From Burkholderiales bacterium (GTDB lineage: Bacteria > Pseudomonadota > Gammaproteobacteria > Burkholderiales > Burkholderiaceae_D), in NCBI GenBank assembly GCA_016196925.1, contig JACPWS010000029.1, positions 53,016-117,015 of the forward strand: a stretch of 64,000 bases of DNA, read 5' to 3'. How positions within the stretch are numbered: position 1 is the first letter of the stretch; every line of letters starts with the position of its first letter. Made by a program: the position numbers and the translations under genes. Of this stretch, positions 1-64,000 are shown one piece after another. The notes under the pieces were generated by a model. That model did not search any database. It saw nothing but the letters and a program-made list of their open reading frames with translations, and was not told the DNA's origin.

Positions 1-2
1 AA

Positions 3-479
3 ATCGCCATCTTGTTTGGCGGCCGCATCGCCGAAGAGATCTTCATGAACCAGATGTCGACCGGCGCTTCGAATGACTTTGAGCGCGCGACCAAACTCGC
101 ACGCGCCATGGTTACCCGCTACGGCATGTCGGAAGCCCTGGGTACCATGGTGTATGAGGATTCCGAACAAGATGCCTACTTTGGCCGCATGGCGTCCAAG
201 ACCGTATCGGAAGCGACTCAGCAAAAAGTCGATGCGGAAATCCGCACTATCCTCGATGCGCAATACGCCTTGTCGCGCCGCCTGCTGGAAGAAAACAGGG
301 ATAAGGTCGAAGTCATGGCTAAAGCCTTGCTCGATTGGGAAACGATTGATGCGGACCAGATTAACGACATCATGGCAGGTATCGATCCGCGCCAGCCTAA
401 GTTGGGGCAAGCGTCGCGCAAATCTTCTTCCGACAATACTTCGGGAGGCGTTTCGCAAAACAGCACTGCGACCGCCTGA
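3..479 (+). CDS. ftsH: ATP-dependent zinc metalloprotease FtsH, C-terminal part (truncated by window start)
   Basis: GGRIAEEIF...STGASNDFERATKLARAMVTRYGMSE is typical of the FtsH peptidase domain; frame open to the window edge. Confidence 0.95.
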   Translation: MAILFGGRIAEEIFMNQMSTGASNDFERATKLARAMVTRYGMSEALGTMVYEDSEQDAYFGRMASKTVSEATQQKVDAEIRTILDAQYALSRRLLEENRDKVEVMAKALLDWETIDADQINDIMAGIDPRQPKLGQASRKSSSDNTSGGVSQNSTATA

Positions 480-512
480 TGATTTTTTTGTGATAAATGT
501 TTAATGTAGATA

Positions 513-547
513 CAAGGGTGGGGAGAAATCCTCACCCTTGCTTTTTA
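513..547 (+). terminator. Rho-independent terminator-like hairpin after ftsH
   Basis: caagggtgggga-gaaa-tcctcacccttg followed by cttttta. Confidence 0.7.
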
Positions 548-1395
548 TTGCCATGATTAATCGATTTCAATGCGGCCGATATAGCTTTCCTGTTCAGGGC
601 GCGCCATTCAAACCCTTGGTAATGGGGATACTGAATATCACGCCGGATTCTTTTTCAGACGGCGGGCAATACCTGTCCCTGGACGGCGCCATTTCACACG
701 CCGAGCAGATGATACGCGCAGGCGTTGATATCATCGATATAGGCGGCGAGTCGAGCCGTCCCGGTTCTGCACCGCTGCCGTTGGAAGAGGAATTGAATCG
801 TGTCATGCCGGTGATCTACGCCTTGCGTGATTGCGGCAAGCCTTTGTCGGTAGATACCTATAAACCCGAAGTCATGCGCGAAGCGATACTCGCAGGCGCA
901 GACATGATTAACGATATCAGCGGCTTCCGGTCGGCAGAGTCGCTTGCTACGGTAGCGCATGCGGATGTCGGTATATGTGTCATGCACATGCAGAATACGC
1001 CGACGGACATGCAGGTTAGTCCTGTTTATGCGGACGTCAATACAGAAGTGATGAGTTTTTTGTGCGAACGTATCGGCGCATTTGTAAGCGCCGGCATTGC
1101 AAAAGAACGGATATGCATAGACCCGGGATTCGGGTTCGGAAAATCTCTGAAACACAATATCGCGATGTTTCAACACATCGCCGAATTTCAGGAAGTAACG
1201 GGCTTGCCGCTGTTGGTAGGTGTGTCGCGCAAAACCATGCTCGGTGAGCTGACCGGCAAAGCGGTGGAGCACAGGATGGCGGGAAGTCTGGCCGCGGCGC
1301 TGGCCGCGGTGCAGCGCGGCGCCCGAATTTTGCGGGTGCACGACGTGGCCGAAACGGTGGATGCAATCAAAGTGTGGCAAGCACTCTCAAATTAA
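538..1395 (+). CDS. folP: Dihydropteroate synthase
   Basis: VMGILNITPDSFSDGG, DIIDIGGESSRPG, DPGFGFGKS motifs; between ftsH and glmM. Confidence 0.95.
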   Translation: MLFIAMINRFQCGRYSFPVQGAPFKPLVMGILNITPDSFSDGGQYLSLDGAISHAEQMIRAGVDIIDIGGESSRPGSAPLPLEEELNRVMPVIYALRDCGKPLSVDTYKPEVMREAILAGADMINDISGFRSAESLATVAHADVGICVMHMQNTPTDMQVSPVYADVNTEVMSFLCERIGAFVSAGIAKERICIDPGFGFGKSLKHNIAMFQHIAEFQEVTGLPLLVGVSRKTMLGELTGKAVEHRMAGSLAAALAAVQRGARILRVHDVAETVDAIKVWQALSN

Positions 1396-1412
1396 TTTAA
1401 GCAGGATTTCTC

Positions 1413-2762
1413 ATGAACAGAAAATATTTTGGCACGGATGGTATACGCGGCAAGGTCGGGATGGCGCCGATCACCCCCGATTTTGTGATGCGCCTTGGCT
1501 ATGCCGCAGGAAAAGTATTGGCGCAGAACGATGGCAGCGGCGGAACGCGCCCTACGGTGCTGATAGGAAAAGATACGCGTATTTCAGGCTATATGCTGGA
1601 AGCCGCACTGGAGGCCGGCTTCGCCGCAGCAGGCGTGGATGTGATGTTGTGCGGACCCATGCCTACGCCGGCGGTGGCATATCTGACCAGGGCTTTGCGA
1701 TTGTCGGCTGGCGTGGTGATTTCTGCATCCCACAATCCTTACGACGACAACGGCATCAAATTTTTTTCCGCCCAAGGAAATAAATTGCCGGACGACGTGG
1801 AACTGGCGATCGAGGCGGAGCTGGAGCGCCCCATGCAATGCGTGAGTTCGGATCATCTGGGCAAGGCGCAGCGTCTGCGCGACGCCAATGGACGCTATAT
1901 AGAATTTTGCAAAAGCACGTTCCCAACGGAGCTCGATCTGCGCGGCTTGAAGATCGTGGTGGATTGCGCCCACGGCGCCGCTTACGCTATTGCGCCCAAT
2001 GTTTTCCATGAGCTGGGCGCGGAAGTCATCGCTATCGGCCATCAGCCGAACGGCTTAAACATCAACGATAAAGCTGGCGCCACGGCACCCGATGCGCTGG
2101 CGATGGCGGTGCGGGCCAACCATGCGGATCTCGGCATCGCATTGGATGGCGATGCGGATCGCCTGCTGATGGTGGACCGCTACGGAAAAATTTACAATGG
2201 CGACCAGTTGTTGTACCTGATGGTGATGGACCGTCTGGCAATCGGTCCGGTGCCGGGCGCGGTCGGTACGCTGATGACGAATATGGCGGTCGAGGTGGCG
2301 TTGAAGAAGCTTGGCATCGGTTTCGTCCGGGCCAAGGTCGGCGATCGCTATGTTCTCGAACAGATGCAGGAGCGCGGCTGGCAATTGGGCGGCGAGGGAT
2401 CGGGGCATTTGCTCTGTCTCGATAAGCACACCACCGGCGACGGCATCGTCTCTGCATTGCAAGTGCTGTCGGCCTTGCGTCGTAGCGAAAAGAGCCTGGA
2501 CCAGTGTTTCGAAAGTCTGACTCTGTTTCCTCAAGTGCTGATCAACGTTAAAGTGGCTCCCGGATTTGACTGGCAAAAAAATGAAAAAACTTTGCTCGAA
2601 ATCGAGCGCGTGGAGAGCGAGCTCGGCAATCGAGGGCGGGTGTTGATACGCGCTTCCGGCACCGAACCCCTGGTGCGGGTGATGGTCGAGGCTGACGACG
2701 GCGATCTGGCCGGCGCATGCGCACGTCGACTGGCCGATTGCATAGTCCCGGCCGCAGCCTGA
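1413..2762 (+). CDS. glmM: Phosphoglucosamine mutase
   Basis: [47 protein letters not shown]. Confidence 0.97.
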
Positions 2763-2874
2763 TATTTTTCGCGCGGCAGGCTCATCATTCTTGAATCTGC
2801 CGTAGATACCATGTACTATTCAGCCTTCAGTTTTTCGGCCCACTCTCAATACTGAGGCAAAGTCGTTCTACAAG

Positions 2875-2951
2875 CTGTCCATAGCTCAGTTGGATAGAGC
2901 ACGAGCCTTCTAAGCTCGGGGTCGCAGGTTCGATTCCTGCTGGACAGGCCA
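2875..2951 (+). tRNA. tRNA-Arg (anticodon TCT), CCA encoded
   Basis: 7-bp acceptor CTGTCCA/TGGACAG, anticodon stem CGAGC/GCTCG with loop CTTCTAA, T-arm GCAGG-TTCGATT-CCTGC, discriminator G then CCA. Confidence 0.95.
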
Positions 2952-2952
2952 A
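2907..2952 (+). repeat. attL: 3' part of the tRNA gene
   Basis: cttctaagctcggggtcgcaggttcgattcctgctggacaggccaa, identical to 8797-8842. Confidence 0.92.
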
Positions 2953-3282
2953 TAAAATCAAACACTTAGCCTAGATAATGAGTCTGGGCTTTTTGCTTTT
3001 TATGGTTCATGTAGGGGCTATGTAGGATTTGCGGATGGCTTTAATCAAGTTAATCAAATTGGAAAACTCCCGACCGCCGGGGCTCTGCGTCCCCTCATGG
3101 CTCAAAACAGCTCAGGGCCCCCGTTTTTGCTGAGATTGATTTCAAACCAATTCAGCCCTCGCGCGCGTTACTTGTAACCTTGAAGGCAAACGGACGGCAA
3201 ACTCCACGCTACTCAAAAGAAAGAGCCAGCGGGTCAGGCTGGCTTGTTTGTCGTAATCGGTCACGCCATGTCACATCACTCG

Positions 3283-3747
3283 TCAAATAAGCGATGCCTG
3301 CGCTGGTGGTGCGGGGTTATCTGTATCGTCTTTGTCGGCGGGCGTTTCAAAACACCCCATGAAAGCGTTTTCTGCGCCGGTCGATTCCGTATCAATCAAT
3401 TCGGCGCAAAATTCATCGGCAATGTCGGCGGTCGCTCTCGCATAGGTCTGTTCATAGGATAGGTCGGCATGCTTAAAGTCTGAATAGGTAACCAGCCAAT
3501 CCGCCAGATGGTTGATGCGCTCATGCAGGACAAGCAGGCGGCGGGTCAGCATGGCGATGGTCTTTTGTGGCGGCGGGTCGCTTGCTGGCAGTAATCCGAA
3601 TTGCTCGGCCAGATAGCGCAGGTGCAGCGGATGAATCGCTACGCTATGGGCTTCACCGCAATCATTTTGCTCCAGCAGGATTAACCCTTGTCCTATACCG
3701 TCGGCTATCAGTTCAAATTTCAGGTCTGGCAAACTGTCTTTCATCAT
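3283..3747 (-). CDS. Hypothetical protein (element cargo)
   Basis: 154-aa ORF in line with the other minus-strand element genes. Confidence 0.55.
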   Translation of the reverse strand: MMKDSLPDLKFELIADGIGQGLILLEQNDCGEAHSVAIHPLHLRYLAEQFGLLPASDPPPQKTIAMLTRRLLVLHERINHLADWLVTYSDFKHADLSYEQTYARATADIADEFCAELIDTESTGAENAFMGCFETPADKDDTDNPAPPAQASLI

Positions 3748-3756
3748 GTTCGTCCT

Positions 3757-4800
3757 TTAATGTAATTGCAATGCAGCCTTGACCATAGCGGCTACCGCCT
3801 GCTTGGCGGATGTTCTGGCCGGTGGCTTAATAAACTCGCCAGTCGTTTCATTCCAATAGCTGGCAGCGTTATCCGTGTCGTGCTGGCGGGAATATTTCGT
3901 TGCGATTTCCTCGGTTTGCTGGGGAATTTCCGTTGAAATGACAGGCGGGGAAATACCGAACCCTACAGAGCATAGGGTTTGCTCTTTTTTCGGTTTGGTC
4001 GCAGCGGCAAACCCTATAGGCTTCTTGTGTACAAACCCTATAGGCTTTTCCGGCTTGGTCGGCCTGGTCATAATCCCGGCAAAGGTTTCTCTTACCTTTT
4101 GCTTAGGCATTGCCAAACCCAGCGCCAGCAATAACGGCTCCGGGTTATTCAGATGCGCCTCCACCAGAACACGATTAATTTTGCTTTGCAGCCCGCTATT
4201 CGCGTCCAATGTGTTGAACGCAAGTTCTATCGCTTGCCGCCGTAGCGCGGCGCTCGCGCGCTTGTGCGGCGCTTGCCGGGTCAATCCGTATCGTGTTCCC
4301 ACTTGTTCGTGAAAATCGTCCTGCATAGCTTTTAGCTTGGCCTTGCCGCCCACAAGGTCGCTGCCCAGCATGCGGCCATCGACCAAGGGCAAGAGCAGCA
4401 CATGGCAGTGCGGTGCGGCTTCGTCGTGGTGAATGACGGCGCTGATTATCGGAATGCTGAAATAGCGTTCCGCCCACTGCACAGCATCGGTAAAAAACGG
4501 TTCGGTCGCAATCGTGGTTTCCGGCGGCAAGCTGAAGATGATTTCCAGGGCGCGCACTGCGTCTTTGCGTAAAAACTTGACGCCTGCATTATCCATCAAT
4601 GCCTGCGCCGTTTTCGCCACGTCAGCTGCCGTAGCTGAACCGCGTAGCGCGACATTTAAGCCGACACGTTGCGGGTCAATATGGCTGTCTGCGCTGACGC
4701 CGATTTCGGCGGCGATTTCGCGCAAGTTGTGCTTGGCGGCGGCCTGAATGATTTCCTTCCCGGTCAGCTTTTTGATTCTCAAGAAATGGGTGTGCGTCAT
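3757..4800 (-). CDS. MobV/Pre-type relaxase (mobilization protein)
   Basis: HHDEAAPHCHVLLLP matches the MobV HxDExxPHxH motif; likely start MTHTHFLRIKKL. Confidence 0.8.
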   Translation of the reverse strand: MTHTHFLRIKKLTGKEIIQAAAKHNLREIAAEIGVSADSHIDPQRVGLNVALRGSATAADVAKTAQALMDNAGVKFLRKDAVRALEIIFSLPPETTIATEPFFTDAVQWAERYFSIPIISAVIHHDEAAPHCHVLLLPLVDGRMLGSDLVGGKAKLKAMQDDFHEQVGTRYGLTRQAPHKRASAALRRQAIELAFNTLDANSGLQSKINRVLVEAHLNNPEPLLLALGLAMPKQKVRETFAGIMTRPTKPEKPIGFVHKKPIGFAAATKPKKEQTLCSVGFGISPPVISTEIPQQTEEIATKYSRQHDTDNAASYWNETTGEFIKPPARTSAKQAVAAMVKAALQLH

Positions 4801-4900
4801 GCCAGCCACTCCCATGCCAGCATCAGGAACATGAAAGCCGCGACGGCGCAATCAGGCGATATCAGGACAACGGCACTGATTAATTTCATCTTTAGGCGCT

Positions 4901-5251
4901 TCATTTTGCACCGCCTTTGCGTTGCCATATCTTGATTTTGCGGCGGTCATCTTCCGTCAGTGAATACGCGCCATATTTGATAGGGCGTCCATCGCGGTCG
5001 ATTGCGGGCGTGTTTACGCATGGTATGTGCAAGCCCCGTCGGCGCAATTCCGCTATCAACTCAGGGCCATTGGATGCGCCTGCAATACGGTCAATTTCTT
5101 CGCGCTTTCTTGTCCGAATCAGCAACGCATGAATGACACGCAAATGACGCGGGTTGTCTGTGCCGGTGAATTTGCAAGTCGCTTTCGCTGTAAAATCCTC
5201 GGTGTCGCCAAGGCTCAATTCTGCTATCAAGGGGAGTTGGGCCTTTTTCAT
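4901..5251 (-). CDS. Small winged-helix/HTH-like protein
   Basis: LIRTRKREEIDRIAGASNGPELIAELRRRGLHIPC resembles phage/island winged-helix proteins. Confidence 0.6.
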   Translation of the reverse strand: MKKAQLPLIAELSLGDTEDFTAKATCKFTGTDNPRHLRVIHALLIRTRKREEIDRIAGASNGPELIAELRRRGLHIPCVNTPAIDRDGRPIKYGAYSLTEDDRRKIKIWQRKGGAK

Positions 5252-5553
5252 TATTTGCCCCCGTTCAGCAAACGCTTAATGTCAGACACGGCCCATGCCA
5301 GGCGGCCATTGATGCGAACAGGCCGAATTGGCCCGTTTTCTAAGCATGCCCAGGCTCTTAGCGTTTGCCCTTTGCGGGTCAAGTGAAATGCAGCGCAGGC
5401 CGTTTCTACATGGCTGCGCGTTTCATGGTCAATCGAAGGGAAGTGCGGCAGTTGTTTGATTGCGACCGCAGTATGGACTGCTTGCTGTACTTGGCTATTT
5501 GTGATGCTTGACATTCGGAACACCTCTTTCTTGTTGAGAGGGTTCCCATTCAA
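5251..5553 (-). CDS. AlpA/excisionase-like DNA-binding protein
   Basis: C-terminal GPIRPVRINGRLAWAVSDIKRLLNGGK resembles AlpA/Xis-type HTH; start/stop adjoins the next gene. Confidence 0.55.
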   Translation of the reverse strand: MNGNPLNKKEVFRMSSITNSQVQQAVHTAVAIKQLPHFPSIDHETRSHVETACAAFHLTRKGQTLRAWACLENGPIRPVRINGRLAWAVSDIKRLLNGGK

Positions 5554-5598
5554 TACCGCATGATTGATACTGCCGATAGATGCGCGGCTTAGCGAGAC

Positions 5599-6441
5599 TT
5601 AGCGAGACTTAGCGCGCTTCATTCTGGCGGCTAAATTTCTCTTTCTAAAGAATTTCACTACGTCGTCGCTTTGATATTTGATTTCTTTGTCGACTACCCC
5701 TAAAAGGCATCCAGTTTGATTTATCGCCAATTTCACCAACTCATTCCATACGCTAGTCGGGTCGTTTTTTTCAAGGGCGTTTTTCGTGGCGCTTTTGATT
5801 TCGGCGTCCAGTGGTTGAGAGCGGCCATTGATTTTATATTTGGTCGACGTTCCCCCTACGTCAGGGTGGCGTTCAGTGATGGCGCCTGCTCCCATTTCGC
5901 TATCTCGCGATTGCAATAGCTCGGCAGTCTTGCCTTTATCCTCATTGGCGGGCCGAAGGTTCTTGCCCTCTCGCTCGAAACGTTCAATTTCTTCGCGCAG
6001 GAAAACAGCATGTTCTTTAATCCATAGATGGTCATATCCTGGTTCTGGAATGGCATACCACTCGTCATACTCTCCCCATTCGGTAAAGCCTTGGTCTATG
6101 CCCGCATCATATTTACCCGCTGTTCCATGCTCATGTACATCTCGTTTCGGGTCTCGTTTTTTTGAAAATGATTTAAAGCGGACTTTCTTGCCGCCTTCTG
6201 GGATGCCATTCTGAAGGTAATAAAAACCCTTGCAGAAGGGCTTGGAGGTGCAGTAATAAGGGACGCCACCTAAACCACGTTCGCCATCTTCAAACCAATA
6301 GACCGGGTCGAATTCGCCGCATAATTCAACGGATGGGCGAAGCCTCTCCGTCCAAATGAGATGCTGCAAATCGTCTTCTCGGTAGCTCCACTCTTCCATT
6401 AACTCGCTGAATGTTAGATGTGCTTTTTCCGGTAATTTCAC
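5599..6441 (-). CDS. Hypothetical protein (element cargo)
   Basis: 280-aa ORF, coherent with neighbours; no family recognised. Confidence 0.6.
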   Translation of the reverse strand: MKLPEKAHLTFSELMEEWSYREDDLQHLIWTERLRPSVELCGEFDPVYWFEDGERGLGGVPYYCTSKPFCKGFYYLQNGIPEGGKKVRFKSFSKKRDPKRDVHEHGTAGKYDAGIDQGFTEWGEYDEWYAIPEPGYDHLWIKEHAVFLREEIERFEREGKNLRPANEDKGKTAELLQSRDSEMGAGAITERHPDVGGTSTKYKINGRSQPLDAEIKSATKNALEKNDPTSVWNELVKLAINQTGCLLGVVDKEIKYQSDDVVKFFRKRNLAARMKRAKSR

Positions 6442-6475
6442 GCTGTATTCTCTCAGGAGCCTTCAAAAAAACGCG

Positions 6476-6533
6476 GCGCCAGCCTGGACGGTGAAGGTGT
6501 CCGGCTTTTCGTCCGCTAAAACTAGGCTGGCGC
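6476..6533. repeat. Inverted repeat within the element (gcgccagcct ... aggctggcgc)
   Basis: 10-bp perfect arms around 38 nt with smaller nested complementarities. Confidence 0.6.
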
Positions 6534-6622
6534 GCTAACTCGTTTATCTTGCTGGCCGTGGTCTTGCTCGTGGCCAGGCTGTCTTGGTCGCGCGCTATCG
6601 CGTGGCGAAATTGCTTCTTGCG

Positions 6623-6940
6623 TCAAGCAGCAACAGCCCTATGCACTCCCAATTTCAAACCAGCCGCGCCCAGCACGGCCAGCAATGTTTTGATCGTGGG
6701 ATTGCCGCTTGGGGATAGGGCGCGGTACAGGCTCTCGCGCGGCATGCCTGCGCGTTCGGCCACGGCGGCCATGCCCTGCGCTTCGGCGACGTGGCGCAAG
6801 GCAGCTAACAGGGCTTCACGGCCGCCGGTCTGGTCGGCTTCTTCCAATGCGGCGGCAAGGTATTCATCCGCAAAGGAGGGGTCTTCGCGCAGCAGTTCTA
6901 TCACCGCTTCGTCATGCGGTCTGGATGTGGGTTTGTTCAT
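6623..6940 (-). CDS. HigA-type antitoxin (XRE-like)
   Basis: YRALSPSGNPTIKTLLAVLGAAGLKL is typical of the antidote family; 4-bp overlap with toxin ORF. Confidence 0.85.
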   Translation of the reverse strand: MNKPTSRPHDEAVIELLREDPSFADEYLAAALEEADQTGGREALLAALRHVAEAQGMAAVAERAGMPRESLYRALSPSGNPTIKTLLAVLGAAGLKLGVHRAVAA

Positions 6941-7263
6941 GGTGCATTCCTCCTATTCCAATCTTTCAAATACGCCACGGCGGTATCAATATCGGCTTGC
7001 TGCTTGCGTTTGTCGCCGCCTATCAGCAGCAACACCAGTTTTCCGCCGGTTCGGGTGTAATACACGCGGTAGCCGGGGCCGTGGTCTATACGCAGCTCCC
7101 ACACGCCTTCGGTAAGTGGTTTGCAGTCGCCAAAATTACCGGCGGCCATGCGCTGCACTCTCACCAATACCCGCGCTCGCGCCTGGCGGTCGGCCAGGTC
7201 TGCCAGCCATTCTTTAAAGGGGTCGCGTCCGTCTTCAGTCAGGTAATCCGATATTTGATACAT
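6937..7263 (-). CDS. RelE/ParE-superfamily toxin (HigB-like)
   Basis: KPLTEGVWELRIDHGPGYRVYYTRTGGKLVLLLIGGDKRKQQADIDTA. Confidence 0.88.
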   Translation of the reverse strand: MYQISDYLTEDGRDPFKEWLADLADRQARARVLVRVQRMAAGNFGDCKPLTEGVWELRIDHGPGYRVYYTRTGGKLVLLLIGGDKRKQQADIDTAVAYLKDWNRRNAP

Positions 7264-7309
7264 GGCTTTTTGTGAATTATACGTTACAAATTGAATTGTT
7301 CAAGGTGGA

Positions 7310-8632
7310 TTACTTGACTGCCCGCAAACCTGCTGGCACTGGCATAAAGTCGATTTTCGCTTGCTCCAATATCCAGGCTTCCAGTTTGGTATGCCACATG
7401 CGCAGCAGGTCGAGCGGGCGCTGGCGGTAGTGTTTTTCAGCAGTCGCGCTGGGTTTGTGTCCCATGATTTGAGCTGAGATGCCTACCGGGCATTCTGTCC
7501 ATTCGCACAGCGTGCCAAAAGACCGGCGCAGGCCATGCAATGACACGTGAGGCAGGCCAGCGACGTTTAACGCTTTGGTATGTGCAATGCGTGGTTCCGT
7601 CAACTTGCCATCGGCGGCGGTAGGGCTGGAGAATACCCAGCCGTTACGACGTGGGAGGGCCGCCAGTAGCTGCGAGACATAAGGCGTGAGCGGTATTGTT
7701 CGTTCGCCTTCTACCTTGTCGCGTATGCTCATGCTGTTCCATTGAAAATCGACGTCCTCCCAGCGCAAGCCGCTTAATTCACGGCGGCGCGCGCCGGTAA
7801 TCAGCAAGGCTTGCAGGTAGGCGCTGATAACGGGGTTGGCGATAGTCCGCACTGCTGCAAACCACATTTGCAATTGTTCGCGCTGTAGAACGTCCTCTTT
7901 TCTATTGTTTTTCGGAATAACCCGCTTCACGTCGCTGGCCTTGCAGGCGTCGGTCGATACGATGCCTTTGTAGGCGGGGATAGTCGCCGCCCAGCCCATG
8001 AACGCCCTTAAGAGTCGGAAGCTTTGCGCCGCATTGGTGGGGCGCATTTTGGCTTCCTTCTTCAGCCACGCGGCGATAGTGGCGCTGGTTAAATCGGCTA
8101 ATCGCATCGGCATCAATGCAGCCAGCGGGGCCGCTACCGTCAAGCCCTGGCCGCGCTTTCGATTCTCGCCGCCGGCTGCGGCAAGCTTGATGTGGTTTTG
8201 GTAGTGGCCATCGCCCCATTCAGGGCGCATGTTCGTCAGGTATTCAGGCCACACCATGCCCAGGGTTACCGATTCGCGCATCAGCTGGGTTTGCCGGGCG
8301 GCGGCTTCTGCTTCCTTGGCGGCGCGGGCGGCTTGAGCGGCGGCCAGGGCATCCGCCTTTACCTGGCGCGGGTCGGTGCCCTTATCAGTTTGCGCTTTGT
8401 AACCGATGGCAATTTTTTGTGCGGCTGCAATCGTATAGGTGGAAATATCGCCTATCGTCAGGCGTATGGTTTTTCCGTTCAGGCTGGTTTCAAAGATGTA
8501 GGACTTGGCTCCGGTTGCGGTTACACGCAAACCCAGGCCGGATGTTTTGCCGTCCCAAAAAATACTCTGTTTTTTTCCTTCTGCACATTTGAACCCGGCC
8601 ACTCTTTCGGCGGTGAAATTTTCCCATTTCAT
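7310..8632 (-). CDS. Tyrosine-type site-specific integrase, P4-like with N-terminal DUF4102-like domain
   Basis: ALLITGARRRELSGLRWEDVDF, HGLRRSFGT, MGHKPSATAEKHYRQ; start MKWENFTAERV. Confidence 0.95.
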   Translation of the reverse strand: MKWENFTAERVAGFKCAEGKKQSIFWDGKTSGLGLRVTATGAKSYIFETSLNGKTIRLTIGDISTYTIAAAQKIAIGYKAQTDKGTDPRQVKADALAAAQAARAAKEAEAAARQTQLMRESVTLGMVWPEYLTNMRPEWGDGHYQNHIKLAAAGGENRKRGQGLTVAAPLAALMPMRLADLTSATIAAWLKKEAKMRPTNAAQSFRLLRAFMGWAATIPAYKGIVSTDACKASDVKRVIPKNNRKEDVLQREQLQMWFAAVRTIANPVISAYLQALLITGARRRELSGLRWEDVDFQWNSMSIRDKVEGERTIPLTPYVSQLLAALPRRNGWVFSSPTAADGKLTEPRIAHTKALNVAGLPHVSLHGLRRSFGTLCEWTECPVGISAQIMGHKPSATAEKHYRQRPLDLLRMWHTKLEAWILEQAKIDFMPVPAGLRAVK

Positions 8633-8796
8633 TGTGATACCCTTCCGTGTAGGGGCTGTGTAGGAAAATAAATTATATCCCAATCAATTTTAATCAACAC
8701 GGATGGAATGGTGAAAACTGCTAAGTCTTTGTTTTTTATGGAATTTAGTGTTTTTGTGAGCGTTAATCAACGGCAATAAATGGTGTTTTTCTGACA

Positions 8797-8842
8797 CTTC
8801 TAAGCTCGGGGTCGCAGGTTCGATTCCTGCTGGACAGGCCAA
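8797..8842 (+). repeat. attR: duplicated tRNA-Arg 3' fragment
   Basis: 46-bp identity to 2907-2952; no upstream tRNA half. Confidence 0.92.
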
Positions 8843-8851
8843 ACACATCGG

Positions 8852-8879
8852 GCCCGGTTAAACGACCGGGCTATTTGCT
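8852..8879 (+). terminator. Hairpin downstream of attR, presumably the original tRNA terminator
   Basis: gcccggttaaacgaccgggc followed by tatttgcttt. Confidence 0.5.
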
Positions 8880-9077
8880 TTCTGGTGCTGTTGCAACTGC
8901 CGCGCAAGCCGATTTAGAAGTGGCTGGTAGATATGGGCGAAAAACAGAGCGCATCTCAGACTCATCGCTCGGGCGAATTCGATACTCTCGAAGAAAACTA
9001 CAGCGTATCCATAGAATATTTGGAGTGCGCCAAAGAAATTAAATCATTCAAAGTAGTGAATAATTTCCAGCCTTGCG

Positions 9078-9566
9078 CTAACGTGCGTCGCAGACCAGTG
9101 CCGCTTTTTCTGCGGCCCTTTTTAACTTCTGTCTGGCTTTGGATTCCGCCCTGGGTGCCGCATTCGCCAAGTCTTCTTGCGCCCATTTGACACGCAGATG
9201 CATATTGCTGCATTGCTGTTTTTGTTTTTCAGCATGGTTCGCAATTTTCTGTATTTCTCTGTCGCGCCTGGCCTCGAGCCGATGCCTGTCGGTTTCTAAG
9301 CGCTTAACTTCTTTCTTTTCTTTCTCCAGCTGTTGCTGTGCATGCAGCTGGGCTTCGCTGGAAACGGGGGCAGCGAGCTGCTCCGGTTCGCGCGTCACCT
9401 GCAGGGCATCTTGCGGGCATGGGGTCTGGCTGTAGCTGTTTTTGCCGTTTTGCTGGCATTGGTAGATGGTGGCAAAAGCGGCGTCGGAAATCGACATGGA
9501 GATCAGCAACAGATAAGACAATTTTATTGCGAATACGCTGGATTTGAGTGGCGTCGTTCTCGGCAT
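9078..9566 (-). CDS. DUF4124 domain-containing protein
   Basis: Signal peptide then TIYQCQQNGKNSYSQTPCP. Confidence 0.8.
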   Translation of the reverse strand: MPRTTPLKSSVFAIKLSYLLLISMSISDAAFATIYQCQQNGKNSYSQTPCPQDALQVTREPEQLAAPVSSEAQLHAQQQLEKEKKEVKRLETDRHRLEARRDREIQKIANHAEKQKQQCSNMHLRVKWAQEDLANAAPRAESKARQKLKRAAEKAALVCDAR

Positions 9567-9576
9567 GGCGGCATCC

Positions 9577-10975
9577 TCAGAATATTTTGCCCGGGTTCAT
9601 CAGGTTTTGCGGGTCAAGTGCAGACTTTAAGGTCTGCATCATGCGCATCTCCAGTTCGGTTTTATAGCGACGTATTTCATCCCGCTTTAAGGCGCCCAGC
9701 CCATGTTCGGCGGAAATTGAGCCGCCGAAATGATGGACGCTGTCATGCGCGACGCGGTTGATGGCGGTTTGCTGCGTAAGAAATTCGGTATCGCTGATAT
9801 TTGCCGGCGGAGAGATGTTGTAATGGAGGTTCCCGTCGCCCATATGGCCAAAGCAAACCAGGCGGCAGCCGGGGAAATTTTGCTGCAACAGTTGCTCGGT
9901 CGCGGCCATAAATTCGGGGATGGCGGATACCGGCAGCGAAATATCGTGCTTAATGTTTTTTCCTTCGGCTGCTTGCGCCAGCGAGATGTTTTCGCGCAAG
10001 TCCCACATCGATTCCGACTGGCTCAGCGAGGCGGCGATCGCGGCATTAAGTATCTGGCCTTGTTCCAATGCCTGGCCGAGCGTGGCTTCCAGGCGCTGCA
10101 TGCCATGCTGTTCCGATTCATGATCGGATAATTCCAGTAAAACATAATACGGATAACTGACGTCAAATACCGGCGCTAAGTGCGGAATATGTTTCAGCAC
10201 CAGCTGCAGGCAAAAATCGGAAATCAGTTCAAAGCCGGTCAATGCGGGGCCAAATTCGGCTTGCGCGAAATTCAGCAGCGCCAGCGCCGCTTGCGGTGTG
10301 GCGACCGCGGCGAAAGCGGTAATTTGCGCTTTCGGGCGCGGGTAAAGTTTCAGCACCGCCGCCGTGATGATGCCCAGCGTGCCTTCGGCACCGATGAAAA
10401 GATCGCGCAAATCGTAACCGGTATTGTCCTTGCGCAAGCCTCTTAATCCGTGCCAGATTTCGCCGTTTGCGGTGACCACTTCCAGCCCCAGGCACAAGTC
10501 CCTGGCATTGCCGTAGCGCAGAACGGCGGTGCCGCCGGCATTGGTCGATAAGTTTCCGCCGACGGTGCAGCTGCCCTCGGACGCCAGCGACAAAGGGTAC
10601 AAGCGCCCGGCTACATCGGCGGCGTGCTGCACCTGCGCCAGCAGGCAGCCGGCTTCTGCCGTGACGGTATTGTTGGCGCCGTCGATGGCGCGGATGCGGT
10701 TCATCCGTTTGAGAGAGATGACGACCGCCTTGCCGCTCTGATCCGGCACGCTGCCTAACACCAGGCCGGTATTGCCGCCTTGGGGCACGATGGGGACATG
10801 GTGCCGCGCGCACAGGCGCACCAGCGCCGCGACTTCCGCCGTCGATGCCGGGCGCAAGACCGCCAGAGCTTTTCCGCTGTAGCGCTGGCGCCATTCGGCA
10901 ACATAGGGAAGCAGCTCGGTTTGTTCCGTCAGCACGAATTCGGCGCCGATGGCGCGGCGGCACAGGTCGAGGAAG

Positions 10976-10983
<8 letters not shown>
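9577..10983 (-). CDS. FAD-binding oxidoreductase (GlcD/D-2-hydroxyacid dehydrogenase family)
   Basis: PQGGNTGLVLGSVP, NLSTNAGGTAVLRYGN, HMGDGNLHYN, GSISAEHGLGALKRDE. Confidence 0.92.
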
Positions 10984-12042
<1,059 letters not shown>

Positions 12043-12044
12043 TT

Positions 12045-13301
12045 ATGCGCGGACTGTCGTGGAAACAAATTCGCAATCTGTTCAGGTTCGCCCGGCAGCG
12101 CTTGCAAGAAGGGCGTTTGCCGCAGGTCGCCGGCAGTCTGACCTTTACTACCGTGCTGGCCCTGGTTCCTGTCCTGACGGTGGCGCTCGCCATCTTTACG
12201 GCTTTCCCCTTATTCAATACCTTCCGCACTTCGCTGGAAGCGTATTTCATTCAGAACCTGATGCCGAAAGGGATATCGAACACGATACTCGGTTACCTGA
12301 CGCAGTTTGCCACCAAGGCGACGCGGCTTTCCGCCGTGGGCGGCGTGGCCCTGATGATGACGGCCATCGCCACCATGGCGATGATAGACAAATCGTTCAA
12401 TCAGATCTGGCAAGTGAAGCGCGCGCGACCCTTGCTGCAAAGGGTGCTGGTGTATTGGGCCATTGTCACCCTCGGGCCTTTGCTGATCGGCGTCTCCATT
12501 TCCATCACGTCTTACTTGTTCACCGCCACCAGCGGCGTGGTCGGCGCGGTGCCCTTCATTGGTAGCGTGTTTTACACCCTGGTTTCAATTTCATTCACCA
12601 CCGGCGCGTTTACCTTGTTGTATCTGGCGGTGCCCAACCGCACCGTCGATTGGCGCGACGCGGCCTGCGGCGGCTTGTTTGCGGCGGTGGCTTTCGAAAT
12701 TGCCAAACGGTTTTTCGCCGTATTCGTCATGCGCTTTCCTACCTATACCATCGTGTATGGCGCGCTGGCTGCGGTGCCTATTTTCCTGCTCTGGATTTAT
12801 CTTTCCTGGCTGATAACCCTGATCGGCGCCGTCATTGCGGCGGCCTTGCCTATCGTGAAATTCGAACGCTGGTGGCATCTGCCCACGCCGGGCAGCGCAT
12901 TTGAAGACGCGGTTCGCATCCTGGGGGTGCTGGTCGCCGCCAGAAACGCTCCCCGTGGCGGCGCGGTCAGTGTTGCCGTGATACGGGCGCAGACCCGATT
13001 TGGTCTCGATGAAATAGATGGATTGTTGGAGCGCATGCTGGATGCGGGCTGGGTCGCCCGCGTCGTATCCGATGTGCCGGGCGCCGCCAAGCGCACCTGG
13101 TGGCGCAAGCATAATACCGGGGCCGAACATTGGATGATGCTTGCCAATCCCGCCAGTCTGAAAGTGGCCGATATCTACCGGCGCTTTGTGTTCGACGCTA
13201 GCCGCGGCGGTCATCTGGCCGCATTGGTCGACCAGGCTATCGATGCTGGATTGCATGACACTCTGCAGGATTATTTCTCGCATCACGACCAGCGGAGATG
13301 A
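12045..13301 (+). CDS. YihY/UPF0761 family membrane protein
   Basis: AGSLTFTTVLALVPVLTVALAIF, YGALAAVPIFLLWIYLSWLITLIGAVIAA. Confidence 0.92.
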   Translation: MRGLSWKQIRNLFRFARQRLQEGRLPQVAGSLTFTTVLALVPVLTVALAIFTAFPLFNTFRTSLEAYFIQNLMPKGISNTILGYLTQFATKATRLSAVGGVALMMTAIATMAMIDKSFNQIWQVKRARPLLQRVLVYWAIVTLGPLLIGVSISITSYLFTATSGVVGAVPFIGSVFYTLVSISFTTGAFTLLYLAVPNRTVDWRDAACGGLFAAVAFEIAKRFFAVFVMRFPTYTIVYGALAAVPIFLLWIYLSWLITLIGAVIAAALPIVKFERWWHLPTPGSAFEDAVRILGVLVAARNAPRGGAVSVAVIRAQTRFGLDEIDGLLERMLDAGWVARVVSDVPGAAKRTWWRKHNTGAEHWMMLANPASLKVADIYRRFVFDASRGGHLAALVDQAIDAGLHDTLQDYFSHHDQRR

Positions 13302-13706
13302 GGCGCCCCCCCCGATTCGTGCCCGCGAATCGGGAGTCCGATGTTTGCCGGTCGGCGCGGATGCCTGTGATGGCATGGCTCGCATCGAGCCTTGTCTGGA
13401 ATTCCGCCAAATTCACTTCTGCGATGAAACAGAATTTTCTTTCAGAAAGCATTTGTTTAGCCGAATTTTATGATGCGAAATTTTAATCTCATAATGTGAA
13501 ATGGCCTGCGTGTGATGCACAAATTATTTTTCTCATTTTAAGAAATTTCATTTCGTATCGCAAAATATACTTGCTAAGTTATTGATTTAAAATGTAAAAA
13601 TATTTGTTATGTGTCTTATATAAGACCTTGTTGCTGTGCAAAAAATGTCCTATTATTTCTCTCAACGGAATTCAATTTCATTTCACATTGCCCACGGGAG
13701 AGAAAC

Positions 13707-15005
13707 ATGACTACGCGCGAACAACAAGTTGCTGAATTGCAAAAAGACTGGGATACCAATCCACGCTGGAAGGGTATTAAGCGTAACTACACGGCAGAAG
13801 ACGTCGTACGTCTGCGCGGTTCCATCAAGGTTGAGCACACCCTGGCCAAGAATGGCGCGCTCAAGCTGTGGGATCTGGTTAACAACGAGCCTTTCATCAA
13901 CGCACTCGGCGCGCTGACTGGTAACCAGGCCATGCAACAGGTCAAAGCCGGCTTGAAAGCGATCTACCTGTCCGGCTGGCAAGTGGCGGGCGACGCCAAC
14001 GTGGCCGGCGAAATGTACCCTGACCAATCGCTGTATCCAGCCAACTCGGTGCCGCTGGTGGTCAAGCGCATCAACAACACCCTGACCCGCGCCGACCAGA
14101 TTCAATGGTCCGAAGGCAAAAACGACATCGACTTCTTCGCGCCTATCGTGGCCGACGCGGAAGCCGGTTTCGGCGGCGTCTTGAATGCGTTTGAATTGAT
14201 GAAAGCCATGATCGAAGCCGGCGCCTCCGGCGTGCACTTCGAAGATCAATTGGCATCCGTTAAAAAATGCGGTCACATGGGCGGTAAAGTCCTGGTGCCT
14301 ACCCGTGAAGCGATCGAGAAATTGAACGCAGCGCGTCTGGCGGCTGACGTGATGGGTACTTCTACCGTGATCCTGGCGCGCACCGATGCTGAAGCGGCTG
14401 ATTTGCTGACTTCCGACGTGGACGCCAACGACCAACCTTTCTGCACTGGCGAGCGCACCGTAGAAGGCTTCTACAAAACCAAGCCAGGTCTGCAACAAGC
14501 GATCTCGCGCGGTCTGGCTTACGCCGAATACGCCGACCTGATCTGGTGTGAAACCGGCAAGCCTGATCTGGAATTCGCCAAGGCCTTCGCCGACGCGATC
14601 CACGCCAAGTTCCCTGGTAAGTTGCTGTCGTATAACTGCTCGCCATCTTTCAACTGGAAGAAAAACCTGGACGACGCCACTATCGCCAAATTCCAGAAAG
14701 AACTGGGCGCCATGGGTTACAAGTTCCAGTTCATCACGCTGGCCGGCTTCCATGCCTTGAACTACGGCATGTTCAACCTGGCGCACGGCTATGCACGCCG
14801 TCAGATGTCGGCCTTCGTCGAGTTGCAGGAAGCGGAATTCGCCGCCGCAGAAAAAGGCTTTACCGCCGTTAAGCATCAGCGCGAAGTCGGCACTGGTTAC
14901 TTCGACGCCGTGACCCAGACTATCCAGCAAGGCAAGTCTTCCACCACTGCCTTGCATGGTTCGACCGAAGATGAGCAATTCTTCGATGCGAAAAAAGTAG
15001 CTTAA
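13707..15005 (+). CDS. aceA: Isocitrate lyase
   Basis: [47 protein letters not shown]; start MTTREQQ preceded by gggagaga. Confidence 0.97.
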
Positions 15006-15023
15006 GCTCTTTCGGTCTCAAGA

Positions 15024-15057
15024 AAAGCCGCGCAGCGTTTGCTGTGCGGCTTTTTTC
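15024..15057 (+). terminator. aceA terminator
   Basis: aaaagccgcgcagcgtttgctgtgcggctttttt. Confidence 0.85.
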
Positions 15058-15103
15058 ATTGCGAGGGTAGAATGGCGGCATCCAATTTCATCGAGGTTGA
15101 GCC

Positions 15104-15769
15104 ATGCAACGCAGAACCCGTATTAAGATTTGCGGCCTGACCAGGGCCGAAGATGTGCGCGAGGTCGCGGCGGCCGGGGCGGATGCGCTGGGCTTCGTGT
15201 TTTATCCGGCCAGCCCGCGCTATGTCAGCCCGTCTGCGGCGGCTGCCCTGATCGGCGCCATGCCGCCGTTTGTCACGGCGGTCGGTTTGTTTGTGAATGC
15301 GACGCCGGAAGAATTGCTGACCGCGCTGACCCAAGTGCCGCTGCAATTGCTGCAATTCCACGGCGACGAAAGCCCGGAGCAATGCCGGCGGCTGGCGGCG
15401 GCGGCCAAGTTGCCGTTTATGCGCGCCTATCGCGTCCAACCTGACACGACCGCAGCCGATTTGCTAGAATGCGAAGATGCTTATCGCAAGGCAAGCCCCT
15501 TATTCCGTGGCTTGCTGCTGGATACCTTCGTCGAAGGTTTTGGTGGTAGTGGAAAGGTTTTTGATTGGTCTCTCATTCCAAAAGAACTCGCGCCTCGGGT
15601 CGTTTTAAGTGGTGGCTTGAGCGTACAAAACGCGACTGACGCCGTCAGCCGGATTCGCCCTTTTGCGGTCGATATCAGCAGTGGTGTCGAACTGGCGAAA
15701 GGGATCAAGGATATTGCCAAGGTGCGCGCTTTCGTTGAAGCGGTGCGCCTGGCAGACCAGGCAGCCTGA
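15104..15769 (+). CDS. trpF: Phosphoribosylanthranilate isomerase
   Basis: RIKICGLTRAEDVREVAAAGADALGFVFYPASPRYVS. Confidence 0.95.
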   Translation: MQRRTRIKICGLTRAEDVREVAAAGADALGFVFYPASPRYVSPSAAAALIGAMPPFVTAVGLFVNATPEELLTALTQVPLQLLQFHGDESPEQCRRLAAAAKLPFMRAYRVQPDTTAADLLECEDAYRKASPLFRGLLLDTFVEGFGGSGKVFDWSLIPKELAPRVVLSGGLSVQNATDAVSRIRPFAVDISSGVELAKGIKDIAKVRAFVEAVRLADQAA

Positions 15770-15811
15770 ACGTCGCCGACGTCGGGCTTCACCACAGCAT
15801 AGAGGTAAGGC

Positions 15812-17080
15812 ATGAAACAAACACCTGCAGCGGACGCGCGAAACGCCCGTTCGACCCATCCCACGCAAGCGATCTACCAAGCCGAGCATTACCATCTGCC
15901 CGATGCGTGCGGCCATTTCGGCCCTTACGGCGGCAGCTTCGTGTCCGAAACGCTGACGCATGCGCTGTCCGAGCTGAAAGACGCTTACGCCAGGTATCAG
16001 CACGATCCCGCGTTTCTGGCCGAATTCCGCGCTGAGCTTAAGCATTTCGTCGGCCGTCCTTCGCCGCTGTACCACGCCAAGCGCTGGTCGGAAATCATGG
16101 GCGGGGCGCAAATTTATTTCAAGCGCGAAGACCTGAACCACACCGGCGCCCACAAGATCAATAACGTGATCGGCCAGGCCTTGTTGGCCAAGCGCATGGG
16201 CAAGCCGCGCGTGATCGCCGAGACCGGCGCCGGCCAGCACGGTGTCGCCACCGCCACCATCTGCGCGCGTTTCGGGCTGGAATGCGTGGTGTACATGGGC
16301 GCGGAAGACGTCAAGCGCCAGGCGCAAAACGTGTACCGCATGAAATTGCTCGGCGCCAGCGTAGTGCCGGTCGAATCCGGCTCCAAGACCCTGAAGGATG
16401 CGCTGAACGAGGCCATGCGCGACTGGGTCACCAATGTCGAAAACACCTTTTACATCATAGGCACGGTGGCCGGACCGCATCCTTATCCGATGATGGTGCG
16501 CGATTTCCAGTCCGTGATCGGCGAAGAATGCCTGTGGCAGATGCCGGAAATGACTGGCCGCCAGCCCGATTACGTGGTGGCTTGCGTCGGCGGCGGCTCG
16601 AATGCGATGGGGATTTTCTATCCTTACATCGACCATGCCGAGGTCAAACTGATAGGGGTGGAAGCGGCAGGCGAGGGCATGGATAGCGGCAAGCATTCCG
16701 CCTCGCTGACGGCCGGCTCGCCCGGCGTCTTGCATGGCAACCGCACTTATCTGTTGCAGGATGAAAACGGCCAGGTGATCGAGACGCATTCGGTCTCTGC
16801 CGGCCTCGATTATCCCGGCGTCGGTCCCGAGCACGCCTGGCTGAAGGATTCCGGCCGGGCCCAGTACGTGACGATTACCGATGAAGAAGCGCTCAAGGCT
16901 TTCCACGATTGCTGCCGCATCGAAGGCATCATTCCGGCGCTGGAATCGAGCCACGCGCTGGCGTATGCGACCAAGCTGGCGACCAGCCTGCCGAAAGACC
17001 AAATCGTGCTGGCGAATTTGTCCGGACGTGGCGACAAGGACATGCACACCGTGGCCGAGCGCGCCGGTTTGAAGTTTTAA
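15812..17080 (+). CDS. trpB: Tryptophan synthase beta chain
   Basis: [51 protein letters not shown]. Confidence 0.97.
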
Positions 17081-17104
17081 GGAAGCACGGATTTATTCCG
17101 ATTT

Positions 17105-17177
17105 CGTCATCCCCGCGAAAGCGGGGATCCACCTAAGTGTTTGATTTGCATGGATTCCCGCTTTCGCGGGAATGACG
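17105..17177. repeat. Inverted repeat, dRS3-like REP element
   Basis: cgtcatccccgcgaaagcggggatcca / tggattcccgctttcgcgggaatgacg; contains ATTCCC-N8-GGGAAT. Confidence 0.88.
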
Positions 17178-17220
17178 TCTTTCGATTTAACCTGCGTTTC
17201 CTTAATACGCCGCAAAAAGG

Positions 17221-17310
17221 ACATACTCCCCACTGAAAACCAGCTTTTCGGTCTGCCATCAAGGAAAACAAAGCGGGCCTTAATGGTACTGGAGGGGAGT
17301 ATATATTTTG
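17221..17310 (-). repeat. TACT-N7-AGTA dispersed repeat, copy A
   Basis: Terminal catactccc and core TACT-GGAGGGG-AGTA (17287-17301); partial similarity to copies B-D. Confidence 0.65.
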
Positions 17311-17365
17311 TTTCGTTTTTGGCTGCCGGAGAGGCTTGCAGCAGCCTGCTACAGAGATCGTGAAT

Positions 17366-18163
17366 ATGTCAAGAATACAAACTACCATGGCTGCGCTGGC
17401 AGCCACGCATAAAAAAGGCTTGATCCCCTTCATCACCGCCGGCGATCCGGCGCCGCAACTGACCGTGCCGCTGATGCATGCGCTGGTCGAAGGCGGGGCC
17501 GACATCATCGAACTCGGCGTGCCGTTTTCCGATCCGATGGCGGACGGCCCGGTGATACAGCGCGCTTCCGAGCGGGCGCTGCTGCTTGGTGTCAGTTTGC
17601 GCGATGTATTACAATTCGTCCGCGAATTCCGCCGCAGCAACCAAAACACGCCGGTGGTGCTGATGGGTTACGCCAATCCCATCGAGCGCATGGGGCAGGC
17701 TGCCTTCATACAGCAGGCGGCCGAAGCCGGGGTGGATGGGGTGCTGGTGGTCGATTACCCGCCGGAAGAGTGTGAGGAATTCGCCAAAAATATGCAGCAG
17801 CAGGGCATGGATACCATCTTCCTGCTGGCGCCGACCTCGACCGATGAGCGCATCGCCCAGGTCGGCAAGATCGCCAGCGGTTATGTGTATTACGTCTCGC
17901 TGAAAGGCGTGACCGGCTCCGGTGCACTCGATCTGGAGGCGGTAGCGACCATGATTCCGCGCATCAAGCGGCAAGTCAAGGTGCCGGTCGGCGTCGGTTT
18001 CGGCATCCGCGACGGCGCTACCGCCCGGGCGATTTCGGCGAGCGCCGACGCCGTTGTGATAGGCTCGCGCATCATCCAGGAACTGGAAAATACGCCGCGT
18101 GAAAACGCTGTTGCCGCAGTAAAAAGCTTTATTTCTGGTGTCAGACAGGCTTTGGATGAGTAA
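17366..18163 (+). CDS. trpA: Tryptophan synthase alpha chain
   Basis: [34 protein letters not shown]; start MSRIQTT. Confidence 0.97.
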
Positions 18164-18260
18164 GGCTAGGGTAAAATACGCGCCAAAACCGGTTCTTTGA
18201 CCAAAATGAACCTGATGCCGGCCTGCTAAAAAGGCATGCCGGCTGCTAAAAGGAGAAAAC

Positions 18261-19133
18261 ATGAGTTGGCTGGAAAAACTGTTACCACCGCGCATACAGC
18301 GCTCGGAAACTGCGAATCGTAAATCGATACCCGAAGGGCTGTGGGTCAAATGTCCATCGTGCGAAGCCGTGTTGTACCGTTCCGATCTGGAAGCCAATAT
18401 CCATGTCTGCCCTAAATGCAGCCATCACCTGCGCATCGGTGCGCGCGAGCGCTTGGATGCCTTGCTGGACGCCGGCGGCCGCTATGAAATCGGCCAGGAA
18501 GTCTTGCCGGTCGACACCCTGAAATTCAAGGACAGCAAGAAATACCCGGATCGCCTGAAAGGTGCGCTGGAAACCACAGGCGAAACCGATGCCATGGTGG
18601 TCATGGGCGGCTCCATCATGGCGGTGCCGGTGGTGGCGGCTTGCTTCGAATTCGAATTCATGGGCGGCTCCATGGGCTCGGTCGTTGGCGAGCGCTTCGT
18701 GCGCGGCGTGCAGAACGCGCTCGAGCAAAAAGTGCCCTTCGTCTGCTTCACCGCGACCGGCGGCGCCCGTATGCAGGAGGGCTTGCTGTCGCTGATGCAG
18801 ATGGCCAAGACCACCGCTATGCTGACCAAGTTGTCTGAAAAGAAATTGCCTTTCATTTCCGTGCTGACCGACCCGACCATGGGCGGCGTCTCGGCTTCCT
18901 TCGCCTTTCTGGGTGACGTGGTGATTGCCGAACCTAAGGCGCTGATCGGCTTTGCCGGCCCGCGCGTGATCGAAAACACCGTGCGCGAAAAACTGCCGGA
19001 AGGCTTCCAGCGCGCCGAATTCCTGGTGCAAAAAGGCGCGGTCGACATGATCATCGACCGCCGCAAGATGCGCGAAGAAATCGCCCGCCTGCTGGCCTTG
19101 TTGCAAAACCAGCCAGCCGATGCCGTTTCCTGA
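18261..19133 (+). CDS. accD: Acetyl-CoA carboxylase carboxyltransferase subunit beta
   Basis: [39 protein letters not shown] zinc ribbon; [15 protein letters not shown]. Confidence 0.97.
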
Positions 19134-19153
19134 TTTTTACTGCTACTAAAGAT

Positions 19154-19182
19154 AAGCCCGACGCTGTGTTCGGGCTTTTTTT
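19154..19182 (+). terminator. accD terminator-like hairpin
   Basis: aagcccgacgctgtgttcgggctttttt. Confidence 0.75.
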
Positions 19183-19187
19183 ATCCT

Positions 19188-20477
19188 ATGACTAAACTAC
19201 CTGCCACCCTGCCTGCATGGCTGGCTCTGCTGGAAACCCGCCATTCCAAAGAAATCGACATGGGGCTGGAGCGCGTCGCCGCCGTTAAGCAGCGCCTCGG
19301 CATACTTTACGATTGCCCGGTCATCATGGTGGCCGGCACCAACGGCAAGGGTTCGACTTGCGCCATGCTGGAAGCCATCTTGCTGCAGGCAGGCTATCGC
19401 GTCGGCCTGTACAGCAAGCCGCATTTTCTCGATTTCAACGAGCGCGCCCGCATCAACGGCCGGATGGTGGAAGACCCGGCCTTCATTGAGGCCTTCGCCG
19501 AAGTTGAGGCACAGCGCGGCGAGATTTCCCTGACGTATTTTGAATTCACCACGCTGGCGATCTGCAAGCTGCTGGCCGACGCCAAACTCGATGTGGTGAT
19601 ACTCGAAGTCGGTCTCGGCGGCCGTCTGGATGCGGTGAATGTGATCGACGCCGATGTGGCTATCGTCACCAGCGTGGATATCGACCATGTCGATTACCTC
19701 GGCGATACCCGCGAAAAAATCGGTTTCGAGAAGGCCGGCATCTTCCGCACCGGCAAGGCCGCGATTTGCGGCGATCCACTGCCGCCGCAATCGCTGATCG
19801 ATCACGCCATGGAAATCGGCGCCGATCTGTGGCTGTTCGGACGCGATTTCAATTACAACGGCGATAAGCAGCAATGGAATTTCGCCGGCCGCAGCCAGCG
19901 CCGCAATTCGCTCGGCTATCCGAGTCTGCGCGGCGCGAATCAGTTGCTGAACGCTTCGGCGGTATTGGCGGCGCTGGAAGTCTTGAAGCACCGCTTGCCG
20001 GTCGGTGCGCAAGAAGTGCGCAACGGCCTGGTAATGGTCGATTTGCCGGGACGTTTCCAGGTCTTGCCGGGGCGTCCGGTGGTGGTGCTGGACGTGGCGC
20101 ACAACCCGCATGCGGCCGCCACCCTGGCGCAGAACCTCGACAATATGGGCTTCCACGCCTACACCTATGCAGTGTTCGGTTCCATGCTGGATAAAGACAT
20201 AGACGGCGTGATCGCCCAGTTGAAAGGCAAGGTCGATCACTGGTGCGTGACCGGCTTGCCCCTGCCGCGCGCCGCCAGTGCGCAGCAGTTGGAACAGCGC
20301 TTGCACGCGGCCGGCGTGCCGGCCGACGCCGAACGCAGCATACAAAGTTTCGCTACGCCCGAGCAAGCCTATGCATATGCCATAGGAAAAGCGGGTGAGA
20401 ATGATAGAATAGTGGTCTTTGGTTCTTTCCTCACCGTGGCCGGCGTCATGCGGGCCAGACGGTCGGCCAGGCACTGA
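19188..20477 (+). CDS. folC: Dihydrofolate/folylpolyglutamate synthase
   Basis: MVAGTNGKGSTCAMLEAIL, VGLGGRLDAVNV, LDVAHNPHAA. Confidence 0.95.
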   Translation: MTKLPATLPAWLALLETRHSKEIDMGLERVAAVKQRLGILYDCPVIMVAGTNGKGSTCAMLEAILLQAGYRVGLYSKPHFLDFNERARINGRMVEDPAFIEAFAEVEAQRGEISLTYFEFTTLAICKLLADAKLDVVILEVGLGGRLDAVNVIDADVAIVTSVDIDHVDYLGDTREKIGFEKAGIFRTGKAAICGDPLPPQSLIDHAMEIGADLWLFGRDFNYNGDKQQWNFAGRSQRRNSLGYPSLRGANQLLNASAVLAALEVLKHRLPVGAQEVRNGLVMVDLPGRFQVLPGRPVVVLDVAHNPHAAATLAQNLDNMGFHAYTYAVFGSMLDKDIDGVIAQLKGKVDHWCVTGLPLPRAASAQQLEQRLHAAGVPADAERSIQSFATPEQAYAYAIGKAGENDRIVVFGSFLTVAGVMRARRSARH

Positions 20478-20545
20478 AGATGACTCGCGCGGAACAGCTC
20501 CCTGCGGGGCACCGCTAACCAACCGCTACCAACCGATAATTGCAC

Positions 20546-21538
20546 ATGGGTTTGCTCTCGCTGTTCAAACAGAAGCAAGAAACATCCGTCGATCAGGATA
20601 ATGGCGAATTCCGTTCCCGCGCCGAGGATGAGACCAACCAGGCGCGCGCGCGCGGCAAGAAAGACGATGCGCCGCGCAATGGTAAAGCCGGCAAGGCCGC
20701 CGATCCCGTGTTGCCTGAGAAGAAGCGCGCCAGACGGCGCCTGATCGGCGCGGTGGCGCTGGTGCTGGCGGCGGTGATAGGCTTGCCGATGATCCTCGAT
20801 TCCGAACCGAAACCTCTGGCCGACGACATCGCGATACAAATCCCCTCCAAAGACAAACCGCTGGCCGCTTCCGCCGCGCCGGAACCGGCCGCCGGCAGAA
20901 ATAACAGCGCCGCCGCGAATGAGTCTATAGAAGAAATCATCGATCCTGCTCCGGTCGATAAAAAAACGCCGGCCGGCCACGCTGCCGGCGTTCCTGATGC
21001 AGCACTGCCGCCCGTTGCCAAAAACAATGCGCCGGCAACCGTCACGCCTCTGCAAGACAAGGGCGCCAAGACGGATAGACCGCTGGAAGCGAAGCCCGAG
21101 GCCAGAGCAGCGGCCGCCGAGGTAAAAGCTGCGCTGGCGCCGAATGTGAAAACTTCGGGAAAAGACAATTTCGACGGCAAGCCCGGCGAACATGCGAAGC
21201 CGGCCATCGTCAAGACTGCCCCGGCCGGCGATGAAGCGGCGCGCGCCATGGCTATCCTGGAAGGCAAGGCGCCTCCCAAGGCCGCCAGCAAGCCGGAAAG
21301 CGCAGCAAAATCGAGCTATGTGGTGCAGGTGGCCGCCTTGGCAAGCCAGGAAAAAGTGCGCGAACTGCAAAGCAGACTGAAGGCGGCGAATATCCCGTCT
21401 CATACGCAAAAAGTGGCGACCACCTCCGGAGAAATCATCCGGGTCAAGGTCGGCCCCTTTGACTCGAAAGAGGAAGCGGATAAAGTGCGCGCCAACTTGC
21501 TCAAGTTGGGCTTGAACGGCAACCTGATCGCGAACTAA
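20546..21538 (+). CDS. SPOR domain protein (DedD-like)
   Basis: Single TM, low-complexity linker, C-terminal SYVVQVAALASQEKVRELQSRL...VKVGPFDSKEEADKV. Confidence 0.88.
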   Translation: MGLLSLFKQKQETSVDQDNGEFRSRAEDETNQARARGKKDDAPRNGKAGKAADPVLPEKKRARRRLIGAVALVLAAVIGLPMILDSEPKPLADDIAIQIPSKDKPLAASAAPEPAAGRNNSAAANESIEEIIDPAPVDKKTPAGHAAGVPDAALPPVAKNNAPATVTPLQDKGAKTDRPLEAKPEARAAAAEVKAALAPNVKTSGKDNFDGKPGEHAKPAIVKTAPAGDEAARAMAILEGKAPPKAASKPESAAKSSYVVQVAALASQEKVRELQSRLKAANIPSHTQKVATTSGEIIRVKVGPFDSKEEADKVRANLLKLGLNGNLIAN

Positions 21539-21544
21539 ACTGGA

Positions 21545-22039
21545 TTGCCCGTGACCCTGTTCGATTACCTGGTATTGCTGATCCTGATTTGTTCGATAGT
21601 GATCAGTACCATGCGTGGTTTGATCAAAGAAATCTTGTCGTTAGTCAGTTGGATCGTGGCCTTCGTCGTGGCGAATGCGTATAGCGGGGCGCTGGCAGCC
21701 TGGTTGCCCAACTTATTTCCGGGCCAGATGTTGCGCCTGATCGTGGCCTTCCTGGCGCTGTTCGTCGGCGTACGGCTGTTGATGGCGCTGGTGATGATGG
21801 CGGTTGATGCGGTGATCAAGGCCAGCGGCCTGAAACTCGCCGATCGCGGCCTGGGTGGCTTGTTTGGTCTGGCGCGCGGCTGTGTATTGGTGCTGGCCGC
21901 CGTGCTGTTGTGCGGCATGACTGCGATCCCGCAACAGGCATTCTGGAAAAATGCCTTGCTGAGCCCGCTGGCGGAAACCGCCGCGCGCACCGTTATCCCG
22001 TTTTTACCGGCATCCATTTCCGGACACGTAAAGTTTTAA
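21545..22039 (+). CDS. cvpA: CvpA family protein
   Basis: FDYLVLLILICSIVISTMRGLIKEILSLVSWIVAFVVA; directly before purF. Confidence 0.92.
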   Translation: MPVTLFDYLVLLILICSIVISTMRGLIKEILSLVSWIVAFVVANAYSGALAAWLPNLFPGQMLRLIVAFLALFVGVRLLMALVMMAVDAVIKASGLKLADRGLGGLFGLARGCVLVLAAVLLCGMTAIPQQAFWKNALLSPLAETAARTVIPFLPASISGHVKF

Positions 22040-22063
22040 TTGTCTTTTTTTTAGGAGTCCACC

Positions 22064-23584
22064 ATGTGTGGCATCGTAGGTGTAGTTTCAAATAATCCTG
22101 TGAACCAGCTGATTTATGACGCCTTGCTGCTGTTGCAGCACCGCGGCCAGGATGCGGCCGGTATCGCGACCAGCCACGGCAACAAGTTCGCCATGCATAA
22201 GGCCAACGGCCTGGTGCGCGACGTGTTCCGCACCCGCAACATGCGCTCGCTGCCGGGCAATGTCGGCATCGGCCAGGTGCGTTATCCTACCGCCGGCTCC
22301 ACCAGCGAAGAAGAAGCGCAGCCGTTCTACGTCAACGCGCCTTTCGGCATCGTGCTCGCGCATAACGGCAACCTGACCAATGCGGTCGAACTGAAGATCG
22401 AATTGTTCAAGAACGACCGCCGCCATCTGAACACCGATTCCGATTCCGAAGTCTTGCTGAACATCCTGGCGCACCAGATCCAGGAAGTCACCAGCGGTTA
22501 TTCGCTCGACCCGGCCGCCTTGTTTCACGCCGTTTCCATGCTGCATAGACGCGTGCGCGGCTCGTACGCGGTGGTGGCGCAAATCGCCGGTTACGGCTTG
22601 CTGGCTTTCCGCGATCCTTACGGCATCCGTCCGCTATGCATAGGCGTGTCGCAAAATGAGTCCGGCGCCGAATACATGATCGCCAGCGAATCGGTGGCGC
22701 TGGAAGGCCTGGGCTTCAAATTCCTGCGCGACGTCGCGCCCGGCGAAGCCTTGTTCATCGACCTGGACGGCAAGCTGTACAACCAGCAATGCGCAGAGAA
22801 TCCTAGCCTCAATCCTTGCGCCTTCGAATACGTGTATCTGGCCCGTCCGGATTCCATCATCGACGGCGCCTCGGTGTATCTGACCCGTCTGAAGATGGGC
22901 GAGTACCTGGCGGACAAAGTGCGCAATCAATTCCGCGACGGTGAAATCGACGTGGTGATGCCGATTCCCGACTCTTCCCGCCCATCGGCGATGGAGCTGG
23001 CGCTGAAACTGAACCTCGATTACCGCGAAGGCTTCATCAAGAATCGCTATATAGGCCGCACTTTCATGATGCCGGGCCAGGCCATACGCCGCAAATCGGT
23101 GCGCCAGAAGCTGAATGCAATCGGCTCCGAATTCAAGGGCAAGAGCGTGTTGCTGGTCGACGATTCCATCGTACGCGGCACCACCAGCCGCGAAATCGTG
23201 CAGATGGCGCGCGAATCGGGCGCCAGGCGCGTGATTTTCGCTTCCGCTGCGCCGCCGGTGCAATTCCCCAACGTATACGGCATCGACATGCCTACCCGCA
23301 GCGAATTGATCGCCTATGGCCGCAGCGAAGAAGAAGTCTGCCGCGAAATCACGGCCGACGCCCTGGTGTATCAGGATGTCGCCGCGATGAAGCGCTCGAT
23401 TGCCGACGTCAATCCCGCCCTGAAAAACATCGAAGCATCTTGCTTCGATGGCTTTTACATCACCGGCGACGTGACTGCCGGCTACCTCGATAAGCTGGAG
23501 GCCGCGCGCAATAGTCCGCGTCCGGACAGCGAGGATTTGCTGCGTTCGCAACTGAACCTGAACCTGGCTGAACGCGGCGATTAA
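22064..23584 (+). CDS. purF: Amidophosphoribosyltransferase
   Basis: MCGIVGVVSNNPVNQLIYDALLLLQHRGQDAAGI; VLLVDDSIVRGTTSREIVQMAR. Confidence 0.97.
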   Translation: MCGIVGVVSNNPVNQLIYDALLLLQHRGQDAAGIATSHGNKFAMHKANGLVRDVFRTRNMRSLPGNVGIGQVRYPTAGSTSEEEAQPFYVNAPFGIVLAHNGNLTNAVELKIELFKNDRRHLNTDSDSEVLLNILAHQIQEVTSGYSLDPAALFHAVSMLHRRVRGSYAVVAQIAGYGLLAFRDPYGIRPLCIGVSQNESGAEYMIASESVALEGLGFKFLRDVAPGEALFIDLDGKLYNQQCAENPSLNPCAFEYVYLARPDSIIDGASVYLTRLKMGEYLADKVRNQFRDGEIDVVMPIPDSSRPSAMELALKLNLDYREGFIKNRYIGRTFMMPGQAIRRKSVRQKLNAIGSEFKGKSVLLVDDSIVRGTTSREIVQMARESGARRVIFASAAPPVQFPNVYGIDMPTRSELIAYGRSEEEVCREITADALVYQDVAAMKRSIADVNPALKNIEASCFDGFYITGDVTAGYLDKLEAARNSPRPDSEDLLRSQLNLNLAERGD

Positions 23585-23605
23585 ACCCCGCCCGGCGTCC
23601 CGCCC

Positions 23606-23643
23606 AAAAAAGCCCGCCGCGCCCCGCGTAGCGGGCTTTTTTA
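23606..23643 (+). terminator. purF terminator
   Basis: aaaaaagcccgccgcgccccgcgtagcgggctttttt. Confidence 0.8.
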
Positions 23644-23644
23644 C

Positions 23645-23719
23645 GGGAGTATGTGCTAAAAACGGCCTGTCGTCCGTGAATTTAAAGCGCCTTAAAATAT
23701 ACTGGAGAGGAGTATATTG
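23645..23719 (-). repeat. TACT-N7-AGTA dispersed repeat, copy B
   Basis: gggagtatgt ... core TACT-GGAGAGG-AGTA (23700-23714); reverse complement aligns with copies C and D. Confidence 0.75.
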
Positions 23720-23885
23720 GAAGCTTCAGGCGCCGTCGCCGCTTAAGTAACAGCCGTATGCATGCTGTTTCAATTCCATACAAATCCGAGGCCGGGCGGG
23801 CTGGCTAAGCGGGTCGCACAGCCATACAATGGCGGCCAAGCGCAGCACCGCCGGTGCTGCAGACCGAACCTAGCCACCGCTCCCC

Positions 23886-26132
23886 ATGCCCAGACATCTG
23901 CCACGCCGCCTGTTGAGTTTTGCGCTCGCCGGCGCTTTTTCCGCCACCGCACAGGCGCAGGCGATCAGCCCCGCGTCAAATGAAGAAACGCAGGAACAGC
24001 CCGTCACTAAGCCTCAGCCTAAACCTAAGCCGGCGGACGCCAGGGCCGGCGTGCAAAGCGTCACCATCAGCGCCGGCCGCGCATCGGAACTGGAGCAGCG
24101 ACGCCAGTCCACCGCCGCGAAAATGATTTTCGGGCGGGAAGAGCTCGATCGCAACGGCGACGCCAGCATAGGCGAAATTTTGAAGCGCTTGCCGGGCGTC
24201 ACGGTCGGCGGCCGGCCCGGGCGCGGCGGCGACATCCGCATGCGCGGCATGGGCAGCGGCTATACCCAGATTTTGATCAACGGCGAAAGAGCGCCGCGCG
24301 GCTTTTCCATGGATAGCCTGACGCCGGATCAGGTCGAGCGTATAGAAATCATGCGCGGCCCGGTGGCGGAATACAGCACCCAGGCGATTGCCGGCACCAT
24401 CAACATCGTCTTGCGCGAGGAATACAAGCAAAAAAACGCCGATCTCAAAATTTCCGAAAGCTTTGAGCGGGGGCGCAACAGCCACAACATTTCTCTCACT
24501 TATCCCGGAGACGCGGGCGCTTTGTCGTACGCCCTGAGCGGTTCCGTATTCCAGAATCAGCAAGGCGATGAGGTCGGCACCGCAACCGTGGAGCTCAATC
24601 CGGCCGGCCAGCCCAGCTTGATACAGAACCAGTTCGACCAGACCAGGCGCCGTTCCACCGGCGTGCACCTGGTGCCGCGTTTCAGCTATCGCTGGGAGAA
24701 CGGCGACACGCTGATGTTGCAGCCGTTTTTTATGAATACGCGCAGCGATTCCAATAGCGACAGCCAGCTCACGCAAACGCTGAGCAGCGTTGCTGCACCC
24801 TATGCGTCAGCCTTTGCTTCCGCCCATGCGGAGACCAGTTTTGCGCGCGGCTTCGGCAACTGGCAACACAAATTCGCCGACAACGCCCGGCTGAATGTCA
24901 AGTTCGGCGGCGGCGTCGGGCGCATGGAAAGCAATTCTTTGCGCTACCAATACGACGCCAGCGGTAAACAAGTGGACTTGATCAGCGATGTCGACAACAC
25001 GCGCGACAGCAGCATCAATACCGGCGGTAAATACAGCAAACCGTTGGGTGAAGGGCATACGCTGGCGGCCGGCTGGGAAATCGAGGCCGGCAACCGCACG
25101 CAGACCCGGGTGTCGCTCGCTAACGGTGCGCCGCAATTCGCCGAATCCGGCGATAATCTGGACGCCGGCACGCGCCGCCTCGCCCTGTTTGCGCAAGACG
25201 AATTCGATATCAGCGCCCAATGGTCGGCGTATGCCGGCTTACGCTGGGAAGGCATACGCACAACCAGCAGCACGACCACAGGCGCGGTCGATAATCGCAG
25301 CAGCATATGGAGCCCGCTCTTGCATGCAGTCTGGCGCATTCCCGGTGGCGGCAAGGATCAGGTGCGCGTCAGCCTGACGCATAGTTACCGTGCCCCGGCC
25401 CTGAACGACTTGATCGCCTTGCCAGCGATTTCCAGCTTAAATAGCCCGACCCGCCCGGACCGTAGCGGCAATCCCGCATTGAAGCCGGAATTATCCAGGG
25501 GCATAGACCTGGCTTACGAGCACTACCTGAGCCGCGCCGGGATCATGAGTGCGAATCTGTTCGTGCGCAGCATAGACGACCTGATGCGGCGCCGCGCGGT
25601 GTTGATGGATACCGTCACCGGCCCGCGCTGGGTGTCGTCGCCGCAGAATGTCGGCCACGCCGTGACGCGCGGCATCGAGCTGGAAGCGAAGTTCCAGTTG
25701 CAGGAGTTTTTCCCGGACGGCCCCACCATTGACGTGCGCAGCAATTACAGTCATTTCTGGTCCAGCGTCGACCATGTTCCCGGCCCGAACAACAGGCTCG
25801 ATCAGCAGCCGGAGCAAACCGCCAATTTAGGTATCGATTACCGCGCCGCCGGCTGGCCGCTGATCCTGGGCGGCAACCTTAACTGGACTCCGGCCTATGT
25901 GACGCAAAGCAGCGATACGCAAATCAGCTCAAGCGGCTTGAAGCGCCAGCTCGATCTGTACGGTTTGTGGAAATTCAGCCCCGCCGTACAACTGCGCTTG
26001 TCCGCCAATAATCTGCAGGCGGGCGATTACCTGAGCGGCAACGCGGTGACGACCGGTGGCATCGAGCACGTCGACGACAGCAGCGCAAAAACATACACCA
26101 CCTGGACCTTAAGGCTGGAAATGAAGCTTTGA
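23886..26132 (+). CDS. TonB-dependent outer-membrane receptor
   Basis: Plug domain (LKRLPGVTVGGRPGRGGDIRMRGMGSGYTQILINGERAPRG, VERIEIMRGPVAEYSTQAIAGTINIVL) and C-terminal beta-barrel. Confidence 0.92.
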   Translation: MPRHLPRRLLSFALAGAFSATAQAQAISPASNEETQEQPVTKPQPKPKPADARAGVQSVTISAGRASELEQRRQSTAAKMIFGREELDRNGDASIGEILKRLPGVTVGGRPGRGGDIRMRGMGSGYTQILINGERAPRGFSMDSLTPDQVERIEIMRGPVAEYSTQAIAGTINIVLREEYKQKNADLKISESFERGRNSHNISLTYPGDAGALSYALSGSVFQNQQGDEVGTATVELNPAGQPSLIQNQFDQTRRRSTGVHLVPRFSYRWENGDTLMLQPFFMNTRSDSNSDSQLTQTLSSVAAPYASAFASAHAETSFARGFGNWQHKFADNARLNVKFGGGVGRMESNSLRYQYDASGKQVDLISDVDNTRDSSINTGGKYSKPLGEGHTLAAGWEIEAGNRTQTRVSLANGAPQFAESGDNLDAGTRRLALFAQDEFDISAQWSAYAGLRWEGIRTTSSTTTGAVDNRSSIWSPLLHAVWRIPGGGKDQVRVSLTHSYRAPALNDLIALPAISSLNSPTRPDRSGNPALKPELSRGIDLAYEHYLSRAGIMSANLFVRSIDDLMRRRAVLMDTVTGPRWVSSPQNVGHAVTRGIELEAKFQLQEFFPDGPTIDVRSNYSHFWSSVDHVPGPNNRLDQQPEQTANLGIDYRAAGWPLILGGNLNWTPAYVTQSSDTQISSSGLKRQLDLYGLWKFSPAVQLRLSANNLQAGDYLSGNAVTTGGIEHVDDSSAKTYTTWTLRLEMKL

Positions 26133-26155
26133 TTGATTTTGAGGCTAGGCATTTT

Positions 26156-26275
26156 GTCCACGAAATACACGAAAACCGCGCAAGATATTTCCTGGTCGAT
26201 TTAGTCGTGATCGCCAGCAAATTTTTTTGCTGGTTTCGCGGGTTCCTCAGTTTCGGTTTCGTGTATTTCGTGGAC
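26156..26275. repeat. Long inverted repeat (gtccacgaaatacacgaaa ... tttcgtgtatttcgtggac)
   Basis: Outer arms 26156-26176 and 26255-26275; inner hairpin ccagcaaattttttttgctgg-type. Confidence 0.85.
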
Positions 26276-26388
26276 AGCTTTTAGGCTACATGCGATTGCC
26301 CTTGCTGCGGCGCTGCCTGCCGCACAAGCGCCGCCGGCGGAGTACAATGATCGCATGATGTACTCTCGCTTGCCGTGAATTGCCCGCC

Positions 26389-27237
26389 ATGTCCGCTTTA
26401 GCCTTAAACGTCGATCTTCATTGTCATTCCATCATCTCGGATGGCGTACTTTCTCCCGCCGAAGTGGCGCTGCGCGCCAAGGCGAACGGGGTCGATGTCT
26501 GGGCCCTGACCGATCACGACGAGATACGCGGCATTGCGGCGGCGCGCGAAGCCGCAACCGATCTCGGCATGCGCTATATCACCGGGGTCGAAATTTCCGT
26601 GACCTGGGCCGGCAAGACCATCCACATCGTCGGTTTGAATATCGACGAAACTCATCCTGAACTGGTACGCGGCCTGACGGCGACGCGCTCGGGGCGCGAG
26701 CGGCGCGCGCGCGACATGGCCGCAGACCTGGCTGCCAGGGCCGGCATACCCGGCGCCTTCGAAGGGGCGTTCCGGTATGTGGGCAACCCCGACCTGATTT
26801 CGCGTTCGCATTTTGCACGTTATCTGGTGGAAATCGGCGTCTGCGCCGATGTCGGCGAGGTGTTCAGGCGCTATCTGACCGAAGGCAAGCCCGGCTATGT
26901 GCCGCATCGTTGGGCCACGCTGGCCGAAGCGGTCGGTTGGATACGCAAGGCCGGCGGCGTGGCCGTGGTCGCGCATCCGGGGCGCTATGACTTGAGTCCG
27001 CTGGCTTTCGATGCCTTCTTCCGCGAATTCCTGTCCTGCGGCGGCGCGGCGATCGAAGTCGTGACCGGCAGCCATACCCCGGATCAATATGACGAATACG
27101 GCAAGATCGCGAATCAATACGGTTTTCTGGGGTCGCGCGGCTCCGATTTTCATGCGCCGGGCGATGCGGTGATCGATATCGGGCGCTTGCCGCCGCTGTC
27201 GCCCACCGTACGTCCGGTGTGGGCGGACTGGTTCTGA
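26389..27237 (+). CDS. PHP-domain phosphoesterase (YciV/RNase AM-like)
   Basis: NVDLHCHSIISDGVLSPAEV, ALTDHDEIRGI, SRGSDFHAPGD. Confidence 0.9.
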   Translation: MSALALNVDLHCHSIISDGVLSPAEVALRAKANGVDVWALTDHDEIRGIAAAREAATDLGMRYITGVEISVTWAGKTIHIVGLNIDETHPELVRGLTATRSGRERRARDMAADLAARAGIPGAFEGAFRYVGNPDLISRSHFARYLVEIGVCADVGEVFRRYLTEGKPGYVPHRWATLAEAVGWIRKAGGVAVVAHPGRYDLSPLAFDAFFREFLSCGGAAIEVVTGSHTPDQYDEYGKIANQYGFLGSRGSDFHAPGDAVIDIGRLPPLSPTVRPVWADWF

Positions 27238-27306
27238 TCTTGAAAATGGCGTTATTGCCTATACTTTCTTATTCCTAGTTGTTCTTTTCTACATGAGGGA
27301 ATCCGC

Positions 27307-28182
27307 ATGAAACGCATCGTGCTGTTTTTATTGACCAATCTGGCCGTCATGATGGTGATGTCGATCGTGTTGTCGCTGCTCGGCGTCAACCGCTATATGA
27401 CCGCGCATGGTTTGCAGTTGGGGACTTTGATGGTGTATGCGCTGGTGGTCGGCTTTACCGGCGCGATTTTTTCGCTATTGATCAGCAAACCGATGGCGAA
27501 ATGGTCGACCGGGGCGCGCGTGATAGCGGCGCCATCGTCTTCGACCGAATTGTGGCTGGTGAATACCGTAAAAGCGCTGGCGGAAAGAGCCGGCATAGGC
27601 ATGCCGGAAGTCGCGCTGTACGAGGGCGAGGCCAACGCTTTTGCCACCGGCGCATTCCGGAATTCGGCCCTGGTCGCAGTTTCCACCGGTTTGCTGGAGA
27701 GCATGACCAAGGAAGAAGTGGAGGCGGTGCTCGGCCACGAAATTTCGCACATCGCCAACGGCGATATGGTGACCATGACCCTGATCCAGGGCGTGCTGAA
27801 TACCTTCGTCGTGTTCCTGGCGCGCGTGGTCGGTTACGCGATCGATAAGACGGTATTCCGCAACGACGAGGATGAGCGGCCGGGCGTCGGTTATATGGTC
27901 ACCGTTTTTGTTTGCGAGATCGTGTTTGGCATTGCCGCATCGGTGATCGTCGCCTGGTTTTCGCGTCAGCGTGAATTCCGCGCGGACGCCGGTTCGGCAA
28001 AATTGCTCGGGAATCGCCAGCCCATGATCCACGCGCTGGCGCGCCTGGGCGGCCTGCAGCCGGGCGAGTTGCCGAAATCGATGGCGGCGGCCGGTATCAG
28101 CGACAAGCCGGGCTTTGCCGCCTTGTTTTCGACTCACCCGCCCATGGAGCAGCGCATCGCCGCCTTGCAAAACCTGCAGTAA
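27307..28182 (+). CDS. htpX: Membrane protease HtpX (M48)
   Basis: [33 protein letters not shown]. Confidence 0.95.
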
Positions 28183-28199
28183 GACTGGGATGATGTTAC

Positions 28200-28227
28200 G
28201 GCGGTAGCGCTTGCTACCGCTTTTCTA
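28200..28227 (+). terminator. htpX terminator-like hairpin
   Basis: ggcggtagcgcttgctaccgcttttc. Confidence 0.6.
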
Positions 28228-28233
28228 TTTTTT

Positions 28234-28857
28234 ATGAGCCAATTTTTCCAAATCCACCCCGATAATCCGCAACTGCGTTTGATCAAACAGGCGGCGCACA
28301 TCATAGGCAGCGGCGGCATCGTCGCCTTGCCCACCGATTCCTGCTATGCGCTGGTGTGCCAGTTGGACGACAAAGGTGCGGTAAGCCGCTTGCGGCGCAT
28401 CCGTGCCGTCGATGAAAAACATCATCTGACCTTGTTATGCCGCGATCTGTCGGAAATCGCGCAGTACGCCAAAGTCGATAATCGCCAGTACCGCATGCTG
28501 AAGGCCGCCACGCCTGGCCCGTACACGGTGATACTGGAAGCGACCAGGGAAGTGCCGCGCCGCCTCAGTCATCCTGCGCGCAAGACCATAGGCTTGCGGG
28601 TGCCGGAAAATTCCATTACGCACGCCTTGCTGGAAGAGCTGGGCCAGCCCTTGCTCGGCGCGACCCTGATCTTGCCGGATGAAGAAGTGCCGCTGACCGA
28701 CCCGGAATCGATACGCAACAAGCTGGAAAAATTGGTCGATCTGGTCATCGATGGCGGCGCTTGCAGCCTGGTGCCGACCACGGTCGTCGACATGACCGGC
28801 GATGTGCCGGAATTGATACGCCAGGGCAGGGGAGACGCGGCGATATTCGGCCTCTGA
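28234..28857 (+). CDS. Sua5/YciO/YrdC family protein
   Basis: GGIVALPTDSCYALVC, LRRIRAVDEKHHLTLLCRDLSE, GPYTVILEATREVPRR. Confidence 0.92.
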   Translation: MSQFFQIHPDNPQLRLIKQAAHIIGSGGIVALPTDSCYALVCQLDDKGAVSRLRRIRAVDEKHHLTLLCRDLSEIAQYAKVDNRQYRMLKAATPGPYTVILEATREVPRRLSHPARKTIGLRVPENSITHALLEELGQPLLGATLILPDEEVPLTDPESIRNKLEKLVDLVIDGGACSLVPTTVVDMTGDVPELIRQGRGDAAIFGL

Positions 28858-28923
28858 AATTATTTGCCGGGCCAGATGACTGCCCTTTTTTGCCACACAC
28901 TTCCCCTCTGTTAGAATTTACCC

Positions 28924-29583
28924 ATGAATGAACTGATACAAACGATCGCGGTATATGCCTTGCCGGTGATCTTCGCCATTACCCTGCATGAGGCGGCACA
29001 CGGCTATGCAGCCAAATATTTCGGCGATCTGACCGCGTACAGCCAGGGGCGGGTCAGCCTGAACCCCCTGGTGCACATTGATCCCTTCGGCACCATCGTG
29101 ATACCGGCCGTACTCTACCTGGCGACCGGCGGCGCTTTCCTGTTCGGTTACGCCAAACCGGTGCCGGTCAATTTTGCCGGCTTGCGCAAGCCCAAGCGCG
29201 ACATGGCATGGGTCGCCCTGGCAGGGCCGGCCGCCAATTTCGTCATGGGTTTCGGCTGGTTGTTGTTTGCACTGACGCTGCATAGCATGGACGTGAACGA
29301 GGAATTTTTCCTGCAAATGGCCAGGGCCGGCGTCTTGACCAATCTGGTGATGTTTGCATTTAACCTGTTTCCGGTTCCTCCGCTCGATGGCGGGCGGATA
29401 TTGGTCAGCCTGTTGCCTTACAAGCTTGCTTATAAATTTGCGCAAATCGAACCCTATGGTTTCTTTATCGTCATGGGTTTGGTGATGATGCATGTGTTGC
29501 AATTCTGGATGACTCCCGTCATGTTGCTGACCAATTTTTTACTGCAAATTCTGATCTCTCCTTTCAATTTTTTGCTGGGGTGA
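28924..29583 (+). CDS. Site-2 protease family zinc metalloprotease (M50)
   Basis: ITLHEAAHGYAAKYFGD (HEAAH), NLFPVPPLDGGRIL. Confidence 0.93.
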   Translation: MNELIQTIAVYALPVIFAITLHEAAHGYAAKYFGDLTAYSQGRVSLNPLVHIDPFGTIVIPAVLYLATGGAFLFGYAKPVPVNFAGLRKPKRDMAWVALAGPAANFVMGFGWLLFALTLHSMDVNEEFFLQMARAGVLTNLVMFAFNLFPVPPLDGGRILVSLLPYKLAYKFAQIEPYGFFIVMGLVMMHVLQFWMTPVMLLTNFLLQILISPFNFLLG

Positions 29584-29589
29584 ACGCGT

Positions 29590-30792
29590 ATGTATCCTGA
29601 TCTCGTGGTTTCCGGCATGCGGCCGACCGGCAGCATGCATCTGGGACACTATCACGGCGCCCTGAAAAACTGGATCAAGCTGCAGACGGAATTGCCTTGC
29701 CTGTTTTTCGTGGCGGACTGGCACGCGCTGACCACCCATTACGACGACCCTTCGATTATCGAAGGCAGCACCTGGGATATGCTGATCGACTGGCTGGCGG
29801 CCGGCGTCGATCCTTCGCAGGCGACCTTGTTCATTCAGTCGCGCGTGCCTGAACATGCGGAATTGCATTTGCTGCTGTCGATGGCGACTCCGCTCGGTTG
29901 GCTGGAACGGGTGCCGACCTATAAGGATCAACAGGAAAAACTGGCCGATCGCGATCTGGCCACCTATGGTTTTCTCGGCTATCCCTTGTTGCAGGCGGCC
30001 GATGTGCTGATTTACCGCGCCAGCATGGTGCCGGTCGGCGACGATCAGGTGCCGCATGTGGAAATGATGCGCGAAGTCGCCCGCCGCTTCAATCATCTGT
30101 ACGGCAAGGAAAAAGGTTTCGAGGAAAAGGCGCAGGAAGCGATCAAGCGCCTGGGCGGCAAGCGCGCCCGCCTGTATGCCGAATTGCGCACGCAATTCCA
30201 GGAAAAAGGCGATGGCGACGCCCTGGCGCAAGCCCAGGCCATGCTGGACGACATGCAAAACCTCAGCATGATAGACCGCGAGCGTCTGTTCGGTTACCTC
30301 GAAGGCAGCCGCAAGCTGATCCTGGTCGAGCCGCAGGCGAAGTTAACCGAAACCTCGCGCCTGCCCGGCTTGGACGGGCAAAAAATGTCCAAAAGCTATG
30401 GCAACGCGATCTCCTTGCGCGAAGAGCAAGACGTCGTCGTCAAGAAAATACGCACCATGCCGACCGACCCGGCCCGGATACGCCGCACCGATGCCGGCGA
30501 CCCGGAAAAATGCCCGGTATGGCAATTGCATCAGGTGTATTCCGATGCGGCGACCCGGGAATGGGTGGTCAAGGGCTGCAAGTCGGCCGGCATAGGTTGC
30601 CTGGAGTGTAAGCAGCCGGTGATTGACGGCGTACTGAAAGAACAAGAGCCGATGCGCGAACGGGCGCAGCAATATCTGGACGATCCTTCGCTGGTGCGCG
30701 CCATCGTGGCCGATGGCTGCGACAAGGCGCGTAAACTGGCGCAGGAAACCATGCGCGACGTGCGCGAAGCGATGGGCCTCAGTTATCACTAA
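29590..30792 (+). CDS. trpS: Tryptophanyl-tRNA synthetase
   Basis: VVSGMRPTGSMHLGHYHGALKNW, GLDGQKMSKSYGNAI. Confidence 0.96.
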   Translation: MYPDLVVSGMRPTGSMHLGHYHGALKNWIKLQTELPCLFFVADWHALTTHYDDPSIIEGSTWDMLIDWLAAGVDPSQATLFIQSRVPEHAELHLLLSMATPLGWLERVPTYKDQQEKLADRDLATYGFLGYPLLQAADVLIYRASMVPVGDDQVPHVEMMREVARRFNHLYGKEKGFEEKAQEAIKRLGGKRARLYAELRTQFQEKGDGDALAQAQAMLDDMQNLSMIDRERLFGYLEGSRKLILVEPQAKLTETSRLPGLDGQKMSKSYGNAISLREEQDVVVKKIRTMPTDPARIRRTDAGDPEKCPVWQLHQVYSDAATREWVVKGCKSAGIGCLECKQPVIDGVLKEQEPMRERAQQYLDDPSLVRAIVADGCDKARKLAQETMRDVREAMGLSYH

Positions 30793-31380
30793 ATGGTCGT
30801 CCATACTTCGATTACTCAGCCGGTCGCCGCGACTGCAGCGTCGGCCTGGGTGCAGCGTTTCTCTGCCTTGCTACCGCCCGGTACTGTGCTGGATCTGGCT
30901 TGCGGCGGCGGACGTCATACTCGCTTGTTCTTGGATGCCGGACATGCCGTGCTGGCGGTCGATCGCGATCGCGCCGCGTTTGCCGCGCTACAGGATCTCG
31001 GCGCGCACACCTTGCAACATGATTTCGAGCCGAGCGCGGAAACCGCCGCCTGGCCATTCGCCGCGCATGAATTTGCCGCGATCGTCGTGTGCAATTACCT
31101 GCATAGACCCTTGTTTCCATTTATGCTTGCCAGCTTGCAGGATGGCGGCGTCTTGATTTACGAAACATTCGCCATGGGAAACGAGGCATTTGGGCGGCCC
31201 GCCAAGCCGGCGTTTTTATTGCGGCATGGCGAACTTCTGCGGCAGGTGCAGTCTAATCCCGCAGTCGAGATGCAAGTCATCGCTTACGAAGAAGGGTATC
31301 TGGAGCGCCCCCAGGCTGCGATGGTGCAGCGTATCTGTGCGCGCAAAGCCGGCCAGGCATCCGCACTCGATCAACTCTGA
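30793..31380 (+). CDS. Class I SAM-dependent methyltransferase
   Basis: VLDLACGGGRHTRLFLDAGHAVLAVDRD. Confidence 0.88.
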   Translation: MVVHTSITQPVAATAASAWVQRFSALLPPGTVLDLACGGGRHTRLFLDAGHAVLAVDRDRAAFAALQDLGAHTLQHDFEPSAETAAWPFAAHEFAAIVVCNYLHRPLFPFMLASLQDGGVLIYETFAMGNEAFGRPAKPAFLLRHGELLRQVQSNPAVEMQVIAYEEGYLERPQAAMVQRICARKAGQASALDQL

Positions 31381-31476
31381 GCCGGGTCGCATGTTTGCGC
31401 GCAAATTCCAGCTATTTGCGCCCATATCGGCGTCCTATCCGCTACAATCAAGGTTTTACTTTTTTCTTGCACTGAC

Positions 31477-32361
31477 ATGATTAAGATTCAAGGAAGTCTG
31501 GTTGCTATTGTGACCCCCATGCATGCCGATGGCAGCCTCGATTTGCCTTGCTTGCGCAAATTAATCGACTGGCACATCGCCGAAGGCACCGATGGCATCG
31601 TGATCGTCGGCACTACCGGCGAATCGCCCACCGTTACCGTGGAAGAGCATTGCGAATTGATACGGGTGGCGGTTGAGCACACCAATAAGCGCGTGCCTAT
31701 CATCGCCGGCTCCGGCGGCAACTCGACGGCGGAAGCGATAGCGCTGACAAAATTCGCCAAGGAAATCGGCGCCGATGCGTCTTTGCAGGTGGTTCCTTAT
31801 TACAACCGCCCGACTCAGGAAGGCATGTATCAGCATTTCCGGAAAATCGCCGAATCGGTGGATATTCCTGTGATCTTGTACAACGTCCCAGGCCGCACCG
31901 TGGCCGATATGTCGAATGAGACTATCCTGCGTCTGGCGCAGATTCCCGGCATTATCGGCGTGAAAGATGCGACCGGCAACATCGGTCGCGGCACCGATCT
32001 GATACGCCAGGCGCCGGCATCGTTTGCGGTGTATTCGGGCGACGATCCTACCGCAATGGCGCTGATGTTCTGCGGCGGCAAAGGCAATATTTCCGTGACA
32101 GCCAACGTCGCTCCGCGCGCCATGCATGAGCTGTGCGTGGCTGCCATGAAGGGCGATGTGGCGCAAGCGATCGCCATCAATAACCGTCTGATCCCTTTGC
32201 ATAACAAGCTCTTCGTCGAGCCTAATCCTTTGCCGGTTAAATGGGCTATGACTGAAATGGGCTTGATTCCTCCAGGCATACGCCTGCCTTTGGTACCTAT
32301 GGCCGAGCAGTACCATGAAACGGTGCGCGCCGCTTTGCGCGAATCGGGCGTATTGCAATAA
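31477..32361 (+). CDS. dapA: 4-hydroxy-tetrahydrodipicolinate synthase
   Basis: [48 protein letters not shown]. Confidence 0.97.
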
Positions 32362-32439
32362 TTACCCTTGAACAGGCGGCATCGCCGCCTGTTCACTCCA
32401 TGCAGTTTTTGATTGATTACAATTCGTAGGGACTTTCAC

Positions 32440-33612
32440 ATGGCAAAAAGCTTTGTTGCTAAAAACGGGATCGTCAGCGCACTGGCGCTGGCTGGATTGA
32501 CTGGCTGCAGCTCGATTAACAATGCCCTTGAACCAAACCGGATTGATTATAAAAGCGCCGGCAAGGTAACGACTGCTTCCCTGGAAGTTCCTCCCGATTT
32601 GACGCAGATACGTCGTGATAGTCGCTTCTCCATTCCCGAGGCTAACAAGAGCAGTGCCACGGCTTCCGGCTACAACCTGGAAAAAGGCGGCAAGGCTACG
32701 GCCAGCGTCGGCGCAGTCACTGCTATCGCGCAAAACCAGTTGCAGAACATGCATATCGAGCGCGACGGTTCGCAGCGCTGGCTGGTGGTCAGGCAGACGC
32801 CGGAAGTGTTGTGGCCGCAAATTAAGGATTTCTGGCAAGAATTGGGTTTTCTGATCAATATCGAAAATCAGGAAGCCGGAGTGATGGAGACCGATTGGGC
32901 CGAGAATCGCGCAAAAATCCCTCAGGACGTGATACGTAGCACTTTGGGCAGGGTACTCGATTCCCTGTATTCCACCGGGGAGCGCGACAAGTTTCGCACC
33001 CGTATCGAGCGCGCTGCGAACGGCGATGTAGAGATTTATATCAGCCACCGCGGCGCCCAGGAAGTATTGCTTGGGGCGCAGAAAGATGGCACGGTCTGGA
33101 CCCCGCGCGCCGCCGATAGCGGCCTGGAAGCAGAATTTTTGGCGCGCCTGATGGTACGCTTGGGAACGGATGGCGAGCAGGCAAAGGCCGCCGTTAATGC
33201 CTCCCCGGCTCAGTTGAAAGTTCGCTCCAAGTTGTTGAAGGATGGCGCTGCAAGTTATGTAGAAGTGGATGAGGGCTTCGACCGCTCGTGGCGTCGTGTC
33301 GGCCTGGCATTGGATCGCATAGGCTTTACGGTGGAAGACCGCGATCGTTCGCAAGGCTTGTATTTTGTCCGTTACATAGACCAGGATATCGACGCCAAAA
33401 CCAAGGGGGCGAGCGAAGGTTTCTTCTCCAGGCTGTTCTCGTTCGGCTCGTCCAGCGATGCGGCAAAAAATGCTCAGAAATACAGGATTTTCATCAAAAA
33501 TGCTGGTGCCGGAGAAGTCAGTCACGTGACCGTGCATGGCAACGACGGCAAGATCGATTCTTCGCCGGTAGCGGAAAAGATACTTCAATTGTTGAACGAG
33601 CAGTTGAAGTAA
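32440..33612 (+). CDS. bamC: Outer membrane protein assembly factor BamC (lipoprotein)
   Basis: Lipobox ALAGLTGCSS; SLEVPPDLTQ; directly follows dapA. Confidence 0.93.
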   Translation: MAKSFVAKNGIVSALALAGLTGCSSINNALEPNRIDYKSAGKVTTASLEVPPDLTQIRRDSRFSIPEANKSSATASGYNLEKGGKATASVGAVTAIAQNQLQNMHIERDGSQRWLVVRQTPEVLWPQIKDFWQELGFLINIENQEAGVMETDWAENRAKIPQDVIRSTLGRVLDSLYSTGERDKFRTRIERAANGDVEIYISHRGAQEVLLGAQKDGTVWTPRAADSGLEAEFLARLMVRLGTDGEQAKAAVNASPAQLKVRSKLLKDGAASYVEVDEGFDRSWRRVGLALDRIGFTVEDRDRSQGLYFVRYIDQDIDAKTKGASEGFFSRLFSFGSSSDAAKNAQKYRIFIKNAGAGEVSHVTVHGNDGKIDSSPVAEKILQLLNEQLK

Positions 33613-33632
33613 GTTCCACTCTCAACTAAAGT

Positions 33633-33665
33633 AAGCGCGGGCCATCAGGCTCGCGCTTTTTTATT
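33633..33665 (+). terminator. bamC terminator
   Basis: gcgcgggccatcaggctcgcgctttttta. Confidence 0.75.
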
Positions 33666-33726
33666 TTCTGAGCGGAAGTGCGACATCGGATGTTTTTGTA
33701 TCGATGAAAAACCGACTGTAGAAATA

Positions 33727-33757
33727 AAAAAAGCCGGCCAAAGGCCGGCTTTTTTCA
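33727..33757. terminator. Bidirectional-type terminator hairpin
   Basis: aaaaaaagccggccaaaggccggcttttttc. Confidence 0.85.
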
Positions 33758-33769
33758 AGTAATTAAAAA

Positions 33770-34018
33770 TTACTTGGAAGCTGCTGCGGAAGCTGCTGCT
33801 GGAGCGGAAGCTGCTGCGGAAGCTGCTGGAGCTGCGCCGGAAGCTGCTGCTGCGTCAGCGGAAGCTGCTGGAGCTGCTGGAGCTTCAACTGCTGGTGCGG
33901 ATGCTGGAGCTGGAGCTACTACGGAAGCTGCTGCAGAAGCGGATGCTGCTTCTTCTTTTTTGCCGCAAGCAGCCAAAGCGATTGCCAACAGGGAAACGAG
34001 CAAGAGTGATTTTTTCAT
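33770..34018 (-). CDS. Small Ala/Ser/Pro-rich putative lipoprotein
   Basis: MKKSLLLVSLLAIALAACGKKEE lipobox then ~60 aa of A/S/P low complexity. Confidence 0.75.
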   Translation of the reverse strand: MKKSLLLVSLLAIALAACGKKEEAASASAAASVVAPAPASAPAVEAPAAPAASADAAAASGAAPAASAAASAPAAASAAASK

Positions 34019-34349
34019 GTTTATACTTTCAATAAATAGATCAAAAATAAGATCAAAACTTTGCGATGAATAATTACCGGTAATTATCGCTCTATAGGTT
34101 AATTCGCGAGCTTCATGCCAAAACGGCACTCGGCCCCTACGAAAGTTTCCTAACCCGAGATTATAATGATTTTTCCATTATTGGAATAGGGATAGATGCT
34201 TTTTTGCACTCAAAATATTCATTATTTGCAATCTGGGAACAATTCTTTTGGAAAACAGATTGTTTTTCCTCAGAGTGGTTTGTTTTTAATAAGAAAATTT
34301 TGGCGGCAAGTACGGTAATTCTTTGGCGAAATGCAGGACAATTTACTTG

Positions 34350-35486
34350 TTACGAATGCAATTCCAGCCAGCCATCTTCATACCACATGCAAAAAGCCTC
34401 CATCGCATCGGCAGAGGCGGCGGCCAAGTCCGCGCCATCCAGATATCGTTGGTTGGCCAATTTGTCTAGCGTATTTTTATCTTCCTTGCCGACAGTAAAC
34501 GATTCGCCATTAATAAATACATGCTTGCCCTTGTACAGCATTTGCGTCTTGCGCGACAGCTTGATCCCTTTTTTTAAGGCCGCGGACCCGAAGCGCTTGG
34601 GGGACAAGGGTTTTTCCGGTGAAGTGAAAAATACGCTGGGCTTGGGTTCGGTCAGATGTTCGCCGAGGAAAATGGCGATGTCGTCCGGCGTAAAGTGAAT
34701 CTTGGCGATTTGTTCGGCAACTTTTTTCAGCATCTCGTTACAAATCTCTGCCGGTTTGCTGCTGCTCTTCAAATCGGGATCGGCGTAGCGCCCTGGCAAG
34801 TCTATCGATTCCGACATGAAATGCAAAAACGATTCTCCCAACTCTTGGTAGGACGGGGCGCGGAAACCGATGGAATAGGTCATGCATTCGCCGATCGCAA
34901 CGCCGTCGTGCGCATAGTGCGGCGGTAAATACAGCATATCGCCCGGCTCGAGCACGAACTCTTGTTCTGGTTGGAAGTTGCTTAAAATCTTCAAAGGCAT
35001 GCCTTCCACCAGCGACAAGTCTTTTTGCGCGCTGATTTTCCAGTGGCGCTGGCCGTGCGCTTGCAACAGAAACACATCGTAGGAATCGAAATGCGGGCCG
35101 ACACCGCCACCGTCGGCGGCATAGCTGATCATCAGGTCGTCGAGTCTGGCGTCAGGAATGAAGCGGAATTGTCGCAACAGGGCGTCCGCCTGATCGTGGT
35201 GCAGGTTCACGCCTTGTACCAGTAAGGTCCAGTCCTTTTTTTCCTTGACCGGCAAGGTGGCCAAAGGCCCGTTCTTCATTTCCCAGTGTTGCTTGAAGAA
35301 GTTGATCAGACGCGACTCGACGTCATCGCGTGCAGCGAGTTCAAATAAGGCAGAAGGGGGAAGCAGAGGCTGGAATCCGGGAATTGCCTGGCGTATCAGC
35401 AAAGGTTTTTTATGCCAGTATTCGCTCAAAAACTGGTCTGGGGTTATGCCGCCCAGCAACGGCAGTGCAGTGATATTTTTTTTCAT
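34350..35486 (-). CDS. roxA: JmjC/cupin ribosomal oxygenase (RoxA/YcfD-like)
   Basis: YWHKKPLLIRQAIPGF, GVGPHFDSYDVFLLQAHGQRHWKIS, PPHYAHDGVAIGECMTYSIGFR. Confidence 0.92.
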   Translation of the reverse strand: MKKNITALPLLGGITPDQFLSEYWHKKPLLIRQAIPGFQPLLPPSALFELAARDDVESRLINFFKQHWEMKNGPLATLPVKEKKDWTLLVQGVNLHHDQADALLRQFRFIPDARLDDLMISYAADGGGVGPHFDSYDVFLLQAHGQRHWKISAQKDLSLVEGMPLKILSNFQPEQEFVLEPGDMLYLPPHYAHDGVAIGECMTYSIGFRAPSYQELGESFLHFMSESIDLPGRYADPDLKSSSKPAEICNEMLKKVAEQIAKIHFTPDDIAIFLGEHLTEPKPSVFFTSPEKPLSPKRFGSAALKKGIKLSRKTQMLYKGKHVFINGESFTVGKEDKNTLDKLANQRYLDGADLAAASADAMEAFCMWYEDGWLELHS

Positions 35487-35565
35487 GCCCGCATTATAGG
35501 CGCGGCTGAAGCGTCGTACTAGACGGGTATAATTCGTCTGCGAATTAAATTTTTAAGGAAATGCT

Positions 35566-36102
35566 ATGAAGATTGTCAAAAATTCAGTTGTTACTGCCCG
35601 TTATAAGCTGACGGATGCGCAAGACAATCTGATCGAAGAGGGCCAGGAGCCTATGGTTTACCTGCATGGCGGCTACGATAATATCTTCCCTAAGATAGAA
35701 GAAGCGCTGGAAGGCAAGGAAGCCGGCTACAGCACGACCGTGCAATTGAATCCTGAAGACGCTTTCGGCGATTACGATGCGGAACTGGTGAAAGTGGAGC
35801 CGCGCGACCGTTTTCCTTCTCCGCTGGAAGTCGGCATGCAATTCGAAGGCATGCCGGAAGAATCCGAAGAGGCCGAAGCAAATATTTTCACCGTCACCGA
35901 TATCGCCGATGACAAGGTGGTGCTGGACGGCAACCATCCTCTGGCCGGCGTCGCTTTGCGCTTCAGCCTGACGGTGGAAGATGTGCGCGCCGCTTCCGAC
36001 GAAGAAATTGCTCATGGCCATGTCCATGGCGCGCACGGCCATCATCATGGCGATGATGAAGACGATGCCGGCGACGAATATCGCAGCCATCCGATTCATT
36101 AA
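35566..36102 (+). CDS. slyD: FKBP-type peptidyl-prolyl isomerase, SlyD-like
   Basis: YLHGGYDNIFPKIEEALEGKEAG; His-rich C-terminus HGHVHGAHGHHHG. Confidence 0.93.
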   Translation: MKIVKNSVVTARYKLTDAQDNLIEEGQEPMVYLHGGYDNIFPKIEEALEGKEAGYSTTVQLNPEDAFGDYDAELVKVEPRDRFPSPLEVGMQFEGMPEESEEAEANIFTVTDIADDKVVLDGNHPLAGVALRFSLTVEDVRAASDEEIAHGHVHGAHGHHHGDDEDDAGDEYRSHPIH

Positions 36103-36119
36103 GCAGGCGCAGCACCACA

Positions 36120-36152
36120 AAAAAAGCCCCGCGATAGCACGGGGCTTTTTTG
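36120..36152. terminator. Shared terminator between convergent slyD and mutS
   Basis: aaaaaagccccgcgatagcacggggctttttt. Confidence 0.85.
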
Positions 36153-36183
36153 TGCAGAGACGCTTATAAATAGCTTATAAACA

Positions 36184-38814
36184 TCAGAAATTCTTTGCCA
36201 GGCTCTTCAACTGGTACAGGGCGTCCAGTGCCTCGCGCGGCGACATGGCATCCGGATCCAGCGACGCCAGCGCATCCTGTAATTCGGAGTCGGCGGGGAT
36301 ATCTGCCTCTGTCTCGGGTCCGGGGCATTGCGTACTTGCTGCAAACAGATCGAATTGTGGCGTCGCTTGCAGTGAGTGGGCTTCCAGTTCCGCCAGATGC
36401 TTGCGCGCCGAGCGGATGACGACCTGCGGTATGCCGGCCAGCTGCGCCACTTGCAAGCCGTAACTTTGCGAGGCGGGTCCGGGCTGCACGGCGTGCAGGA
36501 ACACGATGTTTTCCTTATGTTCGACGGCCGACAGGTGCACATTTTCTGCCGTCGTGTGTATCTCCGGCAATTGCGTCAGTTCGAAATAATGCGTCGCAAA
36601 CAAGGTGTAGCTTTTCGATACCTGGATCAGATGCTTGGCGATCGCCCACGCCAGCGCCAGCCCGTCAAACGTCGAAGTGCCGCGCCCGACTTCATCCATC
36701 AGCACCAGCGAGTTTTCGCTGGCGCCGTTCAGGATGGCGGCCGATTCCGTCATTTCCACCATGAAGGTAGAGCGTCCGCCGGCCAGATCGTCGGCCGCGC
36801 CTATGCGGGTGAAGATGCGGTCTATCGGGCCGATCACGGCTTCACTGGCCGGGACATAGCTGCCTATGTAGGCTAGTAAAGTGATCAAGGCGACTTGCCG
36901 CATGAAGGTCGATTTACCGCCCATGTTGGGGCCGGTGATCAGCAGCAATTTGCGCTCGGCCGAGAAATCGCAATCGTTGGCGATGAAACGCTCGATCTGA
37001 TTTTCCACCACGGGATGCCGCCCTTGTGCGATATGCAGCGCCGGTTCCTCCACCAGTTGCGGCGCGCACCAGTTGTTCTTCGTCGCGTGATCGGCCAGGC
37101 TGACCAGAGTGTCGAGTTGTGCAATCGCGTGCGCTATCGCTTGCAAGCGGCTGATGTGCGGCAGCAAGTCCTGCAGCAGTCTTTCATACAAAAACTTTTC
37201 TCGCACCAGCGCGCGTTCCTGCGCCGACAAGGCCTTGTCTTCGAACGCCTTCAGTTCCGGCGTGATATAGCGTTCGGCATTCTTCAGGGTCTGGCGCCGG
37301 CGGTAATTGTCGGGCACTTTTTCGCTCTGGCCATTGGTGACTTCGATGTAGAAACCGTGCACCCGGTTGTACTCCACGCGCAGATTGGCGATGCCGGTGC
37401 GTATTCTTTCCGAGGCTTCCAGCTCGATCAGGAACTGGCCGGCATTCTCGGAAAGCGCGCGCAATTCATCGAGTTCGCTGTCGAAGCCGCCGGCGATCAC
37501 GCCGCCGTCGCGCACCATGGTAGCCGGTTGCGGCAGCAGGCCGCGTTCCAGCAAGTCCAAGCATTCCGCCGGCGTCGCCAGGTCGGCCAATACTTTGCTC
37601 AATACGCTGGTCTGGTTATCGGCGATGCACATGCCGACGTAAGAGCGCAAACTGGGCAGATGCTGCAGGCCGTCACGCAAGCCGGACAGATCGCGCGGGC
37701 GGGCCGATTGCAAGGCGATGCGGGTGGTGATACGCTCAATATCGGGTACGGCATTGAGCGTGCCAGCCAGGCCGTCGCTCGCATCGGCCTGTATCAGCGC
37801 CTCGATCGCATCGTGGCGGGAGCGCGCCACCGCCTGATCGCGGCGTGCATGGTGTAGCCAATGGCGCAACAGGCGCGAACCCATCGCGGTGCGGCAATGA
37901 TCGAGCAGGGAAAACAGGGTGGGCGCTTCTTGCCCGCGCAAGGTTTCGCTCAGCTCCAGGTTGCGGCGGGTGGCGGTGTCCAGGCCGATGAATTCATGTT
38001 CAGTTTCGACGTTGAGCGTGTTGACATGTTTCAGCCCGCGCCCCTGGGTGCTTTCCGCGTAGCGCAGCAGGGCGCCGGCAGCCCCGAGTGCCGGCCCCAG
38101 ATTTTCTGCGCCGAAGCCAGTCAGCGAGGCGGTGGCCAACTGGTCTTGCAAGGCTTTCTGCCCTTGCTTCAGATCGAAATGCCAGTCCGGCACTTCGGAA
38201 AATTTGCCCGGCAACAGGGCGTAGTGTTCATCCAGCAGCAGGGTGCCGGCCGATAATAATATTTCTGCCGGGCAGATGCGCTCCAGTTCTTGCTGCAGAC
38301 GCTGCAGCAGGGATTTCTCGTCGGTAGAGAATTCCATCAGTTTCAGCGCGCCGCTGGCTAGCGATAACCATGCCAGGCCGACGTTGATGGTTTTTCTGTG
38401 CTGCAGCATGCAGAGCGATAGCAGTGGACGCTCGGATTTTTCCGGCAACAGGTCGGTATCGGTCAGGGTGCCGGGCGTGATTACGCGCATCACCTTGCGC
38501 TCTACCGGGCCTTTGCTGGTGGCCGGGTCGCCTATCTGTTCGCAGATCGCGGCCGATTCGCCGAGTTTGACCAGCTTGGCCAGATATTGCTCCAGCGAGT
38601 GAAACGGCACACCGGCCATCTTGATAGGCTCGCCGCCCGAGCTGCCGCGCTGGGTCAGCGTGATGCCGAGCAGACGCGCGACTTTTTCGGCGTCGCTGAA
38701 GAATAATTCGTAGAAATCGCCCATCCGGTAAAACACGAGCGTGTCGGGATGGTCTGCTTTGATGCGCAGGTACTGCTGCATCATGGGAGTGTGCTTCGTT
38801 AAGTCTTGTTGCAT
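36184..38814 (-). CDS. mutS: DNA mismatch repair protein MutS
   Basis: [71 protein letters not shown]. Confidence 0.98.
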
Positions 38815-38889
38815 TGTCGAAAAAAGCCGGAATTCTAAAGCCCGTATTGTATGCGACTACGGGGCGAATTCCGGCGTTTTTCTCAGCGA

Positions 38890-40278
38890 TCAGCCGTTGC
38901 CGCGGCCGCCCGAGCGGCGTTGCGTCGACTGTCTGGCGGCGGGGGCGCTGCCGGGATGGCGCGCATCGCCGTGGCCGCTGCGCGGGCCGCCCTGGGCGCC
39001 GGCTTTGGCCGGCTGCCGTGGCTGGCCGCGACCGGCGTCCGCCGCCGGACGTGCGCCGCGGCCGGCGTTTTGATTCCGGCCGCGTGCTTCGAAGCTGCGC
39101 AATTGTATCGGCTGGGCCTTGGCGTTCGGGTCGGGAATGAAACCGTCGACGATTTCTTGCGGGATGCTGCGCTTGATGAATTTCTCGATGTCGGCCAACA
39201 GTTTGAATTCGTCGACGCAGACCAGCGATACTGCCTCGCCGGTGGCGCCGGCGCGACCGGTGCGGCCGATACGGTGCACATAGTCTTCCGGTACGTTCGG
39301 CAGATCGTAGTTGACCACGTGCGGCAATTGGTCGATGTCGATGCCGCGCGCCGCGATATCGGTGGCGACCAGCACCGGCAGGCTGCCGTCCTTGAATTCG
39401 GCCAATGCCTTGGTGCGCGCCGACTGGCTCTTGTTGCCGTGGATCGCCATCGCGGCGATGTCGTCCTTGCCCAGTTGCTCGACCAGTTTATTGGCGCCAT
39501 GCTTGGTGCGGGTGAAGACCAGCACTTGCGACCAGTTATGGCTCTTGATCAGGTGCGCCAGCAGAGGGTGTTTCTTGTCGCGATCGACCGGATGGATCTT
39601 TTGCGCGATGACGTCCACCGTGGAATTGCGGCGCGCCACTTCTATCATGGCGGGATTGTTCAGCAAACGGTCGGCCAGCGTCTTGATCTCGTCCGAGAAG
39701 GTGGCCGAAAACAGCAGGTTCTGGCGCTTGGCCGGCAAGATCGCCAGCACTTTCTTGATGTCGTGGATGAAACCCATGTCCAGCATGCGGTCGGCTTCGT
39801 CCAGCACCAGGATTTCGATGTTGCGGAGATCGATCGTGCCTTGCTGGTGATGATCGAGCAGGCGGCCCGGGGTCGCGACCAGGATATCGACGCCGTGCTT
39901 CAACAGCTTGATCTGCGGGTTGATGCCGACGCCGCCGAAAATCACGCCGGAAGTCAGGTTGGTGTATTTACCGTAAGTGCGCACGCTTTCCTCGACTTGC
40001 GCCGCCAGTTCGCGCGTCGGCGTCAGCACCAGGGTGCGTATCGGACGCCGGCCGGCCGTGTCTTTTGGCGCATTGGCCGAGGTGGAAAGGCGCTGCAGGA
40101 TAGGTAAGGTGAAGCCGGCGGTTTTGCCGGTGCCGGTTTGCGCGCCGGCCAGCAAATCGCCGCCGCCGATGACGGCGGGAATCGCCTGTTGCTGGATAGG
40201 GGTAGGGCTGGTGTAACCTTGTTCGCTGACTGCGCGAACGATGTACTCGGATAAGCCGAGTTCGCTGAATGAAGGCAT
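38890..40278 (-). CDS. rhlE: DEAD-box RNA helicase, RhlE-like
   Basis: [41 protein letters not shown]; basic RG-rich tail. Confidence 0.93.
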
Positions 40279-40376
40279 GTGTTTCTACTGAGGTTCTGAA
40301 AGCCGGGGCTGGTATCAATCAGCCCCAGGGGATGCATCCGGGCTTGGCCGGGTGCGACGTGATACTTTATTTGAAT

Positions 40377-41177
40377 TTATTTGGAAGCGGCAAAAGGCTG
40401 CATGACGTTAACCATTTGCGCAAATACTTTTGGCGTGCCTGCCAGTATATCGCCTTTATGCAGGTAGCCCGATTCGCCGCTGAAATCGCCGATGATGCCG
40501 CCCGCTTCGCTGATCAGCAAGGCGCCGGCAGCGATGTCCCAGGGCGCCAGTCCTTTTTCAAAGAAACCGTCCAGGCGGCCCATGGCGACATAGGCGAGGT
40601 CGAGTGCAGCCGAACCTGGCCTGCGCAAACCCTGGCATTTGGTTGTCATGACTTTGAACATGTCCAGATATTGATCGAGGCCGGACAGATCGCGGGCAGG
40701 GAAGCCGGTGCCGATCAGCGCGTCGGCCAGCTTGTCGCAGCGGGTGACGCGGATGCGCTTGTCGTTCAGGAAGGCGCCGCCACCCTTGCTGGCGGTGAAC
40801 ATTTCGTTGCGGGTCGGGTCGTAAATCACCGCTTGCGTAATCGCGCCGCGCTGTTGCAGCGCGATCGAGACGCAGTATTGCGGGAAACCGTGAATATAAT
40901 TAGTGGTGCCATCGAGCGGGTCGATGATCCAGACATTATCATTGTCGTCGTGCAAATTAGCGGAGGCGCCCGATTCTTCCGCCAGGATGGCATGATCGGG
41001 GTAAGCGGTGGTCAATACTTCAATGATGGCGGCTTCGGCAGCGCGATCCACATCGGTGACAAAATCGTTGAATTGCTTTTCAGTGACTTTGACGCGGTCG
41101 AGATCGAAAGAAGCGCGATTGATGATAGTCGCGCCACGGCGAGCGGCTTTCACAGCCGTATTGAGCATTGGGTGCAT
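40377..41177 (-). CDS. suhB: Inositol-1-monophosphatase family protein
   Basis: [60 protein letters not shown]. Confidence 0.94.
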
Positions 41178-41341
41178 AAGGTTTCCGATAAAATGACGGC
41201 ATCCGGACTGTTATCATCGATAGGATGATAGCCAGTGACGGAGCTACACAAAAATGATAAAGAGCGTGCGTCATTGTCGCCAGTCAGGCAATGTTGATAA
41301 GCACAACCACAACAAATTAACGCTTGATACCGCTATTTTAA

Positions 41342-42100
41342 ATGAACTTGCCCCAAACCGTCACATCTCTTTTCAAGCGCCTGCGTTTCGTCCTGGTGGA
41401 AACCAGTCATCCCGGCAATATAGGCGCGGCCGCGCGCGCCATCAAAACCATGGGCTTTTCTGAGTTGGTGCTGGTCAATCCGCGTTTTGACTATGCATTG
41501 ACGGATCCTGAAGCGATCGCCTTTGCCAGCGGAGCGCAAGATATTCTGGCGTCGGCGAAGATAGTGAGCAGCATAGAACAAGCCTTGGCCGGTTGCCATT
41601 TTGTGGCGGCGGTCAGTGCGCGTCTGCGCGAATTTTCCCCGCCGGTGCTTAGCCCGCGCGCGCTCGCTGAAAATTTATCGGGGCAAATTCAAGAACCGGT
41701 GGCGATCGTATTCGGCAATGAACGTTACGGTTTGCCGAATGAAATCGTGGTCAAGTGCAATGCGCTGATTAATATTCCGGCCAATCCCGATTATTCTTCG
41801 CTGAACCTGGCGCAGGCGATACAGTTGCTGGCTTACGAATGCCGGGTCGCCCAACTGGGCGATGCCGGTAGCGTGTCCCCTATCGGATTTCATGGGGACC
41901 TGGCTTCAGCCGATGAGATAGACCGCATGTATGCACATCTGGAGCAAGCGCTGGTAGCGATCAATTTTTTAGATCCCGCACATCCGAAAAAATTGATGCC
42001 GCGCCTGAGGCGCCTGTTTTCACGCACGCAACTGGAGACGGAAGAGGTGAATATCTTGCGCGGAATAGCAAAGAAAATTTTGGATGGACGCAAGGATTGA
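41342..42100 (+). CDS. trmJ: tRNA (cytidine/uridine-2'-O-)-methyltransferase TrmJ
   Basis: RFVLVETSHPGNIGAAARAIKTMGFSELVLVNPR; VFGNERYGLPNE. Confidence 0.94.
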   Translation: MNLPQTVTSLFKRLRFVLVETSHPGNIGAAARAIKTMGFSELVLVNPRFDYALTDPEAIAFASGAQDILASAKIVSSIEQALAGCHFVAAVSARLREFSPPVLSPRALAENLSGQIQEPVAIVFGNERYGLPNEIVVKCNALINIPANPDYSSLNLAQAIQLLAYECRVAQLGDAGSVSPIGFHGDLASADEIDRMYAHLEQALVAINFLDPAHPKKLMPRLRRLFSRTQLETEEVNILRGIAKKILDGRKD

Positions 42101-42333
42101 AAAAATTTCCGATCGGAAATATTTAGATGCAGATTGCTGACGATGATGATTTTAAATGATAAATAAGTTGAAATTTTCGCCAATACCTCGCGTTTTAGCT
42201 TTGCAAGCGCTGACAGGTTTGTTATAAGTTCAGTAAGAATGTCCTGAATATGCATTTCGTCATTTCAGGTCTGTTTTAATACCAGCGTTTTTTTGAGGTC
42301 ATCATTATTTCCGCCATTCTCCACAGAACAATT

Positions 42334-44145
42334 TTGCGTTTGATTAGTGCCGCCACCCTCACTTCAGGCGTGGTGGGGAGTGCGCACGCCTTGAGTCTGG
42401 GCGATTTACGGCTGCATTCCGCTCTGGGGCAACAGTTGAAGGCGGAACTGGAAGTGGCGGGCGCAGATGGCGGCGCTGTGGAGCAGGGCTGTTTTAAGGC
42501 AAAAGTACTGAATGCGGACGGCCTGTTTCTGGCGCCGGCCAGCCTGCGTCTGTCCCTGGCTGGCGGTGTTCGCATGTTGCTGCTGTCGACCAGGCAAGGT
42601 CTGTATGAGCCGGCGATCCGGGTCGTGGTCGATCTCGGTTGCGACGTACAGTTGCATCGTGAATATCAAGTGTTGCTCGATCCGCCGCAGTACATGGCGC
42701 CGCAGAGCGATGCGGAAGCTGCACCGGTAATTTCTGTCGCAGCGGCACCGGCCGGCAATAAACCGACTGTAGCGCAGCCGTCGCTGGTACGCGACCAGAC
42801 CTTGCGAACCAGGCCGCCGTCCGCCAAGCCTAAAACGTCAAAACTGCCGAAAGCGGTCAAAGATACGCTCAAACTGTCGGATGATGTCCTGGTGTTGCCG
42901 CAGGCTTTGCGACTGAGTGAGAGCTTGTCGGCCGAACACGCCGGTGCGGCGAACAGGGAAGAATTGCGTGCCGCGCAAGCGCAGTTGGCGGCGTTCTTGC
43001 GCGATGAAAAACCGGATCAATTTTCCGGCGACAAACTGCGCGCGGAACAACAGAAAATTCTCGGCTTGCAACAGGAAGCCGCGCAATTGAAACGCCGGAG
43101 CCAGATCGACAAGGCTGCGCTGGAAGAGTTGAAAGAAGCCAGTTTTTCGCGCAACTGGGTGCTCGGTTTGTCGCTGTTCGCGTTGGCCGGAATGGCGGTG
43201 ATCGCGCTGCTGCTGGCTTATGTTCAGCGTATGCATAAGAAATTTTCTTCCTCCTGGTGGGAGCAGAAAGAAAGCAAAACCGGGGCGGAACCGAAGAGAA
43301 ATATAGAAGAACTGCTCGACGGCATACAGGAGTCTTATTGGCCGGACAGCGCCGCCGCCGCGCCGGCCGCGCATGAGACGGAGCCGGAGCCATCGCCGTT
43401 GCGCAGCGCACCGGCGCTGAAGGCAAAAGCCATCCTTGAACGTCAATGGGAAGAGATGGATAGTCCTTCCGTCTTCGGCAATCATCGTCACTCTCCCACG
43501 CTGGAAGAGAGTAATAACAGCACGTTTAATTTTTTCTCTACCCGCGGGCAATCCGTGAAGGTGGAGGAGATTTCCGATGTCACTCAGGAAGCGGAATTCT
43601 GGATGTCGGTCAATGACCCGCAGCGCGCGATAGAAATCCTGGCGTCGCAGGCGGCGCAGGAAGCGCCGGAATCTCCCGTGCCGTGGCTGTATCTGTTGGA
43701 CTTGTACCGTATCGTCGGCGACCGCGAGCGATACGATGGCCTGCGCGACCGCTTTATCGCCTTCTTCAATGCCAATATTCCAGCGTTCGTGACCGATCCG
43801 GCAACATTGCCTGAGCGGCACCTGGAAGATTTCGCGCATCTGATGGAGCGTATTTGCGCCGCATGGAATGGTCCCGCCGTCCTGCCTTTCTTGCAGGGCT
43901 TGCTGGTGGATGACCGCGACGGCACGCGCGTGGGTTTCGATTTGCCGGTGTATCGCGATATTTTGTTATTGATTGCGATTGCCAATGAACTCGAGCGCGC
44001 CAAGGTATTGAACGGAGAACGGCGCAGAGCCGGCGCGAGGGAGAACGGGCTCAAGTCATCCGCTAAGCAGGACGATGCGGATGGCGCCGAAGCCGGGCGC
44101 CATGCTATAGATTTTGAAGTGATCGATTTTAAGAAAAACAAATAG
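42334..44145 (+). CDS. FimV-like protein
   Basis: N-terminal ALSLGDLRLHSALGQQLKAELEV; central TM; C-terminal region WMSVNDPQRAIEIL; TTG start. Confidence 0.75.
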   Translation: MRLISAATLTSGVVGSAHALSLGDLRLHSALGQQLKAELEVAGADGGAVEQGCFKAKVLNADGLFLAPASLRLSLAGGVRMLLLSTRQGLYEPAIRVVVDLGCDVQLHREYQVLLDPPQYMAPQSDAEAAPVISVAAAPAGNKPTVAQPSLVRDQTLRTRPPSAKPKTSKLPKAVKDTLKLSDDVLVLPQALRLSESLSAEHAGAANREELRAAQAQLAAFLRDEKPDQFSGDKLRAEQQKILGLQQEAAQLKRRSQIDKAALEELKEASFSRNWVLGLSLFALAGMAVIALLLAYVQRMHKKFSSSWWEQKESKTGAEPKRNIEELLDGIQESYWPDSAAAAPAAHETEPEPSPLRSAPALKAKAILERQWEEMDSPSVFGNHRHSPTLEESNNSTFNFFSTRGQSVKVEEISDVTQEAEFWMSVNDPQRAIEILASQAAQEAPESPVPWLYLLDLYRIVGDRERYDGLRDRFIAFFNANIPAFVTDPATLPERHLEDFAHLMERICAAWNGPAVLPFLQGLLVDDRDGTRVGFDLPVYRDILLLIAIANELERAKVLNGERRRAGARENGLKSSAKQDDADGAEAGRHAIDFEVIDFKKNK

Positions 44146-44192
44146 CGTACGCCCGGACGCCCGAATGGCGGTCCGGGGCGGCGCCGGAGAAA

Positions 44193-44843
44193 ATGATGAT
44201 CAAGTTATGCGGTTTCGCCATCAGCAACTATTACAACAAAGTGAAGCTGGCTCTGCTGGAAAAGGACATCGCTTTCGAGGAAGAGCTGGTCTGGTCGGGG
44301 CGCTCGCCTGAATTGCTGGCCAAATCGCCGCTGGGGAAGGTGCCGTATATAGAAACGCCGGACGGCCCGCTGTGCGAATCGCAAGTGATACTCGAATATC
44401 TGGAAGATCGCTATCCGGAAAAACCGCTGCTGCCGGCCGACCCGTATGCGGCCGCGAAAATCCGCGAATTGATGACGTTTATGGAGCTGCACCTGGAGTT
44501 GATCGCGCGCGAGTTGTACGGTCAGGCTTTTTTCGGCGGCACGGTCAGCGAAGAAGTTAAAACGAAGGTGGAAAAAATGTTGACGCGCAATATCGTTGCC
44601 TTCGGCAAGCTGGCAAAATTTTCTCCGTATATTGCCGGCGCCGAATTCACCATGGCCGATTGCGCGGCCATCGCGCATTTACCGGTGATTAGCATGGCGA
44701 CCAAGGCGATTTACGGACGCGATTTTCTGGAAGCCTTGCCCGCGCGCGACTATGGCAAGCGCATGGTGGAGCGAGCTACGGTGCAAAGAGTGAATGCAGA
44801 CCGCAAGATCAATCAGGAACAGCTGGCGAGTCGCAAAAAATAA
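44193..44843 (+). CDS. Glutathione S-transferase family protein
   Basis: GFAISNYYNKVKLALLEKDIAFEEELVW, KSPLGKVPYIETPDGPLCESQVILEYLED. Confidence 0.9.
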   Translation: MMIKLCGFAISNYYNKVKLALLEKDIAFEEELVWSGRSPELLAKSPLGKVPYIETPDGPLCESQVILEYLEDRYPEKPLLPADPYAAAKIRELMTFMELHLELIARELYGQAFFGGTVSEEVKTKVEKMLTRNIVAFGKLAKFSPYIAGAEFTMADCAAIAHLPVISMATKAIYGRDFLEALPARDYGKRMVERATVQRVNADRKINQEQLASRKK

Positions 44844-44856
44844 TTCTCAGCGGGAA

Positions 44857-44886
44857 AAATGCGGAGCAGCAAGCTCCGCATTTTGC
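44857..44886. terminator. Hairpin between convergent GST and PP2C genes
   Basis: aaaaatgcggagcagcaagctccgcatttt. Confidence 0.75.
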
Positions 44887-44887
44887 T

Positions 44888-45688
44888 TCAGACGGCGCGC
44901 CGCATTTTTTGCGCGGTATAGGTTTTGGCTTCGACCGGCGGCTTGATTAATTTAACGATGGCGAACGTGCAATTGTCGCCGCGGCCGGCAGCTCTTTCCC
45001 TGGCTTTCCTGATCAATAATTCCGCCGCCTGGCGCGGCGTGTTGGCGGCGACTGCGGCCGATAATTCGGCATCGTCAAAGTAATGCCAGAGGCCGTCTGA
45101 GCACAGCAGGAAACAGTCGGTCGCCTTCAGGTGGTCGTATTGGCCAAAAGTGACGTAGGGGACGGCGGTGCTCGAGCCTATCACATTGACCAGAATATTC
45201 GACAGCTTATGGCTCTTGGCTTCTTCCGGGCTGATTTTGCCTTCGTCCACCAATTTCTCGACGTAGGAGTGATCCTTGGTTCTTTCTGCATAGTTCGGGC
45301 CGCTGAAGCGATACAGGCGCGAATCGCCGGTATGCGCCCAGATCGCCTGTTTTTGCGGGGTGATGACTAAGGCAACGAAAGTGCTGTGCGGTTCTTTTTC
45401 TGCAGAAACGCCGGCTAATTTGATGACGGTATGGGCTTCGTTGACGATGTTTTCCAGCAGGCTGCGGACATCGTTGCCGGGGTAAAAGTCGTCAAATAAT
45501 TGTTTTGCGGTACGTATCACCTGATCGGCAGCCAGGGCGCCGCCGCTCTTGCCGCCCATGCCGTCTGCCAGCACGGCCATCATGTGGCCGGGCGCATGCG
45601 GGGCGGCAAACAGCGCGACCCGGTCTTGCTGTTCTTGCCGGTCGCCGATATGTTGTCCGGTGCCGGCTTCGATCTTATATTGGCTCAT
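44888..45688 (-). CDS. PP2C-family serine/threonine phosphatase
   Basis: VLADGMGGKSGGALAAD, HTGDSRLYRF, LLCSDGLW, GDNCTFAIVKL. Confidence 0.93.
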   Translation of the reverse strand: MSQYKIEAGTGQHIGDRQEQQDRVALFAAPHAPGHMMAVLADGMGGKSGGALAADQVIRTAKQLFDDFYPGNDVRSLLENIVNEAHTVIKLAGVSAEKEPHSTFVALVITPQKQAIWAHTGDSRLYRFSGPNYAERTKDHSYVEKLVDEGKISPEEAKSHKLSNILVNVIGSSTAVPYVTFGQYDHLKATDCFLLCSDGLWHYFDDAELSAAVAANTPRQAAELLIRKARERAAGRGDNCTFAIVKLIKPPVEAKTYTAQKMRRAV

Positions 45689-45773
45689 ACGTGTTGGTAG
45701 ATTAAACTAGCGGGATGAACCCAAAAAATGGTCTTGTATTAATTTAACTTAATTTTACTGTAAGCAGAAGACT

Positions 45774-45974
45774 ATGAGCCATCCGGAACAAATACAACAA
45801 CGCATTATTGAGCTGGAAGTCGAGCATAGGGACCTGGATGTGGTGATAGAAACGCTGATCAAAGACGCCGGACACGACGAATTGCAGTTGCGCCGCCTGA
45901 AAAAGCGCAAATTGCAATTGAAGGATCATATAACTTTGTTAAAGATGCAGCTCATGCCGGATGTCCCCGCCTGA
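45774..45974 (+). CDS. DUF465/YdcH family protein
   Basis: RIIELEVEHRDLDVVIETLIKDAGHDELQLRRLKKRKLQLKDHI. Confidence 0.85.
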   Translation: MSHPEQIQQRIIELEVEHRDLDVVIETLIKDAGHDELQLRRLKKRKLQLKDHITLLKMQLMPDVPA

Positions 45975-46031
45975 ATTTATTTTTCACTCTTTGAGTATTA
46001 CTCTTCCCACAGTTTCCGAGCACCCCCTATT

Positions 46032-48038
46032 TTGACAGTAACACTAGCGGCCCCGAATGCGCCTGGCATTCACGATCAAGAAGTCGAACAGCTATTTGGC
46101 TTGAGCGGCCCGCTCTCCGCCTCGGTGAACGGCTACAGCCCGCGCCTGGCGCAGACCGAGATGGCGAAAGCGATCGCCAATGCGATTGCCGGCCAGACTA
46201 CGCTGCTGGCGGAAGCCGGCACCGGTACCGGCAAGACTTATGCTTACCTGATCCCGGCCCTGCTGTGGGGCGGCAAGGTGATCGTCTCCACCGGCACCAA
46301 GAACCTGCAAGACCAGTTGTTTCTGCGCGATATCCCGACCATCAAGAAAGTCCTGAAGGCGCCGGTCTCGGTCGCCTTGCTGAAGGGCAGGGCGAATTAC
46401 CTGTGCCACTACCACCTGGAGCGCACGCTGCAGAACGGCCGCCTCAGTTCGCGTGAAGACGTTGGCTACCTGCGCGACATCGCGCGTTTCGTGAAAACTA
46501 CCAGCAGCGGCGACAAGGCCGAGCTGGCGCGCGTGCCGGAAAACGCTTCGGTGTGGAGCCTGGTCACCTCGACCAAGGATACCTGCATGGGTTCCGAGTG
46601 CCAGTATTACCAGGATTGCTTCGTCATGAAGGCGCGCAAGGAAGCGCAGCAAGCCGACGTGGTGGTGGTGAATCACCATCTGTTCTTCGCCGATGTGGCG
46701 CTGAAAGACACCGGCATCGCCGAATTGCTGCCGTCCGCCAATACCGTGATCTTCGACGAAGCGCACCAGTTGCCGGAAACCGCCACTTTGTTTTTCGGCG
46801 AAACCGTCTCCACTTCGCAAGTGCTGGAACTGTGCCGCGACGTGCTGGCCGAAGGCCTGTCGCATGCGCGCGACGGCGCCGAATGGGCCAAGCTGGTGGC
46901 GCCGGTAGAGCGCGCCGCGCGCGATTTGCGACTGGCGTTTCCGCAAGAATTCGTGCGGCTGGCGATAGACCAGATCGCCGTTTCCAGCCCTTTCTTCGAG
47001 ACCCTGGAAACCCTGAAAAGCTGCATGCAAGACATGATAGCTGTGTTGGAAAAGCAGGCGGAAAGGGCCGAAACCCTGGAGCAATGCCGCGCGCGCGCCA
47101 TCCTGCTGAACGAGCAGTTGCACAACTGGAACGGCGCGCCGGACGCCAAAACGCAAAGTAAGCAGAAAGAGGGCGACTATGTGCTGTGGGTGGAAGCGTT
47201 TTCCACCTCGCTGCAATTGCACCGCACCCCCTTGTCGATCGCACCTATCTTCAACAAGCAGCGCGAAGGCGTGCCGCGCACCTGGATCTTCACCTCGGCC
47301 ACCATGGCGGTCAAGAACGACTTCAGCCATTACGTCTCGCAGATGGGCTTGTGGGACGAGCCGGCGCACACCTGGCCCAGCCCCTTCAATTACCAGGAGC
47401 AAGGCTATCTGTACGTGCCGACCGGCATGCCTGAGCCTAACTCGCGCGATTACAGCGACGCGGTGCTGGACGCCGCCTTGCCGGTGATTGAGGCGGCCGG
47501 CGGTCGCACTTTCTTGCTGTGCACCACGCTGAAAGCCGTCAAGCACAGCGCCGAGCGCTTGCGCGCAGAATTCCAGCAGCGCGGCCTGAACTTCCCGCTG
47601 TTTGTGCAGGGCGACGCCGGCCGCACCGAATTGCTGGACCGCTTCCGCGCCGCCGGCAACGGCGTGCTGATCGGCAGCCAGAGCTTCTGGGAAGGCGTGG
47701 ACGTGCGCGGCGAAGCGCTGTCCTTGGTCATCATCGACAAACTGCCGTTCGCCCCGCCGGACGATCCGGTGCTGTCGGCCCGCATCGCCGCCATGGAAAA
47801 GAAAGGCCTGAACGGCTTCGTGCACCACCAGCTACCGGAAGCCATCATCAACCTGAAACAGGGCGCCGGCCGTCTGATCCGCGACGAGGGCGACAAAGGC
47901 GTACTGATGATCTGCGACCCGCGCCTGATCTCCAAACCCTACGGCAAACGCATCTGGCAAAGCCTGCCCAGCTTCGCCCGCACCCGCGAGCTGGGTGAAG
48001 TGCTGGCTTTCTTTGAAAAACTGCGACTGCCGTCGTGA
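46032..48038 (+). CDS. dinG: ATP-dependent DNA helicase, DinG/YoaA-like
   Basis: LLAEAGTGTGKTYAYLIPAL, Cys cluster around CMGSECQYYQDC, VIFDEAHQLPE, GRLIRDEGDKGVL. Confidence 0.93.
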   Translation: MTVTLAAPNAPGIHDQEVEQLFGLSGPLSASVNGYSPRLAQTEMAKAIANAIAGQTTLLAEAGTGTGKTYAYLIPALLWGGKVIVSTGTKNLQDQLFLRDIPTIKKVLKAPVSVALLKGRANYLCHYHLERTLQNGRLSSREDVGYLRDIARFVKTTSSGDKAELARVPENASVWSLVTSTKDTCMGSECQYYQDCFVMKARKEAQQADVVVVNHHLFFADVALKDTGIAELLPSANTVIFDEAHQLPETATLFFGETVSTSQVLELCRDVLAEGLSHARDGAEWAKLVAPVERAARDLRLAFPQEFVRLAIDQIAVSSPFFETLETLKSCMQDMIAVLEKQAERAETLEQCRARAILLNEQLHNWNGAPDAKTQSKQKEGDYVLWVEAFSTSLQLHRTPLSIAPIFNKQREGVPRTWIFTSATMAVKNDFSHYVSQMGLWDEPAHTWPSPFNYQEQGYLYVPTGMPEPNSRDYSDAVLDAALPVIEAAGGRTFLLCTTLKAVKHSAERLRAEFQQRGLNFPLFVQGDAGRTELLDRFRAAGNGVLIGSQSFWEGVDVRGEALSLVIIDKLPFAPPDDPVLSARIAAMEKKGLNGFVHHQLPEAIINLKQGAGRLIRDEGDKGVLMICDPRLISKPYGKRIWQSLPSFARTRELGEVLAFFEKLRLPS

Positions 48039-48067
48039 CGCCGGTCCAGGCCGGTAAACCGGCTAAA

Positions 48068-48154
48068 AATATACTCCATCCCAGTATTATCTAGACCCGC
48101 CTTTAAATATACCGGCGACAGGCTGGTTTGGTTGAAAATTAGGGGGAGTATAGG
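48068..48154 (+). repeat. TACT-N7-AGTA dispersed repeat, copy C
   Basis: Core TACT-CCATCCC-AGTA (48072-48086); body ctttaaatataccggcgacaggctggttt. Confidence 0.75.
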
Positions 48155-48212
48155 TATTTTGCTGCGTATGGGCCGAGAAAACAGGTGGTGGGCTCGTAGG
48201 TCGGAAAAGCAG

Positions 48213-48359
48213 TAGGTCGGAAAAGCGCAGCGCCTTCCGACACTGACTGCTAGCAAATGCCCGAGCCCCTGAACCCGCCACCGACCTATCTCACCGTGCG
48301 ACCATAGCCGGTGCATTGCACACCTTCGTAGTAAGGCGCTGCGCTTTTCCTATCTACGT
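48213..48359. repeat. REP-like inverted pair (gtcggaaaagcgcagcgccttcc / gtaaggcgctgcgcttttcc)
   Basis: Complementary arms at about 48213-48241 and 48328-48359. Confidence 0.75.
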
Positions 48360-48481
48360 CCCTATATCTGCATGGAAAACCTTTGATACGCCCCGCCGGT
48401 TCGGTGGATATGGATGACAAAAGCAAAACAAATACGGATCGCAGCAAGAGATGCTATCCTCGGCTCTTTGCTTTTTTAGAC

Positions 48482-50128
48482 ATGAAACTCATGAAAAAAT
48501 CAAACGTCTTGATTGCGGCGCTGAGCGTCGCTTGCGTCCCCTTGATCGCCGATGCGGCTGAAGTCAGCGTCCAGATCCGGCTGGCGGCACCCGATGCGCT
48601 GGAAGTCAGCTACGCGCTGCCGCCGCAGTGCAAGCAATTGCCTTTCCTGAAAAACGGCAACAGCGGCCAGCAGATACGCGCGGCCTGGCAGGCGTTGGAT
48701 GACTGCGGCACGGCCGGCGGCGAAGCACTCAGCCGCAACCAGGACGCTTGTCCGGTACTGCGCTTCCGCGTGCCGGCCACTACCAACAAGATCAGCGGCT
48801 ACCCCGGCGCATTTCCTTTGGATGGCGGGATTTATGTGCATACCTCCAACTATGCGCCCGGCGAGGCTTGCGGCCAGGTCAGCTACCATTTTCAGGCGCC
48901 CGGCATCGCCACCGAAGGCCAGGCTTACCAGGGCGCCGTGACCGCTTCTGCGCCAAACGGCGGCGACACCTCAGCCCTGCTGCTGCAGGCGCCCATGCAG
49001 GCGGGCGCCGCTACCCTGGCGTACTACGATGCGCGCCTGTCGGCCGCCGCCGTGGCCCAGATTAAGGAGGTGGCGGACGGTACGGTTTCTTTCCTGCGCA
49101 CGGCTTTGCCGGACGCCGTGTTCAAAGCGCCGATTCTGGCGGCCGTCGCGGCTACCGAAGCGGGCGGCCCGAATATAGGCGGCAGCGCCAGCGACGTGTT
49201 GTTGCTCTCCTTTTTCAACTGGCCGCAGCAACCCGGTCCTAAAGAGCACGCCAAGATGACGCTGCTGGTGGCGCACGAATTCAGCCACCGCTTCCAGATG
49301 CGCGACGCGGTCGATGATTATCCCGATGCGCGCCTGATCCATGAGGGCGGCGGCGAATTCCTGCGCTGGATGACTTCGCTGCAAAAAGGCTGGCTGAGCC
49401 ATCAAGAGGCGGCCGACGACCTCGACAATGCGCTGGCGAACTGCGTGCTGTACACCAACCAGAAAAACTGGCGCGCGCTGACGCCGGCCGCGATAGGCGG
49501 CAATCGCCTCGAATATCGTTGCGGCCTGCCGGCCTATGTGTATGCGCTGGCCGCACGCCAGGGCTCGGGCAGCGCGCTGAAGCGCTTCAACGACTTCTAT
49601 AAGGAATTAAGGCAGGGGCAAACGCCCGATTTTGGCCAGGCGCTGGAATGCGGCGCCGACCAGCAGTGCCAGGCGCGCTGGCTGCCGCTGTTGTTGGGAC
49701 AGGGCGCGCCGATGGAAGTGCAATGGCATCAGTTGCTCAGCGACAGCGGCCTGGCGCGGCCGCGTCCGCCGACCCAGAACGAACGCGACGTGATGAGCTT
49801 GGAAGCCGTGGTCAAACTGATGCGCGATGATTGCGGCGGCCGCAGCAGCACGACCGAGACGCCCGACGGCATCCTGCTCGATGGCATGAGCGCCTGCAAG
49901 ACCCTGAAAGCCGACGCCTATGTGACCCGGATCGAAGACCAGCCCGTGTTTGGCGGCACAGCGGCCGGCCCGGCGATGGCGGCCGCCTGCATCGCGCGCC
50001 ATGAAGTCAGGCTGGGCATGAAAAACGGCGACAGCCTGACCGTCCCTTGCGAGCAGCCTTACCAGTTGCATCAGGAATTCTACGGCGTCGATATCGAGAA
50101 AGTGCTGGCGAAGTTGCTGCGCGAATAG
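48482..50128 (+). CDS. Putative secreted gluzincin-like metallopeptidase
   Basis: Signal peptide MKLMKKSNVLIAALSVACVPLIADAA; VAHEFSHRFQ and downstream HEGGGEFLRW. Confidence 0.6.
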   Translation: MKLMKKSNVLIAALSVACVPLIADAAEVSVQIRLAAPDALEVSYALPPQCKQLPFLKNGNSGQQIRAAWQALDDCGTAGGEALSRNQDACPVLRFRVPATTNKISGYPGAFPLDGGIYVHTSNYAPGEACGQVSYHFQAPGIATEGQAYQGAVTASAPNGGDTSALLLQAPMQAGAATLAYYDARLSAAAVAQIKEVADGTVSFLRTALPDAVFKAPILAAVAATEAGGPNIGGSASDVLLLSFFNWPQQPGPKEHAKMTLLVAHEFSHRFQMRDAVDDYPDARLIHEGGGEFLRWMTSLQKGWLSHQEAADDLDNALANCVLYTNQKNWRALTPAAIGGNRLEYRCGLPAYVYALAARQGSGSALKRFNDFYKELRQGQTPDFGQALECGADQQCQARWLPLLLGQGAPMEVQWHQLLSDSGLARPRPPTQNERDVMSLEAVVKLMRDDCGGRSSTTETPDGILLDGMSACKTLKADAYVTRIEDQPVFGGTAAGPAMAAACIARHEVRLGMKNGDSLTVPCEQPYQLHQEFYGVDIEKVLAKLLRE

Positions 50129-50219
50129 GTCTGGAACGGGGCTGAAATTGAGGATGGCGCCGACGGTGTTTGGCATTTTTTGATTCGTCGGCCAACGCAG
50201 CTAAAAAAAACGCAACACG

Positions 50220-50355
50220 CGTAGGTACGATTAGCAAGGCGTAATCGTACGCATGTTTAGGCGTTCAAATCACTTTTTGGATAGGTGCGACGCGGGGAAT
50301 GAGGTCGGTGGAGATAGTCATACGTACGATTACGCGTTGCTAATCGTACCTACGT
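50220..50355. repeat. REP-like inverted pair, GTAGGTACGATTAGC family, copy 1
   Basis: Arms 50220-50254 and 50319-50355, each with TACGATTA/TAATCGTA complementarity. Confidence 0.88.
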
Positions 50356-50398
50356 GAATGAACTCGGGCGCTAGCCGCTTTCGGGTAACAAAGACCAA

Positions 50399-50433
50399 CA
50401 AAAAAGGGCAGCCCCGAGGGACTGCCCTTTTTA
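50399..50433 (-). terminator. pepO terminator
   Basis: aaaaaagggcagccccgagggactgccctttttac. Confidence 0.8.
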
Positions 50434-50479
50434 CTTAGCATCGCCGCTCACGGCGACGATTTCAGGCTGGTCAGATGAC

Positions 50480-52543
50480 TTACCAGATCGAAACGCGCTC
50501 GGCTGGCGACAGGTACATCTTGTCGCCTTCTTTCACGCCGTAGGCTTCGTAGAAGCCGGGCATGTTGCGCAGCGAGCCGTTGGCGCGGATTTCGCCGGGG
50601 GAGTGCGGGTCGGTCTTCAACTGGATGATGGTCGACGCTTCGCGCATCTTGCCGCGCCAGACCTGGCCGAAGCCCATGAAGAAGCGCTGGTCGCCGGAGA
50701 GACCGCCGATCACCGGCGCCGGTTTGCCGCCCAGTGACAGCTTGTAGGCTTTGTAGGCGATCGCCAGGCCGGAGTTGTCGGCGATGTTTTCGCCGAGGGT
50801 CAGTTCGCCGTTGACGTGGTAGCCGGGAATCGGGGAAAACACGCTGTATTGCTTGACCAGGGTGGCGGTCTTGGTGGCGAATTTTTCGTGGTCGGCCTTG
50901 GTCCACCAGTCGCGCAGATTGCCTTTGCCGTCGTATTGGGCGCCCTGGTCGTCGAAGCCGTGGCTGATTTCATGGCCGATCACGGCGCCGATGCCGCCGT
51001 AGTTGACGGCGTCGTCCGCTTTGGCGTTGAAGAATGGCGGTTGCAGGATGGCGGCCGGGAACACGATTTCGTTCATTTCCGGGTTGTAATAGGCGTTCAC
51101 GGTTTGCGGCGTCATGCCCCATTCGTCGCGGTCGATAGGCTTGCCGAGTTTGTTCAGCTCGACCTGGGCCGCGAACTGGCGCAGGTTGCGCAGGTTGGCG
51201 ACGGTGTCGCCCTTGCTGATTTGCAGGGCGGAGTAATCGCGCCATTTGTTCGGGTAACCGATCTTAGGCATGAAAGTCGCCAGCTTGGCTTGCGCTTCTT
51301 TCTTGGTTTCCGGGCTCATCCAGTCCAGCGTGTCTATGCTTTGCTTGTAAGCCAGCAAGAGGTTGTTGACCAGCTTTTCCATCTTGGCCTTGTACTCGGC
51401 CGGGAAGTGCTTGCCTACGTACAGCTTGCCCAGGCTTTCGCCCATGCCGCTGTCGGCCAGGCGCACGGCGCGTTTCCAGCGCACTTCCTGGCTGGGTACG
51501 CCGCGCAAGGCGGTGCCGTAGAAGGCGAAACTTTCATCGCTGAACGCTTGCGGCAACTGGCCGGCGCTGGAGCTCAGCAAATGCCACTTGAAATAAGTCT
51601 TCCAGGTAGCGAGCGCAGTCGCCTGCAGCACGCTGTTGAAGCCGCTCAGGTAGCTAGGCTGGCTGACGATCAGGTAATCGATCTTGCCTTGCACGCCGAG
51701 TTTGCCGAGGTAGGCGTTCCAGTCGTAGCCTGGGGTCAGTTCGCCCAGTTTGCTGATTTCTATCTTGTTGTAAGCCTTGATCGGGTCGCGCAATTCGACC
51801 TTGGTCCATTGCACTTTGGCCAGTTCGGTTTCCAGCGCCAGGATGTCGGCGGCGTGCTGGGCGGCTTCCTTGTCGCCGGCCATGCTCAGCATTTTTTCTA
51901 TGTGCTGCAGATACTTGGCGCGCGCATCCTTGAGCTTGGCGTCGTCGTCTTTCAGGTAGTAATCGCGGTCGGGCAAGCCGAGGCCGGATTGGCCCAGATC
52001 GAGCACGTACTTGGTGGAATCTTTATTGTCCTGGTGGACCTGGATGTCGTAAGGGGCGGTGACGCTGATCTTGTTCATCCATGCCATCAGGGCCGGGATG
52101 TCTTGCTTGTCGCTCAGCGCATCGACCTTGGCGAAATCGGCCGCCATCGGTTTCAGGCCGAGCGCGTCGATGCGGGCGGTGTCCATGAAGCTGGCGTACA
52201 GGTCGGCGATCTTTTGGGCGTCGCTGCCGGCCTTGTTATGGGACTTGGACAAACCTTCGATGATCGCTTGCAAACGTGGGATCGTGGCTTCGCGCAAATC
52301 CATGAAAGCGCCGGCGGACGGCTTGTCGGCCGGAATTTCGGCGCTCTTCAGCCAGCTGCCGTTAACGTGACGGTAGAAATCGTCCTGGGCGCGCATGGCG
52401 CTGTCGTTGTTGCCGGCTTCTATGCCGGACAGCAAGACCGACGGGGCGGCCGAGGTCACAGCCTTGGCCGGTTCGGCGGCGGTGGCTGTGCCGGCGGCGC
52501 CGGCGAACATGAGCGCGATAGCGCCGATTACGTGAGCTTTCAC
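50480..52543 (-). CDS. pepO: M13-family metallopeptidase (PepO/neprilysin-like)
   Basis: VIGHEISHGFDDQGAQYD, GENIADNSGLAIAYKAYK, NAYYNPEMNEIVFPAAILQPPFF; GTG start with ggaga RBS. Confidence 0.94.
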   Translation of the reverse strand: MKAHVIGAIALMFAGAAGTATAAEPAKAVTSAAPSVLLSGIEAGNNDSAMRAQDDFYRHVNGSWLKSAEIPADKPSAGAFMDLREATIPRLQAIIEGLSKSHNKAGSDAQKIADLYASFMDTARIDALGLKPMAADFAKVDALSDKQDIPALMAWMNKISVTAPYDIQVHQDNKDSTKYVLDLGQSGLGLPDRDYYLKDDDAKLKDARAKYLQHIEKMLSMAGDKEAAQHAADILALETELAKVQWTKVELRDPIKAYNKIEISKLGELTPGYDWNAYLGKLGVQGKIDYLIVSQPSYLSGFNSVLQATALATWKTYFKWHLLSSSAGQLPQAFSDESFAFYGTALRGVPSQEVRWKRAVRLADSGMGESLGKLYVGKHFPAEYKAKMEKLVNNLLLAYKQSIDTLDWMSPETKKEAQAKLATFMPKIGYPNKWRDYSALQISKGDTVANLRNLRQFAAQVELNKLGKPIDRDEWGMTPQTVNAYYNPEMNEIVFPAAILQPPFFNAKADDAVNYGGIGAVIGHEISHGFDDQGAQYDGKGNLRDWWTKADHEKFATKTATLVKQYSVFSPIPGYHVNGELTLGENIADNSGLAIAYKAYKLSLGGKPAPVIGGLSGDQRFFMGFGQVWRGKMREASTIIQLKTDPHSPGEIRANGSLRNMPGFYEAYGVKEGDKMYLSPAERVSIW

Positions 52544-52762
52544 TATGGGGGTCTCCTGATGTGAAGTTGGCTGATGAAGTGTTTCAGCCGGGGGTAGACT
52601 GAAATACCGGGATAGAGTTCTGGAAAAAACTGCCATTCTAGTAAATTTTTCCCCGGCGCGGCCAGACAATTCGCGAAGAATGTATGCTGCACAGCACAGA
52701 TGTTTCCGGGGGGAAGTATTTGTTTCCCGGCGGGAAGGAAAACGGCTTGCGCGAAGCCGGTT

Positions 52763-53085
52763 TTATTCCAGCGACCAGATTACGCAATAGCCGGTCAGCT
52801 TTTGCTGGCGCAGTTGCTGCAGCAACTGCGCCTTGGCGATTTCGGGCGGGAAATCCGCGATTTCACTCAGCAAGACTTAGCCGGTGATGGGGTGGATATA
52901 CACATATAGTGCCTTTCTTCTGGCGTGATTCTGTGCCCGGTGGCGAGGATGGCGGGGACGGTGTGCAACTCGCCCATGTCGTGGCAGAGCGCCGCCAGCA
53001 AGTTCCGCCAGGGCGCGCAGATCATGCTGCGTTTCGCCGGGAGCGGCAGGCAAATCGACGGCGGGTGGGCGAGCTCCGGGGTCAT
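52763..53085 (-). pseudogene. Decayed HD/HD-GYP-type phosphohydrolase gene
   Basis: One frame reads LLAALCHDMGELHTVPAILATGHRITPEERHYM; after a frameshift another reads YIHPITG*VLLSEIADFPPEIAKAQLLQQLRQQKLTGYCVIWSLE*. Confidence 0.72.
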
Positions 53086-53220
53086 GGGGCCTCCCCTGGT
53101 GGCTTGCGGTCTATGCTTCTTTTCGTTTCATCGTTAGCAAAACTATTTTCCGGGTCAATTTTCACGGCTTTATCCAGTGCAGGACAGGATCGCGGCCGCT
53201 TGCATCAGCCTGGCCGCCGG

Positions 53221-53679
53221 CTATAAATTATTTCCGGCCGGGCTGTCCTGGCCGCGTTTTTCTGCGGCAATTCTTGCATACCACGCTTCCAGCATTTCGC
53301 TGCGCTGGCCCTGCAGTACGCGCAGCAATTCCATGCGCGCCGCCAGGCGCTCGGCCCCCGAGCGCTCGAGGTAGTCGAGCAATTCTTCGAATAGTTCCCG
53401 GCGTTCGTATCCCGTATCGCTCAGGTCGCGCCGGTCGGAAAAGAACGCCAGCAGGGTGGAGCCGCAGACGCAGTTGCGATACAGCTCGACCAGCGGGCCA
53501 TCTTCTTCGTCTTGCGCCGATTTTAAGCCGCTGCGGTCGCCCCGTATCGCTACCGTCTGCTCGAAATAATCGGCTTCGGATGCATAGACGCGCCCGCAAC
53601 ACGCGCAGCGCTTGGGGAAATCGGAGCGGCTCAAGGCTTTCAGGCCTTCGTACCATTGACGGTGCTGCGCGAGTGACAT
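53221..53679 (-). CDS. Hypothetical protein with two Cys clusters
   Basis: MSLAQHRQWYEGLKAL...RCACCGRVY...NCVCGSTLLAFFSDRRDL; upstream 115 codons of the listed ORF look non-coding. Confidence 0.65.
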   Translation of the reverse strand: MSLAQHRQWYEGLKALSRSDFPKRCACCGRVYASEADYFEQTVAIRGDRSGLKSAQDEEDGPLVELYRNCVCGSTLLAFFSDRRDLSDTGYERRELFEELLDYLERSGAERLAARMELLRVLQGQRSEMLEAWYARIAAEKRGQDSPAGNNL

Positions 53680-53850
53680 GCCGTTTCCTTTGCTGCAAAT
53701 CGGACGGTCGGTTCCCATGCCGCCGAAACCGGGAGGCGCCTGCGCCGCGCAGGTTTTTACCGGGAGCGGCGTATGCGGCAAGCGTTTATATCGTAGCCGT
53801 TTAAGAGAGGCGATACAAGTTTTCCATGTAAAACAGCGCCTCGCAAGCAA

Positions 53851-53934
53851 AAATATACTACCCCCTAGTATATAAAAATGTCCCTTTAAATACGCTGACG
53901 ATAGCGTTGTTTTTAAACATACTCCCATATATTT
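53851..53934 (+). repeat. TACT-N7-AGTA dispersed repeat, copy D
   Basis: Core TACT-ACCCCCT-AGTA (53856-53870); body cctttaaatacgctgacgatagcgttgtttttaaacatactccc. Confidence 0.72.
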
Positions 53935-54089
53935 TAAAAATTTCAGGACGCTGCGCGCGCTCCGGGGCAGACCGTGCGGGCCGGCGCGGCCTTGTTCCAG
54001 CGATCTTGAAATCGCGCCTGCCATCGCCTAATGTCTAAGCTCGTTGCCACGCGTTTTGAGCTTCAACCGCCAGTTTTTGCAAGGAGAAC

Positions 54090-54983
54090 ATGATGATAGA
54101 CCGGCGTCGCTTTATTGCAGCTTCCCTCTTGAGTTCCCTGGTTGGGGGCATGGCGGGCGCAGCTCCGGCCGCAAACGGACGGATACGGCTGGGTGTCACC
54201 GCGCAACGCGGGATCAGGCAGACCGAGAACCGCTGGCAAGAGCTGGCGCATTACCTGGGGCGCAGCCTGGGGCGCGAAGTCGAGGCGGTGGCGGTGGAGA
54301 TCGCTCATGTCTACGGCGCCGCGGCCGACAAGACGGTCGATTTGTTTCTGGCCAACCCCAACCAGACCCTGATGTTGAAGCATAAACAAGACGCCCGCCT
54401 GCTGGCCTCGGTGGTCGGCCGGCACGGCCCCAGTTTCGGCGGCGTGATCGTGGCGAAAAAAGACAGCGGCGTGGCCCGGGTGCAAGACTTGAAAGCCAGG
54501 CTGGTGGCCGGGCTGGGCCGGCAATCGGCGGGCGGCTACCTGTTTCAGGCGCACCACACGGCACAGCAAGGCTTGCGCGCCCGGCGCGATTACGGCATGC
54601 AATTTTGCATGAGTCAGGATGAAGCCATGCAGGCTTTGCAGCAAGGCAAAACCAGCGCGGCCTTCGTGCGCAGCGGCATCCTGGAAAGCATGGCTGACGA
54701 AGGCAAGATACGCCTCGCGGATTTCGTGGTGATAGACGAGCGCAAGGATGCCGGCTTTCCGCTGCTGCATTCCACCGTCCTGTATCCGGAGCATTACCTG
54801 ATTGCGCTGCCGCATCTGGATCAGGCGCTCGCCGACGGCGCGAAAAAGGCCGTACTGCAACTGGCGCCCGACCAGGCGGCCGTACAAGCGGCCGGCATCA
54901 AGGGCTTCATCGCGCCGCTCAACACGGCCAGCCTGGAAGCGATCATGAAAGAAATGAAGGCGCCGCCGTTTGAGCACGCCTGA
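54090..54983 (+). CDS. PhnD-like phosphate/phosphonate-type periplasmic binding protein
   Basis: RWQELAHYLGRSLGREVEAVAVEIAHVY..., GPSFGGVIVAKKDSGVARVQDLKAR, twin-Arg-like N-terminus DRRRFIAASLL. Confidence 0.82.
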   Translation: MMIDRRRFIAASLLSSLVGGMAGAAPAANGRIRLGVTAQRGIRQTENRWQELAHYLGRSLGREVEAVAVEIAHVYGAAADKTVDLFLANPNQTLMLKHKQDARLLASVVGRHGPSFGGVIVAKKDSGVARVQDLKARLVAGLGRQSAGGYLFQAHHTAQQGLRARRDYGMQFCMSQDEAMQALQQGKTSAAFVRSGILESMADEGKIRLADFVVIDERKDAGFPLLHSTVLYPEHYLIALPHLDQALADGAKKAVLQLAPDQAAVQAAGIKGFIAPLNTASLEAIMKEMKAPPFEHA

Positions 54984-54994
54984 GGCTAACCCCC

Positions 54995-56683
54995 TTACTC
55001 GATGTGCTCGACCAGCAATTGCACGCGCGTCACGCCGTTGTACTCGTTGGCATCGAGGCGATAAGCGACCGTGACGCGTTCGGCCAGGGTGCCGGTGTGG
55101 CCGAACCAGATCGCATCGTAGCGTTGCTGGTTTTTCTCCAGCACCAGCTTCAGGTGACGCTCTTTCAGTATCCGTTGCGAGATCAGCCTGAACTCGTCGC
55201 AAAAAATAGGCGGCGGAAAACCCTGGCCCCAGACCTGGCTATCCAGCAGGCTGATGAAATCGGTGCTGAAATACGCGTCTTCCAGCGGGCCGTCGGTCTC
55301 GACGATGCGTTCGAGCTGATGCGCCTGTAGCCAGCTTTTCCCTACCGCTTCGAACGCCAGCTGGAAAGCCGGGAAGTCTTGTGCGCGGATAGTCAGGCCG
55401 GCCGCCATCGCGTGGCCGCCGAATTTCTGGATCAGGTTCGGCGCATGTTTCGACACCAGATCGAGCGCATCGCGCAAGTGGAAGCCGGGGATAGAGCGGC
55501 CCGAGCCTTTCAGTAAGCCTTCGCCGCCTGGCGCGAAGGTGATGGTGGGGCGGTAAAACTTGTCCTTCAGGCGCGAGGCGACGATGCCGATCACGCCCTG
55601 GTGCCAGCCCTCGTCGAACACGGTGATGGTGTTGGACGCTTGCGGCAGGAAATCGTCCAGATGCAGCAGCGCGACATCCTGCATTTCGCGTTCTATGTCC
55701 TTGCGGTCGGCGTTGATCGCATTTAACTCTTGCGCGATCTGCCAGGCGCGGCCTTCGTCGTCGGTGCTCAGGCATTCTATGCCGAGCGCCATGTCGGCCA
55801 GGCGGCCGGCCGCGTTCAGGCGCGGCCCCAGTGCGAAGCCGAGGTCGAACGGGCTGGTGTTGCGCGGCTCGCGCCCGGCCACGCGGAACAGCGCGGCGAT
55901 GCCGGCGCACATGCGGCCGGCGCGCATGCGTTTCAAGCCTTGCGCCACCAGGATGCGGTTATTCGCATCGAGCCTGACCACGTCGGCCACGGTGCCGAGC
56001 GCGACCAGGTCGAGCAGGGTGTCGAGCTTCGGCTGCTGTTGCTGGTCGTAGGCGCCGCGACTGCGCAGTTCTGCGCGCAAGGCCAGCAAGACGTAAAACA
56101 TCACGCCGACCCCGGCCAGGTTCTTGCTCGGGAAGCCGCAGCCGGGCTGATTCGGGTTCACGATCACGGCCGCATCAGGCAGGGTGTCGCCGGGTAAATG
56201 GTGGTCGGTCACCAGCACCGCCACGCCTTGCGCATTGGCGGCCGCCACGCCGTCCACGCTGGCGATGCCGTTGTCCACGGTGACGATCACGTCCGGCGCC
56301 TTTTCTTTGATCGTGAGCGCCACGATTTCCGGCGTCAGGCCGTAGCCGTATTCAAAGCGATTCGGCACGATGTAATCGACTTGCGCCCCGAGCATGCGCA
56401 AGCCGCGCAAGCCGACCGCGCAGGCGGTGGCGCCGTCGCAATCGTAATCGGCCACGATCACCAGCTTCTTAGACGCTGCAATCGCATCGGCCAGGAAAAC
56501 CGCCGCTGCGGCTATATGCAGCAGGCCGGCCGGCGCTTGCAGGGCCGTCAATTCGGTGCTCAGGTCTTGCTGATTAACCACGCCGCGCGCGGCGTACAGG
56601 CGCGCCAGCACGGGATGCATGCCGCTCTGGCGCAGCATTTCGGATTCGCGGAAAGGGTAGGGGCGGGTGGCGATGCGGGTCAT
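54995..56683 (-). CDS. recJ: Single-stranded-DNA-specific exonuclease RecJ
   Basis: VIVADYDCDGATACAVGLRGL, VTDHHLPGDTLPDAAVIVNPNQ, GGHAMAAGLTI; start MTRIATRPYPF. Confidence 0.96.
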   Translation of the reverse strand: MTRIATRPYPFRESEMLRQSGMHPVLARLYAARGVVNQQDLSTELTALQAPAGLLHIAAAAVFLADAIAASKKLVIVADYDCDGATACAVGLRGLRMLGAQVDYIVPNRFEYGYGLTPEIVALTIKEKAPDVIVTVDNGIASVDGVAAANAQGVAVLVTDHHLPGDTLPDAAVIVNPNQPGCGFPSKNLAGVGVMFYVLLALRAELRSRGAYDQQQQPKLDTLLDLVALGTVADVVRLDANNRILVAQGLKRMRAGRMCAGIAALFRVAGREPRNTSPFDLGFALGPRLNAAGRLADMALGIECLSTDDEGRAWQIAQELNAINADRKDIEREMQDVALLHLDDFLPQASNTITVFDEGWHQGVIGIVASRLKDKFYRPTITFAPGGEGLLKGSGRSIPGFHLRDALDLVSKHAPNLIQKFGGHAMAAGLTIRAQDFPAFQLAFEAVGKSWLQAHQLERIVETDGPLEDAYFSTDFISLLDSQVWGQGFPPPIFCDEFRLISQRILKERHLKLVLEKNQQRYDAIWFGHTGTLAERVTVAYRLDANEYNGVTRVQLLVEHIE

Positions 56684-57666
56684 GGGAGGCTGAATAAATG
56701 GTGCAGGGAAGGTTTGATCCAGAATTTGCGCAGCGACCACGGTGTGATGTCGAATTGCGCCAGACGCTGGGCGTCGCTGCACACCAGGCTCAACGCGCTC
56801 AGACGTCGATCGCGTAAAGCGTGCAAGGCCGGGGCGAACCAGTCTCGCTCCAGTTGCTGCATCTGTTCCAGCCACAGGCCCCAGTCGCTGTTGAGCGCGG
56901 CTTCGCTCAGGCTGTCGAGCAAGACCGCGGCGCTGCTGTCGTCGCCGGCCTGCCATTCCGACCAGCCGGTGGCGCGCGCATAAGGCTTGGCAGCGTGGTG
57001 TAAGCCGGCGCTGCCGTGCGCCAGCCAGACCGAGTTGACAGGCTTGGCGCCGCGCAATTCGCGTGCCGCATTGATTTCATGCGCAAACCACAGCATCTGG
57101 ATTTCGTTTTGCAATTTACGCCAGGCGCGTTCGTGCTGGCCCTGCGCCATCCAGATGTCGATATTGTGGCCGCAAGCGGCATCGGCGCTGGCGGTCTGCA
57201 TGTCGGCCCAGTCGTCGGCGCGCAGGAACCAGCTCAGGGCGTCGCCGTACACCAGTTCCAACCCCGATTCTTCGCACACGGTTTGCGCCACTGCAAACAG
57301 GCTGCGCGCTTCGTGTTCGGCCAGCTCCAGCCGACGCTGGTCGGTCAGCACCAGATGGTCGCGCGCGATGTGGATGTGTACCGGCTGCAGCGTGAACCAA
57401 ACCCCGGCGGACGGCGTCATAGCCAGCGCCTGCATCGCATTCCAGCTGGTAGACGGGCTGTTGGCGCGGCTTTCCGGCGGAAACTGGCCGGAAAGCCAGT
57501 ATTCATGCGCGAGCGCCCGGGAAAAATCGGGGATGCTGTGCAGCTTGGGTTTGCCGGCGGCAGCGATCAGACGCGCCAGCGCAGGGGTTTGCAATTGCCG
57601 CGCCAAGTCTTTTTCCAGGCCGGCCGGGGGAATGCTGAAGGGAAGAATGAGTTCTAAATGATTCAT
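56680..57666 (-). CDS. Conserved protein often annotated as RpfE-type regulatory protein
   Basis: Recognised betaproteobacterial family (GDALSWFLRADDWADMQTASADAACGHNIDIWMAQG); overlaps recJ start by 4 bp. Confidence 0.75.
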   Translation of the reverse strand: MNHLELILPFSIPPAGLEKDLARQLQTPALARLIAAAGKPKLHSIPDFSRALAHEYWLSGQFPPESRANSPSTSWNAMQALAMTPSAGVWFTLQPVHIHIARDHLVLTDQRRLELAEHEARSLFAVAQTVCEESGLELVYGDALSWFLRADDWADMQTASADAACGHNIDIWMAQGQHERAWRKLQNEIQMLWFAHEINAARELRGAKPVNSVWLAHGSAGLHHAAKPYARATGWSEWQAGDDSSAAVLLDSLSEAALNSDWGLWLEQMQQLERDWFAPALHALRDRRLSALSLVCSDAQRLAQFDITPWSLRKFWIKPSLHHLFSLP

Positions 57667-57819
57667 AGGCCGTCATTGTATGGCAAACTGCTGGCTGCCC
57701 AAATTTTTAGGTCTGACGCAAAACCGCCACAGCTGCGTTTTGCCTCCTGGTCGTACCACTGTACTGCCTTCGTCGGCAAGCCTTGCTGGATCAATTTTGC
57801 GTCAACCTATTTTTTATAA

Positions 57820-59085
57820 ATGAAATCAGTGAAGAACCTCCCTTTCGAATGGCTGGTCGGCTTGCGCTACACGCGCGCCGGGCGGCGCAGCGGTCGCAAC
57901 AGTTTTATTTCGTTTATCTCGCTGATTTCCATGGCCGGCATCGCGCTCGGGGTGGCGGCGCTGATCGTGGTGCTGTCGGTGATGAACGGCTTCCAGAAAG
58001 AAGTACGCGACCGCATGTTGTCGGTGCTGGCGCATATCGAAGTGTTCGACGCCAGCGGCGCCTTGCCCGACTGGCGGGCGACCGCGCTGGAAGCGCAGAA
58101 AAACCCAGCCGTGCAAGGCACGGCGCCGTATGTCGACGGCCAGGCCATGATAGTGCGCGACGAGGTGATGCGCGGCGTGGTCTTGCGCGGAGTCTTGCCG
58201 CAGGAAGAGCCGAAAGTCTCGGATGTCGCCAACAAGATCAAGGCCGGCAAGTGGTCGGATTTGCGCCCCGGCGAATTCAATATCGTGTTGGGTGCTGCGC
58301 TGGCGGCCGGCTTGCATGCCAACCTAGGCGACAAGGTGATGCTGGCCGCGCCGCAAGGCCAGATGACGCCGGCCGGCGTGGTGCCGCGCCTGAAGGCGTT
58401 TACCGTGGTGGCGATTTTCGAGGCCGGGCATTACGAATTCGATTCCGGCATCGCCTTCATGCACATCGACGACGCCGAGAAATTTTTTCGCCTGAGCGCG
58501 CCGTCCGGCCTGCGCCTGCGCATACAAGACATGCTGCAGGCGCCGCAAGTGGCGCGGGAATTGTCGCGCACGCTGAGCGGCGATTTATACCTGCGCGACT
58601 GGCCGCAACAAAACAAAGTGTATTTCACGGCGGTCAAGACGGAAAAAACCATGATGACCATCATCCTGACCCTGATCATCGCGGTGGCCGCCTTCAACCT
58701 GGTGTCGACGCTGGTGATGACGGTCACCGACAAGCAAGCCGATATCGCGATTTTGCGCACGCTGGGCGCTTCGCCGCTGTCCATCATGAAGATCTTCGTG
58801 ATTCAGGGCGCGACCGTGGGCTTGCTCGGCACCGCCATCGGCGTCGGTCTGGGCGTGCTGGTGTCGCTGAATATCGACGTCATCGTGCCGGCGATCGAGC
58901 AGGTGCTGGGCGTGCAATTCTTGCCGAAGGAAGTCTATTTCATCAATGCCTTGCCTTCCGATCTGCGCGCCGGCGATGTATTCCCGATCGCGGGCATCGC
59001 AGTAGTGCTGGCCTTGCTGGCGACGATCTACCCTAGCTGGCGTGCCGCCCGCGTTAAACCGGCGGAGGCCCTGCGCTATGAATAA
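57820..59085 (+). CDS. lolC: Lipoprotein-releasing ABC transporter permease (LolC/LolE)
   Basis: [41 protein letters not shown]. Confidence 0.95.
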
Positions 59086-59773
59086 ATCCACTCAGACCGA
59101 ACTGCTGCTGTCTTGCTCCAGCCTGAGCAAGACCTTCACCCAGGGCGCGGACGCGGTCCATGTCTTGCACAACGTTAACCTGAACGTGTATCGGGGCGAG
59201 CGGGTCGCCATCATAGGCGCTTCCGGCTCCGGCAAATCGACGCTGCTGCATTTGCTGGGCGGGCTCGATACGCCCAGCAGCGGCAGCGTCAGCCTGCAAG
59301 GGCAAGACTTGTCCAGCCTGGGCGAAACGGCGCGCGGCGATTTGCGCAACCATGCGCTCGGTTTCGTGTACCAGTTCCATCATTTGTTACCGGAATTTTC
59401 GGCGCTGGATAATGTCGCCATGCCCTTGCTGATACGGCGCCTGCCGCTCAGCGCGGCAAGGCTGGCGGCGCAGGCGATACTGGAAAAAGTCGGCCTCGGC
59501 CACCGGCTCAAGCATGTGCCGGGCGAGTTGTCCGGCGGCGAACGCCAGCGCGTGGCCCTGGCGCGCGCGCTGGTGACACAGCCGGCCTGCGTGCTGGCCG
59601 ATGAGCCGACCGGCAACCTGGACGGCGGCACCGCCCAGCAAGTGTTCGCCCTGATGCTGGAACTCTCGCAAACCCTGGGCACGGCCTTCGTGATCGTCAC
59701 CCACGACGCCAGCCTGGCCGGCCGTTGCGACCGCGTGTTCCACTTGTCGGATCAGGGTTTGCAGGCGCAATAG
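59078..59773 (+). CDS. lolD: Lipoprotein-releasing ABC transporter ATP-binding protein
   Basis: Walker [34 protein letters not shown]; overlaps lolC stop. Confidence 0.95.
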
Positions 59774-59796
59774 GGCAGTGCAGCGTTTTGTTTTGT

Positions 59797-60217
59797 GTCC
59801 ACGAAATCTACGAAATGCACGAAATGCACGAAAAATTTTCAAAGACCTGTTTAAACACGGCGCACAGGGCGCGCACGGCGAAAGCTTGGCAAGTCATGGC
59901 TATGTTTGCGTTAAACCTTGCTCTCTCAAAATCCGGCAGAGTTTGCATTTACTGACGCACTTCAAATTGTCGTTCCGGCATGCTTTTGAGCCGGAATCCA
60001 GCGTCGTTGAGCGCCCCACGAAAGTCGCTGGATCCCAGCTAACAGCGCGCTGGGATGACATTGCAAATAGAGTTCGTTGATCAGACCCGCGCCGGCGAAC
60101 GGTTTGCGACTGATACGGTGAAATAGCAACGTTTAACGCAAACAGAGTCCAAGTCGCGGCCGTGTTCGCCATGTTAAATTGGTTTTTCTTTTTGTGGTTT
60201 TCGTGAATTTCGTGGAC
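59797..60217. repeat. Intergenic block bounded by inverted gtccacgaaat... / ...atttcgtggac repeats
   Basis: Arms 59797-59836 (with 9-bp acgaaatgc tandem units) and 60194-60217; encloses another REP-like segment. Confidence 0.7.
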
Positions 60218-60304
60218 GGCGTTTTTTTTCAAACGTGCGTAACATCAGTTGAGTAAGTTACAATTCTCGCGTTTCTTACTCTTCCTCCCGGATGCAGAAC
60301 CTCC

Positions 60305-62191
60305 ATGAGCCAACACAGCCAGTTCACCCTGCTTGCGCAAAGGCGCTTCGCCCCCTTCTTCTGGACCCAGTTTCTCGGCGCTTTCAATGACAATGTCTTC
60401 AAGACCGCGCTGCTGACCATACTGACTTACGACGCCTTGCACTGGACCACGCTCGATGTCGGTCTGCTGAACAATCTGATCCCCGGATTGTTCATCCTGC
60501 CGTTCGTATTGTTTTCCGCGACTTCCGGCCAGCTGGCCGACAAGTTTGAAAAAGGCGGCATGGCGCGCAAGGTCAAGCTGCTGGAAATCGCCATCATGCT
60601 GGTCGCCGCCTTCGGCTGGATGCAGCATCAGCTGTGGCTGCTGGTGGCGGCGGTGGCCGGCATGGGCGTGCATTCCACGCTGTTCGGCCCGGTCAAATAC
60701 GCCTACCTGCCGCAACACCTGCACAGCGACGAACTGATAGGCGGCAACGGCCTGATCGAGATGGGCACCTTCGTCGGTATCTTGCTCGGTGAAATCCTCG
60801 GCGCGATGCTGGTGGTGCATCAACCCTGGGGCATACAATTGGTGGCCTACGGCGCGATCGCGATTGCCGTGCTCGGTTACCTGACCAGCCTGCGCATACC
60901 GTATTCGCCCGCGCCCGAACCTGAGTTGGCCATCAATTGGAACCCGGCCACGGAAACCGTGCGCAATATCGGCTTCAGCAAACAGAACCGGCCGGTGTTT
61001 TTATCGCTGCTCGGCAATTCCTGGTTCTGGTTTTACGGCGCCATCGTGCTGGCGCAATTCCCTTTGTATGCCAAGGATTACCTGCACGGCGACCATAGCG
61101 TGTTCGTGTTGTTGCTGACCATATTCTCGTTCGGCATCGGCGCCGGCTCGCTGCTGTGCGAACGCCTGTCCGGCCACAAGGTAGAGATAGGCCTGGTGCC
61201 GTTCGGCGCGATCGGTCTGTCGATTTTCGGTTTTGACCTGTTCCTCTCCAGCGTTGCCTATACCAACACCGCGGCGGTCGATATGTTCAGCTTCGTGCGT
61301 CAGGCCGGCAGCCTGCGCATCCTGTTCGACATCGTGCTGATAGGCGTGTTCGGCGGCTTGTACGTGGTGCCGCTGTTCGCCATCATCCAGACACGCTGCG
61401 ACCCCAAGCACCTGTCGCGCACCATCGCCGGCATGAATATCCTGAACGCCCTGTTCATGGTGACGGCGGCGCTGACGGCGATGCTGATGCTGAAAAACGG
61501 CATGAGCATCCCGCAGATTTTCATGGCGACTGCGATCCTGAACGCGCTGGTGGCGATCTACATCTTCAGCCTGGTGCCGGAATTCCTGATGCGCTTCATC
61601 GCCTGGCTGTTGATCCATACCATCCATAAAGTGCGTACCGTAAATACCGACCGTATCCCGGAACAGGGTGCGGCGGTGCTGGTGTGTAACCACGTCAGCT
61701 ACATGGATGCGATTGTCATCATGGCTTCCAGCCCGCGCCCAATCCGCTTTGTGATGGATCACCGCATTTTCAAAATCCCGTTTTTGTCCTGGATCTTCCG
61801 CACCGCCAAGGCCATCCCCATCGCAGCGGCCAAGGAAGACCCTTGGCTGATGGAAAAATCCTACATCGACATCGCCCAGGCCCTGCACGAAGGCGAACTG
61901 GTCTGCATCTTCCCCGAAGGCAAATTGACCAGCACCGGCGACCTCAACGAATTCAAGGGCGGCGTCATGAAAATCCTGGAACGCAGCCCGGTACCCGTCT
62001 TTCCCATGGCCCTGCGCGGCCTGTGGGGCAGCTTTTTCACGCGCGGCCAGGGCAACCCCTTCGAACGCGCCTTCCGCCGCGGCCCGTTTTCCAAGCTGGA
62101 ACTGGTGGTCGGCGAGGCGATGGAGCCGCGCCAGATCAGCCCGCTGATCTTGCAGGAAAAAGTCAGGGGCTTGCGGGGGGATTGGCAGTGA
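60305..62191 (+). CDS. MFS transporter fused to 1-acylglycerol-phosphate acyltransferase (LplT-PlsC type)
   Basis: N-terminal MFS (FFWTQFLGAFNDNVFKTALLTIL); C-terminal VCNHVSYMDAI and FPEGKLTSTGDLNEFKGG. Confidence 0.9.
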   Translation: MSQHSQFTLLAQRRFAPFFWTQFLGAFNDNVFKTALLTILTYDALHWTTLDVGLLNNLIPGLFILPFVLFSATSGQLADKFEKGGMARKVKLLEIAIMLVAAFGWMQHQLWLLVAAVAGMGVHSTLFGPVKYAYLPQHLHSDELIGGNGLIEMGTFVGILLGEILGAMLVVHQPWGIQLVAYGAIAIAVLGYLTSLRIPYSPAPEPELAINWNPATETVRNIGFSKQNRPVFLSLLGNSWFWFYGAIVLAQFPLYAKDYLHGDHSVFVLLLTIFSFGIGAGSLLCERLSGHKVEIGLVPFGAIGLSIFGFDLFLSSVAYTNTAAVDMFSFVRQAGSLRILFDIVLIGVFGGLYVVPLFAIIQTRCDPKHLSRTIAGMNILNALFMVTAALTAMLMLKNGMSIPQIFMATAILNALVAIYIFSLVPEFLMRFIAWLLIHTIHKVRTVNTDRIPEQGAAVLVCNHVSYMDAIVIMASSPRPIRFVMDHRIFKIPFLSWIFRTAKAIPIAAAKEDPWLMEKSYIDIAQALHEGELVCIFPEGKLTSTGDLNEFKGGVMKILERSPVPVFPMALRGLWGSFFTRGQGNPFERAFRRGPFSKLELVVGEAMEPRQISPLILQEKVRGLRGDWQ

Positions 62192-62309
62192 GGCTGATTA
62201 CAGGCACTGCATCATGCGGGGGGGGGGTGTTTTTCTGCCCTGCCGCGCTGTGTTAGTAAATCAAATGTGCTAATGCAAGAACTGATCTCGTACTTGCCTA
62301 TTTCATACA

Positions 62310-63614
62310 ATGGAACCGAAATCAATGATGCCGGCGCGGATGCTCGTCTTTCTTTTTGCACTGATTTGCTTTGGCGCCAAGGCGGAGACAAATAGCGCTC
62401 TAATTGAAACGAACTTCAAGGTGAAAACCGCTGATGGCAAAGGCGAGTTAAATGTAGTGGTAAATTGGCCTGACCTGAAAAATGAAAAATTTCCAGTCGT
62501 TATCGTTATCCCCGGAACTGAAAATACCTCCGACGCTTACTTTAACCCGGTAGCTCCTGATTTCGGGCAAGATATCGACGGCTTAATGGGTTTGGGAAGA
62601 AAACTGATTGAGCGCGGAGTCGTTGTTGTGCGCTACGACTCGCGCGGAACTATTGCGGGCCGCCGCTGCATGAAGGGCGAGAAAAAGCTGACGTTGAAGG
62701 CTTTTGCTGTTCAATGTCAGGATCAGGATTTGAAACGGACCATCGATTTCAAAACCTGGCGCGACGATATCGTCAGCGTTTATGAAGCCGTCGCAAAACT
62801 GAATCACATCGATTTGAATCGCGTGGCGATTTTGAGTATTTCCGAGGGAACTGCGCATGCGGCAAACGTGGTCGGTAATGGTCGCATTAAGGCGAAACTA
62901 TTTGCGTCTATGGGTGGCGTGATCGAGTCGATTCGGGAAACGTCCACAAAGCAGGATACGACGCCCAAATTGTTTGCGCTCTTGCAGTCGAAATTCACCA
63001 ATGAAAAGAAGACGATCAAATTGTCTGAAATCCTCAAAATCGCGGAAGACAATTACTACCCCAAGCTTAGCGACTATGCACAGGAGTTCGGGCCCGAGCC
63101 TGAGCTTGGTTTGGATCAGTTAATTGTTAAGCACGAAGTTTATGCGAAGGGTCGAACAGAGATGATTGAGATTCTCAGAACTCAACCACGAGCAGCTTTT
63201 TTGTCGACAAGGACTCAACCGTCTGTGGCGGGCTCGTCATTAATAATGAACTTTCCAGATGCGCCGCCATTTAACGCCGAAGAATTCCGTGCTGCGAGGC
63301 ATACGACAATTGTCAGGGCAAGCGTCGGTTATTTTCAGGATATTTTCTTTGAAAAAGTAGGCGCGGTCCAGGCATTGAGTGATTTGCAGAATTTTTCTGG
63401 CGATATGCTTTTTTATTTTGGTGAAAACGATAGGCTGGTGGATGTGCCAGCTGCAGTGGCTTTAATTAATGACGCTCAAAAATCAAACAAGGGTATTTTT
63501 TATAGGGTTTTTGGAGATGTTGGACATGATCTCGTCGACAGTCACACCAAGCGGATACCGGGAGAGATTTTGACAACAATCGCCGATGAAATTGCAAGTC
63601 GATTAAGGCCGTAA
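62310..63614 (+). CDS. Secreted alpha/beta-hydrolase-fold protein
   Basis: Signal peptide; PVVIVIPGTENTSDAYF, VVVRYDSRGT, nucleophile-elbow-like ILSISEGTAHA, C-terminal YFGENDRLVDVPA and DVGHDL. Confidence 0.72.
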   Translation: MEPKSMMPARMLVFLFALICFGAKAETNSALIETNFKVKTADGKGELNVVVNWPDLKNEKFPVVIVIPGTENTSDAYFNPVAPDFGQDIDGLMGLGRKLIERGVVVVRYDSRGTIAGRRCMKGEKKLTLKAFAVQCQDQDLKRTIDFKTWRDDIVSVYEAVAKLNHIDLNRVAILSISEGTAHAANVVGNGRIKAKLFASMGGVIESIRETSTKQDTTPKLFALLQSKFTNEKKTIKLSEILKIAEDNYYPKLSDYAQEFGPEPELGLDQLIVKHEVYAKGRTEMIEILRTQPRAAFLSTRTQPSVAGSSLIMNFPDAPPFNAEEFRAARHTTIVRASVGYFQDIFFEKVGAVQALSDLQNFSGDMLFYFGENDRLVDVPAAVALINDAQKSNKGIFYRVFGDVGHDLVDSHTKRIPGEILTTIADEIASRLRP

Positions 63615-63640
63615 TCCGCAATTATGTGTAGCGGTAGCCC

Positions 63641-63828
63641 GCGTAGGTACGATTAGCGGAGCGTAATCGTACGCATTTAATCACCGCCGAGCTCATCCGC
63701 GACATCGCCGCCCAATCTCTGGGATAAACCCCTGCCTCAATGGAAAGTGGAATAGGGCTAGTCGTGTACGCGCTGTTATTCTGAGGCTGAACATGCGTGC
63801 GATTACGCTTCGCTAATCGCACCTACGC
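63641..63828. repeat. REP-like inverted pair, GTAGGTACGATTAGC family, copy 2
   Basis: Arms 63641-63676 and 63792-63828, same terminal sequence as 50220-50355. Confidence 0.85.
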
Positions 63829-64000
63829 TTGCTTTTCCGGGTAACCAGACAAGCATGGAATGCTTTCCAGAATGGGAATTTAGCCAAGTAGGGTGGGCAC
63901 CGCACTTGTGCCCACGCGGATGATGGACGCGCCGTGTAAGCCATAAGGCAGAATGTATTGCGCCGTATGTGCGAAAGCCAAGCCTTAAAAATAGAACCCA

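Follow-up and report, generated by a model that had tools for sequence, protein, structure and literature searches.

Four repeat copies in the window

The window, by which we mean the whole 64,000-nucleotide stretch of DNA that was analysed, comes from a contig of a genome of the genus Undibacterium (hereafter the host) and carries four copies, A to D, of an intergenic repeat near trpB-trpA, purF, yoaA and a PepO-like gene (Table 1). An earlier note had described these four intergenic sites as sharing a TACT-N7-AGTA core with a G- or C-rich spacer and a distal end reading ATACTCCC or GGGAGTAT. All of these features were present in the window, and the distal end was found at all four copies. 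The core pattern occurs four times (at 17287, 23700, 48072 and 53856) against 0.07 expected by chance, and ATACTCCC occurs five times against 0.45 expected, each time inside one of the four repeat sites. A geometric scan of the window returned exactly copies A-D and nothing in the reversed window. The distal terminus is likewise truly inverted between copies A and C on the one hand and B and D on the other; in the family alignment it turns out to be either the left or the right half of a single half-site slot, at a constant distance from the core.

The distal half-site of copy B immediately follows a GC-rich hairpin and T-run. An open reading frame at 53221-54024, which would overlap copy D, scored poorly and had no Pfam match. 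When the whole window was searched against Rfam at the gathering score, only a tRNA and int-alpA were matched and the repeats were not. The family, which the earlier note did not recognise, is unnamed: neither an Rfam family nor a paper in the open-licence library searched names the repeat.

Table 1. Positions of the repeat copies and their parts in the window, of the candidate regulator gene in the host and of operators in other genera
Feature	Position or locus	Strand	Context or match
Copy A (form 1)	17223..17302	-	gap trpB (15812-17080) to trpA (17336-18163)
Copy A, core dyad TACT-N7-AGTA	17287-17301
Copy A, distal half-site ATACTCCC	17223-17230
Copy B (form 2)	23645..23714	-	3' of purF (22064-23584)
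Copy B, core dyad	23700-23714
Copy B, distal half-site GGGAGTAT	23645-23652
Copy C (form 1)	48072..48151	+	shortly 3' of yoaA (46032-48038)
Copy C, core dyad	48072-48086
Copy C, distal half-site GGGAGTAT	48144-48151
Copy D (form 2)	53856..53926	+	divergent gap, PepO-like gene (50480-52669, -) / 54090-54983 (+)
Copy D, core dyad	53856-53870
Copy D, distal half-site ATACTCCC	53919-53926
Divergent CsoR-family regulator gene	G000:C49:25752-25970	-	PF02583, 59 bits (cut-off 22.8)
FrmR/RcnR-type promoter operators, many Burkholderiales genera	L346-L356, L358, L359, L362, L363, L365		TATACT-N7-AGTATA

Other sequences of the window adjoin these copies. Beside copy A, at 17100-17178, there is an inverted ATTCCC/GGGAAT-type palindrome (GTCATCCCCGCGAAAGCGGGGATCC ... 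GGATTCCCGCTTTCGCGGGAATGACG), which we take to resemble the dRS3-like repeats of Neisseria. Shortly 3' of copy C, at 48196-48245, lies a GTAGGTCGGAAAAGC...GCCTTCCGAC palindrome with a GTAG tag like that of a classical REP, and a similar palindrome, GTAGGGTGGG, adjoins a repeat copy at another locus (L007). Separately, the region 2875-8683 holds a tRNA gene followed by a Mob_Pre (plasmid-recombination) gene, int-alpA RNA, a Gp49/HigA-like toxin-antitoxin pair and a phage-type integrase, and is probably a small integrated element.

Architecture and distribution of the family

Aligned copies are roughly 80 bases long and consist, in order, of an A-rich stretch, TATACT, a 6-7 bp spacer, AGTATA, a body of ~45-55 bp and a half-site. 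Each copy combines an ATACT-N6/7-AGTAT dyad, whose spacer varies, with one additional half-site. In the orientation of the repeat this distal half-site is GGGAGTAT in form 1 and ATACTCCC in form 2. The distance from the core AGTA to the distal AGTA is 61-64 bp in form 1, and that from the core AGTA to the distal TACT is 52-53 bp in form 2, in all seven species compared, and among these species the bodies are unrelated in sequence. Arithmetic on these distances puts like half-sites 62-63 bp apart, which is six helical turns at 10.5 bp each, and the core halves a single turn apart, so that all the half-sites would lie on one side of the helix.

The N7 core that had been called invariant is so in the four window copies but not family-wide, as N6 spacers are frequent in both U. 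rivi and U. aquatile. Similarly, the G/C-rich spacer holds in the host lineage, where spacers are mostly C- or G-runs, but not elsewhere: the lineages of G155 and of G085/G119 lack a G/C tract at this position, and G155 spacers are mixed in composition. Some lineages have a further dyad within the body, namely TGTCCA-N9-TGGACA in the G155 lineage (L158/L162, L166, L174, L180) and CGCA-N9-TGCG in G119/G203/G221, and these body dyads may be another, lineage-specific protein site.

In the host assembly (3.54 Mb, 107 contigs, 94% complete), TACTN7AGTATA gave 138 strand matches against 2 for the reversed pattern, and a profile of 71 positions built from 20 copies gave at least 150 matches, all with E < 1e-4. 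Among the 196 genomes of the GTDB family that were scanned, enrichment was confined to Undibacterium, where 17 of 44 genomes had matches and eight had at least 50; as the profile is skewed to the host's version of the repeat, the counts in other genomes are lower bounds. The named carriers are U. rivi (G104), U. aquatile (G063), U. griseum (G032) and U. oligocarboniphilum (G202). Repeat-bearing species are not monophyletic (AU p about 1e-59), and the tree requires four changes or more, which points to a family that was ancestral and was lost wholesale several times.

Within genomes the repeat is intergenic (67 of the 69 host copies examined), and many copies lie no more than 40 bp from a stop codon. 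A geometric scan of 1.95 Mb from five species found 72 copies compared to one in the reversed sequence; in these species the repeat occupied 4% of divergent gaps versus 11-13% of co-directional and convergent ones, and we saw no strand preference relative to transcription. The proposal of a dispersed intergenic family was borne out by the number of copies, by their intergenic bias and by their confinement to related genomes.

Several sites are shared between species. Of the 14 repeat-bearing species tested, 13 have a copy in the trpB-trpA gap (copy A) whose orientation and form are those of the host copy, and no copy was found there in the repeat-free species tested. The purF site (copy B) is common to the host, U. 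griseum, U. oligocarboniphilum, U. aquatile and U. rivi. At the yoaA 3' site (copy C), the orientation is the same in six genomes (the host, G203, G085, G221, G119 and G205) and opposite in U. griseum and U. oligocarboniphilum. Among 60 aligned host copies no pair of paralogues exceeded 87% identity, and as the top identity is scarcely above that of column-shuffled data, there is no sign of recent copying. An ancient spread of the sites by copying is suggested by the positions and the body sequence that are shared. We also considered strict concerted evolution, for which the within-species body identity (0.656, versus 0.608 for orthologues and 0.604 for non-orthologues) is suggestive only, and rejected it. 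The C14 contigs of U. rivi and U. aquatile were not collinear across the stretches sampled.

Constraint between sister species and a candidate binding protein

We compared orthologous copies in collinear stretches of two pairs of sister species, U. rivi/U. aquatile and U. griseum/U. oligocarboniphilum, which gave 37 directed comparisons, the two directions of a pair being not fully independent. Substitutions were rare in the half-sites (left 0.5%, right 1.6%, distal 0.0%) and in the distal tract (0.0%), and reached 6.8% in the spacer, 12.3% in the body and 11.8-13.0% in the flanks. Because the sites were recognised by strict motifs in the first species, about half the neutral rate (6%) would be expected at the motifs of the second; four motif changes were seen compared to roughly 40 expected. 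Gaps amounted to 0.3% in the body versus 2.3-3.0% in the flanks. The check for empty orthologous sites that the earlier note had proposed found none in the 37 comparisons. The plain reading is that present-day purifying selection acts on the three half-sites and on the distance between them, while the sequence of the body is free. Almost frozen half-sites, a near-constant body length and the lack of empty sites together indicate that what is selected is a protein-DNA geometry.

Which protein could this be? The core dyad is of the published type-I CsoR/RcnR operator kind. In these operators a GC tract of 3-8 bp separates AT-rich inverted repeats, TACT/AGTA or ATAC/GTAT (PMC5146963; see also PMC3902906), the E. 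coli RcnR operator being TACT-G6-N-AGTA (PMC7055735), and RcnR tetramers sit on the same helix face, with DNA wrapping possible (PMC5146963). Host repeats have the type-I operator sequence, and in G155 the spacer departs from it. In other Burkholderiales genera TATACT-N7-AGTATA is nearly single-copy, and 16 of 20 such sites, chosen mostly for their G/C-rich spacers, were at the promoter of an FrmR/RcnR-type (CsoR-family) gene, whereas the dispersed repeat copies lie in many unrelated intergenic gaps. The 'invariant core' makes better sense as an operator dyad of the CsoR/RcnR type, and the 'inverted terminus' as one half of a further half-site in phase with it.

The most likely binder is a divergent CsoR-family regulator, a candidate protein of 104 residues. 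In an alignment to solved CsoR-family proteins its conserved cysteine matches, and the position of the usual ligand histidine is an alanine. The gene is present in all 14 repeat-bearing and in 4 of 12 repeat-free Undibacterium genomes (Fisher p 3e-4). It is absent from the repeat-free G132, G144, G166, G177, G196, G199, G201 and G222 and kept in the repeat-free G188, G204, G209 and G227, so that it is not sufficient for the repeats. The losses are three separate events on the tree, each in a repeat-free lineage; the association of gene and repeat therefore consists of few independent events, too few for a phylogeny-corrected test. FrmR-like genes are patchy in Undibacterium and missing from the host assembly, and no exporter gene lies beside the divergent CsoR-family gene at the host locus.

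The promoter of this gene contains ATACT-N6-AGTAT, and its first codons contain the ATACTCCC half-site as GAT-ACT-CCC, codons with a probability of about 0.011 given the codon use of the host genome. The distance from this dyad to the ATACT(CCC) half-site is 72-73 bp (7 turns) in 13 repeat-bearing species, with the intervening DNA diverged (in G203 and G205 the downstream of two overlapping TACTs was taken). Among the four repeat-free species with the gene this distance is no longer constant, at 59, 59, 71 and 82 bp. The in-gene half-site could partly reflect coding constraint, as Met-Ala/Ser-Asp-Thr-Pro-Pro is conserved. The spacers of the regulator's own dyad, e.g. CAGTAG, are unlike the classical A-form G-tract.

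Competing explanations and the preferred reading

The repeat might be an ancient non-autonomous element, MITE- or REPIN-like, that is now inert and passively retained, its ends being transposase-recognition sequences. The many intergenic copies, often with inverted-repeat ends, would fit this, as would the avoidance of divergent gaps, which REPs also show (PMC3733652), the clade-specific occupancy of sites and the two orientations at yoaA; moreover, a spread of copies must have happened once. Nevertheless we consider it unlikely: a dead element should decay evenly, so the near-frozen half-sites count against it, as do the fixed length of a body that drifts at the flank rate, the lack of empty sites and of recent copying among the 60 aligned host copies, and the fact that we saw no larger element sharing its ends. 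Neighbouring copies at L016 were examined as the ends of a larger transposon and set aside, since the intervening gene is not a transposase. Like MITEs, the repeat is ~80 bp, non-coding and, in form 1, bounded by inverted repeats; unlike them it has shown no empty sister-species sites (0 in 37), no transposase with matching ends and no target-site duplication, the flanks being too diverged to show one where clade-level presence and absence of copies exists, and half of the copies (form 2) are arranged otherwise. That the repeats are a REP family mobilised by a RAYT, the single Y1 transposase of the genome, is extremely unlikely. The host does have one PF01797 gene with a decayed repeat copy ~100 bp downstream, likewise in G155, and the repeat shares with REP/BIME/REPIN families a high copy number, intergenic position, palindromic character, depletion between divergent genes and clade specificity (PMC3733652, PMC3116915). 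However, the RAYT orthologue is also present in repeat-free genomes, and in the host, as in other genomes, the gene has different repeats on its flanks, of the GGGTCRGAGTC/GGGGACATAGT kind. Among aligned copies from several species we found no shared tag of the GTAG or CGTC type at the base of a 5-13 bp hairpin, a feature that belongs to the definition of REPs (PMC3733652), and the GTAG-like palindromes beside copy C occur separately from the repeat. In the repeat, furthermore, covariation is absent and purifying selection fixes the half-site geometry. As to the RAYT gene itself, it is single-copy and conserved across the family (L032, L034, L036-L039, L043, L045, L046), and the GGGTCRGAGTC / GGGGACATAGT repeats that flank it in most genomes look like its own cognate repeats.

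The suggestion of an RNA structure, also raised in the earlier note, was not supported, and it is very unlikely that the repeat encodes, in 3' regions, a structured RNA or a terminator of transcription. In the host genome both strands have a lower folding energy than shuffled sequence (mean z -2.8 and -2.3), partly because the repeat ends are inverted repeats, and stop codons are often close to copies. A body hairpin exists in G155 and in U. rivi and U. aquatile but is absent in G085/G119, so that its strength varies by species and it was discarded as a universal feature. On the other hand, the outer arms are without covariation, matched core arms pairing no better than arms of different copies, and a covariation scan of the host copies found none nested within the body. 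Orientation relative to genes is unbiased, Rfam has no match, and one copy lies within trpB-trpA, where termination would be costly. Two other structures were dismissed: a loop-tail pseudoknot, for which C-rich loops are associated with GGGG tails (p 4.5e-5, host), but which G155 spacers do not fit and whose tails are constant there, and an extended core hairpin, for which one perfect palindrome (L005) was found, yet matched arms pair no better than mismatched ones. Finally, the bipartite site could belong to some other factor that binds double-stranded DNA, unrelated to the CsoR-family protein, such as a nucleoid protein, another regulator or a recombinase. The selection pattern needs only some sequence-specific DNA-binding protein, and the arrangement of inverted arms about a spacer that varies from 6 to 7 bp is also reminiscent of recombinase core sites; but the operator match, the co-occurrence with the gene and the regulator's own bipartite site would then be coincidences, and we regard this possibility as quite improbable.

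The RAYT-REP, RNA-structure and dead-MITE readings fit less well than the operator reading. The repeats are probably dispersed bipartite operators of the divergent CsoR-family protein, which would have spread long ago by copying and would now be kept by the host. The sequence data show the copy number, the geometry, purifying selection on half-sites and spacing, the old shared positions, the operator match and the co-occurrence of gene and repeat; we infer the identity of the binder, its oligomeric mode and its function. Each copy would be a bipartite protein-binding site in double-stranded DNA, with CsoR-family tetramers on the dyad and the phased half-site reached via a second tetramer or by wrapping. 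The protein would bind at its own promoter and at >150 intergenic copies, most of them not at divergent promoters, and would serve as a factor that binds across the chromosome for global or diffuse regulation or nucleoid organisation; the sites would have spread by copying early in the genus, and the host would now retain them. We favour a chromosome-wide role over classical repression, since the copies are found on both strands, are depleted at divergent promoters and have been retained at their positions.

CsoR/RcnR/FrmR proteins are known to act locally, each switching a single operon or a few operons of metal or aldehyde stress, and we know of no precedent for a CsoR-family protein with >150 sites. 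The repeat shares with their type-I operators, which include that of E. coli RcnR and the ATAC/GTAT sites of FrmR, the inverted TACT/AGTA around a 6-7 bp spacer (with a G/C tract in the host lineage), the tandem arrangement on one helix face and a dyad that adjoins a CsoR-family gene at that gene's own promoter. It differs in having >150 dispersed copies rather than one promoter, a second site that is only a half-site 62-63 bp away, a spacer without a G/C tract in some species and a majority of copies that are not promoter operators. The sites matS, parS and those of Noc are dispersed chromosome-organising sites; like them the repeat would offer many conserved palindromic protein sites around the chromosome, although its sequence and putative protein family differ and it is bipartite with a constant 63-bp module.

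More tentatively, a CsoR-family repressor that lost its usual ligand histidine may have become a chromosome-wide DNA-binding protein in Undibacterium, anchored at >150 bipartite sites in helical phase that the host maintains; these would have spread as a repeat family and vanished in several gene-losing lineages. If true, this would be a new route by which a nucleoid-like or global factor arises, and a dispersed repeat family would be explained by a function at the level of the host rather than by selfish mobility; related species in which the gene and the repeats are both naturally missing would serve as controls. The four repeat-free species that keep the CsoR-like gene form a clade of large genomes (6.3-6.7 Mb) in which the dyad is also kept and the dispersed repeats are absent.
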